From Mesorhizobium sp. (GTDB lineage: Bacteria > Pseudomonadota > Alphaproteobacteria > Rhizobiales > Rhizobiaceae): a DNA stretch of 64,000 nt. Below the pieces are notes generated by a model, which did no database searches, was not told the DNA's origin, and saw only the letters and a list, made by a program, of their open reading frames with translations. This document shows positions 1 through 64,000 of the stretch, piece after piece. Within the stretch, counting starts at the first letter, position 1; each line of letters begins with the position of its first letter. Where the stretch lies: the NCBI GenBank assembly GCA_004017535.1, contig SAJS01000003.1, forward strand, positions 248,001 through 312,000. Reading direction: 5' to 3'. The position numbers and the translations under genes were made by a program.

Positions 1-139
1 GAACGGCAAGGCCGGGCGCCAGCCGCTCCTTAACCAGCGCGATGTTGCCGTCCAGCCGGTCGCGGTCGAGCACCAGGCAGGGCCGGAAGATCTCGGCTGC
101 CTTCAACGCCTCGGACAGGGCAGCGAAATAGGCGCTCAT
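1..139 (-). CDS. PLP-dependent D-threonine aldolase-like enzyme (N-terminal fragment)
   Basis: An ATG at 139 opens a minus-strand frame that leaves the window after 46 codons. The visible start (MSAYFAALSEALKA, then PCLVLDRDRLDGNI) resembles the N-terminus of fold-type III PLP enzymes of the DSD1/D-threonine aldolase group, in which the LVxDxxxLxxNI stretch enters the alanine-racemase-type barrel. The PLP lysine would lie outside the window. The ATG shares one base with the stop of the upstream oxidase gene (TGATG), so the two are probably translated together. Family assignment rests on a short stretch and is tentative. Confidence 0.55.
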   Translation of the reverse strand, partial: MSAYFAALSEALKAAEIFRPCLVLDRDRLDGNIALVKERLAPGLAV

Positions 140-1416
140 CATTCGATGCCGAAAAGGCCGGCCATATAGGGCGACACGAAACGGTTTTCGGGATCGATGT
201 CGCGGCGCACGGCAAGCGCGTCGTTCCAGCGCGGATAGAGTTTCTTGAAGTCCGCCGCCTTCAGGCTGTGCATCTTGCCCCAATGCGGCCTGCCGCCATA
301 TTTGCGGAAGATGGGCTCGGCGCAACGCATGAAGGGCAGCGGGTCGTTGGCCGCGTCGTGGTGGATGGCTATCGAGCAGGTCAGCCTTTTGTGGAAGGGC
401 GAAAGCCAGAATTCGTCCGGCGTCACCGAACGCACCTCCATCGGGAAATAGACTTCCGGAAAGTGCTTCTCCGTCAGCGCGATGATCTCGGCCAACGCCT
501 TGGGGCCTTCCTCGAACGGCAGGTGGTATTCCATCTCGTTGAATTTGGTTCGACGGTCGCTGACATAGACGTTGAGCCAGTCCTGCACATAATCCTCGGA
601 GGGCACCTTCTTCACCGCGCCCTTGATCAGCGCGCGGCGCAGCGATGGCAGCCGGCGCAGCACGGTGCGCAGCTTGCGCAATGTCGCCAGGCCCCCCTCG
701 TCGTCCTCGGTCGGCCGCTGCGTCGGCTGGGCATCGCTCAGGTCGCTGGCAATGAACTGCGCATAGCCGGAAAACGGGATGTAGTAGAATTCGGCCGAAC
801 GATGCGCGGCCATCATCTTTTCGAAATCGCGCAGCATGTCGCCAATCGGCAGCACCCATTTGCGGCGTCGCAGGCGGTAGGCCGCGATATTGTTCATCAT
901 CACTTCGGTCAGGATGCCGAAGGCGCCAAGCGCGACGCCGGTGGCGTGGATCATGTCTCGGTCGTCGGCCCGGCTGTATTCGCGCAGCTTGCCCCGCCCA
1001 TCGACGAGCTGCACCGCCTCGAGCTGCGTGTGATAGGCGCCGAGCGTCGGGCCGGAGCCATGCGTTGCCGTGCCCAGCGCGCCGCCGATCGCCTGCTTGT
1101 CGATGTCGCCCATGTTGGGCAGGCCCTGGCCGATGCCTTGCAGGATGTGCATCAGGGCGCCGAGCCGCGTGCCCGCCCCCACCCGCGCCCTGTGGGCCGC
1201 CGGTTCGTGCGAGACCAGCCCTTCGATCTTCTCAAGCGAGACGATGGTGCCGTCGGATTGCACCAGCGGCGTGAACGAGTGGCCGGCGCCGGCGACGCGC
1301 AGCGGGCCCGGCGCCGAGCGCACCAGCTCGGCCAGCTCGCCGGCGTCGGCCGGCGTCGCGACCATTTTCGGGGAAGCCGTGACGAAACCAGACCAGTTGC
1401 TCCAGGCGTTTGCCAT
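139..1416 (-). CDS. FAD-linked sugar-1,4-lactone oxidase (ALO/gulonolactone oxidase family)
   Basis: A 425-residue protein of the vanillyl-alcohol-oxidase fold. The N-terminal FAD domain shows VAGAGHSFTPL near residues 41-51, where the histidine is the usual covalent flavin attachment site in this family, and GGALGTATHGSG near residue 108. The C-terminal ALO domain ends with a HWGKMHSL motif. Family members oxidise aldono-1,4-lactones with oxygen, but the substrate here is unknown. The start at 1416 (MANAWSNW) is chosen over an upstream ATG because it follows GGGGAGG and because the longer N-terminus is unrelated to the FAD domain. It is the middle gene of a minus-strand run between the MFS gene and the PLP enzyme fragment. 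Confidence 0.85.
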   Translation of the reverse strand: MANAWSNWSGFVTASPKMVATPADAGELAELVRSAPGPLRVAGAGHSFTPLVQSDGTIVSLEKIEGLVSHEPAAHRARVGAGTRLGALMHILQGIGQGLPNMGDIDKQAIGGALGTATHGSGPTLGAYHTQLEAVQLVDGRGKLREYSRADDRDMIHATGVALGAFGILTEVMMNNIAAYRLRRRKWVLPIGDMLRDFEKMMAAHRSAEFYYIPFSGYAQFIASDLSDAQPTQRPTEDDEGGLATLRKLRTVLRRLPSLRRALIKGAVKKVPSEDYVQDWLNVYVSDRRTKFNEMEYHLPFEEGPKALAEIIALTEKHFPEVYFPMEVRSVTPDEFWLSPFHKRLTCSIAIHHDAANDPLPFMRCAEPIFRKYGGRPHWGKMHSLKAADFKKLYPRWNDALAVRRDIDPENRFVSPYMAGLFGIE

Positions 1417-1429
1417 TGACCCTCCCCGT

Positions 1430-2614
1430 TCAGGCCCGACCGTGCCGCCGGGCGACCAGCACAAAGACGCCGAGCAAAAGCACGCTGGCCAAAGCAGTCG
1501 CGGCGGCGAATTCGGGCACCGGGCGGAAATTGCCGGCATCAATCAAAAGCGAGGCGGCGATCGGGCCGATGGCGAGACCGAAGAGCTGCGCGGCCGGAAC
1601 CAGAAGCACTGCCGTTCGCGTCTCGTCGGCGGTGATTGCCATGCGTATCTGATAGGGCACGATGAAGAGCAGGATGAAGCCCATCACCAGCGCAACCGCC
1701 CAGAAGACCGAAAGACTCGGGCCGGACGCAAGCAGGACAGAGCTGATCGCCGCGACGATCCCGATGATCGTGATGGCAAAACGGTAATCGATGCGCGCCT
1801 CGAAGACCGTCGCGGTCATGGCGCCGATCACCTGCGCGGCGAGGCTTGCCGACACCATCAGGCCGACGGTGCGGCCGTCGATGCCGAACTCAGCGCCGAT
1901 GGGCTCCAGAAACGCCCAGACGGCGCCGAAGAACATGAAATAGCAGAAGATCGAGAGCAGCGCGGTGATCGCCGGCACTGTCGCCACATTGGCGAACTGC
2001 TCTTCCTTGGGCAGATCGGCATAATCGTCCGGCACGATCCAGGCGACGACCAGCGACAGGAGGCAGACGATGCCGAGCGCGATGAAGCCGCCGGCCGAGC
2101 CGGCGGCGGGCACGGCATAGAGCGCCAGGATCAGCGCCAGCGCGCATTGCGCCAAGGTCTGCAGCGTGACGAAGTAGCCGCCGATGCGCTCGGCCCGGCG
2201 CGAGCGCGCGATCAATTCGGTGGCGACGGCGACCAGCCCGCCCTCCGCGAGGCCAGCCAGTATGCGCGCGCCGATCAGCCCATTGTGGCTGCCGGCATAA
2301 GCGGTCCAGAAATTGGCGAGCGCGAGCAGAGCGAGCAGCGCCGCGCTCTTCCAGCGCATGTTCCTGGCTGGCAGCAGGATCGCCACGATCGCCGACCCGA
2401 TGCCGATCGCGATCATCTCGGCGGTGGCGACCAGCGCCAATTCGTCGCCGGTGACATGGCCTTCGGTATAGAGCGCGCCGAGCAGCACCGGCTGCAGGCC
2501 AAGGATGAGCAGGCCGACCGAGCCGATCCACAGCGCCGAGGCAAGCTGCGATCCCGTCAGATTGCCGACAAGCCAATCGCCCTCTTCCGCTTGCGCGGCT
2601 TGCGATGCAGTCAC
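1430..2614 (-). CDS. MFS transporter
   Basis: A 394-residue protein with about twelve hydrophobic segments and the cytoplasmic-loop spacing of a major facilitator. Substrate cannot be read from the sequence. A GTG at 2614 is preferred as start because it follows AAGGGAGG by about seven bases; the upstream ATG at 2641 lacks a clear ribosome site. It ends 13 bases before the lactone oxidase and probably heads the operon. The divergent TetR gene and the palindrome between them suggest that substrate-induced derepression controls transport and oxidation together. Confidence 0.85.
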   Translation of the reverse strand: MTASQAAQAEEGDWLVGNLTGSQLASALWIGSVGLLILGLQPVLLGALYTEGHVTGDELALVATAEMIAIGIGSAIVAILLPARNMRWKSAALLALLALANFWTAYAGSHNGLIGARILAGLAEGGLVAVATELIARSRRAERIGGYFVTLQTLAQCALALILALYAVPAAGSAGGFIALGIVCLLSLVVAWIVPDDYADLPKEEQFANVATVPAITALLSIFCYFMFFGAVWAFLEPIGAEFGIDGRTVGLMVSASLAAQVIGAMTATVFEARIDYRFAITIIGIVAAISSVLLASGPSLSVFWAVALVMGFILLFIVPYQIRMAITADETRTAVLLVPAAQLFGLAIGPIAASLLIDAGNFRPVPEFAAATALASVLLLGVFVLVARRHGRA

Positions 2615-2645
2615 GAGATGCCTCCCTTGCAGCCCGGCCAAAAAA

Positions 2646-2660
2646 CTGACAAGTTGTCAG
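2646..2660. promoter_or_regulatory. Candidate TetR operator (perfect palindrome)
   Basis: CTGACAA-G-TTGTCAG is a perfect 7-1-7 inverted repeat in the gap between the divergent MFS and TetR genes. A second, looser inverted repeat (GAAAC...GTTTC, 2669-2692) and another TTGTCA half-site near 2693 lie beside it. The position fits an operator for the adjacent TetR protein acting on both directions; binding is inferred. Confidence 0.6.
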
Positions 2661-2735
2661 CATTTAATGAAACTGATACTTGATCATGTTTCTTGTCAAC
2701 CGCGAATTCGCACTTTTCCGGGAAAGATGCGGGCC

Positions 2736-3362
2736 ATGACGGATGCAAAGCGAACGGCGACGGAACCCAGGCGCAGGCCGAAGCAGGAGCGCAGCCGCGA
2801 GCGCATCGACGCGATCCTCGCCACGACCATGCGGCTGATCGGCGAAAAGGGCATCGACGCGGTGACGATGAAGGAGGTCGGCGCGCTGGCCGGCGGGCCG
2901 ATCGCGACCGTCTACCATTATTTTCCGTCGAAGTCGGCAATCCTGGCGATGCTCTACGAACGGTTTGCCGAGGAAAGCCGGGCGCGCTTCGGCGCGATCA
3001 TCGCCGGGATAAACGGGTTGAGCGACGTAACGGCGGCGGCCGATCGGATGCTCGACGACTATTATGCCCGTGTCGCGGCGGACACGGCGATCCAGGACCT
3101 GCAGAACGCCATCCAGGCCGACAAGGCGCTGCAGCACCTGGACATCGTGGAGACCAGGCACCAGGCAACAATGTTCTGCGACCACATCGGGCCGATGCTG
3201 CAAGCGGAGCAGCGCGAGGCATTCGGGCGGGTCGTGTTCCTGATCTTCCAGCTTGCCGGCGGCGTCGTGCGGCTGGCGCTGACGCAGGACGAGGCAGAGG
3301 GACGGAGAACGATCGAGGACTACCGCTCGATCATCCACACGCAGTTGCGGCTGTTTTTGTAG
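2736..3362 (+). CDS. TetR/AcrR family transcriptional regulator
   Basis: A 208-residue repressor-type protein. The N-terminal HTH is clear: an RSRERIDAILATTMRLIGEKG helix pair region is followed by the recognition helix VYHYFPSKSAIL near residues 60-71. The C-terminal ligand domain is all-helical and unassigned. ATG 2727 is an alternative start; 2736 has the better-spaced GGAAAG. It is transcribed divergently from the MFS/lactone oxidase cluster across a palindromic spacer, which makes that cluster its likely target. Confidence 0.88.
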   Translation: MTDAKRTATEPRRRPKQERSRERIDAILATTMRLIGEKGIDAVTMKEVGALAGGPIATVYHYFPSKSAILAMLYERFAEESRARFGAIIAGINGLSDVTAAADRMLDDYYARVAADTAIQDLQNAIQADKALQHLDIVETRHQATMFCDHIGPMLQAEQREAFGRVVFLIFQLAGGVVRLALTQDEAEGRRTIEDYRSIIHTQLRLFL

Positions 3363-3377
3363 AGGCCCGCCGCCTAG

Positions 3378-4229
3378 CTAGACGTGTTGACGGATCAGCC
3401 CTTCAAAGCCGTCGGCAAGATTGGCGTTGCCGGCGGCGAGGAAGGCGGACAGGTTGCGGACGCGGCCGGGCGTCTTGTTGGCGTCAAGCAGAACGGCCTT
3501 GCCTTCATGCATGACGAAATCGAATTTGCCATAGTCGAAGCCGAGATCGCGCCGTAGCGCGCGAAGCTCATCGGGAACCGGAACCGGCTCCCGTCGGATC
3601 GTATCCTCGCCTTTGACCAGGTTCTGCGGCGAGACATGCCGGGTACAACGCTCGCGTTCTCCGCAAAACAGCCAGAAGCGGGCGCCAAAGCCGTCAGGCT
3701 CGGGCTCGGGAACAAACTTTTCCACCACAAGATCCTTGCGATCGAACACCGCCGGGGGAACATCCGCAAGCGAGTTGTGGATGCGGTAGCGATCGAGCAG
3801 CCTGGCATCGGGAAATGGCTCCGGCCTGCCGGCGCGCCGCGATCGCCGATTGAGCGTCTGCTCCCGCGTTCCCAGATTGTTGAGGCTGCTCTTGACGATG
3901 ACTGGGCCTCGCCAGCCGTGATCCTTGTCGATCACCGCGCCGCTGACGCGACGCTTCGAGATATCGGCCGCGCCGATGTTGAGGCAGAAGGGATAAGCGC
4001 GCGCGTATTCGACATATTCAGGTGGCGTCACGGTCGCGTCGACATGCAGTATCGCGATATCCGCCTCCGGCCTGGCCGAAGTGCCCGCAACAATGCGCAC
4101 GGAATGTCCACGGCGTTTCAACTCCTCCAGGAGATCGAAGAGCATGTAGGGGCTGTCGCGACGCAGCAACGGCCCGCGACGGCGTTCAAACGCATCAAAC
4201 TCATGCGTGATAACCGCAATACGTGCCAT
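3378..4229 (-). CDS. ATP-grasp-like protein of unknown substrate
   Basis: A 283-residue protein starting MARIAVITHEFD, preceded by GGGGAGGGCGG. The order of parts fits ATP-grasp ligases: an N-terminal Rossmann-like region, a central GPVIVKSSLNN lysine segment near residue 108, an acidic VVEKFVPEPEP strand near 168, and a terminal metal-site-like FDFVMHEGKAVLLDANKTPG near residue 240, where D and N sit at the expected Mg-ATP positions. No domain reveals the amine or acid substrate. It stands alone, convergent with the TetR gene, with no partner enzyme beside it. Confidence 0.6.
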   Translation of the reverse strand: MARIAVITHEFDAFERRRGPLLRRDSPYMLFDLLEELKRRGHSVRIVAGTSARPEADIAILHVDATVTPPEYVEYARAYPFCLNIGAADISKRRVSGAVIDKDHGWRGPVIVKSSLNNLGTREQTLNRRSRRAGRPEPFPDARLLDRYRIHNSLADVPPAVFDRKDLVVEKFVPEPEPDGFGARFWLFCGERERCTRHVSPQNLVKGEDTIRREPVPVPDELRALRRDLGFDYGKFDFVMHEGKAVLLDANKTPGRVRNLSAFLAAGNANLADGFEGLIRQHV

Positions 4230-4305
4230 CCGCCCTCCCCGGCTTGGTTTCTTAATCGTCCTCGATTATGCGTTCTAACACAGTGTCGTACGGGCAGGTT
4301 TGTGG

Positions 4306-5106
4306 ATGACAGAGCATTGGAATGCAATTCGCAGGCATTGGCAGTTGCTCGGGTCGCCGCTCAGGCCGCCGCCGGAAGTCGTCGAGGCCTATAACCGCGA
4401 ACTCGACCTCGCTCGATCGCAGGTGGTGATGTTCGGCGTGACGCCGGAACTCGCCGGGCTTGGCGCCAGGATGACGGCGGTCGACGAGTCGGCCGACATG
4501 ATTGCCGGCATCTGGCCGGGCGATACCGAAAGCCGCAAGGCGGTGCGCGGCGACTGGTTCGATCTGCCGTTCGACGAGGCAAGCGTCGAGGCCCTGATTG
4601 GCGACGGATGCCTGTCGGTCATCGGCGCCGCCGACCTCAGGCGCAGACTGTTCGCCTCGATCGCGCGTGCGCTGAGCGCAGACGGGCGCGCCGGCATTAG
4701 GCTGTACGCCTCCCCCGAGACACGCGACGATCCGCGGGATGTCCGCACCCTGGCGCTGGCCGGCGGCGTCTCGACCTTCCACGAGCTCAAATGGCGCGTG
4801 GCCATGACCGCCATCGCCGGCGCGCCGGACTACGTCATACCGGTGACGGGAATTCTCGAGCAATTCGAAGCGATGTTTCCCGACCGCGACGAACTTTCGA
4901 CATGCACGGGGTGGGAGTTGCCGGTCATCGGAACCATCGACGTCTACCGGAACTCGTCCGTCATCTACAATTTTGCGCCGGTAAGCGCGCTTGTCGAGGA
5001 AGCCAAGGTATTTTTCGACGACGTCGACGTTGCCTCGACCGGCACATACGGTCTCGCCGAACGCTGCCCGCTGCTGGTGCTGCGAGCGCCGAAGCGCCGG
5101 GACTGA
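4306..5106 (+). CDS. Class I SAM-dependent methyltransferase-like protein
   Basis: A 266-residue protein. VVMFGVTPEL near residues 39-48 occupies the place of the SAM-binding motif I, with TAVDESADMI as the following acidic strand and GDWFDLPFDEASVEALIGDG as the motif II/post-II region. The glycine loop is unusual (FGVTPEL), so the cofactor site may be altered. ATG 4306 is the start, after GGGCAGG. It runs towards groES and ends 98 bases before the groES promoter; no operon partner is visible. Confidence 0.6.
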   Translation: MTEHWNAIRRHWQLLGSPLRPPPEVVEAYNRELDLARSQVVMFGVTPELAGLGARMTAVDESADMIAGIWPGDTESRKAVRGDWFDLPFDEASVEALIGDGCLSVIGAADLRRRLFASIARALSADGRAGIRLYASPETRDDPRDVRTLALAGGVSTFHELKWRVAMTAIAGAPDYVIPVTGILEQFEAMFPDRDELSTCTGWELPVIGTIDVYRNSSVIYNFAPVSALVEEAKVFFDDVDVASTGTYGLAERCPLLVLRAPKRRD

Positions 5107-5204
5107 CGGGGGGATTGCTCGTCGGTGTGCCGCGACAGCAGGCGCTTTTCTTGGTGACGTTTCGCCTGAGAAAAATTTCGCGCCGCTTGCCCATTGCGCG
5201 CGCC

Positions 5205-5232
5205 TTGACTCTGGCAAGGCGCCGGCCTATCT
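5205..5232 (+). promoter_or_regulatory. groESL promoter
   Basis: TTGACT (5205-5210) and CTATCT (5227-5232) are separated by 16 bases, directly before the CIRCE element. The flanking CCTTGACT and CCTATCT also fit alphaproteobacterial heat-shock sigma-32 promoters, so both housekeeping and RpoH polymerase could use it; the choice between them is inference. Confidence 0.7.
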
Positions 5233-5242
5233 CAGCGCCACG

Positions 5243-5269
5243 TTAGCACTCGCCTTTGGTGAGTGCTAA
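5243..5269 (+). promoter_or_regulatory. CIRCE operator (HrcA binding site)
   Basis: TTAGCACTC, nine bases, GAGTGCTAA is an exact match to the CIRCE consensus. It lies just downstream of the groESL -10 hexamer and 66 bases before the groES start. CIRCE is the known operator of the heat-shock repressor HrcA. Confidence 0.97.
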
Positions 5270-5334
5270 CTCATATCCGGCGGCCTCGCCGGATGGAGGA
5301 ACAGTTCTCACCGTTCTCACTCGAGGAAGACAAC

Positions 5335-5631
5335 ATGGCAAAGTCCAAGTTCCGCCCGCTTCATGACCGCGTGGTCGTTCGCCGGGTCGAATCCGAATCC
5401 AAGACCGCCGGCGGGATCATCATCCCGGACACGGCTAAGGAGAAGCCGCAGGAAGGCGAGATCATCGCCGTCGGCTCCGGCGCTCGCGACGAAAACGGCA
5501 AGCTGGTGCCCTTGGACGTCAAGGCCGGCGACCGCATCCTGTTCGGCAAGTGGTCGGGCACTGAAGTCAAGCTCAACGGCGAAGACCTTCTGATCATGAA
5601 GGAATCCGACATCATGGGCATCATCGGCTGA
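5335..5631 (+). CDS. groES: Co-chaperonin GroES
   Basis: A 98-residue protein with the full Cpn10 pattern: [11 protein letters not shown] at the N-terminus, the mobile loop [14 protein letters not shown] near residues 17-30, and the terminal [13 protein letters not shown]. It forms the heptameric lid of the GroEL folding chamber. The start MAKSKFRP follows GAGGAAGACAAC; an in-frame upstream ATG at 5263 overlaps CIRCE and is not credible. It is the first gene of the groESL operon under CIRCE control. Confidence 0.98.
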
Positions 5632-5654
5632 ATTTCGGCCTCTCCATCAACTGA

Positions 5655-7346
<1,692 letters not shown>

Positions 7347-7380
7347 GAAGTCCATAAAGCACGCCTATCAACTGACATTG

Positions 7381-7404
7381 CTCAAGCCCGCAAGCGGGCT
7401 TGAG
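7381..7404 (+). terminator. Hairpin after groEL
   Basis: CTCAAGCCCGC and GCGGGCTTGAG form a perfect 11-bp stem. No T-run follows; instead a copy of the groEL 3' end comes next. It may be a processing or attenuation hairpin and not a full terminator. Confidence 0.6.
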
Positions 7405-7405
7405 T

Positions 7406-7423
7406 GGCGGCATGGACTTCTAA
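7406..7423 (+). repeat. Direct duplicate of the groEL 3' end
   Basis: The 18 bases GGCGGCATGGACTTCTAA at 7329-7346 (codons for the final GGMDF and stop) recur exactly at 7406-7423, between the hairpin and the terminator. It is not in a frame with an upstream start and is likely a remnant of a tail rearrangement. Confidence 0.85.
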
Positions 7424-7446
7424 TCCAGCCAAACAAGCTGATACGG

Positions 7447-7475
7447 AAAGGGCGTCGAGAGGCGCCCTTTTTGTT
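7447..7475 (+). terminator. Rho-independent terminator of groESL
   Basis: AAAGGGCGTC and GGCGCCCTTT pair over ten positions (one G-T) around a GAGA tetraloop and are followed by TTTTGTTT. This is the strongest terminator after groEL. Confidence 0.9.
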
Positions 7476-7600
7476 TGCGAAGGATTGCGAAGGAAACGAT
7501 GGTCTCCCGCCAGAGGCCGCGCAGGCGGAAATAGGTTAGTTCCTCAACACAGAAGTTTTGACCGATGGTTAGTGTGCGTTGCAGGTCCCCTGCCTTGGTG

Positions 7601-7810
7601 ATTGGCCGAGACGCCTATCGCGGTCGTCATCCACGGGCGGAGCAAGGAGCGAAGCGACGCGCGCAGACCCGAGGATCCATGCCGTAACTTGGAAGACGCC
7701 GCGGCGGTCCAGAAATTCTGCACCGTTGCACACTTTGGTCCAGGTAACGGAATGGCTTCCAGGGTTTGCGCGCGTCGCTTCGCTCCTTGCTCCGCCCTGG
7801 AAATCACTAC
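7601..7810. repeat. Palindromic repeat family A, copy 1 (fills the groEL-LysE gap)
   Basis: Two 36-base arms (7635-7670 and 7762-7797) are inverted copies with one mismatch; the core is GGCGGAGCAAGGAGCGAAGC. They flank about 90 bases. Other copies lie at 19389-19570, 27059-27216 and, as a single arm, 58172-58250. The first 70 bases match the single-arm copy closely. No gene is seen in the 7476-7906 gap apart from this element. Confidence 0.85.
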
Positions 7811-7906
7811 CGTCGGCGACCCGCTTCGGCCTGGCGGCTCGGCGTTCGGACCGGTGACCGGCTCCGGAAGCGACGATGCTTCCGAAACCGGCAACGGTTC
7901 AGAGAG

Positions 7907-8518
7907 CTAGCGATCCGCCACGGCCAGTTTCGCGCCGAGCATGACGAAAGCGCCGGCGAAGGTCCTGCGCATCCAGGTCAACACCTTCGGCCGCGACACC
8001 ATGTGGCTGCGCACCGAGGCCGCGAAGACGCCATAGACGGCGAAGACGACGAAGGTCATCAGCATAAAGACGCCGGAGAGTTCCAGCATCCTGGGCAGCG
8101 CATGCGGCTCGGTGGTGCTGACGAATTGCGGCAGGAAGGCGAAGAAGAAGATCGACAGTTTCGGGTTCAGCACGTTGACCAGGATGCCAGTGGTAATCGT
8201 CCTGGCGGTCGAGCGCGGCGCGGCGTCCTCCTCGATGCTGAGGCCGCCTTTTTCCTTCAACGTGTTCCAGGCCATGTAGAGCAGGTAGGCGACGCCGAGA
8301 TATTTCAGCGTCTCGAAGGCGACGGCGCTGGTGTGCAGCACAGCGGCGAGGCCAGTGATGGCGGCCGCCATATGCGGGATGATGCCCAGCGTGCAGGCGA
8401 ATGCGGCGACGACCGAGGCACGCGCGCCGCGCGAGAGGCCGGCGCTCAGCGTGTAGAGGACGCCGGTGCCGGGCGAGGCCACGATGATCAGCGACGTCAA
8501 CAGGAATTCGATGCTCAT
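7907..8518 (-). CDS. LysE family exporter
   Basis: A 203-residue membrane protein with about six hydrophobic segments. The N-terminal LTSLIIVASPGTGVLYTLSA block carries the PGP-like (here PGT) motif of LysE/RhtB amino-acid exporters, followed by LKYLGVAYLLYMAW near residue 64. The family exports amino acids or homoserine lactones; the substrate is not readable. The start at 8518 (MSIEFLLT) is preferred because the upstream extension is coded by repeat B sequence. The repeat separates it from the YkgJ gene. Confidence 0.88.
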   Translation of the reverse strand: MSIEFLLTSLIIVASPGTGVLYTLSAGLSRGARASVVAAFACTLGIIPHMAAAITGLAAVLHTSAVAFETLKYLGVAYLLYMAWNTLKEKGGLSIEEDAAPRSTARTITTGILVNVLNPKLSIFFFAFLPQFVSTTEPHALPRMLELSGVFMLMTFVVFAVYGVFAASVRSHMVSRPKVLTWMRRTFAGAFVMLGAKLAVADR

Positions 8519-8586
8519 GGATTTCTCCGCGGCCCTGCCCCGGGCGGAAGGTACCGGGAGGAGTAGGGTGAGGCAAGCGGGGCGCC

Positions 8587-8746
8587 TTTCCTCGCCCCCA
8601 TGAAATGGGGGAGAGGTGGCTCGGCGAAGCCGAGACGGAGAGTGGGATGGCGTCGCTATTGACAGCAAGGGGGAACCGGCCAGCGTTGCAGCCCCCTCTC
8701 CGGCCGTTACGCGGCCACCTCTTCCCCGCTTGCGGGGGCGAGGAAA
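8587..8746. mobile_element. MITE-like repeat family B, copy 1
   Basis: A 160-bp unit bounded by 13-bp inverted ends (TTTCCTCGCCCCC at 8587 and its complement ending at 8746). Each half has an inner palindrome-like block (GAGAGGTGGC ... GACGGAGAG and its inverse). The layout matches copy 2 at 48505-48670; a single-arm relative lies at 53779-53840. It has no ORF of its own. Its right end touches the stop codon of the YkgJ gene. Confidence 0.75.
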
Positions 8747-9121
8747 CTAGCTCACCGGCAGCCCATGCGCCGCCCTCGCCATCAGGCAGTCGTCGCCGCC
8801 GGGCATGCAGGCGCGGCAGACATCTGGGCGGAGATCATAGATGCCGCAGGCCGTGTGCTTGCCCACCTCTCCGGTGAGCGCAGAGCACCGCGCACTCTCG
8901 CAGCGCATTCCGGACTGGTCGGCGGCAACCAGTTCGGCCGGGATGCGGTCGAGCTGTTCGTCGTCCTCGGTCGAAAAGCGCGGCCAGTCGGCCGAGTAGG
9001 AGCAGCAGGCGCCACAGCTCTGGCAGTCGAACACCGCGGTGCCTTCGCCCGCCGGCCAGCCGGGATCGACCGCTGTGCCGAACGGCAAGGGCAAACGGCT
9101 GTGGGCGGCCTCGTGCGGCAA
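8747..9121 (-). CDS. YkgJ family cysteine-cluster protein
   Basis: A 124-residue protein with the YkgJ zinc/iron-binding pattern: FDCQSCGACCSYS near residues 31-43, a middle RCESARCSAL, and CGIYDLRPDVCRACMPGGDDC near the end. The function of this family is not known. The start is uncertain: TTG at 9121 is the first possibility, but the conserved part begins only near residue 30. It is last in a tight four-gene minus-strand run (spacings -1, 1 and 3 bases), so it is probably co-transcribed with three small unknown genes. Confidence 0.82.
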   Translation of the reverse strand: MPHEAAHSRLPLPFGTAVDPGWPAGEGTAVFDCQSCGACCSYSADWPRFSTEDDEQLDRIPAELVAADQSGMRCESARCSALTGEVGKHTACGIYDLRPDVCRACMPGGDDCLMARAAHGLPVS

Positions 9122-9124
9122 TCT

Positions 9125-9283
9125 CTATTTCTTGCTGGTCTTGCGCGGCGGCTTTTGCGCAGGCTGCTCGAACAGATCGTCCGCAAGCGTTTTGTCGGTT
9201 TTCGGCGTGGCGGCTTGCTTGGCCGGTTTCGCGGCGGCGGCCGGAGCCGGCGGCTGGTTCTTGGGGGCAAACCTGATGGCCAT
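9125..9283 (-). CDS. Small Ala/Lys/Pro-rich protein
   Basis: A 52-residue frame from ATG 9283 to TAG 9125, starting MAIRFAPKNQPPAPAAAAKP and ending in PPRKTSKK. It is basic and low in complexity, with no domain recognised. Support comes from position: it starts one base after the stop of the upstream gene and ends three bases before the next start. Confidence 0.55.
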   Translation of the reverse strand: MAIRFAPKNQPPAPAAAAKPAKQAATPKTDKTLADDLFEQPAQKPPRKTSKK

Positions 9284-9284
9284 T

Positions 9285-9692
9285 TCAGTCCTCGTTGTAA
9301 GTCTGCGATGACGGCGCCCGCGGATTGCGCAGGCGACCGATGAGGGCCGAAACCGCCGTGATGTTCATCTCCTCGGGCGACCAGTTCGCGGCTGCCTCGA
9401 TGTGGTGCGGCGCCAATTCACGATGCGTGCTGCCGCTGTAGGCAGCATCCTGATGCGTCGTCCGCTCGCGGGTCCTGGCATCTTCCCGCACATATTCGAT
9501 CAGATAATTCGGCGCTTCGGCCCGGCCTCGTACGCCGACGCGCACCTGGGCATCGCCATGGGCACGCTTGCAGCGTTCCAGCTTTTCGAGCACGCGCCGG
9601 ACATATTCAACCGGCTTGTCGAGGGTTTCGATCATGTCGGCGATGGTCGCATCGACAGCGATCGGCGTAGGCGGCACGCGCTTGGTGGCCAT
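9285..9692 (-). CDS. Conserved hypothetical protein, helical
   Basis: A 135-residue protein starting MATKRVPPTPIAVD. The N-terminal half is helical with an IADMIETLDKPVEYVRRVLEK segment; a middle strand pair (VRVGVRGRAEAPNYLIEYV) follows, and the C-terminal third is polar. I do not recognise the family. Its ATG overlaps the stop of the preceding gene (ATGA), showing translational coupling. Confidence 0.7.
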   Translation of the reverse strand: MATKRVPPTPIAVDATIADMIETLDKPVEYVRRVLEKLERCKRAHGDAQVRVGVRGRAEAPNYLIEYVREDARTRERTTHQDAAYSGSTHRELAPHHIEAAANWSPEEMNITAVSALIGRLRNPRAPSSQTYNED

Positions 9693-9955
9693 CAGCGTTT
9701 GCCCGCACGCTTGGGCGCGTCAGCGGCGGCCGCTCTCTCTTCGGCTTCCTTTTCCAGGCGCAGTTCGCGGAGCCGCGCAGTCTTGGCCTCGCGGGCCTTG
9801 TTGACCGCATCCTGTTCGGAAGTGATGCGGCCGAGCGACATCGACTGGGTCCGGGTCTTGCTGAAAAGCGATTCCGCCTGACCGTCTTTCGGCTTCAAGT
9901 CGGCTTGGGTCTTCGAAGTGGGGGGCAAAATACTCACCTGGTCAGGAGCTATCAA
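9692..9955 (-). CDS. Small basic coiled-coil protein, paralogue of the 58.4-kb gene
   Basis: An 87-residue protein whose C-terminal half is a charged helix (NKAREAKTARLRELRLEKEA) with a basic tail. The same KT(A/E)RLRxxRLxxEAE pattern ends the small protein at 58362-58583, so the two look like paralogues. Start is uncertain: TTG 9955 gives the longest form and GTG 9937 is possible. It heads the four-gene run ending with ykgJ. Function unknown. Confidence 0.6.
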   Translation of the reverse strand: MIAPDQVSILPPTSKTQADLKPKDGQAESLFSKTRTQSMSLGRITSEQDAVNKAREAKTARLRELRLEKEAEERAAAADAPKRAGKR

Positions 9956-10054
9956 TTTGCTGTTGCGAGGTGCTTAGCACATCCCGATCGGCCTGCGGCT
10001 ACAATTCACTGACCGAAAACGAAAAAGGGTCGGGTACTGCCTTCCGGAATAGCC

Positions 10055-10708
10055 CTATTCGTCCGGGCCAGGCTCAGGCCAGGGCTCCTTGGCGGCTTCC
10101 GCATACCAGTGCCGCATCGCGGCCGTCGCCAGCACCGCATCGACATAGGCGCGGGTGACGGGCGCCAGATCGCCGCCATAGGTGTCGAAGCGGGTGACCA
10201 CCGGCGCATACATCGCATCGGCCGCAGTGAAATGGCCGAACAGGAACGGGCCCGCCTGGCCATACTCTTCCCGGCACTGGCGCCACATCGCCTCGATCCT
10301 CGCCCGCTGCGCCTCGCCTTCAGCGTCGAGCGACTTGTGGGACTTCGGCCGGCGCAGATTCATCGGCCAGCCGTAGCGAACCTCGCGGAAGCCGGAATGC
10401 ATTTCGGTCGCCACCGAGCGCGCCAGCGCGCGAGCACCGAGGTCCTCCGGCCAGAGCTTTTTCTCAGGGTAGAGGTCAGCAAGATATTCAAGGATGGCAA
10501 GGGTTTCCCAGACGATCCTGCCATTATGATTCAACACCGGCACAAGCCCGGTCGGCGACACCTTGGCAAGGTTGGCGGCGGTCTCCGGCGTGCGCAGCCG
10601 CACGAAGCCCTCCTCGAAAGGAATTTCCAGGTGCCGCATGGCCACCCAAGGCCTGAGCGACCAGGACGAAAAGCATTTGTTGCCGATATAGAGGGTGAAC
10701 TCTGCCAA
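10055..10708 (-). CDS. Glutathione S-transferase family protein
   Basis: A 217-residue cytosolic protein with a thioredoxin-like N-domain (LYIGNKCFSSWSLRPWVAM, then SPTGLVPVL with the cis-proline and a WETLAILEYLA glutathione-binding segment) and a helical C-domain. FSSWSLRPW near residues 13-21 is the place of the catalytic Ser/Cys. The substrate is unknown. It follows GGAGGTCGGG and stands alone. Confidence 0.88.
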   Translation of the reverse strand: MAEFTLYIGNKCFSSWSLRPWVAMRHLEIPFEEGFVRLRTPETAANLAKVSPTGLVPVLNHNGRIVWETLAILEYLADLYPEKKLWPEDLGARALARSVATEMHSGFREVRYGWPMNLRRPKSHKSLDAEGEAQRARIEAMWRQCREEYGQAGPFLFGHFTAADAMYAPVVTRFDTYGGDLAPVTRAYVDAVLATAAMRHWYAEAAKEPWPEPGPDE

Positions 10709-10863
10709 CCCGACCTCCTTGCATGCTGATGCGGCCTAGCCTAGCCGCTTCACCTTCTGGCCGAAAGCCACTCTCGCGCCGCCAGTTGCGGTGCCAGAAG
10801 TCTCTGCGTCCGTTTGGCTGCCGGACGCGGCCCGTGTCGTTTCGAGACCCAGGAGATGCGCGC

Positions 10864-11229
10864 GTGGTGGTGGTGAACAGGGATCAGAGCGCCGGTCTTG
10901 CCAAGCAGATGAAGGGTTCGGTTAAGCACGCAGCCGGCAAGGCCTCCGGCAACCGGCGTACCCAGGTTGAAGGCGCCGCCGATAAGCTGGCCGGCAAGGT
11001 GCAGAGCGCCGATGGCGACGTGACGGACAAGATCAAGAAGGCGTTTTCATTTCTCACGCACCTTGATGACAGGAGCATGGAGGCCGCCGCGGGGCGGCCT
11101 TTTCATGGCTGGAATTGCTTGGCGAAAGCGTTGGTGAAGACGATCTCGCCATGGTCGCCGGCCGCCTCGCCTAGCACCACATCCATGTTGTCGGCCGTGA
11201 TGCGCGCGAGCGCGAAGCCGCCCATATAG
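10864..11229 (+). CDS. CsbD family stress protein with aberrant C-terminus
   Basis: The first ~60 residues (VVVVNRDQSAGLAKQ, then KGSVKHAAGKASG and VEGAADKLAGKVQ) are a CsbD domain, a small stress-induced family of unknown role. GTG 10864 follows CAGGAGA by seven bases. The frame then runs on without a stop through a terminator hairpin at 11082-11103 and about 125 bases into the convergent phosphoesterase gene, giving a non-CsbD tail. Normal CsbD proteins end near residue 65, so the original stop was probably lost by point mutation or frameshift near 11050. Confidence 0.7.
   Translation: MVVVNRDQSAGLAKQMKGSVKHAAGKASGNRRTQVEGAADKLAGKVQSADGDVTDKIKKAFSFLTHLDDRSMEAAAGRPFHGWNCLAKALVKTISPWSPAASPSTTSMLSAVMRASAKPPI
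11082..11103 (+). terminator. Terminator hairpin inside the csbD-like frame
   Basis: GGCCGCC, loop GCGG, GGCGGCC, then TTTT. It probably marks the former end of the CsbD transcription unit and lies at the 3' end of the convergent phosphoesterase gene. Confidence 0.75.
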
Positions 11230-12251
11230 GCCGCCTTCGGCTTGACGAGATCGACGCCGTCGCGCCGGTAGATCATCGGCACTTCGTGCTGATGGCCGTG
11301 GAAGATCGCGATGACATTGTAACCGCTGATCGCAGCCAGCAGAGCCTGGCGGTCGGCCTCGCCCCACCAGTGCGGGCGGCCCGAACCATCGTCGTCATAG
11401 GTGCGTTTCACCGGATCCCAGCGCTCGGTCGAGAAGGTGTCCCAACCATAATGCTGGAAGATGACCACGGGTCGGCCATCGCCCGCATAGGTGGCGAGGT
11501 CCTGCTTCAGCCAGGGCAGGCTGCTCGGCGCGCCATGGCCAGTGTCGCCGGCGAAGCGGTGCGTCTGGACGAGATGCAGGCCGCCCCAGTCCCAGGAATA
11601 GCAGTCGGTATCGACATCATATTCGGTTGCCGGCACCGGCGGCTTGAAGAACACGCCCGGGCGATGGTTGACCTCGACATAATCTCGCAATTCGCGGCGA
11701 TACCAATCGACATGCGGCGGCGAGCCGTTCTGGTCGAGATCGTGATTGCCGAGCCCGACATAGACCGGGATGTGGATGCGATCCGGCCCGATGCCTTCCT
11801 GGTAGCGCTGGGAGAACTGCAGAAGCTGCGTGCCCTCGCTGGGCTCGGTGACCTGGCCGCCGCCATCATCAGTGATGTCGCCGCCGGTGACGAGGCCGAG
11901 CGGCGTGCCGATGCGGGTGCCGGCCGAATGCAGGCCGGTGGAGACGCCGTTGATCTCGGCCGGCCACTTCTTGTCGGCGATGGCGTTCAGGGCCGCGACA
12001 TTGCGCAGAAGTGCTGCATCGGTCTTGCCTTCCTGCAGGCAATTGGGGCTGAGGCCGCTCGCCATGCGGCAGGCATGGATATCGGCGACGAACAGGAAGG
12101 TGGCGTCGATCGGCTGGATGCGCTTTCCGGTCTGGCCGAGGGCCGCGCGAGGAAGGGCGCAGGCCGCAACGAGGCCACCCATCCGGGCGATGAGCAGACG
12201 GCGCGAGATGGTTGCTGGCGAGGGACGTTTCATCGTTACCCGATTAAACAT
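11103..12251 (-). CDS. Exported metallophosphoesterase (calcineurin-like)
   Basis: A 382-residue protein. The dimetal signature is complete: DIHACRM, GGDITDDGG, GLGNHDLD, and FHGHQHE towards the end. The N-terminus (TISRRLLIARMGGLVAACALP) has a twin-arginine SRRxL followed by a hydrophobic stretch and an ALG cleavage-like site, so periplasmic export by Tat is likely. Substrate is unknown. ATG 12251 follows GAGGCGGG; ATG 12233 is an alternative. It is convergent with the csbD-like gene. Confidence 0.85.
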   Translation of the reverse strand: MFNRVTMKRPSPATISRRLLIARMGGLVAACALPRAALGQTGKRIQPIDATFLFVADIHACRMASGLSPNCLQEGKTDAALLRNVAALNAIADKKWPAEINGVSTGLHSAGTRIGTPLGLVTGGDITDDGGGQVTEPSEGTQLLQFSQRYQEGIGPDRIHIPVYVGLGNHDLDQNGSPPHVDWYRRELRDYVEVNHRPGVFFKPPVPATEYDVDTDCYSWDWGGLHLVQTHRFAGDTGHGAPSSLPWLKQDLATYAGDGRPVVIFQHYGWDTFSTERWDPVKRTYDDDGSGRPHWWGEADRQALLAAISGYNVIAIFHGHQHEVPMIYRRDGVDLVKPKAAYMGGFALARITADNMDVVLGEAAGDHGEIVFTNAFAKQFQP

Positions 12252-12386
12252 TCTCGACCCGCCTCGTCCAGTTCAATGCCCAGCCGGAGCTGGAGACTTT
12301 TCATGCCGTGGCATGAAAAGCTCCTGAGTCGACAGCGCGACAGGGGTCTGTCATTGCTCTGGCACATGCACCCAGGGGAGGAAGGC

Positions 12387-12980
12387 ATGAAGACCCTTAC
12401 AACCGGCATGGTGCTCGCCATGCTTGCCTTCGCCGGCGGCGCGGAGGCCTCGGACTGCGTCGACGCAAAGTCCGCCAAGGCCGGCTTCGTGCTCGAAAAA
12501 CCCGGCATAAGCAGCGAGTTCCGGCCGGCGCCCGGCGGCATGGTCGCGGTCGCCAACAAATATCAATCGGATTCGCCGCAGACACAGTATCTCTATGCCG
12601 GGCTGATCGAGGTGTTCCGCGACAGCGACACCGGGCGGCTGTCGATGATCCCGCTCGGCGACTTGAAGAAGCTGTTCCCGCTGAAGGCGGGCGTCAAGAG
12701 CAAGACCGAATTCGTGCGGCTGTCTTCGAAAAAGGCGCCGCAGGGCACCGAGACGCTGGCGCTCACCGTCAAAGGCAAGGACACCTACAGGCTCGGCGAC
12801 TGCAAATACAATGTGCTCGTGGTCGGCGAAACGATCACCGGCGAGAGCGGCAACGTCATCGATACCTTCACCGCGCTCTATTCGCCGGACCTGCAGGCGG
12901 TGCTGGCGCGGCGGTATGACGAAGGGACGAGCGCGCAGAGCGAGGTGGGGTTCGAGAGGATCAAGCCGCCGGCGCAATGA
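12387..12980 (+). CDS. Exported protein of unknown function
   Basis: A 197-residue protein with an N-terminal signal peptide (MKTLTTGMVLAMLAFAGGAEA, cleavage after AEA near residue 21). The mature part begins SDCVDAKSAKAG and is mainly beta-stranded, with a second cysteine at DCKYNVLVV near residue 137 that could pair with the first. No family recognised. The start follows GGGGAGGAAGGC. Confidence 0.75.
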   Translation: MKTLTTGMVLAMLAFAGGAEASDCVDAKSAKAGFVLEKPGISSEFRPAPGGMVAVANKYQSDSPQTQYLYAGLIEVFRDSDTGRLSMIPLGDLKKLFPLKAGVKSKTEFVRLSSKKAPQGTETLALTVKGKDTYRLGDCKYNVLVVGETITGESGNVIDTFTALYSPDLQAVLARRYDEGTSAQSEVGFERIKPPAQ

Positions 12981-13046
12981 TGCGTCTTCGGCCGACTGCA
13001 AATTGCCAGCCGGCCGAGCATCAGCCGCGTCGACGCCGACCGGCTG

Positions 13047-13535
13047 CTACGGCTTGACGGTGAACTCCGTCCACATGCCTGTCGCGAAATGACCGGGGAC
13101 GTTGCAGATGAGCACGTATTTGCCGGGTTTCAGGTCTACGGTAAGCGTGCCCGAAGCGCCCGGGTCGAGCTCCGAAACCTCTCCCTTGTCACCGGCCTTG
13201 TCCTCATCGACCCGGTTCTCGGCGTCAATATAGGGAAGCGGGGCCGTGGGATCCGCTCGATACATCACGATCATTTCGTGGATGGTATCCTTGGAGCTGT
13301 TCTTCACCTTGAAGGTGATCTTGCCGGCTTTCACCGTCGCGGGCTTGGCCGTTATCCCCATGCTTGCCTTCGACATATCGACGCCTGACATTCCGTAGGC
13401 GAAACCTGTGGTCATGGGCACGTTCGCCCCTTTGTCCCACAACGAAACCTGAACCGTGGCGGCAGCTTGAGCGGCACCAGCCATCGCAAAAATCGCGACA
13501 AGCCCCACAGCCGAATTCCTGACCAGCTTATTCAC
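13047..13535 (-). CDS. Periplasmic cupredoxin (type 1 copper protein)
   Basis: A 162-residue protein with signal peptide (VNKLVRNSAVGLVAIFAMAG then AAQA). The mature domain has the copper ligands in order: His in DTIHEMIVMYR and the C-terminal CNVPGHFATGM, giving Cys-x4-His-x4-Met. Such proteins carry electrons or sequester copper; the insert between strands resembles sulfocyanin-type domains. GTG 13535 follows GGAGGAG at seven bases. It is monocistronic. Confidence 0.88.
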   Translation of the reverse strand: MNKLVRNSAVGLVAIFAMAGAAQAAATVQVSLWDKGANVPMTTGFAYGMSGVDMSKASMGITAKPATVKAGKITFKVKNSSKDTIHEMIVMYRADPTAPLPYIDAENRVDEDKAGDKGEVSELDPGASGTLTVDLKPGKYVLICNVPGHFATGMWTEFTVKP

Positions 13536-13717
13536 AGCAAAACTCCTCCGGCAGACACCGGTGGAACCGACACCGGCAATCGACCGCTCCCCGCCATGTA
13601 ACCCAGCCGAACGGTGCCCGCATGATCGCACCGCCGGCCGCACCCGACCTTGCGCTGGATCAAACCGATACGCTGAAACAACACGGACTGTCGGCGAATG
13701 CCTTGGACCCGACTGCC

Positions 13718-14563
13718 CTACCGGATGTCGTCGTTTCCGAAGGCTTGGCCGATGATCGCAGCCACGAACGCCGGGTCTTCCCAATGCGGGTTGTGGCCGC
13801 AATCCCGCGCCCGGACCAGACGCGATCCGGCAATTGCCTGGGCCAGCGCCTGTTGGTGCGCCGCGCCGAAAAGCGGATCACGGCCGCCGGCGATGATCAG
13901 CATCGGGACTCGGACGGCGCGCGCCGCGGCGGTCAGATCGGTGCGGCGTATCTCTTCGAGAATGGCGCGCCAGCGCGCCGCCGGAATCGCGGAGGCGTCC
14001 TGCGCGAGACCGGCGAGAAAGGCCCGAGGCACGCCCGGCTGGCAGGCGTGCCACCAGTCATAGAACGGATCGGACGGCGAGATCGGGTCGCGCAAGGCCG
14101 CCACGCCGTCGATCAGCTGGTGATGCGATCCGAAATCGGGCTTCAGCGTGCCGGCCAGGATGACCAGCCCTTCGATCAGGTCCGGATATTGTGCGGCCAG
14201 CGCGATCGACACCATGCCGCCCAGCGAGTGTCCGACGACAACCGGTCGGTCCAGCCGCAAGCGCCGGATCAGCCCGGCAATGTCCTCGGCGAAATCGACG
14301 ACAGAGCACCCCTCGCCCATCTGCGAGCCGCCATGGCCGCGCAGATCCGGCATGATCAGCCGGCGCCCGGAAAGATGCGGGGCCAGCAGCGAAAAACTGC
14401 GGCTGGTGTCGGTGAAGCCATGCACCAGGACAAGCGGCGGCTCCGAACCGGCGATTTCGACATAGGCAATATGGAGGCCGGCGACATCGACCATCCGCTT
14501 GCGGTCGGCCCAGCTGGACTGCTCGATTTCCTGATCCGTCAGCTCCGGAGCTGCCTGCCTCAC
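13718..14563 (-). CDS. Alpha/beta hydrolase
   Basis: A 281-residue enzyme. The nucleophile elbow GHSLGG (serine near residue 112), the oxyanion-side HGFTDT near 49, an acid in GGRDPLFG near 227 and the catalytic histidine in CGHNPHWED near 258 complete the triad. Its GTG start overlaps the stop of the ChoX-like gene (GTGA), so the two are coupled, which suggests it acts on the ligand or an ester of the ligand delivered by that system. This link is inference. Confidence 0.85.
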   Translation of the reverse strand: MRQAAPELTDQEIEQSSWADRKRMVDVAGLHIAYVEIAGSEPPLVLVHGFTDTSRSFSLLAPHLSGRRLIMPDLRGHGGSQMGEGCSVVDFAEDIAGLIRRLRLDRPVVVGHSLGGMVSIALAAQYPDLIEGLVILAGTLKPDFGSHHQLIDGVAALRDPISPSDPFYDWWHACQPGVPRAFLAGLAQDASAIPAARWRAILEEIRRTDLTAAARAVRVPMLIIAGGRDPLFGAAHQQALAQAIAGSRLVRARDCGHNPHWEDPAFVAAIIGQAFGNDDIR

Positions 14564-15498
14564 AGTCCGAGCTTTTCCTTGACCGCGGCGAGGCCGGGCT
14601 TGCCGTCGAAAGTGGCGACGCCGGCGAGCCAGGCGTCGAGGCGATCCTTGTGCAAGGTGATCGACTTCAGCGCGCCGTCTTCCGGCTTCATGCCGTCATT
14701 GATCAGATAGCCCATGCCGACATTTTCCATGTCGATCTCGAAGGCAAGGTTCTTGAGAAACTGCGCGACGTTCGGGCATTGCTGCAGGTAGCCCTTGCGT
14801 ACTTGAGTGGTCACGGTGGCGGCGCCGAAATTCGGACCGAAGAACTTGTCGCCACCGGTCAGATATTTGAAGTCGTACATCGTGTTCATCGGATGCGGCG
14901 CCCAGCCCTGAAAGACGATGAACTGCTTCTCCTTGATCTCGTAGCCGACCTCCGAAAGCATGCCGGCTTCGCTTGATTCCACCACCTGCCAGCCGCCGAG
15001 GCCGAATTGCGGATCGGCAATGGCGTCCATCATCAGCTGGTTGGAGCCCGGCTCGATGCCGTACATCTTCTTGCCGAACTTGTCGGCGAATTTGTGCAGG
15101 TCGGACAAGTCCTTGACGCCGGCATCCCAGACATAGGTCGGCACGGCGAATGTGTATTTGGCCCCGACCAGGTTGACCCGCACATTCTCGATCGAGCCGC
15201 CCTTCTTGTAGGGCTCGTAATAGGTGACCATGGCCGGGTCCCAGTAGCCGAGGAACAGGTCGAGGTCCTTGTTCTTCATGCCCTCATAGATGACGTTGAT
15301 GCCGAGCACCTCGCTCTGCGGCTCATAGCCGAGCGCCTGCAGCAGGACCTTGGCCACGCCCGTGGTAAAGGCGAGATCATTCCAGCCGGGCTCGGCCATG
15401 CGGACCGCTTTACAGCTCTCGGCCTCGGCGGCCTGGGCTGCCTCGAAAGCCAGCATCAAGGCCGCGAGACAAACGCCATTCGCAAGCATCCGCAACAT
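14560..15498 (-). CDS. Choline/betaine-type ABC transporter substrate-binding protein
   Basis: A 312-residue OpuAC-type periplasmic protein with signal peptide (cleavage near AAQA-AEA, residue 24). The mature start (CKAVRMAEPGWNDLAFTTG) and blocks such as LFLGYWDPAM and FQGWAPHPMN are characteristic of ChoX-like choline binders, where aromatic side chains box the quaternary ammonium. No permease or ATPase gene lies beside it, unlike the choXWV arrangement known in Sinorhizobium. A BetI-like regulator is divergent from it. Confidence 0.85.
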   Translation of the reverse strand: MLRMLANGVCLAALMLAFEAAQAAEAESCKAVRMAEPGWNDLAFTTGVAKVLLQALGYEPQSEVLGINVIYEGMKNKDLDLFLGYWDPAMVTYYEPYKKGGSIENVRVNLVGAKYTFAVPTYVWDAGVKDLSDLHKFADKFGKKMYGIEPGSNQLMMDAIADPQFGLGGWQVVESSEAGMLSEVGYEIKEKQFIVFQGWAPHPMNTMYDFKYLTGGDKFFGPNFGAATVTTQVRKGYLQQCPNVAQFLKNLAFEIDMENVGMGYLINDGMKPEDGALKSITLHKDRLDAWLAGVATFDGKPGLAAVKEKLGL

Positions 15499-15524
15499 TC
15501 CGGTTCTCCTCTTTTCGATTGTTT

Positions 15525-15560
15525 TGACCTACTGGTCATTTTGTTGTCCCATTGGTCATT
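15525..15560. promoter_or_regulatory. Candidate operator for the BetI-like regulator
   Basis: TGACC-TACT-GGTCA (15525-15538) is an inverted repeat, and TGGTCATT recurs as a direct repeat 20 bases on (15533-15540 and 15553-15560). It lies between the divergent ChoX-like and BetI-like genes. The role is inferred from position. Confidence 0.5.
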
Positions 15561-15617
15561 CATTGATCTGGGCGGGCGAAGATGTCAACATGGATTCGCC
15601 ATGCATGGATCGGTCCG

Positions 15618-16232
15618 GTGAAACTGACGCGTCTCAGTGACATACGCCGCAAGGAGTTGCGGCAGGCGGCGTTCGCCGTTCTGGAGCGCGAAGGCATTGC
15701 TGGCGCGACGCTGGAAAAGGTCGCGGCCCAGGCCGGCGCCTCGAAGGGCATCGTGCTGCATTATTTCCGCAACAAGCAGGAGCTGTTCGAGCACGCCATG
15801 CGCGAGGCGAACGCCGTGCTCTGTCGCGCCGTGGTCACCCGGCTCCGGCGGGCGCGGACGCCGATGGAACGGCTGGATGCCGTGATCGAGGGCAATTTCG
15901 AGGAGCACCTGTTCCTGCCGCCGCTTTGCCATGCCTGGCTGTCGCTCTGCGCCGAGGTGCCGCGCGACGAGAAGCTGGCGCGCATCCAGAAGGTCATTCA
16001 CGCGCGTATGCGCTCGAACCTCTTGTCCGGGCTGCGCGGCCTCGCTTCGCCCGAACTGGCCGAGGAGATCGTGCTCGGCGTCACCGCCTTGATCGACGGG
16101 CTGTGGCTCAGGCTCGGCCTGCAGCCGGGCAGCGTCACGCGCGAACAGGCGGTGCGCCAGGTCAAGGACTTCGTCGCGGGGCGGCTCGCCCTTCGCCAGC
16201 CGGCGCTCGTCGGGCTGGCCTCGGCCAGATAA
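15618..16232 (+). CDS. BetI-like TetR family regulator
   Basis: A 204-residue protein. With GTG 15618 as start, the IRRKEL motif falls at residues 9-14, exactly as in BetI proteins (xxIRRxxL at 9-11), which decides the start over ATG 15582. The HTH follows: GATLEKVAAQAGASKGIVLH, then YFRNKQELFEHAM. BetI represses betaine-synthesis genes and responds to choline. Here the divergent choX-like gene is the likely target. No betAB genes are nearby, so the ligand could be a different quaternary amine. Confidence 0.82.
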   Translation: MKLTRLSDIRRKELRQAAFAVLEREGIAGATLEKVAAQAGASKGIVLHYFRNKQELFEHAMREANAVLCRAVVTRLRRARTPMERLDAVIEGNFEEHLFLPPLCHAWLSLCAEVPRDEKLARIQKVIHARMRSNLLSGLRGLASPELAEEIVLGVTALIDGLWLRLGLQPGSVTREQAVRQVKDFVAGRLALRQPALVGLASAR

Positions 16233-16270
16233 AAGTTCATACGAGTGACAGGCCGCCGGGTGGATGTCGG

Positions 16271-17248
16271 CTATGTGGCGGCGTGAGGTTGACCGCTCGC
16301 GGGGCCGTCCCAATCCTTGAACCCCAGCTTTCCGACCTCATCGAGGATCTGCTCGCGGATCCAGCGATGAGGCGGCTCATCATCGCGGCGGGCGTGCCAG
16401 TACATCCTGACCGCCGGCGATTGTATCGGGATCGGCGCCCGATAGATGCCAATCGGCAGGGATTTTGCCGCCGCGACCGCGAACTGCATCGGGACGGCGG
16501 CCAGATAAGGTCCGCCGGCCACGGCCAGCGCCACCGCCTGGAAGTGCGGCAAAGCGAGCATGACGCGGCGCGCGCGGCCCATCCTGCCCAGCGCATCGTC
16601 GGTGAAGCCCGACATCGAGCCGTCGATGGAGCGCAGCGCGTGCGGCAGCGCGCAAAAAAGCTCGAGCGGCACCTCTTCGCCCTCGGCGATGCCAGCCTGT
16701 CCGAGCGCGGCATTGTCCTTCGACGCAATGACGGCGAAGGGCGAGCCGAACAGCGCCACGCTCGAGACCCATTCCGCCACCTCCAGCGGGCGCTCCAGCG
16801 CAAGGTCGATCCGATCCTCCTGCAGCAGCCTCGAGACGTCGCCAATGGCGCTGTCGAGGAAGCGGAAGGATACGCCCGGCGCCACCGCCGCGATGCGCGC
16901 GGCAAAGGGCGGCATCAGGAGCATGGAGAAGAAATCGGCACCCATGAGCGTGAAGGTCCGCTCCAACTTCGCCGGATCGAAATCGGTTGCCGGCTGAAAG
17001 GCGCGCTCGATCTCGCGCAGTGCCGCGCACACCGGCTCCGCCAGGCTCTCGGCGCGCGGCGTCGGCACCATGTCGTTGCCGCGGCGCACGAAGAGCTGGT
17101 CGTTGAGCGCATGGCGCAGCCGGTTGAGCGCGGCGCTGACGGCGGGTTGGCTGAGTCCGATCTGCTCGCCGGCGCGCGTCACGCTCTTCTCGCGCAGAAG
17201 CGCGTCAAGCACCCTCACCAGATTGAGGTCGAGCGCATTCAAATTCAT
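16271..17248 (-). CDS. LysR family transcriptional regulator
   Basis: A 325-residue regulator starting MNLNALDLNLVRVLDALL, with the winged HTH SVTRAGEQIGLSQPAVSAAL near residues 22-41 and a periplasmic-binding-type effector domain. ATG 17248 is preferred for homology of the N-terminus; ATG 17266 also follows GGGGCGG. It is divergent from the cupin gene, separated by 106 bases, so the cupin gene is a candidate target. Confidence 0.88.
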   Translation of the reverse strand: MNLNALDLNLVRVLDALLREKSVTRAGEQIGLSQPAVSAALNRLRHALNDQLFVRRGNDMVPTPRAESLAEPVCAALREIERAFQPATDFDPAKLERTFTLMGADFFSMLLMPPFAARIAAVAPGVSFRFLDSAIGDVSRLLQEDRIDLALERPLEVAEWVSSVALFGSPFAVIASKDNAALGQAGIAEGEEVPLELFCALPHALRSIDGSMSGFTDDALGRMGRARRVMLALPHFQAVALAVAGGPYLAAVPMQFAVAAAKSLPIGIYRAPIPIQSPAVRMYWHARRDDEPPHRWIREQILDEVGKLGFKDWDGPASGQPHAAT

Positions 17249-17354
17249 CGCATCGATCCGCCCCATACGATCATTCGATTTCCGTCGCCGGCCCGTCCCA
17301 GGCTAGGTCGCCGTCGAAGCCGTTTCGTCGGCGCCCAACAGAGAAAGAGCAATC

Positions 17355-17834
17355 ATGACAATGATCAACACCAGCATGGCAGGCAAGGAACTCCTTTGGT
17401 TCAACAACACGCTTGTCGCCATCCAGGTCTCTTCGGCTGACGGCGAGGATGGGATCTGTGTTGTCGAACACCGCCAGCCCTATGGCGATTCCGCGCCGCT
17501 GCACGTGCACCGCAACGAGGACGAGGTGTTTCATATCCTCGAAGGGCGGATATTTTTCGTCATCGACGGCCGCGAGCGGGTCGCCGGCGCCGGCGAGACG
17601 GTGCTCGCGCCGAAAGGCCTGCCGCACACTTATAGGGTGGAGTCCCGCGAGGGCGCGCACACACTCACGGTGACGCGCGGTTCGGACTTCGAAACGATGC
17701 TGCGCAAGGCAAGCCGCCCCGCCGAACGGCCCGACCTGCCGCCGTTGGCGGCGCCGACGCCGCAGACGATCGAGATGCTGACCAGGCTGTGCGCGGAGAA
17801 CGGCATCGACATTGTCGGGCCGCCGCTGGAGTGA
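17355..17834 (+). CDS. Cupin-domain protein
   Basis: A 159-residue protein with one cupin: motif 1 [17 protein letters not shown] near residues 48-64 supplies two histidines and a glutamate, and motif 2 LPHTYRV near 92 supplies the third histidine. A metal site is therefore intact. Substrate unknown; it resembles quercetinase/oxygenase-type small cupins. It is 106 bases from the divergent LysR gene. Confidence 0.82.
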
Positions 17835-17940
17835 GCCTTCCCTTCAACCGATTTGCATCTTCCTCGCGGGCAATCTCCGCTTGATGCCGTTTGTGCAACG
17901 CGATACGCCCTTGCCCAAATCGACAGACCGGAGAGTTGCC

Positions 17941-19338
17941 GTGAGCGCTGAAAAGACCAGAACCGAAACCGATACGTTCGGCCCCATCGAAGTGGCGGCC
18001 GACCGCTATTGGGGCGCGCAGGCGCAGCGCTCTCTGGGCAATTTCAAGATCGGCTGGGAAAAGCAGCCGGCTTCGATCGTGCGCGCGCTCGGCATCGTCA
18101 AGCGCGCCGCGGCCGAAGTGAACATGGAGATGAAGCGGCTCGATCCGGTGATCGGCAAGGCGATCGTCGAGGCCGCGCAGGAAGTCATCGACGGCAAGCT
18201 CAACGAGCATTTCCCGCTGGTTGTGTGGCAGACCGGCTCCGGCACGCAGTCCAACATGAACGCCAACGAAGTGATCTCGAACCGGGCGATCGAGATGCTC
18301 GGCGGCGTCATGGGCTCGAAGAAGCCGGTGCACCCGAACGACCACGTCAATATGAGCCAGTCGTCCAACGACACCTATCCGACGGCCATGCACATCGCCT
18401 GTGCCGAGCGGGTCGTCCACCACCTGATCCCTGCCCTGCATCATCTGCACAAGGCGCTCGACGCCAAGGCCCGCGCCTTCAACCACATCATCAAGATCGG
18501 CCGCACGCACACGCAGGACGCCACGCCGCTGACGCTTGGCCAGGAATTTTCCGGCTATGCCGCGCAGGTCGCCTCCTCGATCAAGCGCATCGAGCAGACG
18601 CTGCCCGGCCTGCAGGAACTGGCGCAAGGCGGCACCGCCGTCGGCACCGGCCTAAACGCGCCGGTCGGCTTCGCGGAAAAGGTGGCTGACCGTATCGCCG
18701 CCATCACCGGCATTGCCTTCGTGACCGCGCCGAACAAGTTCGAGGCGCTCGCGGCGCATGATTCCATGGTGTTCTCGCATGGCGCGATCAATGCGGCGGC
18801 CGCGGCGCTGTTCAAGATCGCCAACGACATCCGCCTGCTCGGCTCCGGCCCGCGCTCGGGTCTCGGCGAGCTGTCGCTGCCGGAGAACGAGCCGGGCTCC
18901 TCGATCATGCCGGGCAAGGTCAACCCGACCCAGTGCGAGGCGTTGACGCAGGTCTGCGTGCAGGTGTTCGGCAACAATGCGGCGCTCACCTTCGCCGGCA
19001 GCCAGGGCCATTTCGAGCTCAATGTCTACAACCCGCTGATGGCCTACAACTTCCTGCAGTCGGTTCAACTGCTGGCCGACGCTTCCGTGTCCTTCACCGA
19101 CAATTGCGTGGTCGGCATCGAGGCGCGCGAGGACAACATCAAGGCGGCGCTCGAGCGCTCGCTGATGCTGGTCACGGCGCTGGCGCCGACCATCGGCTAC
19201 GACAACGCCGCCAAGATCGCCAAGACCGCACACAAGAACGGCACGACCTTGCGCGAGGAGGCTTTGGCCACGGGGCTGGTCAGCGAGGCCGACTATGATC
19301 GGCTGGTGCGGCCGGAGGACATGACGCACCCGGGGTAG
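17941..19338 (+). CDS. fumC: Fumarate hydratase class II
   Basis: A 465-residue full-length class II fumarase that interconverts fumarate and malate in the TCA cycle. Present are the [15 protein letters not shown] substrate segment near residue 100, [13 protein letters not shown] near 140, [16 protein letters not shown] near 185 and the family signature [11 protein letters not shown] near 319. GTG 17941 follows GGAGAG by six bases. It is followed by repeat A copy 2. Confidence 0.96.
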
Positions 19339-19388
19339 TTTTGCGACGCGGAGCGAGGCTGTTACAGGCTGCCGCGGCCTCGCGAGGT

Positions 19389-19570
19389 TATCATTCCAGG
19401 GCGAAGCAGGAGCGAAGCTCCGTGGCGGAGACCCTGGAATCCATGCCGCAACTTCGGGCATGGAGCACAGCGAAGCAGATCCTCCACCGTTTGCGGCTGC
19501 TTTGAGGTCACGGCAAGCATCCTCGGGTCTGCGCCGCCTCCCTTCGCTCCTTGCTCCGCCGTGGATGACG
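19389..19570. repeat. Palindromic repeat family A, copy 2
   Basis: Inverted arms again carry the CTTCGCTCCTTGCTCCGCC core on the right (about 19538-19560) and a diverged GGCGAAGCAGGAGCGAAGC arm on the left (about 19400). CCATGCCG and CGGCA sub-repeats lie inside. The rest of the 19339-19808 gap holds only an AT-richer stretch before the DoxX gene; no gene is seen. Confidence 0.75.
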
Positions 19571-19808
19571 ACGTGACGAGCGTCTCGGCAAACCTCCGAA
19601 GCGAGCGCTCGCAAACTTCGGACCGAGGGTCCCGTTTTGCGGCAGCAGAATTTACCGGGATAGCCCATTTCGCGACACGATTTTCGCGCGCGGCCGCCAA
19701 TTCCGAAAACATATATCCTGTGAACAATGTGTCGCCACATAGGCGGCTTTTTGTGAACAGTCTCCATCGTTTATCTGACGGGTCATTCAACCCGTTCGGA
19801 GAACCGCC

Positions 19809-20231
19809 ATGTCCATCAACTCTTCCGTCGCCGGCAACGGCGCAGCGTCCAACAGTTCCACCACGATCCTGCTCGGCCGCATCCTGCTTTCCGTCATCTT
19901 CCTGCTTTCCGGCTTCGGCAAGCTCACCGCCATTTCCGGCACCGCCGGCTATTTCGGCGCTCTGGGCCTGCCGGTGCCGACCGTAACCGCCGTCCTGGTC
20001 GGCCTGATCGAGCTGCTTGGCGGCCTTGCGATCCTCGTCGGCTTCCAGACCCGCGTCGTCGCCTGGGTGCTCGCCATCTTCACGATCGCCACCGGGCTGG
20101 TCGCCCACACCGGCTGGGCCGACCAGATGCAGATGATCCAGTTCCTCAAGAACCTCGCCATCACCGGAGGCTTCCTCCTGCTCGCCTCGTCCGGCGCCGG
20201 CGCCTATTCGATCGACGCCAAGCGCGGCTGA
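19809..20231 (+). CDS. DoxX family membrane protein
   Basis: A 140-residue protein with four hydrophobic segments. LLGRILLSVIFLLSGFGKL near residue 21 and the VGLIELLGGLAILVGFQTR block near 63 are the DoxX signature. DoxX proteins are linked to thiosulfate or redox metabolism in some bacteria, but most are unassigned. A close paralogue follows on the same strand. Confidence 0.85.
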   Translation: MSINSSVAGNGAASNSSTTILLGRILLSVIFLLSGFGKLTAISGTAGYFGALGLPVPTVTAVLVGLIELLGGLAILVGFQTRVVAWVLAIFTIATGLVAHTGWADQMQMIQFLKNLAITGGFLLLASSGAGAYSIDAKRG

Positions 20232-20283
20232 TCCTTCTTTCCTCCCAAGCCCAAACTCAAAAGCGGCGCGGAATTTTCCGTGC

Positions 20284-20314
20284 AGCGGCGCGGAATTTTC
20301 CGCGCCGCTTTTTC
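20284..20314 (+). terminator. Rho-independent terminator between the DoxX genes
   Basis: AGCGGCGCGGAA and TTCCGCGCCGCT form a perfect 12-bp stem followed by TTTTTC. The left arm is also a direct copy of 20262-20280, so the stem arose from a short local duplication. Confidence 0.9.
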
Positions 20315-20370
20315 GTTGCAGGCGTAGACTGCGCCGCAGCCGCGTCGTGCACCGGCAAGGGAGGTGGCCA

Positions 20371-20793
20371 ATGTTTCGCAATGCGTTGCTTCTGGTCTCG
20401 CGGCTGCTTCTCGCCGCGCTTTTCGTGCCATCGGGCTTCCAGGCCCTCACCAACATCTCCGGCACGATCAATTATTTCGCCGGCCTCGGCCTGCCGCTGC
20501 CGACTTTAGCCGCCTGGGGCACCGGCTTGTTCGAATTGATTGCAGGGCTCTTGATCCTCATCGGTTTCCAGACCCGGATCGTGGCGCTTCTGCTTGCCGC
20601 CTTCTGTATCGTCGCGGGCTTCATCGGCCATTACGGCCAGGGCGGCGACGATGCCACGCTCGCCTTCCTTCACCAGCAGATGCTGATGAAGGACGTCGCC
20701 ATTGCCGGCGGCTTCCTGGCGCTCGCCATGGCCGGCGCAGGCGCATGGTCGGCTGACGGGCGCGACTTCGGGATCAGCGCCGAGGTGACCTGA
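20371..20793 (+). CDS. DoxX family membrane protein (paralogue)
   Basis: A 140-residue protein starting MFRNALLLVSRLLLAALFVP with the same four-helix plan and the FELIAGLLILIGFQTRIVAL block. It shares its core with the preceding gene and so looks like a tandem duplicate, but it sits behind a terminator and has its own ribosome site (GGGAGG). It is convergent with ppx. Confidence 0.85.
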   Translation: MFRNALLLVSRLLLAALFVPSGFQALTNISGTINYFAGLGLPLPTLAAWGTGLFELIAGLLILIGFQTRIVALLLAAFCIVAGFIGHYGQGGDDATLAFLHQQMLMKDVAIAGGFLALAMAGAGAWSADGRDFGISAEVT

Positions 20794-20818
20794 GCCAGCC
20801 CTATTCCACCGAAAGGTC

Positions 20819-22354
20819 CTATTTTACCGAGACGCTCGGACCGCCTTCGACCGCCAGCACAAGGCGCCGGTTGGTGATGCGGGCCAGTTGCGCCAGCCGT
20901 CCGGCGGGGCGCTCGCCATAAAGGTCGGAAAGCGAGGCTGGCAGCACCAGCGCCAGCGCGCCGTTGCCGCGGCTTTCCCATCTCAGCCGCGGCATGACGC
21001 CCGGCATCGCCGCCGTCAGCAGATAGACCACGCGCATCATCGCCGCCAGCACGCGGGCGCGTTCCAGAAGGCGCGGCGGCGCCAGCGCCTTGATCTCGGG
21101 CGCGATGCCGTCGTTGAAGATGCCATCATGGCGATAGGCGTTGGCCAGGGCCAGATAGGCGCGGCCGGGATGGTCGACGCCGATGAAGGAGGCATGCGCG
21201 ATGATGTTGAGCGATTGCCTGCCGCGATATTCTGGATGCGCTCGCCAGCCGATATCGGCGAGCAGGCAGGCGGCATGGCGGTAGCGCGTTTCGTCTTCCG
21301 TCTCGTCAATGCCGAAGGCCTTGAATGCCTTGCCGGTCCATTCGACAAGGTCATGCGCGTGGTGCACCGAGCGCGAGCGCAACAGCGCCAGTTCCTCGGC
21401 CGCCGAGATCAGCGGGTCAGCCTTCTGCTCCTCGGCGTCGAGCAGCGAATAGAGAAAGCCCTCGCGCACGCCTTGCGCCGAGACGATGATCTTCGAGGGC
21501 TGCATCGCCGCCATGATCTCCTGCAGCACGACGGCGCCGTAGGGCAGCAGCGAGCGGCGGTTCTTGGATACGCCTTCGATACCCCTCACCTTCTCGACCT
21601 CGCCCTTGGCCACCTGCCTGAGGAAGGTCTGCGCGCTGTCGGCCGAAATCTCGTAGTGATGCATGATGCCGAGCGGGTAATTTGTCATCTCCATGTGCAA
21701 CCTGGCAAGGTTTCGCCAGGTGCCGCCGACGGCATAAAAGACCCTGCCTTGCGCACCCTTGAGCAGCTTTGCCCGCGCCAGTTCCTGGCGCGCGATCTTC
21801 TGCGCCTGCACCAGCGAGTTCTTGGCCATGTCCTGCAGGCGCAGGCCGCCGAGCGGCAGCGTGATGCCGTCGCCGATCGCCTCTCGGTTGATGTCGATCA
21901 GCTCGAGGCTGCCGCCGCCGAGGTCACCGGCGATGCCGTTGGCCGGATGGAAACCGGAAATGACGCCAAGCGCCGAATAATAAGCTTCCTGGCGGCCGGT
22001 GAGCACGCGGATTTCGGTCTTCAGCACCTCCTCGGCGCGGTGGATGAAATCGGGGCCGTTGACCGCCTCGCGCGCGGCGGCGGTGGCCAGCACATAGATG
22101 TGCTCGGCACCCGCCTGATCCGACAGCGCGCGGAAGCGGCGGAACTCCTCCATCGAGCGCGTCACGGCTTCGGGATCGAGCTTGCCCGTCGAAACGATGC
22201 CGCGGCCGAGGCCGGCCAGCATCTTTTCGTTGAACAGCAGCGAGGGCGAGCGCGCCAGCCCTTCATAGACAACAAGGCGGATCGAGTTCGACCCTATGTC
22301 GATGATCGACAGCGGCCGCCGGTCCTGAAGCCGGCCCTGGGAAACTGCAATCAC
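20819..22354 (-). CDS. ppx: Exopolyphosphatase / Ppx-GppA phosphatase
   Basis: A 511-residue protein. The ASKHA-type phosphate loops are [16 protein letters not shown] near residues 17-32 and [13 protein letters not shown] near 145; a C-terminal HD-like region ([11 protein letters not shown], then [17 protein letters not shown]) follows. It removes terminal phosphate from polyphosphate. Its GTG start overlaps the ppk stop by four bases (GTGA), so synthesis and breakdown enzymes are co-translated, as in other proteobacteria. Confidence 0.93.
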
Positions 22355-24546
22355 GCGGCGCTGTTCTTCTTGCGGCGCTTGAACTGGGCGATGCGCTTGG
22401 GCGCATGCGATTTCAGCGCGTCACCCCGTCCGGAGAGGCTCGGATTGGTCATGAAATATTCCTGCGCGTTGAACGGTTCCTCGCCCTCCTCCAGCGCAAC
22501 GCGCCGGGAGGTGCCGTCAGCCAATACGTCGAAACTTTGCTGGTTGTCCATGATGTTGCCCAGCATGATCTGGCCAAGCACCTGTTCATGCACAGTTGGA
22601 TTGGTGATCGGCACCAGGGTCTCGACGCGGCGGTCGAGATTGCGCGGCATCATGTCGGCGGACGAGATGTAGACGATCGCCTCGTCCGACGGCAGGCCGT
22701 AGCCATTGCCGAAGCAGTAGATGCGGCTGTGCTCGAGGAAGCGGCCGACGATCGATTTCACCCTGATGTTTTCCGAAAGGCCCGGCACCTGCGGCCTCAG
22801 ACAGCAGATGCCGCGCACGACGAGGTCGATCTCGACCCCGGCGCGGCTGGCGTCGTAGAGCGCGTCGATGACGGTCGGATCGACTAGCGCGTTCATTTTC
22901 ATCCATATGCGCGCCGGCCGTCCTTCGCGGGCATGGACGACCTCCTCGGCGATGTGCTTCAGGATGCGGTTGCGCAGCGTGAAGGGCGACACGGCAAGGC
23001 GCATCTCCTCCGCCGGTTCGGCATAGCCGGTGATGAAGTTGAAGATCTGCGCGACATCGCGCGCGATCGTCGGATCGGTGGTGAAGAAGGACAGGTCGGT
23101 GTAGATGCGGGCGGTGACCGGGTGGTAGTTGCCGGTGCCGAGATGGACGTAGTTGCGCAGCCGGCCGTCCTCGCGGCGCACGATCAAGGACATCTTGGCG
23201 TGGGTTTTCAGCTCCAGGAAGCCGAACACGACCTGGACGCCGGCGCGTTCGAGGTCACGCGCCCAGCGGATATTGGCCTCCTCGTCGAAGCGCGCCTTGA
23301 GCTCGACCAGCGCAGTCACCGACTTGCCGGCCTCGGCGGCGTCGATCAGCGCGCGCACGATCGGGCTGTCGTTCGAAGTACGGTAGAGCGTCTGCTTGAT
23401 CGCCACCACCTCCGGGTCGGCGGCGGCCTGGCGCAGGAACTGCACCACCACGTCGAAGGATTCATAAGGGTGGTGGACGATGATGTCCTTCTCGCGGATG
23501 GCGGCCAGACAGTCGCCGCCATGCTCGCGGATGCGCTCGGGGAAGCGCGGATTGTAGGGGGTGAACTTCAGGTCGTCGCGCGGAATGGCGACGATCTCGG
23601 AAATCTGGTTGAGAGCCAGCGGACCGGTGAGCACGCTGATGCGGCTCGCCGAGACGCCGAGCTCGCCGGCGACGAAGTCGCGCAATTCGGCCGGCATCAG
23701 CGTGTCGAATTCGATACGGATCACCGAACCGCGGCGCCGCCGCTTCAGCGCCGTCTCGAACAGGCGAACGAGGTCTTCCGATTCTTCCTCGACCTCGATA
23801 TCGCTGTCGCGGATGATGCGGAAAGTGCCCGAGCCCTTGACCTCATAGCCGGGGAACAGCTTGCCGATATAGAGGCCGACCGCCTCCTCCAGCGGGATGA
23901 AGCGCACATGGCGCTTGCGGTCCGGCAGGCGGATGAAACGCCTGAGCGCCACCGGCAGGCGCAAGAGCGCGCTCATCTCCTCGCCGTTCTTGCGATGGCG
24001 CAATTGCAAGGCGATGGAAAAGCCGAGATTGGGGATGAACGGAAACGGATGCGCCGGGTCGATCGACAGAGGCGTCAGCACCGGGAAGACCTGTTCCTGG
24101 AAATGCTCCTCCAGCCAGGTCTTCTCATCCTTGGTCAACGCGTCGCGGGTGATGCTTTCAATGCCTTCCTTGTTGAGCAGGGTCATCAGCGCCGAGAGGC
24201 TCTTCTGCTGGTCCTCCTGCAGGCGCTCGACCTCGCGCAGCAGCTGCTCGAGCTGCTGCTCGGGCGTGCGGCCGTCCGGGCTCTTCAGCGCGATCCCTTC
24301 GCGCACCTGACCGGCAAGGCCGGCAACGCGGACCATGAAAAACTCGTCGAGATTGGCGGCCGAGATCGACAGGAAGCGGACGCGTTCGAGCAGCGGATGA
24401 TGCTCGTTGAGCGACTCTTCCAGTACGCGGCGATTGAATTGCAGCCACGAGAATTCGCGGTTGACGAAACGGTCGGGATTGCCGCCGTCGGGGCTCGCCG
24501 CCTCGACGGTGATGAACTCGCTCTGCACCGGCTTCAGTTCGTTCAT
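22351..24546 (-). CDS. ppk: Polyphosphate kinase 1
   Basis: A 731-residue protein of normal PPK1 length. It has the N-domain [19 protein letters not shown], the [18 protein letters not shown] head, and the autophosphorylated histidine in [14 protein letters not shown] with the second phospholipase-D-like half after it. It makes polyphosphate from ATP reversibly. Start [10 protein letters not shown] at 24546 is chosen because the longer frame has an unrelated N-terminus. First gene of the ppk-ppx operon. Confidence 0.95.
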
Positions 24547-24793
24547 GTTTCCCGCTCTGCCCGCAACCGTCCCTGGAGCGCCGCATCTTGCCGTCCGGCG
24601 ACGCTCTAACATCTCTTTGTGACGCATGATCGTCACGGAATCGCTCCGTGCCAGCCTCACGCGCTTAACCGGCTCAACTTATCCTCTGCCAGCCTTTTGC
24701 GACAGTTTGATTTCATCGATCTTGCAAACTGGCATGTTATGCTCCAGATGCAGGCGGGTCACACCCACTGGCCGAACCCAATTGGAGACGACG

Positions 24794-25039
24794 ATGGCAG
24801 GCGGTAGCATTCCCCATTTCCAGAACGACGCGGGCCATCCGGTCATCGAGATCGGCGTCAAGGAATTCATGTGCACCGGCGCCAATCCGCCTTTCGATCA
24901 CCCTCATGTGTTCCTCGACATGGGCGACGACAATGAAAAGGTCTGCCCCTACTGCTCGACGCTTTATCGCTATTCGCCGTCGCTGAAGGCGACGGAAACG
25001 CAGCCAGCCGGCTGCCTCTATGTCGACCAGGCCGCCTGA
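24794..25039 (+). CDS. Zinc-finger (CHCC) protein, NDUFS6-like
   Basis: An 81-residue protein. Cys in EFMCTGANPP, His in FDHPHVFLDMG and the pair CPYCSTLYRY form the CHCC zinc site of the NDUFS6-like family, which in alphaproteobacteria is associated with complex I. ATG 24794 follows GGAGACGACG. Seven bases separate its stop from the next start, so the FAD monooxygenase is likely co-transcribed. Confidence 0.85.
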   Translation: MAGGSIPHFQNDAGHPVIEIGVKEFMCTGANPPFDHPHVFLDMGDDNEKVCPYCSTLYRYSPSLKATETQPAGCLYVDQAA

Positions 25040-25046
25040 GCCGACG

Positions 25047-26282
25047 ATGATTGAAGCACGGTCCCGGCAAATCGTCATAGCCGGGGCCGGCATCGCCGGA
25101 CTGACGGCAGCACTTGCCTTCGCCGAGCGCGGCTCGCCAGTGAAATTGTTCGAGCAGGCCAAGCAGCTCCAAGCGGCCGGCTCCGGCCTCCAGCTGGCTC
25201 CCAACGCAACCCGCATTCTGCGCCGGCTTGGCATGCTCGACCGCCTGTTGCCCAACGCGGTCCGGCCCGAAGCGGTGGTGCTGAAGGATGCGAAAAGCCT
25301 GCGCGAGCTGGCCCGCGTACCGCTTGGACAGGCGGCCGAGCAGCGCTGGGGGGCACCCTATCTGGTGGCGCACCGCGCCGACCTGCAGGCGGCCCTGACA
25401 GAGGAAGTAGCTGATCGGCCCGATATCGAGCTCGTTACCGGCGCGCGGGTGACAGGCATCGCCGCCGACCAGCGAAGCGTGACCGCGACGGTCGAGGCCG
25501 ACGGCAAAACCATGTCGGTTGCAGCCGGCCTGTTGGTCGGAGCCGACGGCGTCTGGTCAACGGTTCGCGCGCAGCTTGCTGCCCAGGACTCGGCCTTCGC
25601 GAAAAGCCGCTTCTCGGGCCGACTTGCCTGGCGCGCCACCGTGGCGGTCGACAGCCCCGCCGGGCAGGCTTTTGCCGAGATCGGAGCGGCGGGCTGCGTC
25701 ACAACCTTCCTGCATCCCGGCTTCCATTTGGTCGCCTATCCGGTGAGCAAGGGCCGCACCGTCAATCTCGCCGCCTTCACCAGAGGCGAACGCATCGCGG
25801 AAGGCTGGTCGGGCCATGCCGACCCGGCCATCCTGTCCAATGCCATGCGTGGCACCGCAGCGACGCTCGCAAGGCTCGTCGCGCTGGCGGGGCCGTGGAT
25901 GGTGTTTCCAATGCACACTGTCCAACAACAGCGCTGGGCGGTCCCGCAAGGCATCGCGCTGATCGGCGACGCCGCGCATGCCATGACGCCGTTCGCAGCG
26001 CAGGGCGCCGCCATGGGTATCGAGGACGCCTCGATGCTCGCCAATCTGGTTGCCGATTTTCCCGGCGATCCGGCCCACAGCCTCGTCGTCTGGGAAAATC
26101 TCAGGCGGACGCGCGTCGAAAGGGTGCTCAAGCGCGGCGCGCTCAATCGGCTGACCTGGCATGCCTGGGGACCGGTGGCGGCTGCCCGCAACCTGGTGTT
26201 GGCGAAACGGCCGCCGGAAAGGCTCGCAGCCGATCTCGATTGGCTCTACGGCTGGGAGGAGCCTAAACTTGCGCGGCGGTAG
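25047..26282 (+). CDS. FAD-dependent aromatic-type monooxygenase
   Basis: A 411-residue class A flavoprotein. GAGIAGLTAA near residue 14 is the dinucleotide loop, LLVGADGVWS near 165 the DG motif and LIGDAAHAMTPFAAQGAAMG near 303 the FAD-ribityl motif. It resembles salicylate/6-hydroxynicotinate hydroxylases or ubiquinone-type hydroxylases; substrate unknown. ATG 25020 is an alternative start but would overlap the zinc-finger gene by 20 bases. Confidence 0.85.
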   Translation: MIEARSRQIVIAGAGIAGLTAALAFAERGSPVKLFEQAKQLQAAGSGLQLAPNATRILRRLGMLDRLLPNAVRPEAVVLKDAKSLRELARVPLGQAAEQRWGAPYLVAHRADLQAALTEEVADRPDIELVTGARVTGIAADQRSVTATVEADGKTMSVAAGLLVGADGVWSTVRAQLAAQDSAFAKSRFSGRLAWRATVAVDSPAGQAFAEIGAAGCVTTFLHPGFHLVAYPVSKGRTVNLAAFTRGERIAEGWSGHADPAILSNAMRGTAATLARLVALAGPWMVFPMHTVQQQRWAVPQGIALIGDAAHAMTPFAAQGAAMGIEDASMLANLVADFPGDPAHSLVVWENLRRTRVERVLKRGALNRLTWHAWGPVAAARNLVLAKRPPERLAADLDWLYGWEEPKLARR

Positions 26283-26314
26283 CGCACCTAAGCAAGGCCA
26301 TAAGGCCAGCCGAT

Positions 26315-26974
26315 TTAGTTGTACAATCTCAACGACCATCCGAGCGAAATCGGCAGAGGGTTCCACCAACCGGTGCGCAGACCTGCGGTGCGCAGTGCCG
26401 CCGCTGTCCAGGTGTTGCAACCGACCAGCGCGTTGAATTGGCCGTTGGCCTCATAGAAGCGGTCGTAGGTCGAGTAGCCGGCATTGTCGATGACAACAGG
26501 GCCGTTCCGGAAACTTGCAGCGATGTAGTCGAGGAGTGCCGAAAAATGCGCCTCGTCGATGTCGAAGCTGGCCACATCCGGATGGGGCTCCTTGACTGCT
26601 CCGGCAACATCGACATGCATCACCGAGGCATCGAGCGTCAGCGCCTTCAACACCGGCGCGGCTTTCAATTGCGACCATGTCGGCGTCTCCAGATAGAAGG
26701 CGCGGCCGCCCCAGCCGAAGACGATGTAGCGTGCATCCGAGGCATCCATCGGCAGACCGGCATCGGCCAGGAAGGCGAAGCGCCGGCGAATGCCGTCATC
26801 GAGAGGGACAGCGATGTCGGTGTGGATCGGGTTCTTCAGCACCAATATGCGCCGCGTCCCCTCGCCTTCGGCCATCGCCGCAGGCCATAGCGGGCGCGGC
26901 ACCAACGTGCCGAGCGCGGCGGCAAGAAGCACTGCTCCGACGAGCAGCGCCAGATATCGGAGGATTGTTCTCAT
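26315..26974 (-). CDS. DUF2459 / TIGR02117-type membrane-anchored protein
   Basis: A 219-residue protein with one N-terminal hydrophobic anchor (YLALLVGAVLLAAALGTL near residues 8-25). The rest carries VFGWGGRAFYLETPTW near 86 and NALVGCNTWTAAALRTAG near 180, both typical of DUF2459, a conserved family of unknown role. It ends convergent with the monooxygenase. Confidence 0.75.
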   Translation of the reverse strand: MRTILRYLALLVGAVLLAAALGTLVPRPLWPAAMAEGEGTRRILVLKNPIHTDIAVPLDDGIRRRFAFLADAGLPMDASDARYIVFGWGGRAFYLETPTWSQLKAAPVLKALTLDASVMHVDVAGAVKEPHPDVASFDIDEAHFSALLDYIAASFRNGPVVIDNAGYSTYDRFYEANGQFNALVGCNTWTAAALRTAGLRTGWWNPLPISLGWSLRLYN

Positions 26975-27058
26975 CGGACGCGGTAGGTCCGGACGAGAAA
27001 AAAGAAATCCGAAGCTTTCACCGGTGTTTCCGAGATAAGCCGAAGCCTTTCATGACTT

Positions 27059-27216
27059 CGTCATCCTCGGGCTTGACCCGAGGATCCATGCCGTGACCTT
27101 TGATGTAGAGCGCGGCGGAGCAGAATTCCGCAACCGTCGCAACGCGTTAGCGTCACGGCATGGATCCTAGGGTCTGCGCGCGTCGCTTCGCTCCTTGCTC
27201 CGCCCTAGGATGACGA
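27059..27216. repeat. Palindromic repeat family A, copy 3
   Basis: A 158-bp unit bounded by CGTCATCCT and AGGATGACG. GATCCATGCCGTGACC on the left pairs with its inverse on the right, and the right arm carries GCGTCGCTTCGCTCCTTGC as in copy 1. It fills the space between the DUF2459 gene and the end of aapP, and could act as a transcript end for the aap operon. Confidence 0.8.
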
Positions 27217-27257
27217 AGGCACGGGCACAAGCCACCTCCCAGGAAACTGTTCCCCAT

Positions 27258-28061
27258 TCAATGCAGGATCTGCGACAGGAACAGTTTCGTGCGCTCATGG
27301 CGCGGATGGTCGAAGAACTCGGCCGGGGTGTTCTGCTCGACGATCTGGCCCTGGTCCATGAAGATCACCCGGTTAGCGACCTTGCGGGCAAAGCCCATCT
27401 CGTGGGTGACGCACAGCATCGTCATGCCCTCTTCCGCCAGGCCCACCATCGTCTCCAGCACTTCCTTGATCATCTCGGGATCGAGCGCCGAGGTCGGCTC
27501 GTCGAACAGCATGATGCGCGGGTTCATGCACAGCGAGCGCGCGATCGCCACACGCTGCTGCTGGCCGCCGGAGAGCTGTCCCGGGTATTTGTTGGCCTGC
27601 TCCGGGATCTTGACGCGCTTGAGGAAATGCATGGCGATTTCCTCGGCCTGCTTCTTCGGCATCTTGCGCACCCAGATCGGCGCCAGCGTGCAGTTCTCGA
27701 GAATCGTCAGATGCGGGAACAGGTTGAAATGCTGGAACACCATGCCGACCTCGCGGCGGACCTCGTCAATCTTCTTCAGATCGTTGGTGAGCTCCTTGCC
27801 GTCGACGATGATCTTGCCCTTCTGGTGCTCTTCCAGCCGGTTGATGCAGCGGATCATGGTCGATTTGCCGGAGCCGGAGGGACCGCAAATGACGATGCGC
27901 TCGCCGCGCATCACCTTGAGGTTGATGTCCTTAAGGACATGGAACTCGCCATACCATTTGTGCATGCCGACGATGTCGATGGCGACATCGGTGGTCGAGA
28001 TGTGCATCTTCTTGGCATCGACCTTCAGGTCTTCCGCGCTGACCGCGTTTTCGGTGGACAT
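27258..28061 (-). CDS. aapP: General L-amino-acid ABC transporter ATPase
   Basis: A 267-residue ATPase that powers the AapQM permease. Walker [10 protein letters not shown], the Q-loop in [12 protein letters not shown], the signature LSGGQQQR, Walker B IMLFDEP and the H-loop VTHEMGFA are all present. Start MSTENAV at 28061 follows GGGGAAA; a TTG six bases upstream is possible. Last gene of aapJQMP; aapM ends 19 bases upstream. Confidence 0.95.
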
Positions 28062-28079
28062 GGCCAATTTCCCCTTTTT

Positions 28080-29237
28080 TTATCTCTTATAACCGGTGTC
28101 GAGCCGGCGTTCGGTGTACATTGAATAGCGCGACATGCCGAAGCACAACAGCCAGAAAACAAAGGCGGCAAAGATCAGGCCGGACTTCGGGGTCTGCGGC
28201 GTCGCCCAGTTCGGGTCGGCGAAGTTCTGCTTCACCACGCCGAGCAGGTCGAACATCGAGATGATCAGGACCAGGCTGGTGTCCTTGAGCATGCCGATGA
28301 AGGTGTTGACGATACCTGGGATGACCAGCTTCAGCGCCTGCGGCAGCACGATCAGGCCCATCTTCTGCCAGTAGCCGAGACCGAGCGAATCGGCGCCTTC
28401 ATACTGGCCCTTCGGGATCGCCTGCAGGCCGCCGCGGATCACTTCCGCCATATAGGCGGCGGCAAACAGCGACACGCCGATCAGGGCCCGCAGGTATTTG
28501 TCGAAGCTGACGCCTTCCGGCAGGAACAGCGGCAGCATGACGCTGGCGAAGAATAGCACCGTGATCAGCGGAATGCCGCGCACCGTCTCGATGAAGACGA
28601 CGCATAGCCATTTGATGATCGGCATCTTCGAACGCCGACCGAGCGCCAGAACGATCCCCATCGGCAGCGACACGGCAATGCCGACGAAGGACAGGCTGAG
28701 CGTGACCAGCAGCCCGCCCCAACGCGGGGTCTCGACATGCGGCAGGCCGAACATGCCGCCGACCAGCAGGAAGAAGGCGACGATCGGCAGCGCCACGAAG
28801 AGCAGAAGCGCGTTCAACCCCTTGCGCGGCACGCGCGGGATCAGCATCGGCACCAGCAGCGCCACGAAAAGGATGGCCACCAGAATAGGCCGCCAGCGCT
28901 CCTCGATCGGATAGGTGCCGAACATGAACTGGCCGAACTTGGCGTTGACGAAGGCCCAGCAGGCGCCGGTCCAACCGTCGGGCTGGATGCCGCCTTGCGA
29001 AGCGGTCGTGCATACCGTGCGGTCCGGGCCGGTCCAAACGGCGTTGATGAAGGCCCAGTTGATGATTTGCGGCAAGACCCACACCACGATGGCGATGCCC
29101 AACACCGTGAGGATGGTATCGCCGACCGAACCGATCAGGTTCTTGCGCACCCACGCATAGGCGCCGCGTTCGGTAGGCGGGGCCGGCTGCGCCAGCGCCA
29201 TCTCGGTGCGCACCCAGGACATATCGTGTTCCTGCAT
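28080..29237 (-). CDS. aapM: General L-amino-acid ABC transporter permease
   Basis: A 385-residue inner-membrane permease. As usual for Aap permeases it has a long N-terminal region before the core. The EAA loop is [20 protein letters not shown] with downstream [16 protein letters not shown], which contacts the ATPase. It forms the membrane channel with AapQ and lies four bases after it. Confidence 0.95.
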
Positions 29238-29241
29238 GGCC

Positions 29242-30429
29242 TTACCTCTCTACCAGCGCCATTCTGGCATTGACGATGTTCATGACAAAGGACGTCACGA
29301 GACTCAGCACCAGATAGGCGATCATCATGATGAACACGCCCTCCACCGCCTGTCCGGTCTGGTTCAGCACGGTGCCGGCGGTGGCTGTCAGATCGGGATA
29401 GCCGATGGCAATGGCCAGAGATGAGTTCTTGGTCAAGTTCAGATATTGGCTGGTGAGCGGCGGGATGACGATGCGCATTGCCTGCGGGATCACCACCAGC
29501 CGCAGGATCGGACCGGAGCGCAGGCCGAGCGCAGCTGCCGCCTCGGTCTGGCCCTTGCTGACGCCCCTGATGCCGGCGCGCACGATCTCGGCGATGAAGG
29601 CCGCGGTGTAGAAGGATAGCGCCAGCAGCAGCGACAGGAACTCCGGCTTGATCCAGAAGCCGCCGGTCAGGTTGAAGGTCGACTGCTTCGGGAAATCGAA
29701 GGTGAGCGGCATGCCGCTGAGCAGGAAGGCGAGAACCGGCAGGCCGACGATGAGGGCGACCGACGTCCAGAACACCGGGAATTGCTGGCCGGTTGCCCGC
29801 TGCCGCTGCCGCGCCCTCTGGGCGACGAACCAGGCCATCGCGATGGCCAGCAGCAATGCCACGCCGATCAGCCAGGAGCCATCTCCCCAAACGGCGCGCG
29901 GCAGATAGAAACCACGCTGGTTGAGGAAGGAGCCGAGGGGCAAATGGATGCTCTCGCGCGGCGGCGGCAGCACGGCGAGCACGCCGGAATACCAGAAGAA
30001 GATGACCAGCAGCGGCGGGATGTTGCGGAAGATCTCGACATAGACCGTGCAGATCTTGCGGATCAGCCAGTTCTGCGACAGGCGGCCGATGCCGATGAGG
30101 AAGCCGACGACGGTGGCAAGCACGATGCCGGCGGCGGCAATGATGATCGTGTTGAGCAGACCGACGACCAGCGCTCGGAAATAGGTCGAGTCGGACGTGT
30201 AGGCGATCGGTGTGTCGGAGATATCGAAGCCGGCCCTGCTCTTGAGGAAGCCGAAGCCTGAGGCGATGTGCAGGCGCTGGAGGTTTTCGATGACGTTGTG
30301 GACGATCCACCAGATCGAGCTGAACAGCAGGATCACCACCAGCGTCTGAAAGAACAGGCTGCGTATTCTCGGGTCATTGATGAAGGAGCCGCGGCTCGGC
30401 TCCCCGCGAAGGATTTCCTGCGAAGCCAT
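29242..30429 (-). CDS. aapQ: General L-amino-acid ABC transporter permease
   Basis: A 395-residue permease with N-terminal membrane segment ([19 protein letters not shown] near residue 25) and a C-terminal core carrying the EAA loop [20 protein letters not shown] and [16 protein letters not shown]. It pairs with AapM. A strong hairpin separates it from aapJ, consistent with lower expression of the membrane parts than of the binding protein. Confidence 0.95.
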
Positions 30430-30452
30430 GGACCGTCCCCTGGAAAGAGAAA

Positions 30453-30479
30453 CCGGGAGGCAGACAACCTGCCTCCCGG
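30453..30479 (-). promoter_or_regulatory. Intercistronic hairpin between aapJ and aapQ
   Basis: CCGGGAGGCAG, loop of five, CTGCCTCCCGG is a perfect 11-bp stem with no T-run, placed between the binding-protein gene and the permeases. Such hairpins commonly protect the 3' end of the binding-protein message; that role is inferred here. Confidence 0.75.
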
Positions 30480-30491
30480 ATCACGTTTCGA

Positions 30492-31520
30492 TCAGCGGAC
30501 CGGCGGACCATATTGCAGGCCGCCCTTGGTCCACAGCGCGTTGATGCCGCGCGCGATCTTGAGCGGGCTGCCCGAGCCGACATTGCGCTCGAACATTTCA
30601 CCGTAATTTCCGACAGCCTTGACGATGTTCACGACCCAGTCGTTGGAAAGGCCGAGATCGGCGCCGTACTTGCCGTCCGGCTCGGTGCCGAGAAGGCGCT
30701 GGATGTTCGGGTCGGTCGAGGTCTTCATCTCCTCGACATTCGCCTGGGTGATGCCGGCTTCCTCTGCGTTGAGCAGCGCGAAATAGGTCCAGCGCGCGAT
30801 GTGGGCCCACTGGTCGTCGCCCTGGCGCACGGCCGGGCCGAGCGGCTCCTTGGAGATGATCTCGGGGAGCACGACGTGATCGGCCGGCGAGGACAGCGTC
30901 AGGCGGATGCCATAGAGGCCGGACTGGTCGGTGGTGTAAGCGTCGCAGCGGCCGGCATCATAGGCGGCGTTGACCTCTTCGAGCTTCTCGAACACGACGG
31001 GATTGTATTCCATCTTGTTCTTCTTGAAGTAGTCGGCGAGATTCAGCTCGGTCGTGGTGCCGCTCTGCACGCAGACGGCGGCGCCCGAAAGCTGCAGCGC
31101 CGAGTTCACGCCCGGCAGCTTCTTGGCATTGATCATGAAGCCCTGGCCGTCATAGTAGGTGATGCCGACGAAATCGAGGCCGAGCGCGCTGTCGCGGTTG
31201 CTGGTCCAAGTGGTGTTGCGCGACAGGATGTCGACCTCGCCCGACTGCAGCGCGGTGAAACGCTCCTTGGCGCTTAGCGGCGTGAACTTGACCTTGGAGG
31301 CGTCACCGAAAACGGCGGCCGCGACGGCGCGGCAGAAGTCCGCGTCGATGCCCTTCCAGTCACCCTTGTCGTCCGGCGCCGAAAACCCAGCGAGACCGGT
31401 CGAGACGCCGCACTGAAGAAAGCCCTTCTGCTTCACGGTATCGAGCGTGCCTGCCGACGCGGCGGACGCCACGAACCCGAGCGCGGCGGCCCCAAGAATG
31501 CCGATTGCAATGTGTTTCAT
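30492..31520 (-). CDS. aapJ: General L-amino-acid ABC transporter substrate-binding protein
   Basis: A 342-residue periplasmic protein with signal peptide (MKHIAIGILGAAALGFVASA, cleavage near ASA-GTL). The mature part has GVSTGLAGFSAPD, DFCRAVAAAVFGD and DILSRNTTWTSNRD typical of AapJ/BztA broad-range amino-acid binders. First gene of aapJQMP; the aap permease takes up many L-amino acids and supports nodule amino-acid exchange in rhizobia. It is divergent from metC. Confidence 0.95.
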   Translation of the reverse strand: MKHIAIGILGAAALGFVASAASAGTLDTVKQKGFLQCGVSTGLAGFSAPDDKGDWKGIDADFCRAVAAAVFGDASKVKFTPLSAKERFTALQSGEVDILSRNTTWTSNRDSALGLDFVGITYYDGQGFMINAKKLPGVNSALQLSGAAVCVQSGTTTELNLADYFKKNKMEYNPVVFEKLEEVNAAYDAGRCDAYTTDQSGLYGIRLTLSSPADHVVLPEIISKEPLGPAVRQGDDQWAHIARWTYFALLNAEEAGITQANVEEMKTSTDPNIQRLLGTEPDGKYGADLGLSNDWVVNIVKAVGNYGEMFERNVGSGSPLKIARGINALWTKGGLQYGPPVR

Positions 31521-31999
31521 GACCCACAGACCCTTTTCTGTTACAGGCGCCCCTGCTGCCAGGCGACGCTTGATATTTTTTCGTTGTGAATGCAGCTCCC
31601 ACTTCAGGCCCACTCCCGGACCCGCATCGTTTGCCGATGCGCTGCCTCCCATTCACGAAACGCATCGAAGGCGATTATTCCTGTGAGGTCAAGGGAAATG
31701 ACCGAAACCGCAGAGGTTTGAAAAGCAATTGCCGCAAATGCCTGAATTGCGGACAAGAGCCCATGAAATCGGCAGGACATGCGAACAAATCAGTCAAGTT
31801 GCGGCGGCGCGAATCCGTGATCCGGCGGCCGAATCCGCTTCGGCAATAGCGGTGCTTTATTGGGCGCGGGCGGGGTTGGATTGGCCTAGCCAATGACCGA
31901 CTTTTGGCGGACCTGGCGCGGTTGCGCGGGCTTGGCCGCCGCTTTATGGCTGATCCCTGAGATCATTCGACCCCTTACATCAATTGGCTGGCGACGAAC
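31521..31999. promoter_or_regulatory. aapJ-metC divergent regulatory gap
   Basis: This 479-bp gap holds no gene. It contains a hairpin CGCATCG-TTTGC-CGATGCG (31623-31641), about 100 bases before aapJ on the minus strand, and the palindrome annotated at 31880-31894. I saw no convincing sigma-54 (TGGC-N8-TTGC) site and no SAM-II riboswitch pattern before metC. Confidence 0.5.
31880..31894. promoter_or_regulatory. Palindrome upstream of metC
   Basis: ATTGGC-CTA-GCCAAT is a perfect 6-3-6 inverted repeat 105 bases before the metC start; a further ATTGGC half-site occurs at 31983. It is a candidate operator for a regulator of metC or of aapJ. Confidence 0.45.
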
Positions 32000-33172
32000 A
32001 TGGCTAAAGACGGCATCGAAATGGGCACCAACACCCTGCTTGCCCATTCCGGCAACAACCCGCGAGACTATTTCGGCTTCGTCAATCCGCCGGTCGTGCA
32101 TGCATCCACCGTGCTCTACCCCGATGCCGCCTCGATGGCCGGACGCAGCCAGAAATACACTTACGGCACGCGCGGCACGCCGACCATGGATGCGCTGACG
32201 CTCGCGGTCGATGCGCTGGAAGGCTCGGCCGGCACCATCGCGGTGCCGTCTGGGCTGGCGGCGGTGACGGTGCCGCTGCTCGCCTTCCTCGCCGCTGGCG
32301 ACCATCTATTGATCGTCGACAGCGTCTACCACCCGACGCGCCACTTCGCCGATACGATGCTGAAGCGGCTCGGCGTCGAGGTTGAGTATTACGAGCCGCG
32401 AATCGGCGCCGGCATCGCATCGCTGATCAAGCCGAACACAAAAGTGGTGTTCACCGAATCGCCGGGATCGAACACCTATGAGGTGCAGGATATACCGGCC
32501 ATCGCCAAGGTGGCGCATGAAGCGGGCGCGATCGTGATGATGGACAACACCTGGGCGACGCCGCTCTATTTCAAGCCGCTCGACCATGGCGTCGACATCT
32601 CGATCCATGCGGCGACGAAATATCCGGCCGGCCATTCCGACGTGCTGCTTGGCCTGGTTTCGGCCAACAAAGCCTGCTGGACGAAGCTTTATGACGGTTT
32701 CTGCACGCTGGGCTGCTGTTCCGGTCCGGACGATATCTACCAGGTCCTGCGCGGCCTGCGCACAATGGGCGTGCGGCTCGAGCATCACCGCAAGTCCGCG
32801 CTCGAGATAGCGCAGTGGCTGGAAGAGCAGCCTGGCGTAGCGCAAGTGCTGCACCCGGCTCTGGAAAGCCATCCCGACCACACGCTGTGGAAGCGCGATT
32901 TCTGCGGATCGAGCGGCGTATTCTCGATCGTGCTCAACGGCGGCGGGCAGAAGGTGCAGCACGCTTTTCTCGATGCGCTCAAGATCTTCGGCCTCGGCTA
33001 TTCCTGGGGCGGCTATGAAAGTCTCGCCGTGCCGGTCCACCTCGGCGACCGCACCATCGCCAAAGGCTCTTATGCCGGTCCGCTGATCCGTCTGCAGATC
33101 GGATTGGAGGATGTCGAAGATCTCAAGGCCGACATCGCGCGTGGACTGGCCGCGGCGGCTGCCGCCGAGTGA
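32000..33172 (+). CDS. metC: Cystathionine beta-lyase
   Basis: A 390-residue PLP enzyme that cleaves cystathionine to homocysteine in methionine synthesis. It carries YGTRGTPTMDALTLAVDALE near the N-terminus, the MMDNTWATPLYFKPLDHG aspartate block and the PLP lysine in SIHAATKYPAGHSD near residue 210, as in the MetC/Cys-Met family. It could act on other cystathionine-like thioethers. Stands alone, divergent from aapJ. Confidence 0.9.
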   Translation: MAKDGIEMGTNTLLAHSGNNPRDYFGFVNPPVVHASTVLYPDAASMAGRSQKYTYGTRGTPTMDALTLAVDALEGSAGTIAVPSGLAAVTVPLLAFLAAGDHLLIVDSVYHPTRHFADTMLKRLGVEVEYYEPRIGAGIASLIKPNTKVVFTESPGSNTYEVQDIPAIAKVAHEAGAIVMMDNTWATPLYFKPLDHGVDISIHAATKYPAGHSDVLLGLVSANKACWTKLYDGFCTLGCCSGPDDIYQVLRGLRTMGVRLEHHRKSALEIAQWLEEQPGVAQVLHPALESHPDHTLWKRDFCGSSGVFSIVLNGGGQKVQHAFLDALKIFGLGYSWGGYESLAVPVHLGDRTIAKGSYAGPLIRLQIGLEDVEDLKADIARGLAAAAAAE

Positions 33173-33241
33173 CGAACTGATCGGCGCAAGATCCGAACAG
33201 ACAAGCCTCTGCCGAAGCAGTAGCATGCCGGAGCACCACTC

Positions 33242-33271
33242 GGGAACCTTTTGCCGGCAAGCGCATCCAAT
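33242..33271 (+). promoter_or_regulatory. Candidate ECF-dependent promoter of the sigma gene
   Basis: GGGAAC (33242-33247), 14 bases, CGCATCCAAT (33262-33271), 34 bases before the ECF sigma start. The same two boxes with the same 14-base spacing occur at 34003-34032 before the DUF4142 gene. GGAAC is the usual ECF -35 core; the second box would cover -10. Confidence 0.65.
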
Positions 33272-33305
33272 CGCGGATGCAAAACCGCCGGGAGATCAGA
33301 GCGAG

Positions 33306-33989
33306 ATGAGAAGGCCCGCTATTGAAGCCGCCGGAGTCGGCGCGACAGAGGCCGGCGACATGGCGCTGGCGCGCCGGGCGCTGGCGCGTGACCCCGATGC
33401 GGTCCGCGCCATCATCAAAACGCACAACCAGCGGCTCTACCGCATCGCGCGCGGCGTGGTGCGCAACGACGCCGAGGCCGAGGATGTCGTGCAGGAGGCT
33501 TACATGCGCGCCTTCTCAAGTCTCGCCGCCTTTCGCGGCGAGGCCTCGCTTTCGACCTGGCTGTCGCGCATCGTCATCAACGAGGCGCTCGGCCGGCTGC
33601 GCAAGCGCAGGCGCATCGTGGCGATGCCCGAGAACCCGGAGGCCCGGATCATCCCGTTTCCCCTCAACCCAAGCGACGATCCGGAGCGGACAATGGCGCA
33701 GCGGCAGATCCTCGGGCTTGTCGAACGGGCGACCGATAGCCTTCCCGATGTCTATCGCAGCGTTTTCGTCGCCCGCGTCATCGAGGGCCTCAGCATTGAG
33801 GAGACCGCCGACCTGCTAGGCGTGCGGCCCGAGACTGTGAAGACGCGGCTGCACCGTGCGCGCAGCCTGGTGCGAAAGGCGCTCGACGACGAGATTGGCC
33901 CGGTTCTGCTCGACGCCTTCCCCTTCGCCGGCCGGCGCTGTGAGCGATTGACCCGGGCGGTGATGGAAGGGCTGGGATTCGAACCCTGA
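33306..33989 (+). CDS. ECF sigma factor (sigma-70 family)
   Basis: A 227-residue protein with sigma region 2 (HNQRLYRIARGVVRNDAEAE, then DVVQEAYMRAFSSLAAFRG) and region 4 (LPDVYRSVFVARVIEGLSIE, then ETADLLGVRPETVKTRLHRA), and no region 1 or 3. Group-4 factors direct polymerase to stress or envelope genes. No anti-sigma gene adjoins it. The matching promoter motifs before this gene and before the next two suggest autoregulation. Start MRRPAIEA at 33306 follows GGGAG. Confidence 0.9.
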   Translation: MRRPAIEAAGVGATEAGDMALARRALARDPDAVRAIIKTHNQRLYRIARGVVRNDAEAEDVVQEAYMRAFSSLAAFRGEASLSTWLSRIVINEALGRLRKRRRIVAMPENPEARIIPFPLNPSDDPERTMAQRQILGLVERATDSLPDVYRSVFVARVIEGLSIEETADLLGVRPETVKTRLHRARSLVRKALDDEIGPVLLDAFPFAGRRCERLTRAVMEGLGFEP

Positions 33990-34002
33990 TTCTGGTTTTT
34001 CC

Positions 34003-34032
34003 GGGAACGTTTCGTTCTCGCCCGCATCCAAT
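34003..34032 (+). promoter_or_regulatory. Second copy of the ECF promoter motif
   Basis: GGGAAC (34003-34008), 14 bases, CGCATCCAAT (34023-34032), 54 bases before the DUF4142 start. Boxes and spacing are identical to 33242-33271 although the spacers differ, which is the pattern expected from selection for one sigma factor. Confidence 0.65.
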
Positions 34033-34086
34033 GGCGGTCAACACAAGATGAAGCCCGAGGCCACGCCGACGGGCGAAGGAGATGCC

Positions 34087-34611
34087 ATGTTCATGCGACC
34101 GACCGCCGCCCTCGCCGCCCTTTTCCTGATGAGCACCGCGCCACTGGTTCTGGCCGCCGACAAGCCCACCGACCCGCAGATCGCCCACATCGCCTATACG
34201 GCAGGCACGATCGACATCGAGGCCGCCAAGCTGGCGATCGAGAAATCGAAAAACAAGGAGATCGTCGCCTTCGCCAAGGACATGGAGCGCGACCATGAGG
34301 CAGTGAACAAACAGGCGCTCGACCTGGTGAAGAAGCTGAAGGTCACGCCAGAGGACAATGACACCAGCAAGACGTTGGCCAAGGCAGCCAAGGAGGAACG
34401 CGCCAAACTGGCGAAGCTCAAGGGTGCCGAGTTCGACAAGGCTTATATCGAAAACGAGATTGCCTATCATAAGCAGGTCGACGGCGCGCTCGAAACCCTG
34501 CTCATCCCTTCAGCCAGCAATGCCGAGCTGAGGAGCCTGCTGGAGACCGGCCTCAAGATCTTCCAGGGGCATGAGCAGCACGCCGAACACGTTGCCGGCA
34601 TGCTGAAATGA
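34087..34611 (+). CDS. DUF4142 exported protein
   Basis: A 174-residue protein with signal peptide (MFMRPTAALAALFLMSTAPL, cleavage near VLA-ADK). The mature part is a ferritin-like helical bundle (IAYTAGTIDIEAAKLAIEKS, and a late HKQVDGALETLL) typical of DUF4142, a periplasmic family of unknown function often tied to oxidative or envelope stress. Start follows GAAGGAGATGCC. Its TGA overlaps the ATG of the cupredoxin gene. Confidence 0.85.
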   Translation: MFMRPTAALAALFLMSTAPLVLAADKPTDPQIAHIAYTAGTIDIEAAKLAIEKSKNKEIVAFAKDMERDHEAVNKQALDLVKKLKVTPEDNDTSKTLAKAAKEERAKLAKLKGAEFDKAYIENEIAYHKQVDGALETLLIPSASNAELRSLLETGLKIFQGHEQHAEHVAGMLK

Positions 34612-34916
34612 GACCGCTGCTTCTCGTCTCGATGCTGGCAACGGCGCTCACCGCATCGCCGGCCTTCGCGGCGACGATCGAGGTGACGATCGACAAGCTG
34701 GTCTTTTCGCCGGCAAGCGTTCGGGCCAAGGTCGGCGACACGATCGAGTGGATGAACAATGACGTGTTTGCCCACACCGCGACGGTGAAAGGCGGCTGGG
34801 ACGTGACGATCCCGGCAAAGTCGAAGGGCAAGATCACGCTGAAAACGGCGGGAGCGGTAGACTATTTCTGCCGCTTCCACCCGAATATGAAGGGCCATGT
34901 CGAGGTCGCCCCTTGA
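34608..34916 (+). CDS. Small periplasmic cupredoxin
   Basis: A 102-residue protein with signal peptide (MRPLLLVSMLATALTASPAF then A). Copper ligands: His in VFAHTATVKG near residue 56, Cys and His in YFCRFHPNMKG near 88-91, then Met. This is the amicyanin/plastocyanin-type small fold. It is translationally coupled to the DUF4142 gene, so the two likely act together in the envelope under the ECF factor. Confidence 0.9.
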   Translation: MRPLLLVSMLATALTASPAFAATIEVTIDKLVFSPASVRAKVGDTIEWMNNDVFAHTATVKGGWDVTIPAKSKGKITLKTAGAVDYFCRFHPNMKGHVEVAP

Positions 34917-35192
34917 TCCGATCCACCATCTCCACAGCGAGGCGCGCCCGCGCCTCGCCTAACCTGCAGCGACCCTCCCATGCCCGGTTGCCGCACGCGG
35001 AACCAGCACATTCCTCGCCGTAATGCTTGACGCGATTGACAAAGCGAAGGCCGCTGGTGGCCTGCCAGAGGTTCCGCATCGCGCAATAATATTCCCCCCA
35101 GCGCCGACGAAACGGATTGGTTTGGCTTTGCAATTTTTGTCCAGAGCGTCATTGCGAGCAACGCAATTCCACCATTCGATCCAAGGCTTGCC
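34917..35192. other. Gap without gene
   Basis: 276 bp between the cupredoxin and HPP genes. AATTCCACCATTCGATCCA and neighbouring AT-richer sequence occur, but I see no gene, repeat copy or strong terminator. Confidence 0.5.
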
Positions 35193-36278
35193 ATGGCGTT
35201 CCGCCTCTTTGTTCCAATCCTTGCCGGGGCGACGCTTCGCGAACGGCTGCTCGCCTGCATCGGCGCGACCATCGGTATCGCACTCACCGGCATGATCAGC
35301 GGGCTCGCTATGGGCAGCGGTCCGCTTGTGGCGATGCTGGTGGCGCCGATGGGCGCTTCCGCGGTGCTGCTTTTTGCTGTCCCGTCGAGCCCGCTGGCGC
35401 AGCCTTGGTCGATCATCGGCGGCAACACGATTTCGGCGCTGGTCGGAGTGACGGTGGCGCATTTTGTACATGACACGGTGATCGCCTCCGGCCTTGCGGT
35501 GGCGCTGGCGATCGCGGCCATGTCGTTCACGCGATCATTGCACCCGCCGGGCGGCGCTGCGGCGCTTACCGGCGTGCTCGGCGGGCCGGCGGTTGCGGCG
35601 GCCGGCTTCCTGTTTCCGTTTGTGCCGGTGGCGCTGAACTCAACCATCCTGGTCGGGCTCGGCTTCCTCTTCCATAAGCTGTCGCGCCGCAACTATCCCC
35701 ATGTGCATGTGCCAGTCAACAACAGTCACGGCACAGCCGACCGGCCGCCGGCCGAGCGCGTCGGCTTTCGGCCCGAGGATGTCGATGCGGCGCTCTCGGC
35801 GCTCGACGAAACCTTCGACATCGACCGTGATGACCTGGAGCGCCTGCTGCGCCAGGTCGAGCTGCAGGCAATGGTCCGCTCGCAACGCACGCTGCTTTGC
35901 CGGGACATCATGTCCCGCGATGTGATCTCGGTGTCGGAGACGGCCTCAGCCGACGAGGCTCGCAACCTCTTGATCGACCACAACATCCGCACCTTGCCGG
36001 TCGTCGACGCGGAAGGACGGCTCACTGGCGCACTCGGTCTGCGCGAGCTGACGAGACCGACCGACACGGTGGGAGGAGTGATGTCGAAAGCAAGCACCGC
36101 TTTGCCCGACATGCCGGCGATGAGCCTCCTGCCGACGCTGACCGACGGGCGCAGTCATGCGGTGGTGATCGTCGATGGCGGCCGGCATATACTCGGGCTG
36201 ATCACGCAGACCGACCTTCTGGCGGCAGCCGCGCGCGTGCAACAGACAGGCAAGGCGCCGTTGAAAGCGGTGGCCTAA
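35193..36278 (+). CDS. HPP family membrane protein with CBS pair
   Basis: A 361-residue protein. The N-terminal half has four hydrophobic segments and the name-giving SLHPPGGAAALTGVLGG near residue 115; this HPP domain is linked to nitrite or anion transport in plastids and cyanobacteria. The C-terminal half is a CBS pair (RDIMSRDVISVSETASADEA near 232 and a second repeat ending ILGLITQTDLL), which usually binds adenine nucleotides and gates activity. It is next to, but 276 bp from, the ECF cluster. Confidence 0.88.
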   Translation: MAFRLFVPILAGATLRERLLACIGATIGIALTGMISGLAMGSGPLVAMLVAPMGASAVLLFAVPSSPLAQPWSIIGGNTISALVGVTVAHFVHDTVIASGLAVALAIAAMSFTRSLHPPGGAAALTGVLGGPAVAAAGFLFPFVPVALNSTILVGLGFLFHKLSRRNYPHVHVPVNNSHGTADRPPAERVGFRPEDVDAALSALDETFDIDRDDLERLLRQVELQAMVRSQRTLLCRDIMSRDVISVSETASADEARNLLIDHNIRTLPVVDAEGRLTGALGLRELTRPTDTVGGVMSKASTALPDMPAMSLLPTLTDGRSHAVVIVDGGRHILGLITQTDLLAAAARVQQTGKAPLKAVA

Positions 36279-36376
36279 GGCCAACTCCAGGAATGCGGTA
36301 ACGGTCTCCGCCCGGAAGTGCGTAGAACCTGAAGCGGCTCAGCTATCGTGAACGCCGAGTCGGTTCAGGCAGGGCG

Positions 36377-37243
36377 TCAGCCAAGCAGGCCGGCCGCGTG
36401 GTCGAGACGCCGTGCGGCACGCCTGGCGTCGTCCGGCCGGGTGACATGCGCCCATGAACGGTCATGGACCGCCTGCCTGCGCTCGATCCAGGCGCTCAAG
36501 CCTTCGCGCAAGTCCGCTGTCGGGGCCACGCGGGCGAATTGCCCCGCCTCCACCAGCAAGCCTTCCGCGATGCTCGAATTGATGCCGCGCGCCACCGCTG
36601 TGAGGATGCTGGCGACCGCCGTCTGCGAATGACTGACGATGCGGCGGGCAAGGTCAAGGGCCGCCCCCATCAGCTCGTCGTGCGGTACGACCTGGTTGAC
36701 CAGGCCAAGCTCGGCGGCACGAGCGGCGGAGAATGTCTCACCGGTCAACAGCAGCTCCAGCGCGCGCTTGCGGCCGGCAAGCCGCGGCAAACGTTGCGTG
36801 CCGCCGAAAGTCGGCGGCATGCCAAGCTTGATCTCCGGCTTGGCGAACAAGGCGCGGTCGCTGGCGACGGCCAGCGGCACCGCTTCGGTGATCTCGCAGC
36901 CGCCGCCAAAGGCGAGGCCGTTGACGGCGGCGATCACCGGCTTGCGGAACGCTTCCAGCCGCGCCGTCAGACGCTGGCCGCGCATGACGAAATCACGCAG
37001 CGCGACATCGGTTCCCTCGGCCACGCTCAACGAGAATTCGTGGATGTCGCCGCCGGCGGAAAAGGCGCGTTCCCCTGCCCCTGTGAGGATGACGGCGCGC
37101 ACGTCATGATCCGTCTCGATCAGGTCGAGACGCGACAGCAGCCGGTCGATCAGCGCGTAATTCAGCGCATTCAGCTTGTCGGGGCGGTTGAGTGTGAGGA
37201 TCGCGACACGGTCGCGCGTCTCGCTCAGCACAAGGTCGGTCAT
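36377..37243 (-). CDS. Enoyl-CoA hydratase/isomerase family protein
   Basis: A 288-residue crotonase-fold enzyme. RAFSAGGDIHEF near residue 59 and NGLAFGGGCEITEA near 105 form the oxyanion hole; the conserved acid positions follow in KLGMPPTFGG. Substrate chain length unknown. The divergent TetR regulator and the operator between them suggest acyl-CoA-responsive control. Confidence 0.88.
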   Translation of the reverse strand: MTDLVLSETRDRVAILTLNRPDKLNALNYALIDRLLSRLDLIETDHDVRAVILTGAGERAFSAGGDIHEFSLSVAEGTDVALRDFVMRGQRLTARLEAFRKPVIAAVNGLAFGGGCEITEAVPLAVASDRALFAKPEIKLGMPPTFGGTQRLPRLAGRKRALELLLTGETFSAARAAELGLVNQVVPHDELMGAALDLARRIVSHSQTAVASILTAVARGINSSIAEGLLVEAGQFARVAPTADLREGLSAWIERRQAVHDRSWAHVTRPDDARRAARRLDHAAGLLG

Positions 37244-37297
37244 GGCTTTTTCCTTTCCGGTGGTTCGGCGGGATAAGGAGCAGGCTTTCGGTTGCTT

Positions 37298-37319
37298 GTA
37301 TATTCACTAGTCGGTATAC
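37298..37319. promoter_or_regulatory. Candidate operator between the hydratase and TetR genes
   Basis: GTATA (37298-37302) and TATAC (37315-37319) are inverted about ACTAG, directly before the TetR start at 37327. This fits an autorepressor site overlapping the promoter. Confidence 0.5.
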
Positions 37320-37326
37320 TTCTGTC

Positions 37327-37917
37327 ATGAGCGAAAAGACCAATCCCACTCGAAAACGCCTTGTCGATGCGGCGACCAAGCTCTTCTATGCCGAAGGCAT
37401 CGGCCGCGTCAGCGTCGACGCCGTGGCCGAGAAGGCAGGACTTACCAAGCGCACGCTCTACTACCATTTCAAGAGCAAGGACGATCTGATCGCGGCCTAT
37501 CTCGATGGACGCGACCAGCCTAATCTCGAGCAGATGGCGGGCTGGTTCGATGCGGCGGAGGGCGGCGCGGATAAAAAGGTCGAGGCGATCTTCACCAATC
37601 TGGCGCGGGTGGCGCGCCACCCCAAATGGAAGGGCTGCGGCTTCCTGCGCACGGCGGCCGAGCTGGCGGCGATGCCCGGGCATCCGGCGGTGAAGGCTGG
37701 AGCACGCCACAAGACCAATTTCGAGAAATGGCTGGCCGGCGCGCTTTCAAGCCATGATGTCGCCCAGGCGAAGATGCTGGCGCGCGAGATCGTGCTTTTG
37801 ATGGACGGCGCCTTTTCCAGCATGCTGATCCATCACAATCCCGACTACGTCAACGCCGCCGGCCATGCCGCCGCGACGCTGATACGGGCGAGGATGGCAG
37901 GCAAACACGCAGCTTAG
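37327..37917 (+). CDS. TetR/AcrR family transcriptional regulator
   Basis: A 196-residue protein with HTH VSVDAVAEKAGLTKRTLYYH near residues 29-48 followed by FKSKDDLIAAYL. The effector domain is of the AcrR-like C-terminal type. It is divergent from the enoyl-CoA hydratase gene, its likely target. Confidence 0.9.
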   Translation: MSEKTNPTRKRLVDAATKLFYAEGIGRVSVDAVAEKAGLTKRTLYYHFKSKDDLIAAYLDGRDQPNLEQMAGWFDAAEGGADKKVEAIFTNLARVARHPKWKGCGFLRTAAELAAMPGHPAVKAGARHKTNFEKWLAGALSSHDVAQAKMLAREIVLLMDGAFSSMLIHHNPDYVNAAGHAAATLIRARMAGKHAA

Positions 37918-37966
37918 ATCGTGGACGCTTGCGACGCGTCGTCTGAGGCATCCGAGGCAAGCCTGT

Positions 37967-39190
37967 TCAGGATACGGCCAGCCAGGCGGTGCCGGCGAGA
38001 AGCGTCACCAGCGTCAGCGGCAGGCCAACCTTGAAAAAGGCGGAAAAGGAAAGCTCCTTGCCGGCGGCCTTTGCCTGCTCGGCGACGATCAGGTTGGCGA
38101 CGGAACCGAGCAGCGTGAAATTGCCGGCAAGCGTAGAGCTCATCGCCACGACCAGCCAGGCGCGCTCCGGGTTCTCCAACCCGGGAATGAACGGCCGCAG
38201 TGCCAGCACCGCCGGCACATTGCTCATGATGTTGGAGAGCACCGCAGTGAAGCCCGAAAGCCGCCAGACATCGTCGAGGCCGATATTCTTCGCCCAGACG
38301 ATCATGTCGGGCGTGAGCAGCGTCCGCTCGGCGCCAGCCACCACCACGAACAGGCCGGCGAACATGAACAGCAGCGGCCCGTCAATCTCGCGATAGATGC
38401 GCCGAGGCTTGATTGCCCGGGTGACCAGCAGGAAAGCGCCGGCAATCAGCGCCGCCTTGGCAACGGGAACGCCAGCGAAGAAGGCGAGCGCCAGCAGCAT
38501 GCAAACGATGGTGGCCTTCAGCACCTGTCCGGGCAGCATGCGGCCTCGATACACTTCCGGGCTTAGCTCGGCGGGGCGGGAGAATTCGGCCCGGTAAACG
38601 ATGCGTATGATGACGATGACGCAGAGCAGACCGAATAGCGCCACCGGCGCGAGCACCACCGTGAAGGCCGGATAGGAAATGCCGGACAGCGCGCCGATCA
38701 CCATGTTCTGCGGATTGCCGGTGATGGTGGCGACGCTGCCGCAGTTCGAGGCGGTGCAGGTGGCGATGAGGTAAGGCACCGGGTTGCGGTTAATGACGCG
38801 GGTGACATGAACGACGATCGGCGCCATCACCAGGCAGATCGCGTCATTGACAAGGAAGGCCGAGAGCACGCCGGTCAACAGCGTCACCATGACCAGAAGC
38901 ATGAAGGGCGCATGGGCATGTTCGATGGCAAAGCCGCCAAGCGCGCGAAACGCGCCCGAAACCTTCAGATGCGCGACCACGATCATCATGCCGAGCAGCA
39001 GCGTGACGGTGTCAAAATTGATGGCTTTGTAGGCATCCTCGATGCTGATCGCGCCGATGGCGATCATGGCGGCACCACCAAGCAGCGCGATCCCGGCGCG
39101 GTCGAGGCGCAGCCCGGGAATGCGGCCGACGGCGACGCCGGCGTAGGTGAGCACGAGGATGAAGAGCGCGCCCGCGCCGGTCCATGTCAT
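37967..39190 (-). CDS. SLC13/ArsB-type anion or Na+/H+ transporter
   Basis: A 407-residue membrane protein with about eleven segments and two related halves. FLVNDAICLVMAPIVVHVTR near residue 111, with the NCGSVATITGNPQNMVIGA loop near 148 and a late ISNNxP-like SNIMSNVPAVLAL near 318, is the ion-transporter superfamily pattern shared by ArsB, NhaD and CitT. The ion is not determined. Confidence 0.8.
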   Translation of the reverse strand: MTWTGAGALFILVLTYAGVAVGRIPGLRLDRAGIALLGGAAMIAIGAISIEDAYKAINFDTVTLLLGMMIVVAHLKVSGAFRALGGFAIEHAHAPFMLLVMVTLLTGVLSAFLVNDAICLVMAPIVVHVTRVINRNPVPYLIATCTASNCGSVATITGNPQNMVIGALSGISYPAFTVVLAPVALFGLLCVIVIIRIVYRAEFSRPAELSPEVYRGRMLPGQVLKATIVCMLLALAFFAGVPVAKAALIAGAFLLVTRAIKPRRIYREIDGPLLFMFAGLFVVVAGAERTLLTPDMIVWAKNIGLDDVWRLSGFTAVLSNIMSNVPAVLALRPFIPGLENPERAWLVVAMSSTLAGNFTLLGSVANLIVAEQAKAAGKELSFSAFFKVGLPLTLVTLLAGTAWLAVS

Positions 39191-39401
39191 TCTAAGAAGC
39201 TTCCCGTTGCCTGCCCCTGCCCGGCAGAATCTGTCCGCGCATCGGGCGGCACCACATTTAGCAAAGGCAGCGCAAAGAGGAAGCGCGCAAGCGCTTGAAA
39301 GCGCTCTGACGCTTTCGTGCTTTCACATTCATAAACCCTAATGTAAAGAACGGTGAATTAACATATCTGACCGATAATCCAGGCGTTGGGGGACTTAACG
39401 G

Positions 39402-39614
39402 ATGAACACGGTCGTTGAAGCGGAACGTCGCGTCCTATCTCGGGAGGAATTGATGCGTCCGCAGGAATGCCCCCGCTGTCACGGGGCCAAGAAAGTTTTC
39501 GTTTGCGCGCGCTGGCTGAGCTCGAACGGCCATTGCTGCCCGGAAGGCACCCACCGGATTAACTGCCCAGGACACAGCATCGCCTGTCTCGAATGCAGCG
39601 GGCGCGGCAGCTAG
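39402..39614 (+). CDS. Small cysteine-rich protein
   Basis: A 70-residue protein with eight cysteines: QECPRCHGAKKVFVCARW, then HCCPEGTHRINCPGH and ACLECSGRG. The CxxCxG knots resemble DnaJ-type zinc clusters, but the spacing is not that of DnaJ. The start follows GGGGGACT. It is likely a metal-binding protein; function unknown. It stands alone before repeat C copy 1. Confidence 0.7.
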   Translation: MNTVVEAERRVLSREELMRPQECPRCHGAKKVFVCARWLSSNGHCCPEGTHRINCPGHSIACLECSGRGS

Positions 39615-39715
39615 AGCGTTTCACCGTTTCACGGAAACGGCGAACCGCTCTAACTCTTTGTTCTTACGCAATTCCGGATGGAAAACCGCTCACACTTTTC
39701 CTGGAATTGCTCTAG
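39612..39715. repeat. Palindromic repeat family C, copy 1
   Basis: A two-hairpin element: TAGAGCG ... CGCTCTA around TTCACCGTTTCACGGAAACG, then GCAATTCC ... GGAATTGC around a TTTTCC core. The opposite orientation occurs at 61194-61288. The hairpin forms right after the Cys-rich gene and may end its transcript. The rest of the gap to 39927 has no gene. Confidence 0.75.
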
Positions 39716-39927
39716 CGGTAACCGACAGCCGCCGATTGACCACAGCGCCGCCGCGGCGGAATCCTGTACTCTGGCATTGTCCGAAGGCCGCCGTCGTTAA
39801 AGTTTGACATAGGCAGGTCCGCCGGGGCTGTTGCGATCAACGCCCGCTGGACTTGGCTATTGCCTTGCGCTTCACAGCCGCCTACCACTTGGCGAATTCG
39901 CGATTTTCCTCAGGCCTCCGCAAAGCA

Positions 39928-41787
39928 ATGATCGTCCGACTGCGACGCGCCCTGCGATGGCAAGCGCTTCCGCTTCTTGCCGGCTTTGCCGTTGTCGCGC
40001 TGATCATAACCGCGCGCGCCATCCTCGCCGAAGCGCAGATCGCCGACCGCGACGCCAGCCGCGAAGCGATTGAAGCCCAGCAAACGCTCTCGAGCCTGCT
40101 TTCGCTCGCCCAGGACGCCGAGACCGGCCAGCGCGGCTATCTGCTGACCGGCGAGAAAAACTATCTGCTGCCATACCAGCATGCGGTCGAGGCGCTGCCG
40201 GCGCTTCTCAAGCGCGTCGATGAAATGTTTCCGGTCGGCAGCGATCGGGCGCAGCAGGTGGCCGGCATCAAGGACGCGCTTGCCCGCAAGCAAGCGGAAC
40301 TCGCTGAGACGATCAGGCTCTACGACGCGGGCAACACGGCGAAAGCGCTGGACATCGTGCGCGGCGGCAGGGGCAAACTGGACATGGACCAGATCCGGGC
40401 CAACATCGATGCGATCCGACGCATCGACGGTGCGAACCTCGCTGCCCGTGCGGAGCGGATGGAACAGATCGAAGGCTGGCTGCGCATCGGCTCGTTCGCG
40501 GCGCTGCTGGGCATTTTTCTGCTCGGCATCTATACGATCCGCCAGTCCAGCCGCCGCTTCCGAGAGGTGGCTGCCGCGCAGGACGCGTTGAGCGCCAAGA
40601 ACGCGGCGCTGCTCAACGAGATCGACACGCGTGAGAAGGCCGAGTCGCAGCTTCGACAGGTGCAGAAGATGGAGGCGGTGGGCCAGCTCACGGGTGGCAT
40701 CGCGCATGATTTCAACAATATGCTGGCTGTCATCACCAGCGCCATGAACCTTGCGCAGCGCAAGCTCGCTCGCGACGAGCATGACGTGCAGAGCTTCGTT
40801 GAGGCGGCGGCCGATGCCGCGGCACGCGCCGCCAACCTCACCGCCAGGCTGCTTGCCTTTTCCAGGCAGCAGCCGCTGGCGCCGCAGATCGTCGATGCCA
40901 ATCGCCTCGTCACCGGCATGTCGAGCCTTTTGCGGCGCACGCTCGGCCATGCGATCGAGATCGAAACGGTGCTGGCGGGCGGACTTTGGAAAACGCATGC
41001 CGACCCGAGCCAGGTCGAGAACGCGATCATCAACCTGGCGGTAAACGCGCGCGACGCCATGGATGAAGAGGGCAAGCTCACCATCGAGACCGCCAACTGC
41101 CATCTCGACGAGGCCTATGCGGCGGCGCATCCCGAAGTGAAGGCCGGTCAATATGTCATGATCGCGGTAACGGACACCGGCGCGGGTATGACGGCGGATA
41201 TCGTGGCCAAGGCTTTCGAGCCATTCTTCACCACGAAGCCCGCGACCAAGGGAACCGGGCTCGGTCTCAGCCAGGTGTTCGGCTTCGTCAAGCAATCCGG
41301 CGGACACGTCAAGATCTATTCCGAGCCCGGCGAGGGCACGACAATCAGGATCTATCTTCCGCGCTTTACCGGTCCGGAGGAAGCGGCGCCGCCGGTAAAG
41401 ACCGGCGGCAGGAGCGATGTTCCGGCAACCGAAACCGTGCTGCTCGTCGAGGACGATGCTCGCGTGCGTGCTTCGACGGCCGCCGCCTTGCTGGAGCTCG
41501 GCTATACCGTCATCGAAGCTGCGGGTGGCGACGAAGCCTTGGAGAAACTCGGTCAGAACGCCGCCATCGCGCTGATGCTGACGGATATTGTTATGCCGGG
41601 CATGAATGGCCGGCAACTCGCCGAACAGGCTCGCAAGCACTCCCCCTCGCTGAAAGTGGTGTTCATGACCGGCTTCACGCGCAACGCCGTCGTGCACAAT
41701 GGCGTGCTCGACCACGATGTGCACTTCATCGCCAAGCCGTTCACTCTGGAACAGCTGGAGGCAAAGCTCCGGGACGCGCTGGCTTGA
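39928..41787 (+). CDS. Hybrid sensor histidine kinase with CHASE3 domain and receiver
   Basis: A 619-residue protein: TM1 (LLAGFAVVALIITARAIL near residues 16-33), a CHASE3 periplasmic region starting with TLSSLLSLAQDAETGQRGYL, TM2 near 192, a HisKA domain with LTGGIAHDFNNM (phospho-His near 261), an HATPase domain (NLAVNARDAM, then GTGLGLSQVFGF) and a C-terminal receiver with LMLTDIVMPG (Asp near 553). No separate response regulator adjoins. Start MIVRLRRAL at 39928 is chosen because TM1 follows directly; the longer frame adds an unlikely N-terminus. Confidence 0.9.
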   Translation: MIVRLRRALRWQALPLLAGFAVVALIITARAILAEAQIADRDASREAIEAQQTLSSLLSLAQDAETGQRGYLLTGEKNYLLPYQHAVEALPALLKRVDEMFPVGSDRAQQVAGIKDALARKQAELAETIRLYDAGNTAKALDIVRGGRGKLDMDQIRANIDAIRRIDGANLAARAERMEQIEGWLRIGSFAALLGIFLLGIYTIRQSSRRFREVAAAQDALSAKNAALLNEIDTREKAESQLRQVQKMEAVGQLTGGIAHDFNNMLAVITSAMNLAQRKLARDEHDVQSFVEAAADAAARAANLTARLLAFSRQQPLAPQIVDANRLVTGMSSLLRRTLGHAIEIETVLAGGLWKTHADPSQVENAIINLAVNARDAMDEEGKLTIETANCHLDEAYAAAHPEVKAGQYVMIAVTDTGAGMTADIVAKAFEPFFTTKPATKGTGLGLSQVFGFVKQSGGHVKIYSEPGEGTTIRIYLPRFTGPEEAAPPVKTGGRSDVPATETVLLVEDDARVRASTAAALLELGYTVIEAAGGDEALEKLGQNAAIALMLTDIVMPGMNGRQLAEQARKHSPSLKVVFMTGFTRNAVVHNGVLDHDVHFIAKPFTLEQLEAKLRDALA

Positions 41788-41802
41788 TTTGTCCGGCCGT
41801 TC

Positions 41803-41967
41803 TTAGATCCGCCCGAGCACGACGAGAATAATGACGATGACCAGAACCAACCCGAGACCGCCGCCGCCATAATAGCCCGTGCCGTAGAACGGCCCGCCGC
41901 CCAGGCCGCTGAAACCGCCAAGCAAGGCCAGAATGAGAATAATGATAAGAATTGTGCCGAGACCCAT
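41803..41967 (-). CDS. DUF3309 small membrane protein
   Basis: A 54-residue protein starting MGLGTILIIILILALLGG, with a Gly/Tyr middle (GTGYYGGGGLG) and a second hydrophobic end (LVLVIVIILVVLGRI). This is the two-segment DUF3309 family, common in rhizobia and of unknown role. GAGAGGAAAAGAAC precedes it. A GGAAC-N17-AGTT near-match to the EcfG promoter lies at 42017-42042 on the same strand. Confidence 0.82.
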   Translation of the reverse strand: MGLGTILIIILILALLGGFSGLGGGPFYGTGYYGGGGLGLVLVIVIILVVLGRI

Positions 41968-42059
41968 GTTCTTTTCCTCTCTCTGAGCGCAAGCTGGCGC
42001 TTTTCATCACGAAATCAACTCGCAAGGGGCGCGCATTGTTCCACCCGGTTGGGCAGATG

Positions 42060-42197
42060 CTATTGGGCCTTGGCCGAGTGGGATGACACGATCGGCGGCC
42101 CGGGATTGGCTTCAAGTCTGATCGGCACCAAAAACATGAGCGCAATCGCAATCGCGATCGATACAATGATGGCCGCGGTGCTGAAGATGTCCTTCAT
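42060..42197 (-). CDS. Small single-pass membrane protein, 45 residues
   Basis: Starts MKDIFSTAAIIVSIAIAIAL with one membrane segment, then a polar tail (RLEANPGPPIVSSHSAKAQ). Not recognised as a family. Support: an AGGA ribosome site at seven bases and an exact EcfG-type promoter ending 33 bases upstream (42230-42254, minus). Confidence 0.7.
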   Translation of the reverse strand: MKDIFSTAAIIVSIAIAIALMFLVPIRLEANPGPPIVSSHSAKAQ

Positions 42198-42229
42198 GTT
42201 CGCATCCTGAATATTCAAAGGTGCTGAAC

Positions 42230-42254
42230 AACGCTGCGCAATACTTCCCGTTCC
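42230..42254 (-). promoter_or_regulatory. EcfG-type general-stress promoter (minus)
   Basis: Read on the minus strand: GGAAC, 16 bases, CGTT. This is the exact consensus of the alphaproteobacterial general stress sigma factor. It serves the 45-residue gene and is divergent from the 42268-42293 copy. Confidence 0.8.
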
Positions 42255-42267
42255 ACTTCGCCCTAGC

Positions 42268-42293
42268 GGAACCTTTTTCAGACGCGCGACGTT
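42268..42293 (+). promoter_or_regulatory. EcfG-type general-stress promoter (plus)
   Basis: GGAAC, 17 bases, CGTT, 48 bases before the small membrane gene at 42341. It is only 13 bases from the divergent minus-strand copy. Confidence 0.8.
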
Positions 42294-42340
42294 GGGGGCA
42301 GCCCGGTTAGGGCAATCCTGGCGATAACGGAGGCTCGCTT

Positions 42341-42508
42341 ATGGGCGCATCGGTACTCATCGGCATCCTGATCACCTTCCTGGTGGTGATCCTGGTGCTC
42401 TATCTCGTGCAGCGCTTGCCGCTCGATGCCCGCACGCGACAGATCGCGCAAATCATCGTCATCATCATCGGAATCATATCGCTGCTCAAATATCTTGCGG
42501 TCTTTTAG
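42341..42508 (+). CDS. Small membrane protein, Thivi_2564-like
   Basis: A 55-residue protein starting MGASVLIGILITFLVVILVL with a second hydrophobic segment (IIVIIIGIISLLKYLAVF) after a QRLPLDARTRQ linker. The two-segment plan resembles the Thivi_2564 family of small membrane proteins. CGGAGG precedes ATG by eight bases and an EcfG promoter precedes that. The next gene starts 44 bases on and is likely co-transcribed. Confidence 0.8.
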   Translation: MGASVLIGILITFLVVILVLYLVQRLPLDARTRQIAQIIVIIIGIISLLKYLAVF

Positions 42509-42551
42509 CCGCGGTCCATATTCCACACGAAAAGCCCAAAGCCTGGTGTCC

Positions 42552-42860
42552 ATGAGAATCCTGTCGATCGCACGCCTTGCGGGCAACTTGTTGAGCGCCG
42601 CTACGCTGTTGTGCGCCGCGAGCGCCGCCCACGCCCGGCCGGATACGCGCGCCATGACGTGCGCCCAGACGCAGGCGCTGATCCAACGCGACCATGCGGT
42701 GGTTCTGACCACCGGTCCGGAGACTTATGACCGGTTCGTGCGGCAATTCGGCAATGAGTGCGACTGGCCGGAAGTGCCGATATCGACGACCGTTCCCGCC
42801 CAGGACGGCGAGTGCGGCGTCTATCGGTGCGAGGAGCCGGTCGACCTTTCAGACCGGTAA
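42552..42860 (+). CDS. Exported four-cysteine protein, unknown function
   Basis: A 102-residue protein with signal peptide (MRILSIARLAGNLLSAATLL, cleavage near AHA-RPD). The mature part has cysteines in AMTCAQTQAL, NECDWPEV and GECGVYRCEEP, four in all, suggesting two disulphides. Family not recognised. It follows the 42341 gene on the same strand. Confidence 0.7.
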   Translation: MRILSIARLAGNLLSAATLLCAASAAHARPDTRAMTCAQTQALIQRDHAVVLTTGPETYDRFVRQFGNECDWPEVPISTTVPAQDGECGVYRCEEPVDLSDR

Positions 42861-42973
42861 CCGCCTCTTGCGGTCCTGGCGGAACCATAGCAACCTCATG
42901 CAGGTTGTAGGGGCCAGCAGCAGGACTGGGCGGCCGCGACTTGGTTCTACGTTTAACAGCAGGAGGAACGGCG

Positions 42974-43453
42974 ATGCCTGAAATCGCGCGCACCGGCAGT
43001 TGCTTGTGCGGCGGCGTGCAGTTCCGCGTCGCCGGCGAGCCACGCCGGGTAGGCCTGTGCCACTGCAAGGATTGCCGCAAAACAAGCGGATCGGCTTTTC
43101 ACGCCTATGCCGTATGGCCGCTTCAAGCGTTCGAAGCCAGCGGAATCACCAGCACCTATGGCGCTCGAAGTTTTTGCCCTACCTGCGGAAGCCGCGTTCC
43201 ACTGGTTGGCGAGGAGGAAGTCGAGGTCACGATCGGCAGCCTTGACGTCGCGCCGACCGAAGGGCTGGTGCCGGAGTACGAGCTCTGGATCGGAAGGCGC
43301 GAATCCTGGCTGCAGGCCCTCCCCGCGGCGCGTCAGTTCGAGCATGACCGGGTCGCCGTTGATACGGCCGCCGGCAATGAAATTGACCCGGAGCTCCGGC
43401 CAGAAGTCGGCCTAGGTCGGATCACTGTCGGACTTAAGCCTGAACGGCAATGA
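42974..43453 (+). CDS. GFA/CENP-V family zinc protein
   Basis: A 159-residue protein. Zinc ligands occur as SCLCGG near residue 8, CHCKDCRKTSG near 29 and FCPTCGSRVPL near 67, the pattern of glutathione-dependent formaldehyde-activating-like (GFA) proteins. True formaldehyde activity is not implied. ATG 42974 follows AGGAGG. Confidence 0.85.
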   Translation: MPEIARTGSCLCGGVQFRVAGEPRRVGLCHCKDCRKTSGSAFHAYAVWPLQAFEASGITSTYGARSFCPTCGSRVPLVGEEEVEVTIGSLDVAPTEGLVPEYELWIGRRESWLQALPAARQFEHDRVAVDTAAGNEIDPELRPEVGLGRITVGLKPERQ

Positions 43454-43946
43454 CCTGCGGTCCAAGGGAACCCGGCGCCGCCCGGAAAGGACCGGTTGCC
43501 GATTGAGATGCCAAGCTGTTCTTCAAGCTCCGTCTGTTTCAACCACCGGTAGGTTTGCCGGTCAGTCAGCCGCCGGTAGCATTTCACGGCGAGTCGTGAC
43601 CTGCACGTTCTTAGGCAGCGATGTCCGTGGAGTTTTTTCCGCTTCGCGGAACGCAAGAATTTTTGGCCACCTCTTTGGCAATACAACCTTTTGGTTTGCT
43701 TCTCCTGCCGGCGCTTGTGTTCAGCGCGTGAAGTACCAAGCCGCAATTGCAATATCGAAGTGAAATTCTTTGAGCCTAAGAAATTTCTTTAGACCATTGC
43801 TTCTGGTTGTATCAAAACATGACGCTCGGAATTGCGGCAGGCAGTAAGCCTTATGATTCCAGACCTTGTACAAAAGGCCGCCTTTGTTTCTTTCATTTTT
43901 TTCGACATAGTGCTGCCGAATCTTGAAACCGGAGCGGGCGGTTTTC
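43454..43946. other. AT-richer gap, possible remnant gene
   Basis: This 493-bp stretch is visibly richer in A+T than its neighbours and uses runs such as TTTTTTCC and TTTGTTTC. A minus-strand frame reads CYRRLTDRQTYRWLKQTELE near 43480-43560, protein-like but with no family recognised and no start that I trust. It may be horizontally gained or decayed DNA. Confidence 0.35.
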
Positions 43947-44492
43947 ATGACATCGGCGCCTGAACACGGCCGCAACATGCATATGCGGTATCCGCCGATT
44001 GACGGGTTCTGGGACTGGGACGTCAAGCGTGACCGCGTCAATGGCGACGCCAACCTTTCAGACTATCTCGGCTTGACACCCGACGAATTCTCGCATGGCG
44101 CGTCGCTGGAACGCTGCATGCAAAGCATCGATGTGGAAGACCGGCCCAGGGTCCGATTGGCGATCCGCAAGGCGATAGAACGCAAATCTGGCTTCAGGGA
44201 AGTCTACAGGGTCCCGTCGGAGAAGATGGCGCTGCGCAAGATCCTGGCTTTGGGCCAATGCTACGCAGACGGTGTCGGCGAGGCAGCGCTCTGCCCTGGC
44301 TGGTTCGTCGATCTGACGAAGGATGCCACCTGCGAGGAACAGTCGCTGCGCGAGATCCACAATCACGTCGGACAGGCCAAGGACATCGCGCGATCGATCG
44401 GACACGACCTGTTGTCCTATCTTCTGCATAACGTCGAGGAAGAGGTCGAGCAACGGCTTGACGGAAGGCTGAGGAGGCGAAGATCGTCCTGA
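43947..44492 (+). CDS. PAS-like sensory protein without output domain
   Basis: A 181-residue protein. FWDWDVKRDRVNGDANLSDY near residue 22 and LGLTPDEFSHGASLERCMQS are the PAS start seen in rhizobial signalling proteins; a PAC-like GFREVYRVPSEKM follows. The C-terminus is a helix (LREIHNHVGQAKDIARSIGH) with a basic tail and no kinase or cyclase. Start MTSAPEHG at 43947. Overlapped on the other strand by the 44058-44690 frame. Confidence 0.65.
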   Translation: MTSAPEHGRNMHMRYPPIDGFWDWDVKRDRVNGDANLSDYLGLTPDEFSHGASLERCMQSIDVEDRPRVRLAIRKAIERKSGFREVYRVPSEKMALRKILALGQCYADGVGEAALCPGWFVDLTKDATCEEQSLREIHNHVGQAKDIARSIGHDLLSYLLHNVEEEVEQRLDGRLRRRRSS

Positions 44493-44690
44493 GGCAGCTT
44501 TCGCCGATCGTTTGCGGGTCAGCTTCGCCGCATCGCCGTAAAATTCGATCATCAGCCCGGCTGCCCGGACGGCATCGGCTTTCAAGCGGCCGAAATCGAC
44601 TTGCCCGTTTTCGAACGAAGGCTCGCTCCTGGCAATCAGGTCAAGCATGGCTTGCAACTTGTCAGGAGTGCTGCCCTCGTATTCGTTCAT
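44058..44690 (-). CDS. Hypothetical protein, N-terminal part credible
   Basis: The first ~80 residues from ATG 44690 (MNEYEGSTPDKLQAMLDLIA, then SFENGQVDFGRLKADAVRAA) look like a normal helical protein. After about 44450 the frame runs opposite to the PAS gene, and the rest is probably not real. A stop may have been lost, or the true protein ends near 44440. Function unknown. Confidence 0.45.
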   Translation of the reverse strand: MNEYEGSTPDKLQAMLDLIARSEPSFENGQVDFGRLKADAVRAAGLMIEFYGDAAKLTRKRSAKAASGRSSPPQPSVKPLLDLFLDVMQKIGQQVVSDRSRDVLGLSDVIVDLAQRLFLAGGILRQIDEPARAERCLADTVCVALAQSQDLAQRHLLRRDPVDFPEARFAFYRLADRQSDPGPVFHIDALHAAFQRRAMREFVGCQAEIV

Positions 44691-44850
44691 GCTCGCTATC
44701 CGATTGGGCGCGGAAAATGTCGACATTTCCGCTCTAACAGGTTCGTTGGCGGGCCTCAGTACAACCGCGTGCAGCCGCACTGCGCACGGTGCCACAACTT
44801 TCATGCAAGCATAGTGATCCAGACTTACCGCGCAGATTGGGGGGGCGCCC

Positions 44851-45045
44851 ATGCACCAGCCTAGCAAAATGGAAAACCTGCAGTTTGCGCAGGGGATATT
44901 GCGAGAACTTCGCCAGAAGGCCGAAGCCGACGGCGAAAAACTCCTGACTTATCTCATCGATATGGCTTATCTCGAGGCCAGCGACCGCATCCGCGCCCAC
45001 TGGATCGGCACCCACGGACATGAAAGCCGCCGCGCCAAGGGCTGA
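44851..45045 (+). CDS. Small helical protein
   Basis: A 64-residue protein starting MHQPSKMENLQFAQGILREL and continuing EADGEKLLTYLIDMAYLEAS, followed by a polar tail. It follows a G-rich site (GGGGGGCGCCC). The helical stretch resembles the tail of the PAS protein just upstream, which hints at a shared binding module. ATG 44869 is an alternative start. Confidence 0.6.
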   Translation: MHQPSKMENLQFAQGILRELRQKAEADGEKLLTYLIDMAYLEASDRIRAHWIGTHGHESRRAKG

Positions 45046-45171
45046 GCCGCCCAAGGCAATTTCATGCTCGCTGCGGTTTTCCGTGCGGAATTTGGCCGGA
45101 TCGATAGCTGGAGCGGTTCAGCGTTTCCGCCAGAGGCTGGGTCGCGCAGGCCCAGCGAAGCATCCTGAACG

Positions 45172-45207
45172 CAAAAAGGCCCGCCATGCCTCTTCGGCAT
45201 GGCGGGC
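45172..45207 (-). terminator. Terminator of msrA
   Basis: On the minus strand GCCCGCCATGCC, loop of five, GGCATGGCGGGC is a perfect 12-bp stem followed by TTTTT. It lies 45 bases beyond the msrA stop. Confidence 0.92.
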
Positions 45208-45251
45208 TGTGCTTGGATAGCAAGGTTAGATGCGATAGCCTCGCCGCCGAT

Positions 45252-45773
45252 CTATGATGCGGCAGCCTTCTGGCGGACCGGAAGCTTCCATCCCGGCCGC
45301 GCGAAGTGGCAGGTGTAGCCGTTGGGATAGCGTTCCAGATAGTCCTGATGCTCGGGCTCGGCTTCCCAGAAGGGGCCTACCGGAGCAAGCTCGGTGACGA
45401 CCTTGCCGGGCCACAGGCCGGACGCATCGACGTCGGCGATCGTGTCCTCGGCGATCCGCTTCTGCTCGTCGCTGGTGTAGTAGATCGCCGAACGATAGCT
45501 CATGCCGATGTCGTTGCCCTGGCGGTTCTTCGTCGTCGGATCATGGATCTGGAAGAAGAATTCGAGCAGCGTGCGGAAACTGGTCCTGGCCGGATCGAAG
45601 ATGATTTCGATTGCCTCGGCGTGAGTGCCGTGATTGCGATAGGTCGCGTTGGCGACATCGCCGCCGCTGTAGCCGACCCGCGTTGAAATGACGCCTGGCA
45701 AGCGTCGGATCAAATCCTGCATGCCCCAGAAGCAGCCGCCGGCAAGGACTGCGCGCTCGGTGGAAGAAGCCAT
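45252..45773 (-). CDS. msrA: Peptide-methionine (S)-S-oxide reductase
   Basis: A 173-residue Msr[11 protein letters not shown] puts the catalytic Cys at residue 14, and [20 protein letters not shown] follows. It repairs oxidised methionine with thioredoxin. AAAGGAGG precedes the start at seven bases. A strong terminator follows. Confidence 0.96.
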
Positions 45774-45938
45774 GTCACACCTCCTTTGGATTGCTCCATA
45801 GATAGGCGTTGTGGCTGGCTACTTCCAGCGGCTCGAGTGGTCGTCCGCCAAGGCTTGGCGAATTGCGCCATGATTGGTCGGTCACCGAAGGCGAACACCC
45901 GCCGGCAAGTGCTCGGCGGGTGTTCGAAGTTGCGGTGA

Positions 45939-46139
45939 TCAGCGCTCCCGGCCCCGGCCGCCGTGGTCGTGATCATGGCCGCCGCCAAGGCAGGCCCCGT
46001 CGCCGAGGCCGCAGCAGCGACCGCTCCAAAGCTTGTTCGTCGAAGTGTTGCCGCATCCTTGCTGGTCGGCCATTGCCGAACCGGCAAATGCAGCGACGGC
46101 GACAAAGGCAAGAAGAGTATTGCGAAGCATTTTGGCCAT
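45939..46139 (-). CDS. Small exported Gly/Cys/His-rich protein
   Basis: A 66-residue protein with a signal peptide (MLRNTLLAFVAVAAFAGSAM then A). The mature part has three or four cysteines (GCGNTSTNKLWSGRCCGLG) and a GGGHDHDHGG tail that could bind metal. Not recognised. ACGGAGGA precedes ATG. Confidence 0.65.
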   Translation of the reverse strand: MAKMLRNTLLAFVAVAAFAGSAMADQQGCGNTSTNKLWSGRCCGLGDGACLGGGHDHDHGGRGRER

Positions 46140-46284
46140 CTGGATTCCTCCGTGTAATGAATGTCCATTTGCAGCGATATGTCGCTTGAGAACATGAAAT
46201 GGTTCACGAAGTTCTCGGAAAATGCCGTTGCGCCTGTATCACTATCTCGAAAACCTGCTCACCGCGGCTCTGCCCCCGCCGCCA

Positions 46285-46611
46285 TCACTCGCAGGATTTC
46301 GATTTGAATCTTCGGATCACCACCTCGAAGACGATGTCCGAGATCCACATGGCCGAGACGCCGATCAGGAAGGCGGCGGCGAGCGTGGTGGTGTCGTCGG
46401 CGGCGTTGGGCATCGGCAAGCCGCTTGCCTGAACCCAGGCGACGGCAGGCAATGTCAGATAGGCGGCGGCCAGGGCGCCGCAGATGGGCGAGGCGATCAT
46501 CTCGCGCAGCTTGTAGCGATGGCGCGACAGCGCCCGCAGCACGCCGCCGGCGAGCCCCGCCGCCACGACCTGGCCCTTGATGCCCAGAAGATCGAAAATG
46601 TCATGCATCAC
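46285..46611 (-). CDS. LydA-type holin-like membrane protein (prophage remnant)
   Basis: A 108-residue protein with about three hydrophobic segments. GLAGGVLRALSRHRYKLREM near residue 18 and CGALAAAYLTLPAV resemble holins of the LydA family. It overlaps the spanin lipoprotein gene by four bases. Holins form the lesion that releases endolysin during phage lysis. Confidence 0.6.
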   Translation of the reverse strand: MMHDIFDLLGIKGQVVAAGLAGGVLRALSRHRYKLREMIASPICGALAAAYLTLPAVAWVQASGLPMPNAADDTTTLAAAFLIGVSAMWISDIVFEVVIRRFKSKSCE

Positions 46612-46802
46612 GGCCTCCAGCCACAGAGCTTCTCGCCCTTGCGGTTGTGCGCAAGCAGCGCCCTCGCCTCCTGATCCGACAGCATTTCGACGGCCCTGGC
46701 GGAGAGGCGCATCGGCGCGGCGGCGGCGCAGAAACCGCCCCTGGCCGTCGTGCAGCCGGCAAGGGCGGCGACGGTGGCTGCGAGGATCAATCCCTTGCCC
46801 AT
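46608..46802 (-). CDS. Outer-membrane spanin lipoprotein, Rz1-like
   Basis: A 64-residue protein with lipobox LAATVAALAGCTTA, acylated at Cys near residue 16. Small outer-membrane lipoproteins partly overlapping an Rz-like gene are o-spanins. It overlaps the upstream gene by 16 bases in another frame. Confidence 0.7.
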   Translation of the reverse strand: MGKGLILAATVAALAGCTTARGGFCAAAAPMRLSARAVEMLSDQEARALLAHNRKGEKLCGWRP

Positions 46803-47026
46803 GACTTCAGCTCCTTCCTGACCGCTTCAGCCGGCAAGGCGCCGATGTCGTTGTCGACCTGATCGGCGATATTGCGGGCCGCCGCTTCGGCCTCTGCCTG
46901 CTTGCCGCGTTCGGCCCTTGCGCCCACGAGGCGCTGGTGAAAGCCCCAGCCTAGCGCGCCGATAAGGCCGGCGCCGATGGCCAGGATCGTCGGATTGGTG
47001 AGAAGCCATGTCAGCAGCGCGCTCAT
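46787..47026 (-). CDS. Inner-membrane spanin, Rz-like
   Basis: A 79-residue protein: one N-terminal membrane segment (LLTNPTILAIGAGLIGALGW near residues 8-27) and a charged helix (ERGKQAEAEAAARNIADQVD) that would cross the periplasm. Pairs with the overlapping Rz1-like lipoprotein. Overlaps the small upstream gene by four bases. Confidence 0.65.
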   Translation of the reverse strand: MSALLTWLLTNPTILAIGAGLIGALGWGFHQRLVGARAERGKQAEAEAAARNIADQVDNDIGALPAEAVRKELKSWARD

Positions 47027-47133
47027 AGCAGCGCCCCGATGACAAGGCCGGCGGCGAAGCAGGCGGCGCCCACGATCACATACGGCCTGGCGGCCTCAAT
47101 GCAGGCGGCGAGCAGACCTTGCAGATTTTCCAT
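47023..47133 (-). CDS. 36-residue membrane peptide of the lysis cassette
   Basis: Starts MENLQGLLAACIEAARPYVI and ends with a hydrophobic segment (VGAACFAAGLVIGALL). Stop and next start overlap (ATGA), and it begins two bases after the stop of the 47136 gene, so it is part of the lysis operon. Function unknown; small phage membrane proteins of this type often modulate holins. Confidence 0.55.
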   Translation of the reverse strand: MENLQGLLAACIEAARPYVIVGAACFAAGLVIGALL

Positions 47134-47135
47134 GG

Positions 47136-47339
47136 TCAGTGCTCCCAGCCGAACCGGCGCGCGAGCAGATGCCACCACTCGGCCGCGCCGGCGATGGCAA
47201 GACCAAGACCGGTCTCCAGCGCCATCTGGATATCGGGATCGGCGGAGAACGCCGAGGCATCGTCGGCGCCCAGAAGGCCCCGGGTGACAAGCACGCCCGC
47301 GCCATAGCGCAGGGCGATGCGGATGATGACGGCAATCAT
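47136..47339 (-). CDS. Small prophage membrane protein
   Basis: A 67-residue protein with a hydrophobic N-terminus (MIAVIIRIALRYGAGVLVTR) and a second segment (GLGLAIAGAAEWWHLLARRF). It overlaps the fused terminase/muramidase gene by four bases. Similar short genes lie beside phage endolysins in Rhizobiales prophages. Confidence 0.6.
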   Translation of the reverse strand: MIAVIIRIALRYGAGVLVTRGLLGADDASAFSADPDIQMALETGLGLAIAGAAEWWHLLARRFGWEH

Positions 47340-48493
47340 TGGCAGAACACTCCGAGGAGATTGCAGGGAAGATGTGCGGCCCAGGCGGTTAGCGCGCCGA
47401 GCGCCAGCGCGATCAAAGCGAGGATGCCGGCTGCCTTGGCGGGTGATGCGGATTCGGGCAGCGCGGCCGACGCCTCAGCGCCGGCATGCTGCGCTGCGTC
47501 GGCGGGCGGCGCGGTTGGCGCCACAGCATCGGCGGATGCTGGCGCCGTCGGCACGGATACCGTCGTCGTCAGCGGCGCGGCCGATATCAGCAGCGCCTGC
47601 CGGCGCACAGAGGCGACACGCGCGCTCCAGCCCCGGCCGAAGCTCGGCCAGGTCGGCAGCCTTTCGAGAAAGGCGAGCCGCGCGTCGCAAAGCGCGTCGA
47701 TGACGACGCCGGCGGACTTTGCCCTCGCCGCCGCCAACGTGGCCGGGCCGATGCGGCCGTCCTGGACAACGCCGAGCACGGCTTGAAGATATTTCGCCGC
47801 CCTGCCCGGGCCGCTGTTCACGGCGAAGTCGAAGACGGCGTAGTCGATGCCATCGGGGAGCGAGGCGCCCGCCACGGCATCCCAGTAGAAGCGGCGGTAG
47901 AGGCGGAACTCCTCGAACCACGCCGCAAGAGTGGAAAACACCTTGAAGCGGCCGGACTGCATGCGGTCGAGCATGTCCATCAGGCCGGCCTCGACCGAGA
48001 CTGAACCGTCGGCGAAGCGAGCGTGACCGGTCAGCATGTTCAGCCCATGCGCGGCATATTGCTTGGCAAGCGCCACGCCGGCGCCTTCCAGCGTCTCGCG
48101 GCGGCCGTCGCGGGGCCAGGCGAAGGGCAGCCATTCGCCCCAGGCCTTCAGCGCCACTGCTTGCATGGCCGGCGTCTGCTGGGAAGCGCGATGGGCCTTG
48201 GTCACATAGACGACATCGGCCTCAGTATCCCAGGCCAGCTCGACAGCGGCCGAAGGATGGTCCCAGCCGAAATCGAGCGCGCCTAGCCTAGGCCACCAGC
48301 GCGGCAGCTTGAACGGCTCGCAGGCGATCAACTCCTCCGCCACCGGGAAGATGCGGCCCGAGCCCAGCACGGGAATGCCCTTCGCGCGGGCCTCGCGCTC
48401 ATGCTCGGGATAGGCGGCGATGATCTCGGCACGCTGCTCGGGCGAACAATGCCCGGCATCGTCGATGGTCATGAAGGTAACGTGGCGGGACAT
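47336..48493 (-). pseudogene. Prophage fusion: terminase C-terminal half joined to GH108 muramidase C-terminal half
   Basis: From MSRHVTFMTIDDAGH at 48493 to about FEEFRLY (residue ~195) it is the C-terminal nuclease half of a phage large terminase, including ALDFGWDHPSAAVEL. At YRRFYWDAVAGASLP it becomes the C-terminal half of a GH108 endolysin (YAVFDFAVNSGPGRAAKYLQ, then VVQDGRIGPATLA) plus a membrane segment. The endolysin lost its N-terminal catalytic (EGGY) half and the terminase its end. The join is in frame and deletes the whole head-tail module. Confidence 0.85.
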
Positions 48494-48504
48494 GGCAACT
48501 CCAG

Positions 48505-48670
48505 TTCCTCGCCCTACACAAGTGGGGAGAGGTGGCGCGGCGAAGCCGCGACGGAGAGGGGCAGCGCCAGCGTTTGACAAACAGCGGAAAGCTGCTCGCT
48601 AAGCTTGTCGCCCCACGAAATCCCCCTCTCCGGCCGCTGCGCGGCCACCCCGCCTTGCGGGGGCGAGGAA
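48505..48670. mobile_element. MITE-like repeat family B, copy 2, inserted in the terminase gene
   Basis: A 166-bp unit with TTCCTCGCCC / GGGCGAGGAA ends and the same paired blocks as copy 1 (8587-8746). It splits the terminase between RFLS... and ...MSRHVTF, so reading stops soon after the element starts. No clear target duplication is visible: flanks read CTCCAG on the left and GCCAAG on the right. Confidence 0.8.
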
Positions 48671-49347
48671 GCCAAGTTCTGAACCGCTTCAGCCGACAAA
48701 AACCGCAGCACCACATTACTCATGCCGAGCAGCGGCGTGAAGGTCACGATCGTGATGCCGTCCGTTGCATTGGTGCGTGTCAGCCCCTCGGAATAGATGT
48801 CCAGCGGCGGCTCCTCGTCGAACCAGACGCCGTGCAGCGTCTCGCCCTGCCATTTTTCGCGGCCCTTTTCGTAGCTCTTGAAGGAGAGCACGCTTTCGCC
48901 GGCCTGGACGTCGCCGCCGCCACCCCAGCGCACGACGACGCTGTCCAGCGCTCCGGGCGCGCCGCGGCCCATCACGGTGCCGGCGATGGCGTCGGCCGGG
49001 ATCATGCCGGTGCCCCATTCGCCCTGCTGCTGCGGCGGGCCGACCAGCACGCGCTGCGGATTGTCGCGCGTGCCCTCGCCGGTGACGCCGGCTGCCCAGA
49101 GCCTGACGGGCTGGTCGAACACTTTGCCTGCCCACCAGTCGGGATAGCGGCCGGTGAGGTGCATGGCCCATTCCGCGCCCCCTGCCCTGGTCTTGCCGAG
49201 CTGGTTGCCGGCCATGAACAGGCGCTCGCGGTGCGTCGCGCCCGCCGTGTGAAAGGCGGCCTGCCTTTCGTATGGCGCGTAGGCGGCAAGAAGGTTACGG
49301 CGCCGCCTTCGGTCCAACTCCTCGAGCAGCGCCAGATAGGCCTGCAT
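48514..49347 (-). pseudogene. Phage terminase large subunit, N-terminal half (interrupted)
   Basis: Walker A appears as FMAGNQLGKT near residue 45, and the Walker B-like VWFDEEPP near 168, with TPLLGMSNVVLRFLS before the break. The remainder of the frame translates the repeat element and has no terminase sequence. Start MQAYLALLEEL at 49347. Together with 47336-48493 it would form one terminase. Confidence 0.85.
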
Positions 49348-49708
49348 CGCTGTCGAGGAGCGGCCGGAGACTCGCCTCGAGGCCACGGATGCGGCTGCGG
49401 ATCTCCTCATCGCTCAGTTGCTCGAAACTGGTTTTATCGACATCGAAACTTTCCGAGCTGGCCGCAAAATCCTTGGGCAGCAGCGTCAGCACGACCTTCA
49501 GATACTGGTCGGGCTTTTCGGCCCTGACCGCGGCGATGACGCCGGCGCCATGGGCGCGGAAGTCGGCGCGCAGGGCGGCGGCGAAGTCATCGACGAGCGC
49601 CTTTCGCGGGCGCTTGCGGCAGGCGGCGGCTTGAACCGGTGCGGGCTTCGCCGGTTTCGCGCCGGCGGGCTTACGGCTCGCGGCCTTGCCGGCGTCAGCC
49701 CTGGGCAT
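49295..49708 (-). CDS. Small terminase-like phage protein
   Basis: A 137-residue protein with a basic Ala/Lys N-terminus and a helical body (DDFAAALRADFRAHGAGVIA, then VRAEKPDQYLKVVLTLLPKD). The EKPDQYLKVV(L/A)SLLPK stretch is typical of small terminase-associated proteins in rhizobial prophages. It overlaps the large terminase start by 53 bases. Packaging is presumably dead because the partner is broken. Confidence 0.6.
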   Translation of the reverse strand: MPRADAGKAASRKPAGAKPAKPAPVQAAACRKRPRKALVDDFAAALRADFRAHGAGVIAAVRAEKPDQYLKVVLTLLPKDFAASSESFDVDKTSFEQLSDEEIRSRIRGLEASLRPLLDSDAGLSGAARGVGPKAAP

Positions 49709-50051
49709 CGGACGGTGTCGCTTTCGCTGGTCTCGCCTTGCGCGGCTTGCGCGCCGGCTTCTTGCGCGGCTTGGCGCGCCTCGGCGGCTCGCCATCGACG
49801 GCCGGCGCGGCAATCGCCTTCAGCTTCGCTGTCGCGGCACGGACCACCGACGCATCGAGGCCCCGGCGCGGGAAGCCGAAACCGGCAACCGCATCGACCG
49901 GTCCGCCGCGCACCATGCCGATGCGCACGCCCGGCGCGACCTGCTCGACACGCCCGGTGCGGCGTGGCGGATCCGCGCCCTCGAATTCGCCGATGGCGCT
50001 GACGATCTCAGCGCCGTCATCGGCGGTGATGATGGTGGCGTAGCGTGGCAT
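49695..50051 (-). CDS. Prophage hypothetical protein with basic tail
   Basis: A 118-residue protein starting MPRYATIITADDGAEIVSAI, with a basic Lys/Arg/Pro-rich C-terminus. It is first in the remnant run and overlaps the next gene by 14 bases. It resembles short genes before phage terminases; role unknown. Confidence 0.55.
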   Translation of the reverse strand: MPRYATIITADDGAEIVSAIGEFEGADPPRRTGRVEQVAPGVRIGMVRGGPVDAVAGFGFPRRGLDASVVRAATAKLKAIAAPAVDGEPPRRAKPRKKPARKPRKARPAKATPSDAQG

Positions 50052-50120
50052 GGAGCCTCGGGGCAGAATGGTGAGGCCGCGCTCCATCGCGCCAGCGCTC
50101 GAAGGAAATGGATGGGCCTA

Positions 50121-50146
50121 AAAACAAAACCCGCCTGCGGGCGGGT
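50121..50146 (-). terminator. Minus-strand terminator upstream of the prophage remnant
   Basis: On the minus strand ACCCGCC, loop of four, GGCGGGT followed by TTTGTTTT. Any transcript from the right would end here. No gene on that strand is nearby, so it may be left from a deleted phage or host gene. Confidence 0.75.
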
Positions 50147-50329
50147 CCTTTGGCGCAAATCAGCACCATGGACAAAATAGTAGCATAGCTGCCCTCACCA
50201 GGCAAGAGGTTGCAGGCATATTTTCCTATCCTGGTGAAACCCCGCCTTTTCCGAGACATGCTGGCGAAAAACCCCATCCGCCACAGCCAGGGATTGAACC
50301 GCAGGCCAAAAGCCGCGCGAATTTTTGTC

Positions 50330-50354
50330 GGAACCAACCGTGATCCGACGGGTT
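50330..50354 (+). promoter_or_regulatory. EcfG-like promoter variant
   Basis: GGAAC, 16 bases, GGTT: one base off the consensus. It lies 68 bases before the exported protein at 50423. The spacer and box partly form an inverted GGAACC/GGTTCC. Confidence 0.45.
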
Positions 50355-50422
50355 CCACCCTCAGTCGCAGACGCGACAGACCCTGCAACAGACGAACCGT
50401 CTCGAAACAGAGGAGAAGAATC

Positions 50423-50740
50423 ATGCTTACGAAGATTCTCGCGGCTTCGGCCCTGACAATCGGCCTCGCCACGGCGGCGCTGGCCCAGACCGCGAACTCG
50501 ACCGACAACTCGGCCGGCAGCGGGCAAAGCATCACAGTCGAGCCGAGGACGCCGGCCACCCCGCCGCCTGACCAGATGGCGCCAGATACCGGCACGACCG
50601 GCAGCGTCACCGGCGGCGATATGAATTCCAACGCCGACAAGAACTGCCCGAACAGCCCGCAGGGCGCGCAGAGCGATGCCAACAACACCGCTACCAGCAC
50701 GGTGCAGCCGAACGTCAACGATAACAATTGCGGCAAGTAG
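50423..50740 (+). CDS. Exported low-complexity protein
   Basis: A 105-residue protein with signal peptide (MLTKILAASALTIGLATAAL, cleavage near ALA-QTA). The mature part is rich in Thr, Ser, Asn, Pro and Gly with no hydrophobic core; two cysteines sit near the end (DKNCPNS, NNCGK). It is probably disordered. A good terminator follows. Family not recognised. Confidence 0.65.
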   Translation: MLTKILAASALTIGLATAALAQTANSTDNSAGSGQSITVEPRTPATPPPDQMAPDTGTTGSVTGGDMNSNADKNCPNSPQGAQSDANNTATSTVQPNVNDNNCGK

Positions 50741-50758
50741 GCCTGCAACTCGCGCTCG

Positions 50759-50789
50759 CAAAGGCCGTGGAGCAGCTCCGCGGCCTTTG
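50759..50789 (+). terminator. Terminator after the exported protein
   Basis: CAAAGGCCG and CGGCCTTTG pair with an inner GGAG/CTCC stem; TCTTT follows. It separates this gene from the EcfG promoter of the next. Confidence 0.8.
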
Positions 50790-50826
50790 TCTTTGAGCCG
50801 GCTTCACCGGCGCGGCAAGGGCGGTC

Positions 50827-50851
50827 GGAACAATGCGGCGTTCCGACCGTT
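50827..50851 (+). promoter_or_regulatory. EcfG-type general-stress promoter
   Basis: GGAAC, 16 bases, CGTT, 24 bases before the start of the 50876 gene. The -35 box and spacer also form a hairpin (CGGTCGGAAC and GTTCCGACCG, 50822-50849). Confidence 0.75.
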
Positions 50852-50875
50852 GCAAGGGGCACAAAGGAGAAACCC

Positions 50876-51409
50876 ATGGCAGACAATGAAAGCAGCAGCG
50901 GTGGCGCGGCAAACGGCACCGGCACTTCGAGCAGCAGCCCAGCCAGCGAAGCGCGTCCCCGTAACGCCGCCTCGCGCAGCAGCGGCGCGTCGCGCAGTGG
51001 CGCCGCATCGCGCGGTAACGCCAGGGCATCAGAAGCGGCGATGAAGAAGCAGATCGCGGAGTTGAAGCGCGAAGTGAACCGCCTGAACCGCGCGCTTTCC
51101 GAGCAGGCCGAGGAAGCGTCAGAGAGCGCGCAGGGCTGGTACCAGAGCGCGGCCGACCGTGCGTCGAACCTCTATAGCGGTGCGGCGGACCGCGCGTCGA
51201 ACCTCTACAGCGGCGCCTCCGGCCGCGCGTCGCGCGCGGCAAGCCAATTGCGCAGCCAGGCGCAGAGCGTTTCGGAAACCGTGCAGCAGAATCCGGGCAC
51301 CTTCTCGACGGCCATGCTGATCGGCGGCCTTGTCGGGCTGCTGGCCGGCATGGCGATCAGCCGGACCTCGGACCCCGAGCCGGACTGGCTGCATCGCTGG
51401 CGCAGATAG
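50876..51409 (+). CDS. DUF883-like protein with C-terminal membrane anchor
   Basis: A 177-residue protein: Ser/Ala-rich N-terminus, a coiled-coil (MKKQIAELKREVNRLNRALS near residue 56), a tandem repeat of ADRASNLYSGA near residues 92-113, and a late hydrophobic anchor (MLIGGLVGLLAGMAI near 145). This layout matches ElaB/DUF883-type stress proteins that tether ribosomes or complexes to the membrane. Driven by the EcfG promoter at 50827. Confidence 0.75.
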   Translation: MADNESSSGGAANGTGTSSSSPASEARPRNAASRSSGASRSGAASRGNARASEAAMKKQIAELKREVNRLNRALSEQAEEASESAQGWYQSAADRASNLYSGAADRASNLYSGASGRASRAASQLRSQAQSVSETVQQNPGTFSTAMLIGGLVGLLAGMAISRTSDPEPDWLHRWRR

Positions 51410-51643
51410 GCATTTCCGGTCCGGCTCGAGCTGCCGGGCCGATCAACGGTAGTAAGCGAAGGCTGCCTCGCGGCGGCCGCGCGGAGAGATGGCCGGGCCG
51501 GCGCGCCCGGCCTTCTCTTTTGGATGCCGGGCTTTTCATTTCAAGGTTGTGTCGTCCCCATCCTTTTGCTGTGGCCGGTTGTCCCGGACTGGTCATTAGC
51601 CGGAGCTTATGGGATCATCCCCCGGGGAATCGCGGAGAGCGGC

Positions 51644-51913
51644 ATGGACAGACCTGCCATGGCATCCGTCTTTCGGATGCGGCATGTGCCTGCAAGCATT
51701 TCGGGCGTTCGCAGCCTTGGCAGAGGCCAGGCCGATCCGATCTTTCATTCGAGACCACTCGGCGAGGCGATCCGCTTCATCGCCCAGGCCGATGGCCAGT
51801 ACGACCTCAGCGCCGTTGCCATCTTCTACGGCGACCGCCAGACGCCGCCGCTGGGCAACCGCGAGATCAGGCAGCTCTGGAGTGAGTATGGCGAGCGGCT
51901 GATGGAGGCTTAG
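51644..51913 (+). CDS. Hypothetical protein
   Basis: An 89-residue protein starting MDRPAMASVFRMRHVPASIS; the core is FHSRPLGEAIRFIAQADGQY with polar flanks. No family recognised. The longer frame from 51524 starts with unrelated sequence, so 51644 or 51659 is preferred. Confidence 0.55.
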   Translation: MDRPAMASVFRMRHVPASISGVRSLGRGQADPIFHSRPLGEAIRFIAQADGQYDLSAVAIFYGDRQTPPLGNREIRQLWSEYGERLMEA

Positions 51914-51963
51914 GGCCGCGTCACACCATATCCGCCGCTCAGCCGCATACGTATAAGGCTATC

Positions 51964-52700
51964 ATGCAGCCCGAACTCCAACGTGCGATCGACGATTGTT
52001 ACTCGGCATTTGCCTCGTACCCGCAGCCGCGATGCCTTGATGCGTCGCCACTCCGCGATCCGGTTGCTATCTTAGGTACACTGACCTCGGCCCCGCTGCG
52101 CGAACTGACCGGTGAGCAGATCGGGCCTTACGCCGGCTGGGCCATGACCACGGTCGGCGACATCGCCGACTACAAGCACTTCTTGCCGCGCATCCTCGAA
52201 CAGGCAGTTCGCGAGTCGCTTTGGGTCGGCACCGATCCGCCGATTATTGCCAGCCGGCTGATACGAGGGGGATGGCTGGAATGGCCGGATGGTGAGCGTA
52301 AAGCAATTCGGGCCTTATTTGCCGGAGCCTTCTCACAAGCCATCGAGGAACATCCCGATCAAAGGGGCGATGCCGACAACTGGACGTGCGGTATTGCCAT
52401 CCTCGATCTGGATCTGCCGGCAATGCTCGATACATGGCTTTCAACACGCTCAATGATGCCACGCTGCAGCTTGCCACTTTTCTGATGAGCACTTGCCTTT
52501 TCGAGGCCGATCCATTGGAACGTGCCTATTGGAGTCATGTCGATTTGCCGGCAATCAACCTGGTAAAAAGGTGGCTGCTCACTGATCGTGTCTTTCAGCG
52601 GCTATCATCGGCCCGCGGCTGGACGGCGCCCTGTGACGAGTGGCTGATCGACAAAGCCCTTGCCGCGCAGGCAAGGCGCCGTCAGCAAGTGCTGCAATAG
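51964..52700 (+). pseudogene. Frameshifted conserved hypothetical protein
   Basis: Frame one (51964-52485) runs MQPELQRAIDDCYSAFASYP to LDLDLPAMLDTW and then switches to a second frame (52434-52700) reading MAFNTLNDATLQLATFLMST to QQVLQ. Together they make a full ~245-residue protein; total length is 737 bases, one base short of a whole number of codons. It resembles a conserved family with AMTTVGDIADYKHFLPRILE in the middle. Break near 52430-52445. Confidence 0.75.
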
Positions 52701-52762
52701 CCTGTTCCGGATCGGAAACGCCGCTCATGCGTTCTTGTCGCGAGGTCAATGGGAGGAACGCC

Positions 52763-53068
52763 ATGAACGTCGCCAATCTCCAACTCGAGGGACTGCTGAT
52801 GGCCGTCGCAGCCATCAACCACGTGCTGGTCAAGAAAGGTGTGCTCACCGTCGAGGAAATCGACATCGCGCTCCGCAAGGCCGAGGCCGGTGAGACCGGC
52901 GAGGAGCGTTCCGAGGCGATCTCCGCCTCGAACCGCGACGCCATCAATTTCCCGATCCGCCTGCTCGAGCTCGCCAACCAGTGCCAGCCCGAGGCGGACA
53001 TGCCGTCCTTCTCGAAGCTGGCGCGCATGGTCGGGCAGATGAAGGAGCCGTATAACGACCAGATGTGA
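52763..53068 (+). CDS. Conserved hypothetical protein
   Basis: A 101-residue helical protein starting MNVANLQLEGLLMAVAAINH with VKKGVLTVEEIDIALRKAEA after it. GGGAGGAAC precedes ATG. No family recognised. It is 62 bases after the frameshifted gene and convergent with DoxX. Confidence 0.65.
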   Translation: MNVANLQLEGLLMAVAAINHVLVKKGVLTVEEIDIALRKAEAGETGEERSEAISASNRDAINFPIRLLELANQCQPEADMPSFSKLARMVGQMKEPYNDQM

Positions 53069-53077
53069 AGGGAAAGG

Positions 53078-53497
53078 TCATGCCCTGCCCGGCCAGCCCT
53101 GGCGCAGCGCAAGCACGCTGCCCGGACCGTGCGCCGCGGCGTAGAGCAGGCCGGCGGCGAAGGGGAAGTGCGACATGAAGGCGCCGAACTCGGCCTGGTT
53201 TCCGGCCCAGTGCGACGGGCCGTGGAAGGCAAAGCCGAGGAAGACGACATAGACCGCGCCGATCAGCGCCAGCGGCGTCATGAAGGCGCCGGTCAGGAAG
53301 GCGATCACCAGCAGCGTCTCCAGGATCGCCGCGCACCAGGCCAGGAACAGCGGGAACGGGAAGCCGGCGGCGGCGATGTAGCCGGCGGTGGCGCCCATAT
53401 CCATCAGCTTGAAGGCCACGCCCATGGCGAACATGGCGGCGAAGATCAGGCGGGCGATGAGAATGGCGGCGGTCTGCCAGGTCGATTGGGTTTCCAC
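53078..53497 (-). CDS. DoxX family membrane protein (third copy)
   Basis: A 139-residue protein with four hydrophobic segments: ILIARLIFAAMFAMGVAFKL and ILETLLVIAFLTGAFMTP carry the DoxX pattern. It is more diverged from the two copies at 19.8-20.8 kb than those are from each other. Confidence 0.8.
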   Translation of the reverse strand: METQSTWQTAAILIARLIFAAMFAMGVAFKLMDMGATAGYIAAAGFPFPLFLAWCAAILETLLVIAFLTGAFMTPLALIGAVYVVFLGFAFHGPSHWAGNQAEFGAFMSHFPFAAGLLYAAAHGPGSVLALRQGWPGRA

Positions 53498-53947
53498 GAG
53501 TGTCCCTCCGGTTGAAGTGGTTGATGCCCCAAGGACGGATGGAGGAAGAGGATTCCGACAGAGGGTGGGGAGAATTGTTGGAGCGCCCTCTTCCTCACCC
53601 CCGCAACGCGGCTAGGGGATGCACACATCTTCTGTGACTGGCGCGACTGATCAGGCCGAGGCTTGATTTCCAGGTGGTTCCCCCAATCCGTCGCTGCTTC
53701 GCAGCGCTACCTTTCCCCCCTCCGGAGGGAAAGGAAGGGAGCGTTGCCGCACAAGCGTTGACGGCAAAAAGCTTGGCGCCTTTCCTCTACCCCGTCGATC
53801 GGGGGAGAGGTGGCTCGGCGAAGCCGAAACGGAGTGGGGGTCGACCAGCGCACCATTGGACGATGCATGCGCCAGTTCGCTATCGCCAAAGACAGTTGCT
53901 TGGAAATGGGTGCATGCCGTAGCGCAAAGCGGGGCAAGGAAGGAGGC
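53498..53947. other. Gap with repeat B fragment
   Basis: 450 bp with no gene. At 53779-53840 lies a single-arm relative of repeat B (CCTTTCCTC ... GAGAGGTGGC ... GAAACGGAGTGGGG). A related palindrome with TTTCCCCCCTCC and GGAGGGAAAGG lies at 53711-53735. Confidence 0.6.
53779..53840. repeat. Repeat family B, single-arm copy 3
   Basis: Shares GGGGGAGAGGTGGCTCGGCG and AAGCCGA with copy 1. Lacks the second half, so it is a half-element. Confidence 0.7.
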
Positions 53948-54703
53948 TCAGCTGGCCTTCGCCTGCCGCGGATGGCTGATCGAGTCCCGCACGGTGCCGT
54001 ATTCCGCGCCCCAGCGGTCGGTCATGTCGCAACGGATGTCCCACAGTTCGGGGAAGAAGCGGTGGCGGGCGCCGCCTTCCAGCATCTCCACCGGGCGGCC
54101 CTTCAATGACTTCGAGCCCAAGCCGATCGAGCGGTGGATCAGGTAGAGGTGGTTGGCGCGGAATTTCTGGAACAGCTCGTCGAACTCGATCAGCGCTTCG
54201 GCCACGACATAGGCGTCGCCATGATCGTAATGCTCGTCATAGATATCCGCCACGGTCAGCCCGCGGTCATCGAGATAGGCATGCTTGAAGGCCCGCCAAA
54301 GGTCCGGCGGCAGGCGCAGCAGGAATTTGAAGCCGGGCGATTCCTGGCCGCTGCCATTGCCGAGCTGCAGGCGGATCTGCTGATACTCCTTGGGCGACAT
54401 GGTCTCCAGCAGATCGAGCTGCGCCGTCATCATGCGCATCAGCCGGTGCACGCGGCCCATCAGCGTGACGATGCGATGGGTGTCCTGTTTCTCCAGGTAG
54501 TCGAGCACATCGACCAGCGTGTAGGCGATGAGCTTCATCCACAGCTCCTCGACCTGGTGCACGATCTGGAACTGCAGCTCGTCGGCGTTGACCATCTCGG
54601 CAAGCGGCTTCTGGCAGGCGAGCAGCTGGTCGCATTTCAGGTAGATGCCGTAGTCGCGCATTTCGGGCGCTTCGATGCGGGCGTGATAGTCCGTCTTGTC
54701 CAT
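53948..54703 (-). CDS. kynA: Tryptophan 2,3-dioxygenase
   Basis: A 251-residue haem dioxygenase that opens the indole ring to N-formylkynurenine. YGIYLKCDQLLACQKPLAE near residue 18 and FQIVHQVEELWMKLIAYTL near 47 carry the substrate-side motif; the late GARHRFFPELWDIR region fits the haem-binding end. It lacks neighbouring kynB/kynU here. Divergent from an Lrp-type regulator, 134 bases apart. Confidence 0.9.
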   Translation of the reverse strand: MDKTDYHARIEAPEMRDYGIYLKCDQLLACQKPLAEMVNADELQFQIVHQVEELWMKLIAYTLVDVLDYLEKQDTHRIVTLMGRVHRLMRMMTAQLDLLETMSPKEYQQIRLQLGNGSGQESPGFKFLLRLPPDLWRAFKHAYLDDRGLTVADIYDEHYDHGDAYVVAEALIEFDELFQKFRANHLYLIHRSIGLGSKSLKGRPVEMLEGGARHRFFPELWDIRCDMTDRWGAEYGTVRDSISHPRQAKAS

Positions 54704-54837
54704 GGCTCATCCTCCTCGGGGCATCGCCGGGCCACGAGGATAGCGCTTCCGGCTTGAACATTGTTCCTTTCTGTTATCCGAATAGTATGAAATGAAGGAC
54801 GATCTTTGACCAAACCCGCCCCAATGGAGAACGAACC

Positions 54838-55308
54838 GTGTTGGATGCCCTCGACCGCAGAATAGTCGCCGCGCTCGAGCGTGATGCGCGCATCTCCTTC
54901 GGCGAGCTCGCCGAGGAGGTCGGCTTGAGCAAGACGCCGTGCTGGAAGCGCGTGAAGGCGCTGGAAGAGGCGGGCGTCATCCGTGGATATTCGACCCGCA
55001 TCGACCCGGCCAGGATCGGCTTCGGCATCGAGGCCTTCATCCAGGTGTCGATCGACTTCGAGGTGTCGGACGCCTTCGAGGCGGCGGTGAAGACGCACCC
55101 GCTGATCCGCCGCTGCTACGCCACCACGGGCGAAGCCGACTATCTGTTGCAGATCGTCACCGTCGACATGATGGCGCTCGACCGCATGCTGCGCGAGGAG
55201 CTCAGCCGACTGCCCGGCGTGCGCCGCACGGTGACCTCGATGGCGATGCGCGAGATCAAGGGCGACATCTCGTTTGCCGAGGCGGCGGCGCGTGTGGTGA
55301 GGGGGTAG
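54838..55308 (+). CDS. Lrp/AsnC family regulator, probable kynA regulator
   Basis: A 156-residue protein: HTH FGELAEEVGLSKTPCWKRVK near residue 21 and an AsnC ligand domain with CYATTGEADYLLQIVTVDMM. GTG 54838 follows GGAGA. Its place opposite kynA matches KynR-type control by kynurenine in other proteobacteria; that regulation is inferred. Confidence 0.88.
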   Translation: MLDALDRRIVAALERDARISFGELAEEVGLSKTPCWKRVKALEEAGVIRGYSTRIDPARIGFGIEAFIQVSIDFEVSDAFEAAVKTHPLIRRCYATTGEADYLLQIVTVDMMALDRMLREELSRLPGVRRTVTSMAMREIKGDISFAEAAARVVRG

Positions 55309-55451
55309 CGACAAGGCGGCTCGGTCACCCGCGCCGCCTCTTCCTTCTCGGCCTCGGCCTTGCGCTTAGGGCATTCCTCGAAGTCATGGTCGCGGCCGCC
55401 GCAATAGGAGCAGCATTTGGCGGGGGCGTCGGGGTGGAGCATCGAGGCCAT
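55140..55451 (-). CDS. Small zinc-knuckle protein, C-terminus uncertain
   Basis: From MASMLHPDAPAKCCSYCGGR at 55451: CCSYCGGRDHDFEECPKRK is a CCHC-like knuckle, then a charged helix. After about residue 47 it lies opposite to the lrp gene, so the last ~56 residues may not be real. Similar small CCHC proteins occur in rhizobia; role unknown. Confidence 0.4.
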   Translation of the reverse strand: MASMLHPDAPAKCCSYCGGRDHDFEECPKRKAEAEKEEAARVTEPPCRYPLTTRAAASANEMSPLISRIAIEVTVRRTPGSRLSSSRSMRSSAIMSTVTICNR

Positions 55452-55585
55452 TCCCAAGAATGCACGAAAAGGTTTCCAGTTGCAGCAATTGCGTGAACAC
55501 GCCGCAACAACCGCTCTACCCATCCCGAGAGATCAAAGTCCAGGGAGCTCGCCGCTCGCGCGGCGGGCTCCCGACCGATCACCGC

Positions 55586-55939
55586 TCACGCATGCGCGTG
55601 AGGATGACGGAAGTCCCAGACGGCCCAGGCCGATGCCACGAGCACCAGCACGCCGAGGACGACATGCGTGGTCATGACATTCGTGTCAGCCGCAAAGCCC
55701 AGGAGCCAGGGCGACACGATCAGCCAGAGCCCGAGGAACGCGCTGACCCATTCTTCCCACTCGGCAAACACCGAAAGCGTCGCCAGCGCCAGCGCGCCGA
55801 GCAGAACGCCGACGATCCAGGCGTTCCACGCGGGTACCATCGCCGCGGTGAATCCGATGACCCAGGGTGAGATGAAGAGGCAGATCGCGAGGACCAGAGT
55901 GATCCAGTCCAGGCTCTTTCTTGTTTCCATCATTGCCAT
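55586..55939 (-). CDS. SPW repeat membrane protein
   Basis: A 117-residue protein with four hydrophobic segments. The SPW motifs are ICLFISPWVIGFTAA near residue 19 and LWLIVSPWLLGFAAD near 72. The SPW family has no known activity. Start MAMMETRKSLDW follows GGAGG. Confidence 0.85.
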   Translation of the reverse strand: MAMMETRKSLDWITLVLAICLFISPWVIGFTAAMVPAWNAWIVGVLLGALALATLSVFAEWEEWVSAFLGLWLIVSPWLLGFAADTNVMTTHVVLGVLVLVASAWAVWDFRHPHAHA

Positions 55940-56125
55940 GACAACCTCCATGGAGCTTGACCAAAGCAACTGTATCCGCGTGGACATTGCACGCTCACGA
56001 TTGATGTAATTACGCTTTTGCAGCGCTGCAAGGAGGGCCTGAGCGGCCGCGGCCCGCCCAGACCGATCTCATCGGCCAGACGGCAAGGTGCAAATCACAC
56101 TGGCGCCGGCGCCGCGATCCGACGC

Positions 56126-57202
56126 TCAAACGGCGATGTCGCTGTCGGTATCGGTGCCGAGTTGCGGGACGATGATCGCCTCGAGCGGCGCGTCGAGCGC
56201 CCATTTCAAACTGCCGTCCGAGCGTTCGAGGCTGGAAGAACCGCTCAGCGACTGCGGAGCCACCCGCTGCAGCACCACCGTGCCGAACCCTTTTCGTTCG
56301 GCGGCGGCCCCCTTCTCCTTGCCAGTCTTCTGCGCAATCCCAGTTCCTGCCGCGCCGGACGTCTCCTGCCACAAAAGATGAAACCGCCGCCGCGCGTCCG
56401 GACCCATCTCGACCTTCCAGGTGATTTCCACGTGGCCGCCGTCGACGGCAAGGGCGCCATATTTGGAGGAGTTGGTGCCGAGCTCATGGAAGGCCATGCC
56501 GAGATTCTGCACCGCATTCGACTGCAGCGTCAGCAGCGGCCCGGACAGAGAGATGCGTTCCTCATGGCCGAAGGGCTTCAGATGCTCCTGGACGAGGTCG
56601 AACAGGCTGGCGCCGGCCCATTCCGACGTGACCAGAAGGTCGTGCGAGCGCGACAGCGCCATGATGCGCGCGCGGATCATCTGCTCGAACTCAGCGGGAT
56701 CGGTCGAGCGCTTGCTGGTTTCCCTGACCATCGACAGGATCACCGCGAACTGGTTCTTAACGCGGTGGTTGACCTCCCGCATCAGCAGCCGAATGCGGCG
56801 CTCGCTTTCCTTGGCGGACGTGATATCGCGGGCAATCTGCGAGGCGCCGACGATCTCGCCCGCGCTGTTCCTGATGGGAGACACGGTGATCGACACGGCG
56901 ATCAACGAGCCGTCCTTGCGCTTGCGCGTCGTCTCAAGACTGCCCACGCCCTCGCCCCGGCGGATACGGCCGATGATCTCGGTCTCCTCGCTGTGCATGT
57001 GGTCGGGGATCAAGATCAGAATCGACTGGCCGATCACCTCCTCGGCGCTGTAGCCGAACATGCGCTCGGCCGCGTGGTTCCAATCGGTGATGACGCTGTT
57101 GAGGTCCTTGCCGATGATGGCGTCATAGGAAGAGTCGACGATCGCCGCGAGGCGAGCATCGGCATTGGCGTTCGGACGAAAGATCCCCCCTGGACTGGTC
57201 AT
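56126..57202 (-). CDS. PAS-containing HWE/HisKA_2 histidine kinase
   Basis: A 358-residue soluble protein. PAS: IVDSSYDAIIGKDLNSVITD then WNHAAERMFGYSAEEVIGQS near residues 21-65, PAC through VGASQIARDITSAKESERRI. The HWE-type H-box is LLMREVNHRVKNQFAVILSM near 140, and the ATPase has NLGMAFHELGTNSSKYGAL. Such kinases phosphorylate PhyR-type regulators in alphaproteobacteria; six EcfG promoters lie nearby. Start MTSPGGIF at 57202. Confidence 0.85.
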   Translation of the reverse strand: MTSPGGIFRPNANADARLAAIVDSSYDAIIGKDLNSVITDWNHAAERMFGYSAEEVIGQSILILIPDHMHSEETEIIGRIRRGEGVGSLETTRKRKDGSLIAVSITVSPIRNSAGEIVGASQIARDITSAKESERRIRLLMREVNHRVKNQFAVILSMVRETSKRSTDPAEFEQMIRARIMALSRSHDLLVTSEWAGASLFDLVQEHLKPFGHEERISLSGPLLTLQSNAVQNLGMAFHELGTNSSKYGALAVDGGHVEITWKVEMGPDARRRFHLLWQETSGAAGTGIAQKTGKEKGAAAERKGFGTVVLQRVAPQSLSGSSSLERSDGSLKWALDAPLEAIIVPQLGTDTDSDIAV

Positions 57203-57259
57203 GCGCATCAAATAGGGCCGCCCACAATCAAGGCAACGTATCCGCTGGATCGCATCCGC

Positions 57260-57517
57260 TTACGGCTTTGACTCGCCGGGGCTATCCCCGGCCACCCTGT
57301 CCGAAGATATCACGCCGAAATCCTGCGACTTCACGCCCACATTCGCCGTGAGAAACCCATCCGACGCCAGCCCTCGACGCAAAAGTTCGCGGACCGCGGC
57401 CGAACGGCTCGGCATGCGCTTTTCGAAACGCCAGTTCTCCAGCGCCGCCAACTCCTCGTCGGTCAGCATGATCTGCAGCCTTTGCGGCCGTTCCAGTTCA
57501 GCCAAGCCCGCCTCCAT
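57260..57517 (-). CDS. Ribbon-helix-helix-like regulator
   Basis: An 85-residue protein. LQIMLTDEELAALENWRFEK then RMPSRSAAVRELLRRGL near residues 15-51 has the strand-helix-helix pattern of CopG-type binders; the tail is polar. A palindrome lies 21 bases before its start. No toxin gene is beside it. Confidence 0.7.
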   Translation of the reverse strand: MEAGLAELERPQRLQIMLTDEELAALENWRFEKRMPSRSAAVRELLRRGLASDGFLTANVGVKSQDFGVISSDRVAGDSPGESKP

Positions 57518-57537
57518 CACAGACAAAAAACGCTGCG

Positions 57538-57556
57538 AATGAGTAAATGCCTCATT
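57538..57556. promoter_or_regulatory. Candidate operator of the ribbon-helix-helix protein
   Basis: AATGAG, seven bases, CTCATT: a perfect inverted repeat just upstream of the gene start. Fits autoregulation by a dimeric RHH protein. Confidence 0.5.
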
Positions 57557-57773
57557 GTAAGTAGAAGTAGGGTTTGTGGCATAGGACGTCAAGAATGACC
57601 AAGCTGTGAAAGACGGCACAAGCTAACGATACCAACGATGCACCGAAACCACATTTGTTGTTCTATGCTAACTTGTTGATTTTCTTTCGTCTTTCTGGAT
57701 TTCTTGCTTGCAATCCGTGACCGTCGGGCGCATGGTGGAGATCGAGGGATAACCTCCAGGAAGGAGGCAGTCC

Positions 57774-58112
57774 ATGTTCCGACGATTTTCCATCCGGTTG
57801 CGCGATGACGCCCACCACAGGGTCCAAAAGGCCTTGCGGACCAAGGGTATCGTCAACCTCATCCGGCTTTCCGAAGAGATCAGGTTAGATCATCTGGCCG
57901 AGAACATCGCTCGCGAAGACATCGAAAGCCTGGTGATGGAGGTATCACAGCTCTACGGGGCGCCGATCGAGTTCGACGACGAGGCCTTGACGGCGCTCGA
58001 CCTGCCGGAGGTCCTTAAGCCCGACAATCGCGACAACCTCGAAAAGGTGCTGGATGGGCGCATGTCCGGCGGTGAGATCAGCATCGACGTGCTGCATATG
58101 AAACGGTGCTAG
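57774..58112 (+). CDS. Conserved hypothetical protein
   Basis: A 112-residue protein starting MFRRFSIRLRDDAHHRVQKA, with basic N-terminal helices and an acidic middle (FDDEALTALDLPEVLKP). AAGGAGG precedes ATG. No family recognised. Confidence 0.65.
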   Translation: MFRRFSIRLRDDAHHRVQKALRTKGIVNLIRLSEEIRLDHLAENIAREDIESLVMEVSQLYGAPIEFDDEALTALDLPEVLKPDNRDNLEKVLDGRMSGGEISIDVLHMKRC

Positions 58113-58171
58113 GCGCGTCGCGTCTGAACACCCGATCGACCGCGCCCCTCGGCGCGCATGACACGGCCTGG

Positions 58172-58250
58172 CGATTGGCCGAGACGCCTGTCGTGGTCGT
58201 CATCCACGGGCGGAGCAAGGAGCGATGCGACGCGCGCAGACCCTAGAATG
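58172..58250. repeat. Palindromic repeat family A, single arm
   Basis: GATTGGCCGAGACGCCTG followed by the GGCGGAGCAAGGAGCGA core, close to the left part of copy 1 (7601-7670). It lies between two small genes. Confidence 0.8.
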
Positions 58251-58361
58251 ACGAGGTTCAGAAGCCCCCAGGTCATCGCCGACGTTTGCGCTGACCACCC
58301 AGCGGATGTTGATAGCCTTCCTTGAAGCCTGCAAATCTTTCAACATCACTGTGTTGAGGAA

Positions 58362-58583
58362 CTAGCCCTTCTTCGCGAGCTTCGGAGCAGCTTTCCTTGG
58401 CAGCGCCACTGGCGCTTCGGCTTCCTGCGCCAGCCTGGCCGCGCGCAACCGCTCGGTCTTGGCCGCTCTCGCCTTGGCTTCCAGGTCCTGAATCTGCCGA
58501 GCGACACGAGAGGTCGTGTCGGTCTTGGCTTCCGTGCGGGATGGGACCGGCTTGAACAGACCGGTATCCGGTAGCGACTTCAT
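58362..58583 (-). CDS. Small basic protein, paralogue of the 9.7-kb gene
   Basis: A 73-residue protein; ATG 58583 (MKSLPDTGLFKPVP) is chosen over two upstream ATGs because AAGGAG precedes it at seven bases. The helix AKARAAKTERLRAARLAQEA near residue 35 resembles the end of the 9692-9955 product. Function unknown. Confidence 0.65.
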   Translation of the reverse strand: MKSLPDTGLFKPVPSRTEAKTDTTSRVARQIQDLEAKARAAKTERLRAARLAQEAEAPVALPRKAAPKLAKKG

Positions 58584-58599
58584 TGTCATCTCCTTAATC

Positions 58600-58624
58600 A
58601 AAAAAGGCCGGGCAAAGCCCGACC
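58600..58624 (-). terminator. Terminator of cspA
   Basis: Minus strand: GGTCGGGC-TTT-GCCCGGCC followed by TTTTTT. It lies 66 bases beyond the cspA stop and before the small basic gene. Confidence 0.9.
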
Positions 58625-58689
58625 TTCTCCAACGCGCCTCCGTGGCCTATGCCAGTACATCCGTGGTCAAGGACCGCGAGGCGCCGTGA

Positions 58690-58899
58690 TCAGGCGGCTT
58701 GCAGATTCTCGGCCGAGCTTTTGCCGCTGCGGGCATCTTTCACGACGTCGAAGCTGACCTTCTGGCCTTCGACGAGCGAGCGCAGTCCTGCGCGCTCCAC
58801 GGCCGAGATGTGCACGAACACGTCTGGCTGGCCGCCGCCCTGCTCGATAAAGCCGAAACCCTTGGTGGAATTGAAAAACTTCACCGTTCCAGTAGTCAT
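58690..58899 (-). CDS. cspA: Cold-shock protein
   Basis: A 69-residue CspA-type RNA-binding protein: RNP1 KGFGFIEQ near residue 13 and RNP2 VFVHISAV near 27. AAGGAGATCG precedes the start. The gap upstream to 59192 has no gene and can hold a long leader, as is common for cold-shock genes. Confidence 0.95.
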
Positions 58900-59124
58900 T
58901 GCGATCTCCTTACAAATCGACGCAAAATCACACGCGCCCGGCCACTGCCGAGCGACGAATTCTTCGAAATTGAGAGGGAAGATCGCAGGGGCGCATTTTG
59001 CGCGAAAACAACGTTCTTTCAGCAAGATCGATTTGACAGATATAGCTCTTAATTCCCTCAACGACAAGGGCTCCAGCCATAATACTTCAAAGCGCGAGCC
59101 GTCCCAGCGAAAGAAGTTCCCGCC

Positions 59125-59149
59125 GGAACAGTCGATCCGACAGAGCGTT
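59125..59149 (+). promoter_or_regulatory. EcfG-type general-stress promoter
   Basis: GGAAC, 16 bases, CGTT, 43 bases before the start of the 59193 gene. Confidence 0.75.
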
Positions 59150-59192
59150 GGTTTCTGAATTCGACGAGCGCGGTTTCCTGAATGGGGCAGCA

Positions 59193-59360
59193 ATGGCCAA
59201 AAGGGACAACAATCCACCCTCTCACGACGTGGTGCAGCGCCTGGTGCGGGAGACGGGCATTAGCGAGGCACAGGCACGCGAGCTCGTCCGCCTTATCGGC
59301 CTGGACTGGAGTTCTCTTGTCCGCGAGGCCAAGTTGATCGCCTCCCCGCCCCGGGATTAA
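59193..59360 (+). CDS. Small helical stress-type protein
   Basis: A 55-residue protein starting [20 protein letters not shown], with [20 protein letters not shown] after it. The pattern recalls DUF3606, a short rhizobial family, but the match is not certain. An EcfG promoter precedes it. ATG 59193 follows GGGGCAGC. Confidence 0.65.
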
Positions 59361-59368
59361 GTCCGGAT

Positions 59369-59782
59369 TCAGCCCCTGGGATCCAGATGGTCGAGGATGG
59401 CAAGGCCGGTTTCGTATTTCTCGGGCGCGACGCCCGCCTGGTGGGCCTGCCAGAGATTGTCGCGCAGATCGGCTATCTTCACCGGCAATGCCAGCGCGTT
59501 CGAGGCGGCGCGGTAGAGAAAACCTTCCTCGCTCTCGTCCATGCGCCGCGTCAGCGCATCGACCGCGGCCACCACCGGCTGGCCGAAACCGGCGCCCTGC
59601 AGCCTCTCCATGGTCCAGCCGTCGCCTTTCTCGACAACGTCGTGCAGATAGGCGACGGTTTTCTCGTCCAGCGTCTCGACGGCATCGGCAACGCGCCTCA
59701 GATGTTCGATATAGGGCCGGCCGGTCTTGTCCGTCTGTCCGCGATGGGCCTGCTCGGCGATCTTTGCTGCCTGGTGAAGCAT
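59369..59782 (-). CDS. HD-domain phosphohydrolase-like protein
   Basis: A 137-residue protein: LHQAAKIAEQAHRGQTDKTG and RPYIEHLRRVADAVET at the start, YLHDVVEKGDGWTMERL in the middle (HD pair) and LPVKIADLRDNLW later. This is the RelA/SpoT-type hydrolase fold without a synthetase, as in small ppGpp hydrolases; activity not shown. ATG 59782 follows GGAAGGATC. An EcfG-like box with one mismatch lies at 59915-59939 (minus). Confidence 0.8.
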   Translation of the reverse strand: MLHQAAKIAEQAHRGQTDKTGRPYIEHLRRVADAVETLDEKTVAYLHDVVEKGDGWTMERLQGAGFGQPVVAAVDALTRRMDESEEGFLYRAASNALALPVKIADLRDNLWQAHQAGVAPEKYETGLAILDHLDPRG

Positions 59783-60216
59783 GATCCTTCCAATCTGGTC
59801 ACAATAGAGCCCGCCCCGGCGAGGGACGGCCGAGGCGGGCTTGCTCGGGTCTGGACCCGAAGGTGGCGCGCCTTTCGCGGGGGGAGCGGGGCTGCGCGCC
59901 ATCGTGCCTTCCAGAACAGCGGCGCCGCGCGAATGTTCCCGCCGATGCGGGACTTTTTGAGGATGCGGCGCCTCCGTTCCACATTAGACCGATGCGGCCA
60001 AAAAGAAGCTCCGTCGCAAACCGGTTTGAGAGGTCCGGCAAACAACCAAGCCGACCGGAGGGCAAGCCATCCAAACGCTAAGTCGACGGGAGGCAGTCGA
60101 CCGGACGGCCGTTCGTTCTGCGCCTGCAAATCTGCCGGGTCATCATGGCGGCCGGATGATCCGGCAGCACATGGGATCCAGCGACCGGCACCACCGGAGA
60201 AAAAGACTTTTCCGCA

Positions 60217-60241
60217 GGAACCTGGCGACCCCGCTGCCGTT
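60217..60241 (+). promoter_or_regulatory. EcfG-type general-stress promoter
   Basis: GGAAC, 16 bases, CGTT, 31 bases before the CsbD start. It lies in the 490-bp gap between the HD and CsbD genes, in which no other gene is seen. Confidence 0.8.
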
Positions 60242-60272
60242 AGCCCTGCGTGTCCAACAGGAGGTACGACAA

Positions 60273-60476
60273 ATGGATTGGAACCGCGTTGAAGGCAATT
60301 GGAAGCAGGTGAAGGGCAAGGTCAAGGAACAGTGGGGCAAGCTCACCGACGACGACCTCGACCGCATCGCGGGAAAGCGCGACCAGCTCGAAGGCAAGAT
60401 CCAGGAACGCTACGGCATCGAGAAGGATCGCGTGCGCCGCGATATCGATGACTGGTACAGCCGCCAAGGCTGGTGA
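60273..60476 (+). CDS. CsbD family stress protein
   Basis: A 67-residue protein with the usual CsbD plan: WNRVEGNWKQVKGKVKEQWG, then KLTDDDLDRIAGKRDQLEG. Family members are induced by stress or phosphate starvation; role unknown. Preceded by AGGAGG and by an EcfG promoter, followed by a strong terminator. Unlike the 10.9-kb homologue it ends normally. Confidence 0.9.
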   Translation: MDWNRVEGNWKQVKGKVKEQWGKLTDDDLDRIAGKRDQLEGKIQERYGIEKDRVRRDIDDWYSRQGW

Positions 60477-60494
60477 CAACCGACTTCCCGAAGC

Positions 60495-60526
60495 AAAGGG
60501 CGCTGCCGCGCGGCAGCGCCCTTTTT
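60495..60526 (+). terminator. Terminator of csbD
   Basis: GGGCGCTGCCG and CGGCAGCGCCC with a two-base loop, then TTTTTG. Perfect 11-bp stem. Confidence 0.93.
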
Positions 60527-60691
60527 GCTGAGTCGTTCAGGATTGCGCGAGGCGGCCGCGCATCTCCATCTCGCCCCCGCCGAACCGCCCTGCCCTTCGG
60601 CGCCCGATTTGCTTGGCCGAGGTGATGGCGCCGGGCGCATCCGGCCACCCGGCGGCCGGGGCTGAAATTCGACTTTGCCGTCGTCCGGGCT

Positions 60692-60716
60692 GGAACCTTC
60701 ATTCTCGGTCCGCATT
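60692..60716 (+). promoter_or_regulatory. EcfG-like promoter variant
   Basis: GGAAC, 16 bases, CATT: one base off. Ten bases before the 60727 gene, which leaves a very short leader, so its use is uncertain. Confidence 0.35.
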
Positions 60717-60726
60717 TGTTGTGGCC

Positions 60727-60918
60727 ATGGATGTTTTCGACGCAAATTCTCTGGTCATCGAACAGGCAAAGGCCCTGCGCTCCGAAAACAGCCGCATGCG
60801 AGAACTGGCTTGGGCGTATGTGGAGCAATCCAGGGCCCTCGCCCAGCAGTTGGCAGCGATCCGGAACCAATCAAGCCGGACCTTGCCGACGATGGGCGAC
60901 TTGACTGAGATCGAATGA
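60727..60918 (+). CDS. Small coiled-coil protein
   Basis: A 63-residue protein starting MDVFDANSLVIEQAKALRSE and continuing with a charged helix (MRELAWAYVEQSRALAQQLA). No family recognised. Confidence 0.55.
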   Translation: MDVFDANSLVIEQAKALRSENSRMRELAWAYVEQSRALAQQLAAIRNQSSRTLPTMGDLTEIE

Positions 60919-61013
60919 GCCCTAGATTGCTCAGATCGCTGGTAACCCCCACTGGACACTATTAGCGGCTGAGAGACGACGAACGCGCTCCCGTCTGAAA
61001 ACGGGAGAGCGCT

Positions 61014-61193
61014 ATGCGCCAAGCCAGAACTGCGTTGCCCCGGGCACGCGAACCCTTCCAAGATCAACTCATCCAAGGCAGCAAGGACGCGATCAAGCGC
61101 TCACGGGAATTGCTGCGCCGCACTGAGCGTGTGGTGCGCTCGGAACCGCCGTTTGTCTCGGAACAGCCTTCCGACGAAACCCCTAATCCTTAG
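61014..61193 (+). CDS. Small basic protein
   Basis: A 59-residue frame starting MRQARTALPRAREPFQDQLI, helical and basic in the middle (KRSRELLRRTERVVRSE). GGGAGA precedes ATG. No family recognised. Repeat C copy 2 starts right at its stop. Confidence 0.55.
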   Translation: MRQARTALPRAREPFQDQLIQGSKDAIKRSRELLRRTERVVRSEPPFVSEQPSDETPNP

Positions 61194-61288
61194 GGCAATT
61201 CCAGGTAGAGTAAGCGGTTTTCCGTCCGGAATTACTCAAAAACCTGGGAGATGGAAGATTTCACCGTTTCCGTGAAACGATGAAATGT
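61194..61288. repeat. Palindromic repeat family C, copy 2
   Basis: Reverse orientation of copy 1: GGCAATTCC, AGCGGTTTTCCGTCCGGAAT, then TTTCACCGTTTCCGTGAAAC. The 61194-61546 gap otherwise has no gene, only the leader of the Crp-type gene. Confidence 0.7.
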
Positions 61289-61546
61289 TCCAGTCGCAGG
61301 ACTGCTTCGAGCGCAGCGTAACCATGTCGCTGTTCCCCGTCGGCGCCAACAGCGAATTTGACGCGATCGGCTTCAGGCATCGAACCGGGCATGCGTTCCC
61401 GCATTTCGCGGGGGAAAAAGCGCCCAGATATCAAATGTTAGCGCACTCTGTTCAACAACCCCATACCTCGTCAAACGCGCCTGTTTTTGAATCACTTGTG
61501 ACATCCCCTGTGACCGGGCCGCTCGGCCTGCTCATGGAAGACATGA

Positions 61547-62266
61547 ATGCTCGAATCGCTTTTCCTGAACCTCGGCCAGCACGACAGCCTCTCGGACGAG
61601 GAACAATCCCTGCTCGGCGATTTGATGGCCGGCGAGCGCAGCTTCACCGCGGGGCAGGACATCGTCGCTTCCGGATCGCGACCGGTCTACAGCACGCTTC
61701 TCCTGGACGGCCTCGCGGCCCGATACAAGGTGCTTGCCGATGGCGGCCGGCAGTTCACCTCCCTGCAGGTTCCAGGCGATTTCGTCGACCTCTATGCCTT
61801 CCTGCTGAAGACAATGGACCACGGCGTCATCGCGCTGTCACCCTGCCGCGTCATCCTGGCCGACCATTCGAAGCTGCGCAGCATCACCGAGCGGGCGCCA
61901 CACCTGACGCGGCTTCTGTGGCTGGACACGCTGATCGACGGCGCCATCCATCGCGAGTGGATCGTCGCCATGGGGCGGCGCTCGAAAGTCTCGCATCTGG
62001 CGCATCTGTTCTGCGAGTTGTTCGTCAGGCTTGAGGTGGTGAAGCGGACCAACGGCATGAGCTTCCATTTGCCTGTTTCGCAGGCCGAGCTCGCCGATGT
62101 GCTCGGCCTGTCGGTGGTGCATATGAACCGCGTCATCAGCGCGCTGCGAAACAGCGGCGTGATCGCCTGGGCGAACCATACGGTGACGATCCTCGACTGG
62201 CGGAAGCTGCAGCAGATCGCGGAGTTCGATCCGACCTATCTCTCGATGACGCGCGAGCCACGGTAG
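61547..62266 (+). CDS. Crp/Fnr family transcriptional regulator
   Basis: A 239-residue protein: cyclic-nucleotide-like beta-barrel (ERSFTAGQDIVASGSRPVYS near residue 30, then FTSLQVPGDFVDLYAFLLK) and a C-terminal winged HTH (VSQAELADVLGLSVVHMNRV near 177). It has no Fnr-type cysteine cluster, and the phosphate-binding cassette is altered, so it may sense something other than cAMP. Confidence 0.88.
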   Translation: MLESLFLNLGQHDSLSDEEQSLLGDLMAGERSFTAGQDIVASGSRPVYSTLLLDGLAARYKVLADGGRQFTSLQVPGDFVDLYAFLLKTMDHGVIALSPCRVILADHSKLRSITERAPHLTRLLWLDTLIDGAIHREWIVAMGRRSKVSHLAHLFCELFVRLEVVKRTNGMSFHLPVSQAELADVLGLSVVHMNRVISALRNSGVIAWANHTVTILDWRKLQQIAEFDPTYLSMTREPR

Positions 62267-62306
62267 CACTCTCCCGAACCGGCCGCGCTTTTCCGGCCGA
62301 CGCCCA

Positions 62307-62549
62307 TCAGTCGCCGCGTCGTTTCCGGTGCGCAGACTCCTGATTCTCGCCGCGCAGCATCTGCCTGTCGTCGGGATCGATCAGATCTCGCTCGCCGGGC
62401 TTCAACGCGCTGCCTTTCGCGCGGGCGGCCCGCTCCTGGCCAGGCCGCTTCAGCTCTTCCCTGGCGTTGAAATCCTTGCCGGCGTTCTTGGTGTTGACCC
62501 GCTCCTCGATGATGCGTTGCTGCTGGTCGTGCGTTGTCTTGCCTGCCAT
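62307..62549 (-). CDS. Small hydrophilic conserved protein
   Basis: An 80-residue charged protein starting MAGKTTHDQQQRIIEERVNT with DRQMLRGENQESAHRKRRGD at the end. GGAGAGACC precedes ATG. No hydrophobic core; probably disordered. An EcfG-like GGAAC-N16-GGTT lies at 62676-62700 on its strand. Function unknown. Confidence 0.65.
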   Translation of the reverse strand: MAGKTTHDQQQRIIEERVNTKNAGKDFNAREELKRPGQERAARAKGSALKPGERDLIDPDDRQMLRGENQESAHRKRRGD

Positions 62550-62585
62550 AACGGTCTCTCCTGTGCTGAAACCTCTCAAAATGGA

Positions 62586-62618
62586 GAAGCCCGCCCGGAG
62601 GATGAGCGGGCGGGCTTC
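62586..62618. terminator. Hairpin between 62549 and 62849
   Basis: GAAGCCCGCCC and GGGCGGGCTTC form an 11-bp stem with an 11-base loop. No T-run on either strand, so direction and role are unclear. Confidence 0.5.
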
Positions 62619-62798
62619 TATCGGGAGGATTGGAACCCCGATGGCGGCGGGCTTCGGGGATGCCGCCGCGGACCAAACCGGCGAGCGGCTTTTATGTTCC
62701 GGCAGGAAGCGACGCTGGCGAGTTCAACTGAGCCTGGCGTGCCACAGCCCGCTCACATGCTGCCGCCGGCGGGCGATGACAAATCACGATTGCGCAAC

Positions 62799-62823
62799 GG
62801 AACAAGTCCAGGCGCTTCCGGTT
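62799..62823 (+). promoter_or_regulatory. EcfG-like promoter variant
   Basis: GGAAC, 16 bases, GGTT, 25 bases before the 62849 gene; the same variant as at 50330. Confidence 0.4.
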
Positions 62824-62848
62824 TCGCAGTGATCAGGACTGCGTGAAA

Positions 62849-63046
62849 ATGGCCCAGGATCGACGTCACAACGAAGCTCTCGCCAGGTTGCTGAGACAGC
62901 AGTTTTCCAGTGAGTTTTTGAGACGGCACCTGCGCGCGTGGCCACTTTTTCGAGTTGATCGTCAGCTTCCAGAACGCCTTCGAGTCCTGCTTGAAAGGCT
63001 CGGGCGAAGGAGCGGTCGAAATCACAAAGGAGATGACAACCGCTGA
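62849..63046 (+). CDS. Small basic helical protein
   Basis: A 65-residue protein starting MAQDRRHNEALARLLRQQFS, with LRAWPLFRVDRQLPERLRVL and a basic end. LPERLRVLLERLG weakly recalls the VPDRFxxLLxxL segment of NepR anti-sigma proteins, too weak to assign. GTG 62843 is an alternative start. The overlapping minus-strand frame looks less protein-like. Confidence 0.5.
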   Translation: MAQDRRHNEALARLLRQQFSSEFLRRHLRAWPLFRVDRQLPERLRVLLERLGRRSGRNHKGDDNR

Positions 63047-63079
63047 GGGGCCAAGTTCGGGCAATCAGGAGAGACGCCG

Positions 63080-63185
63080 TTAAAGCATGTCTCCCGAAAG
63101 TGGGAACCGGTTTCGGGATAAAGACATGCGCAAATCAAGACCTAAAGCGCATGGAGCGAATCCGAAGGATCGCGACGCGCTTTAA
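63080..63185. repeat. Two-hairpin repeat, related to family C
   Basis: GCATGTCTCCCGAAAG ... GATAAAGACATGC, then AAAGCGCATGG ... GACGCGCTTT: two hairpins with a short linker. The layout matches a repeat common in Rhizobiales. It separates the 62849 gene from the EcfG promoter at 63226. Confidence 0.65.
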
Positions 63186-63225
63186 GACTTCGGTCCGGAC
63201 AGCGCGGGACTGTGGGCCCACACCG

Positions 63226-63250
63226 GGAACGGAAGCCATGTGCTCCCGTT
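63226..63250 (+). promoter_or_regulatory. EcfG-type general-stress promoter
   Basis: GGAAC, 16 bases, CGTT, 55 bases before the 24-residue frame at 63306. No other start lies between. Confidence 0.8.
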
Positions 63251-63305
63251 GGTCGCAGGCGAAAGCTGCACAGGCAGCGCCTCATCAAGAATTGAGAGAG
63301 AAGAC

Positions 63306-63380
63306 ATGAACAACATCATCTGGCTCGTAGGAGCAATCGTCATCGTCCTTGCCATCCTTGGATTCCTTGGCATCCGGTGA
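63306..63380 (+). CDS. 24-residue membrane peptide
   Basis: MNNIIWLVGAIVIVLAILGF followed by LGIR and TGA. One hydrophobic segment fills almost the whole peptide. GAGAGAAGAC precedes ATG, and an exact EcfG promoter lies upstream. Similar very short hydrophobic frames occur in rhizobial stress genes. Confidence 0.65.
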   Translation: MNNIIWLVGAIVIVLAILGFLGIR

Positions 63381-63396
63381 CGCCGGCGGAAGGGAG

Positions 63397-63594
63397 CTAA
63401 GTGAGGAGCCGCTCCCGGTGGGCAATATGAAGCGCCTGCGTGACCTCGAACAGATCAAGCAGCTCCAATGCCTGCTCGGCCGGAGCGCCGAGCTCGATGA
63501 GGCGATCGATAATCTCACGCTGGCGAGAAATATGACGCGCTCCTGTGCGGATATGACGATTGAGCATCTGAAGCTGGGTTTCGGAGCTAACCAT
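63397..63594 (-). CDS. Small conserved helical protein
   Basis: A 65-residue protein starting MVSSETQLQMLNRHIRTGAR, then HISRQREIIDRLIELGAPAE and LLDLFEVTQALHIAHRERLL. The pattern RQREIIxRLIELG...F..TQALHxxHRxRLL is one I know from many Rhizobiales small proteins, function unknown. Confidence 0.7.
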   Translation of the reverse strand: MVSSETQLQMLNRHIRTGARHISRQREIIDRLIELGAPAEQALELLDLFEVTQALHIAHRERLLT

Positions 63595-63767
63595 CTGGTC
63601 CCAACGCGGGGGTGAGGATCGTCTCGCAACAAACTATTATGCGCCTGCGATCGCGCGCGGGCTTTGATTTTCATCAATTTCCCGAGGGCCTGGTCGTTCA
63701 TGCGCGCCTCGACTCCTCTCTGCCAACGGGATATGATTCCAAAGCTCGGAGAGTGAGGCGAGCCTGG

Positions 63768-64000
63768 ATGGACCGCTTTATCGCCAGAGAGAACATCAAG
63801 CACTTCGTGGACCGCCTTCAAACGGAGACGGACGACGGCACCAGAGCGACGGTTCAAAGGTTGCTGATTGCTGAAGAGGACAAATTCGCGAAATTGTCCG
63901 AACGGCTGGACATGGTGGACCAGAACATCCTCAGGATCGCCGAACTTGCAGTGCTGCAGCGGGCAAAGGTCGACGACATGCGCTGTGATGGCGACGGCGC
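63768..64000 (+). CDS. Conserved helical protein (C-terminus outside the window)
   Basis: A frame from ATG 63768 open to the window end. MDRFIARENIKHFVDRLQTE then TVQRLLIAEEDKFAKLSERL is characteristic of a short Rhizobiales family of unknown function (DRFIARENIxHFxxxL...LLxxEExKL). At least 77 codons are visible. Confidence 0.7.
   Translation, partial: MDRFIARENIKHFVDRLQTETDDGTRATVQRLLIAEEDKFAKLSERLDMVDQNILRIAELAVLQRAKVDDMRCDGDG

Follow-up and report, generated by a model that had tools for sequence, protein, structure and literature searches.

Published work on relatives of Mesorhizobium, as far as the accessible text of these studies goes, describes both the partner switch and the promoter consensus of the alphaproteobacterial general stress response. 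The consensus given for Rhizobium etli is GGAAC-N16-CGTT (PMC3892343), and the accessible text on Sphingopyxis reports the same consensus and lists csbD as directly regulated (PMC7083833). In this scheme PhyR would be phosphorylated upon stress and would sequester the anti-sigma factor NepR, and the freed EcfG, together with RNA polymerase, would read GGAAC as the -35 and CGTT as the -10 element. At the locus described here it would switch on mostly very small genes, coding for membrane peptides of 24-55 residues, CsbD, a 177-aa helical protein and a 55-aa three-helix protein. The genome is Mesorhizobium-like by a comparison in which 80 of 284 loci were retained. It shares with the EcfG, RpoE2 and SigT regulons of R. 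etli, S. meliloti, Sphingopyxis and Sphingomonas, in the portions available of the respective reports (PMC7083833, PMC3892343, PMC3616915, PMC6599016), the consensus, a site before the nepR-ecfG unit, csbD as a target and many targets of unknown function. Unlike the regulons as described in those portions, it has a further dense island, formed by small genes that lie apart from phyR-nepR-ecfG. The newest part of this island is a 24-residue membrane peptide.

A scan of both strands of the window, i.e. the whole 64-kb stretch of DNA that was analysed, recovered six exact matches to GGAAC-N16/17-CGTT and no seventh (Table 1), bearing out the coordinates and strands of the initial annotation. As it had claimed, all six lie in one 21-kb part, the rest of the window being devoid of exact sites, and the distances from the last T of the site to the start (32, 47, 24, 43, 31 and 55 nt in positional order) agree with its range of 24-55 bases. 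When any base is allowed before GTT (the NGTT form), the interval 42.0-63.3 kb contains 13 intergenic sites and the interval 1-42 kb contains none.

Table 1. Probable EcfG-type promoters, variant sites and associated genes in the window
Feature	Position	Strand	Match
DUF3309 membrane protein, 54 aa	41803..41967	-	PF11752, 40 bits (cut-off 22.3)
Variant site AGTT, 49 nt before DUF3309 gene	42017..42042	-	
45-aa protein, a single hydrophobic segment (by eye), no family	42060..42197	-	
EcfG-type promoter of 45-aa membrane protein	42230..42254	-	exact
EcfG-type promoter of Thivi_2564-family gene	42268..42293	+	exact
Thivi_2564 family membrane protein, 55 aa	42341..42508	+	NF041949, 53.6 bits (cut-off 33)
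Variant site GGTT, 67 nt before GFA-domain gene (PF04828)	42881..42906	+	
Variant site GGTT, 68 nt before 105-aa protein	50330..50354	+	
105-aa protein, signal-peptide-like N-terminus (by eye)	50423..50740	+	
EcfG-type promoter of DUF883-like gene	50827..50851	+	exact
DUF883-like protein, 177 aa, helical, glycine-rich hydrophobic C-terminal segment	50876..51409	+	
EcfG-type promoter of 55-aa helical protein	59125..59149	+	exact
55-aa three-helix protein, multicopy family	59193..59360	+	
HD_4 domain protein	59369..59902	-	PF13328, 33.9 bits (cut-off 27.2)
Variant site TGTT, 12 nt before HD-domain gene	59915..59939	-	
EcfG-type promoter of csbD	60217..60241	+	exact
CsbD-like stress protein, 67 aa	60273..60476	+	PF05532, 84.1 bits (cut-off 40)
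Variant site GGTT, 126 nt before 80-aa protein (62307-62549, -)	62676..62700	-	
EcfG-type promoter of 24-aa peptide	63226..63250	+	exact
24-aa membrane peptide MNNIIWLVGAIVIVLAILGFLGIR	63306..63380	+	

Comparison with related strains, which had been proposed along with the initial annotation, showed that the sites are kept before orthologues, more weakly for the 55-aa family and for the exact form of the peptide's site. In each search the genus-level counts given below are limited to the 30 best loci, or 12 in the case of the 45-aa protein; the locus of the window itself is among those counted, and loci of relatives do not represent independent observations. In the named loci of four neighbouring control genes the site is absent throughout (SPW 0/27, HWE kinase 0/24, CspA 0/13 and Crp 0/6, i.e. 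0/70). The csbD promoter is exact in 16/16 named loci and 25/30 genus loci, the site being absent in the five most divergent of the 30; the protein itself passes the Pfam cut-off, with no difference seen from the CsbD family. The gene for the 45-aa protein, which is present in 12/37 genus genomes, has an exact site in 10 of its 12 loci. Upstream of the Thivi_2564 gene an exact site is found in 28/30 loci, 15 of these sites lying directly before the gene and 13 before a preceding DUF883-like gene. The window's Thivi_2564 gene, whose product passes the family cut-off of NF041949, lies behind its EcfG-type promoter, and in 13/30 loci the gene is the second one after a DUF883-like gene; the family name was not found in the literature searched. 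Of the genes with variant sites, three show the NGTT form upstream in named loci, namely 24/26 for the 105-aa gene (whose product has no NCBIfam match above cut-off), 13/17 for the HD-domain gene and 1/2 for the 80-aa gene.

As to the gene products, the identification of CsbD stood (84.1 bits), while the DUF883-like protein proved to be DUF883-like in layout only. Like the DUF883 proteins (PF05957, PF19029), it combines a helical body with a glycine-rich hydrophobic C-terminal segment, as judged by eye. Unlike them, it has no match to Pfam DUF883 (PF05957) at E up to 0.01, and membership in that family was rejected, the best of seven relatives scanned reaching 18 bits against a cut-off of 25.4. 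Its gene has an exact site in 25/26 named loci with starts taken from the alignment. This is a cleaner count than that for the genus, where a site lies 22-45 nt before the start in 28/30 loci (with one at 273 nt and one locus without), as the latter starts were re-set after the motif and their choice is conditioned on it; without re-setting, the count is 20/30, the start codons of distant members being misplaced.

The 55-aa protein belongs to a family with 11 matches in its own genome, 5 of these 11 copies having some form of the site. Among genus homologues, with paralogues counted, the promoter is exact in only 13/30, and among named loci in 3/12. Its predicted structure (pLDDT 85) comprises three helices, for which Foldseek recovered small UBA-like bundles only, with E-values of 1.1 or worse. 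The likeness to the UBA-like three-helix domains of Dcn1, EF-Ts and NAC is that of a common small bundle, and kinship is unproven. DUF3606 (PF12244) was considered and rejected: the window's member does not match the model at E-values up to 1, and 4/27 members of the family match weakly (best E 0.002). The suggestion that the group includes several undescribed members holds, for the families and literature searched, in that the 24-aa, 45-aa and 55-aa three-helix proteins are without a match in Pfam or NCBIfam. Three of the small proteins are under purifying selection, namely the 45-aa protein (pN/pS 0.34, 8 sequences), the Thivi_2564-family protein (0.16, 28 sequences) and the 24-aa peptide (see below).

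Could so short a motif have clustered in intergenic DNA by chance? Across 100 dinucleotide shuffles of the window, exact sites averaged 0.80 (sd 0.90, largest 3) and none of the 100 reached six. At the genome's own density (132 exact matches in 6.86 Mb) 1.23 would fall in 64 kb. The genome-wide count was itself rejected as evidence for promoters, as the 132 matches show no excess over the 162 of a reversed-pattern control; hence, controls of position and spacing were used instead. The same shortfall lends chance some room, as does the finding that random placement of 132 sites puts at least six within 21,021 b, a length picked after the fact, in 0.7% of trials. Against it, the right spacing falls mostly outside genes and wrong spacings mostly inside them: in 1.63 Mb of the genome 63/72 exact matches are intergenic, as opposed to 23/113 with wrong spacing and 8/43 reversed ones, though these samples, like the one around phyR-nepR-ecfG, were chosen in the light of part of the match list (100 of 132 places listed), so that the totals are not those of a random draw; in-gene or between-gene status was not known at choosing, and the labels rest on a simple gene caller that misses very small genes, whereby a few could be wrong. 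The outcome that had been named as counting against the promoters, as many exact matches in gene interiors as in gaps, is not what these samples show. In the window's 437-kb contig 15/15 exact matches are non-coding by the same gene caller, and in an 800-kb sample outside the motif-rich contigs 8/33 lie inside genes. Together with the retention of sites before orthologues, this leaves chance clustering with a negligible probability.

A further question is which sigma factor would read the sites. Profile searches show that the genome has phyR (PhyR_sigma-like 84.2 bits plus a receiver domain), nepR (55.3 bits) and, directly after nepR, the ecfG sigma factor gene (PhyR_sigma2 48.8 bits, Sigma70_r4_2 64.3 bits). 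The gap between phyR and nepR contains divergent exact GGAAC-N16/17-CGTT sites. The genome also yields another PhyR_sigma-like match that passes the cut-off (C55) and two that score lower, and given these further sigma-like genes a paralogue could read some sites. In line with this, the accessible text on R. etli describes two EcfG factors whose regulons differ in part (PMC3892343), and that on S. meliloti attributes to RpoE6 a consensus somewhat resembling that of group ECF15 (PMC6180224). However, none of the six sites deviates from the canonical consensus, nor do those between phyR and nepR, and in R. etli, by the same partial account, the motif occurs at only 1/19 EcfG2-dependent units (PMC3892343). 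We therefore consider it unlikely that the main reader of the sites is not the primary EcfG but some other ECF sigma factor, or a paralogue of EcfG, whose consensus overlaps. The six sites are very probably EcfG promoters, because orthologues keep them, they show intergenic bias and spacing specificity, and the genome's phyR-nepR-ecfG carries the same motif. These sequence-level observations uphold the initial proposal of EcfG-type promoters before small genes, whose dependence on EcfG we infer. The proposal of a compact regulon did not survive, since the motif occurs genome-wide (132 exact) and more densely at phyR-nepR-ecfG than in the window, which is one dense island. It is highly probable that the sites are promoters of EcfG (ECF15) and that part of its regulon forms a local island in the 21-kb stretch.

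The 24-aa peptide was recovered in 26/37 genus genomes (E up to 1) and in 61/249 genomes of the order (E up to 0.01), covering 26 of the 111 genera sampled; its sequence letters were not found in the literature searched, supplementary tables excluded. Its site is exact in only 6/30 genus loci, with the NGTT form in 27/30, and 10 of these 27 sites lie 99-118 nt from the start. Outside the genus, a site is present in 18/37 placed loci and exact in 12 of these, in a set of 39 made up of the best order-level matches and 12 of 73 plasmid records. Inverted repeats in 23 distinct peptide-gene spacers exceed those in shuffles (z 5.5), a signal that stays a lead as many of these spacers come from close relatives; the corresponding values are z 0.05 for csbD, an intermediate 2.25 for the 55-aa family and -1.7, below shuffles, for DUF883/Thivi. 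Alternatively, the 24-codon frame might be untranslated and the promoter serve a small RNA: no gene is annotated at it in 34 of the 40 plasmid copies among those listed (the gene table being incomplete), and EcfG1 of R. etli, in the available part of that study, drives the non-coding RNA ReC64 (PMC3892343). This is rendered improbable by the conservation of the peptide sequence across genera with fixed start and end, and by its pN/pS of 0.25 at pS 0.66 (29 sequences); the peptide is under purifying selection. Tentatively, the 24-aa peptide might be an effector of the alphaproteobacterial general stress response that is widespread yet mostly missing from annotation. Occurring in genera that range from Mesorhizobium to Bosea, Microvirga and Haematobacter, it would assemble within the inner membrane of cells under stress and act in this way, and the spacer inverted repeat in many lineages would hint at a second regulator of the same promoter.

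In cells that are stressed or at rest, the small proteins of the island may protect both envelope and cytoplasm. The alphaproteobacterial general stress response has many targets without known function, and annotation easily misses very small genes; a conserved promoter before a conserved 24-codon frame is a direct way to find them. The 24-aa peptide, the 45-aa membrane protein, the 55-aa three-helix family and the Thivi_2564 protein are thus candidates for study in a tractable legume symbiont.

The exact EcfG-type motif GGAAC-N16/17-CGTT, that of the general stress sigma factor, occurs in the 64-kb window at the six positions reported by the initial annotation and nowhere else, in each case shortly before a small gene (see table). 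Dinucleotide-shuffled versions of the window contained on average 0.80 exact matches (maximum 3 in 100 shuffles), and random placement of sites put at least six inside 21 kb in 0.7% of trials. Across the whole genome (6.86 Mb in 73 contigs, with the window at C33:248001-312000) there are 132 exact matches, or 1.23 per 64 kb, and the reversed pattern used as a control yields 162; number alone is therefore no proof.

Position relative to genes is more telling. All 15 exact matches on the 437-kb contig carrying the window, about 83% of which is called coding, are non-coding. Intergenic matches make up 38 of 39 in an 828-kb sample and 25/33 in a further 800 kb, where the same boxes at spacings of 11-14, 19-22 and 23-27 were intergenic in 7/43 cases. 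Over the combined 1.63 Mb, which is not a random draw, 63/72 exact matches are intergenic, versus 23/113 wrong spacings and 8/43 reversed patterns; even spacings of 15 (0/7) and 18 (1/5) are rarely so. Since the exact matches are mostly intergenic and the controls mostly not, this comparison does not refute the initial annotation, which had named an equal frequency within genes and gaps as evidence against its reading.

Features of the 42.0-63.3 kb island and its surroundings (window coordinates; gap, nt from site to gene start)
Feature	Coordinates	Exact site	Gap
CHASE3 hybrid kinase	39853-41787 (+)
45-aa membrane protein		42230-42254 (-)	32
Thivi_2564-family protein	42341-42508	42268-42293 (+)	47
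Terminase_6C, peptidoglycan-binding and glycosyl hydrolase 108 matches	47336-48580 (-)
Terminase_6N	48514-49410 (-)
DUF883-like protein	50876-51409	50827-50851 (+)	24
Tryptophan 2,3-dioxygenase (Pfam)	53948-54703 (-)
PAS-HWE kinase	56126-57211 (-)
sRNA ar35 (RF02346, 59.6 bits)	58597-58720 (-)
Cold-shock protein (PF00313)	58690-58899 (-)
55-aa helical protein		59125-59149 (+)	43
CsbD		60217-60241 (+)	31
24-aa peptide	63306-63380	63226-63250 (+)	55

Allowing any base before GTT (the NGTT form) raises the count to 14 versus 1.95 expected, a number reached in 0/100 shuffles. Thirteen of these sites are intergenic, every one within 42.0-63.3 kb and none in the first 42 kb, and the remaining one falls within the HWE kinase gene; sites 50330 and 50332 are a single near-palindromic place counted once per strand. 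This form adds as candidates DUF3309, GFA-domain, 105-aa, HD-domain and 80-aa proteins.

The sites are also retained before orthologues. Among the best 30 genus loci per search (12 for the 45-aa protein), own locus included, an exact site precedes the Thivi_2564-family gene in 28/30, csbD in 25/30 (the five without it being the most divergent), the 45-aa gene in 10/12 and the 55-aa family, paralogues counted in, in 13/30; the 24-aa peptide gene has it in 6/30 and the NGTT form in 27/30. Elsewhere in the same loci the background is 0.013-0.033 exact matches per 262 nt. For the Thivi_2564-family gene the first base of the site lies 62-92 nt before the gene in 15 loci and 463-487 nt upstream in 13, with a DUF883-like gene in between; the two loci lacking an exact site belong to another family (L038) or are a partial match (L039), and in L026 and L084, from one genome, both genes follow a single site in reversed order. 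In 80 named loci with the dioxygenase gene at their centre, each gene being counted where found, exact sites precede the DUF883-like gene (25/26), csbD (16/16) and the 55-aa gene (3/12), and NGTT forms the 105-aa (24/26), HD-domain (13/17) and 24-aa (3/3) genes; the control neighbours SPW (0/27), HWE kinase (0/24), CspA (0/13) and Crp (0/6) have no upstream site. These loci are akin to each other, and the counts are not independent events; among these 80 of 284 loci the nearest named relatives of the dioxygenase are from Mesorhizobium strains (identity up to 98%). Intergenic bias, spacing controls and sites at orthologues together strongly support the prediction of EcfG-type promoters before small genes.

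The genome encodes NepR and PhyR, and the sigma factor whose gene directly follows nepR, with a sigma2 domain of PhyR type, is taken as EcfG. Two divergent exact sites occupy the gap between phyR and nepR, and the 7.6 kb around phyR-nepR-ecfG (C73:158501-166129) contain ten; the core locus itself thus lies behind the same motif, and the sites in the window form a second island of lower density. Near the ten sites are genes for a DUF1328 protein and a Crp-type regulator, together with one for a DUF883-like protein that falls just short of the Pfam cut-offs. Contig C1 has 41 intergenic NGTT-form sites in 220 kb, and the regulon is accordingly not the compact one that had been proposed. On that contig 36 of the 41 are concentrated at about 40-160 kb, and paralogues of the 55-aa, 24-aa and CsbD proteins are also present.

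Other island genes include phage-type terminase parts (47336-49410), which resemble what is left of a degraded prophage or gene-transfer agent, and the sRNA, which overlaps the 3' end of the cold-shock gene. Two sensor kinases lie in or beside the island; HWE-type kinases are described in PMC12148442 as coordinating the alphaproteobacterial general stress response.

Codon changes are mostly silent in the 45-aa (pN/pS 0.34, 8 sequences) and Thivi_2564 (0.16, 28 sequences) proteins. The family of the 55-aa protein is multicopy, with 11 matches in this genome, of which 5 have some form of site. The protein is modelled as a bundle of three helices (mean pLDDT 85) with generic UBA-like resemblance only. 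The 50876 protein is similar in layout to DUF883, below the Pfam standard.

The 24-residue peptide MNNIIWLVGAIVIVLAILGFLGIR, by eye nearly all one hydrophobic stretch, was recovered in 26/37 genus genomes (E up to 1) and in 61/249 genomes and 26/111 genera of the order (E up to 0.01). It also matches 73 plasmid records (Rhizobium, Ensifer, Phyllobacterium, Methylocystis, Shinella, Bosea, Microvirga and others), many with the weak E-values expected at 24 letters. In 40 of these, from an incomplete gene table in which some records are almost without features, the place has no gene (34), is unannotated (4) or carries a hypothetical protein (2), which in one plasmid (H1) is on the opposite strand. 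Beyond the genus a site lies within 200 nt upstream in 18/37 placed loci (12 exact), the background being 0.031 per 200 nt elsewhere, and codon changes are again mostly silent (pN/pS 0.25, 29 sequences). In many of its promoter spacers (upstream regions L165-L189) the -35 and -10 boxes flank an inverted repeat whose letters vary by lineage (e.g. ATTAG..CTAAT, TTGCC..GGCAA); mean arm length exceeds that of shuffles (z 5.5, 23 distinct spacers), and the repeat could be an operator.

The PhyR-NepR-EcfG partner switch is established (e.g. PMC4814048 and PMC5830050), and PMC3892343 and PMC7083833 report the consensus GGAAC-N16-CGTT in R. etli and Sphingopyxis, the latter with csbD among directly regulated genes. 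Applied here, the switch would turn on the island as a set of separate small units, whose products, judging from their size, hydrophobicity and company, may guard membranes and cytoplasm. Within the searches made, the suggestion of undescribed regulon members holds, and the known regulon would be extended by new small members as putative EcfG targets, of which it is the 24-residue peptide that merits follow-up.
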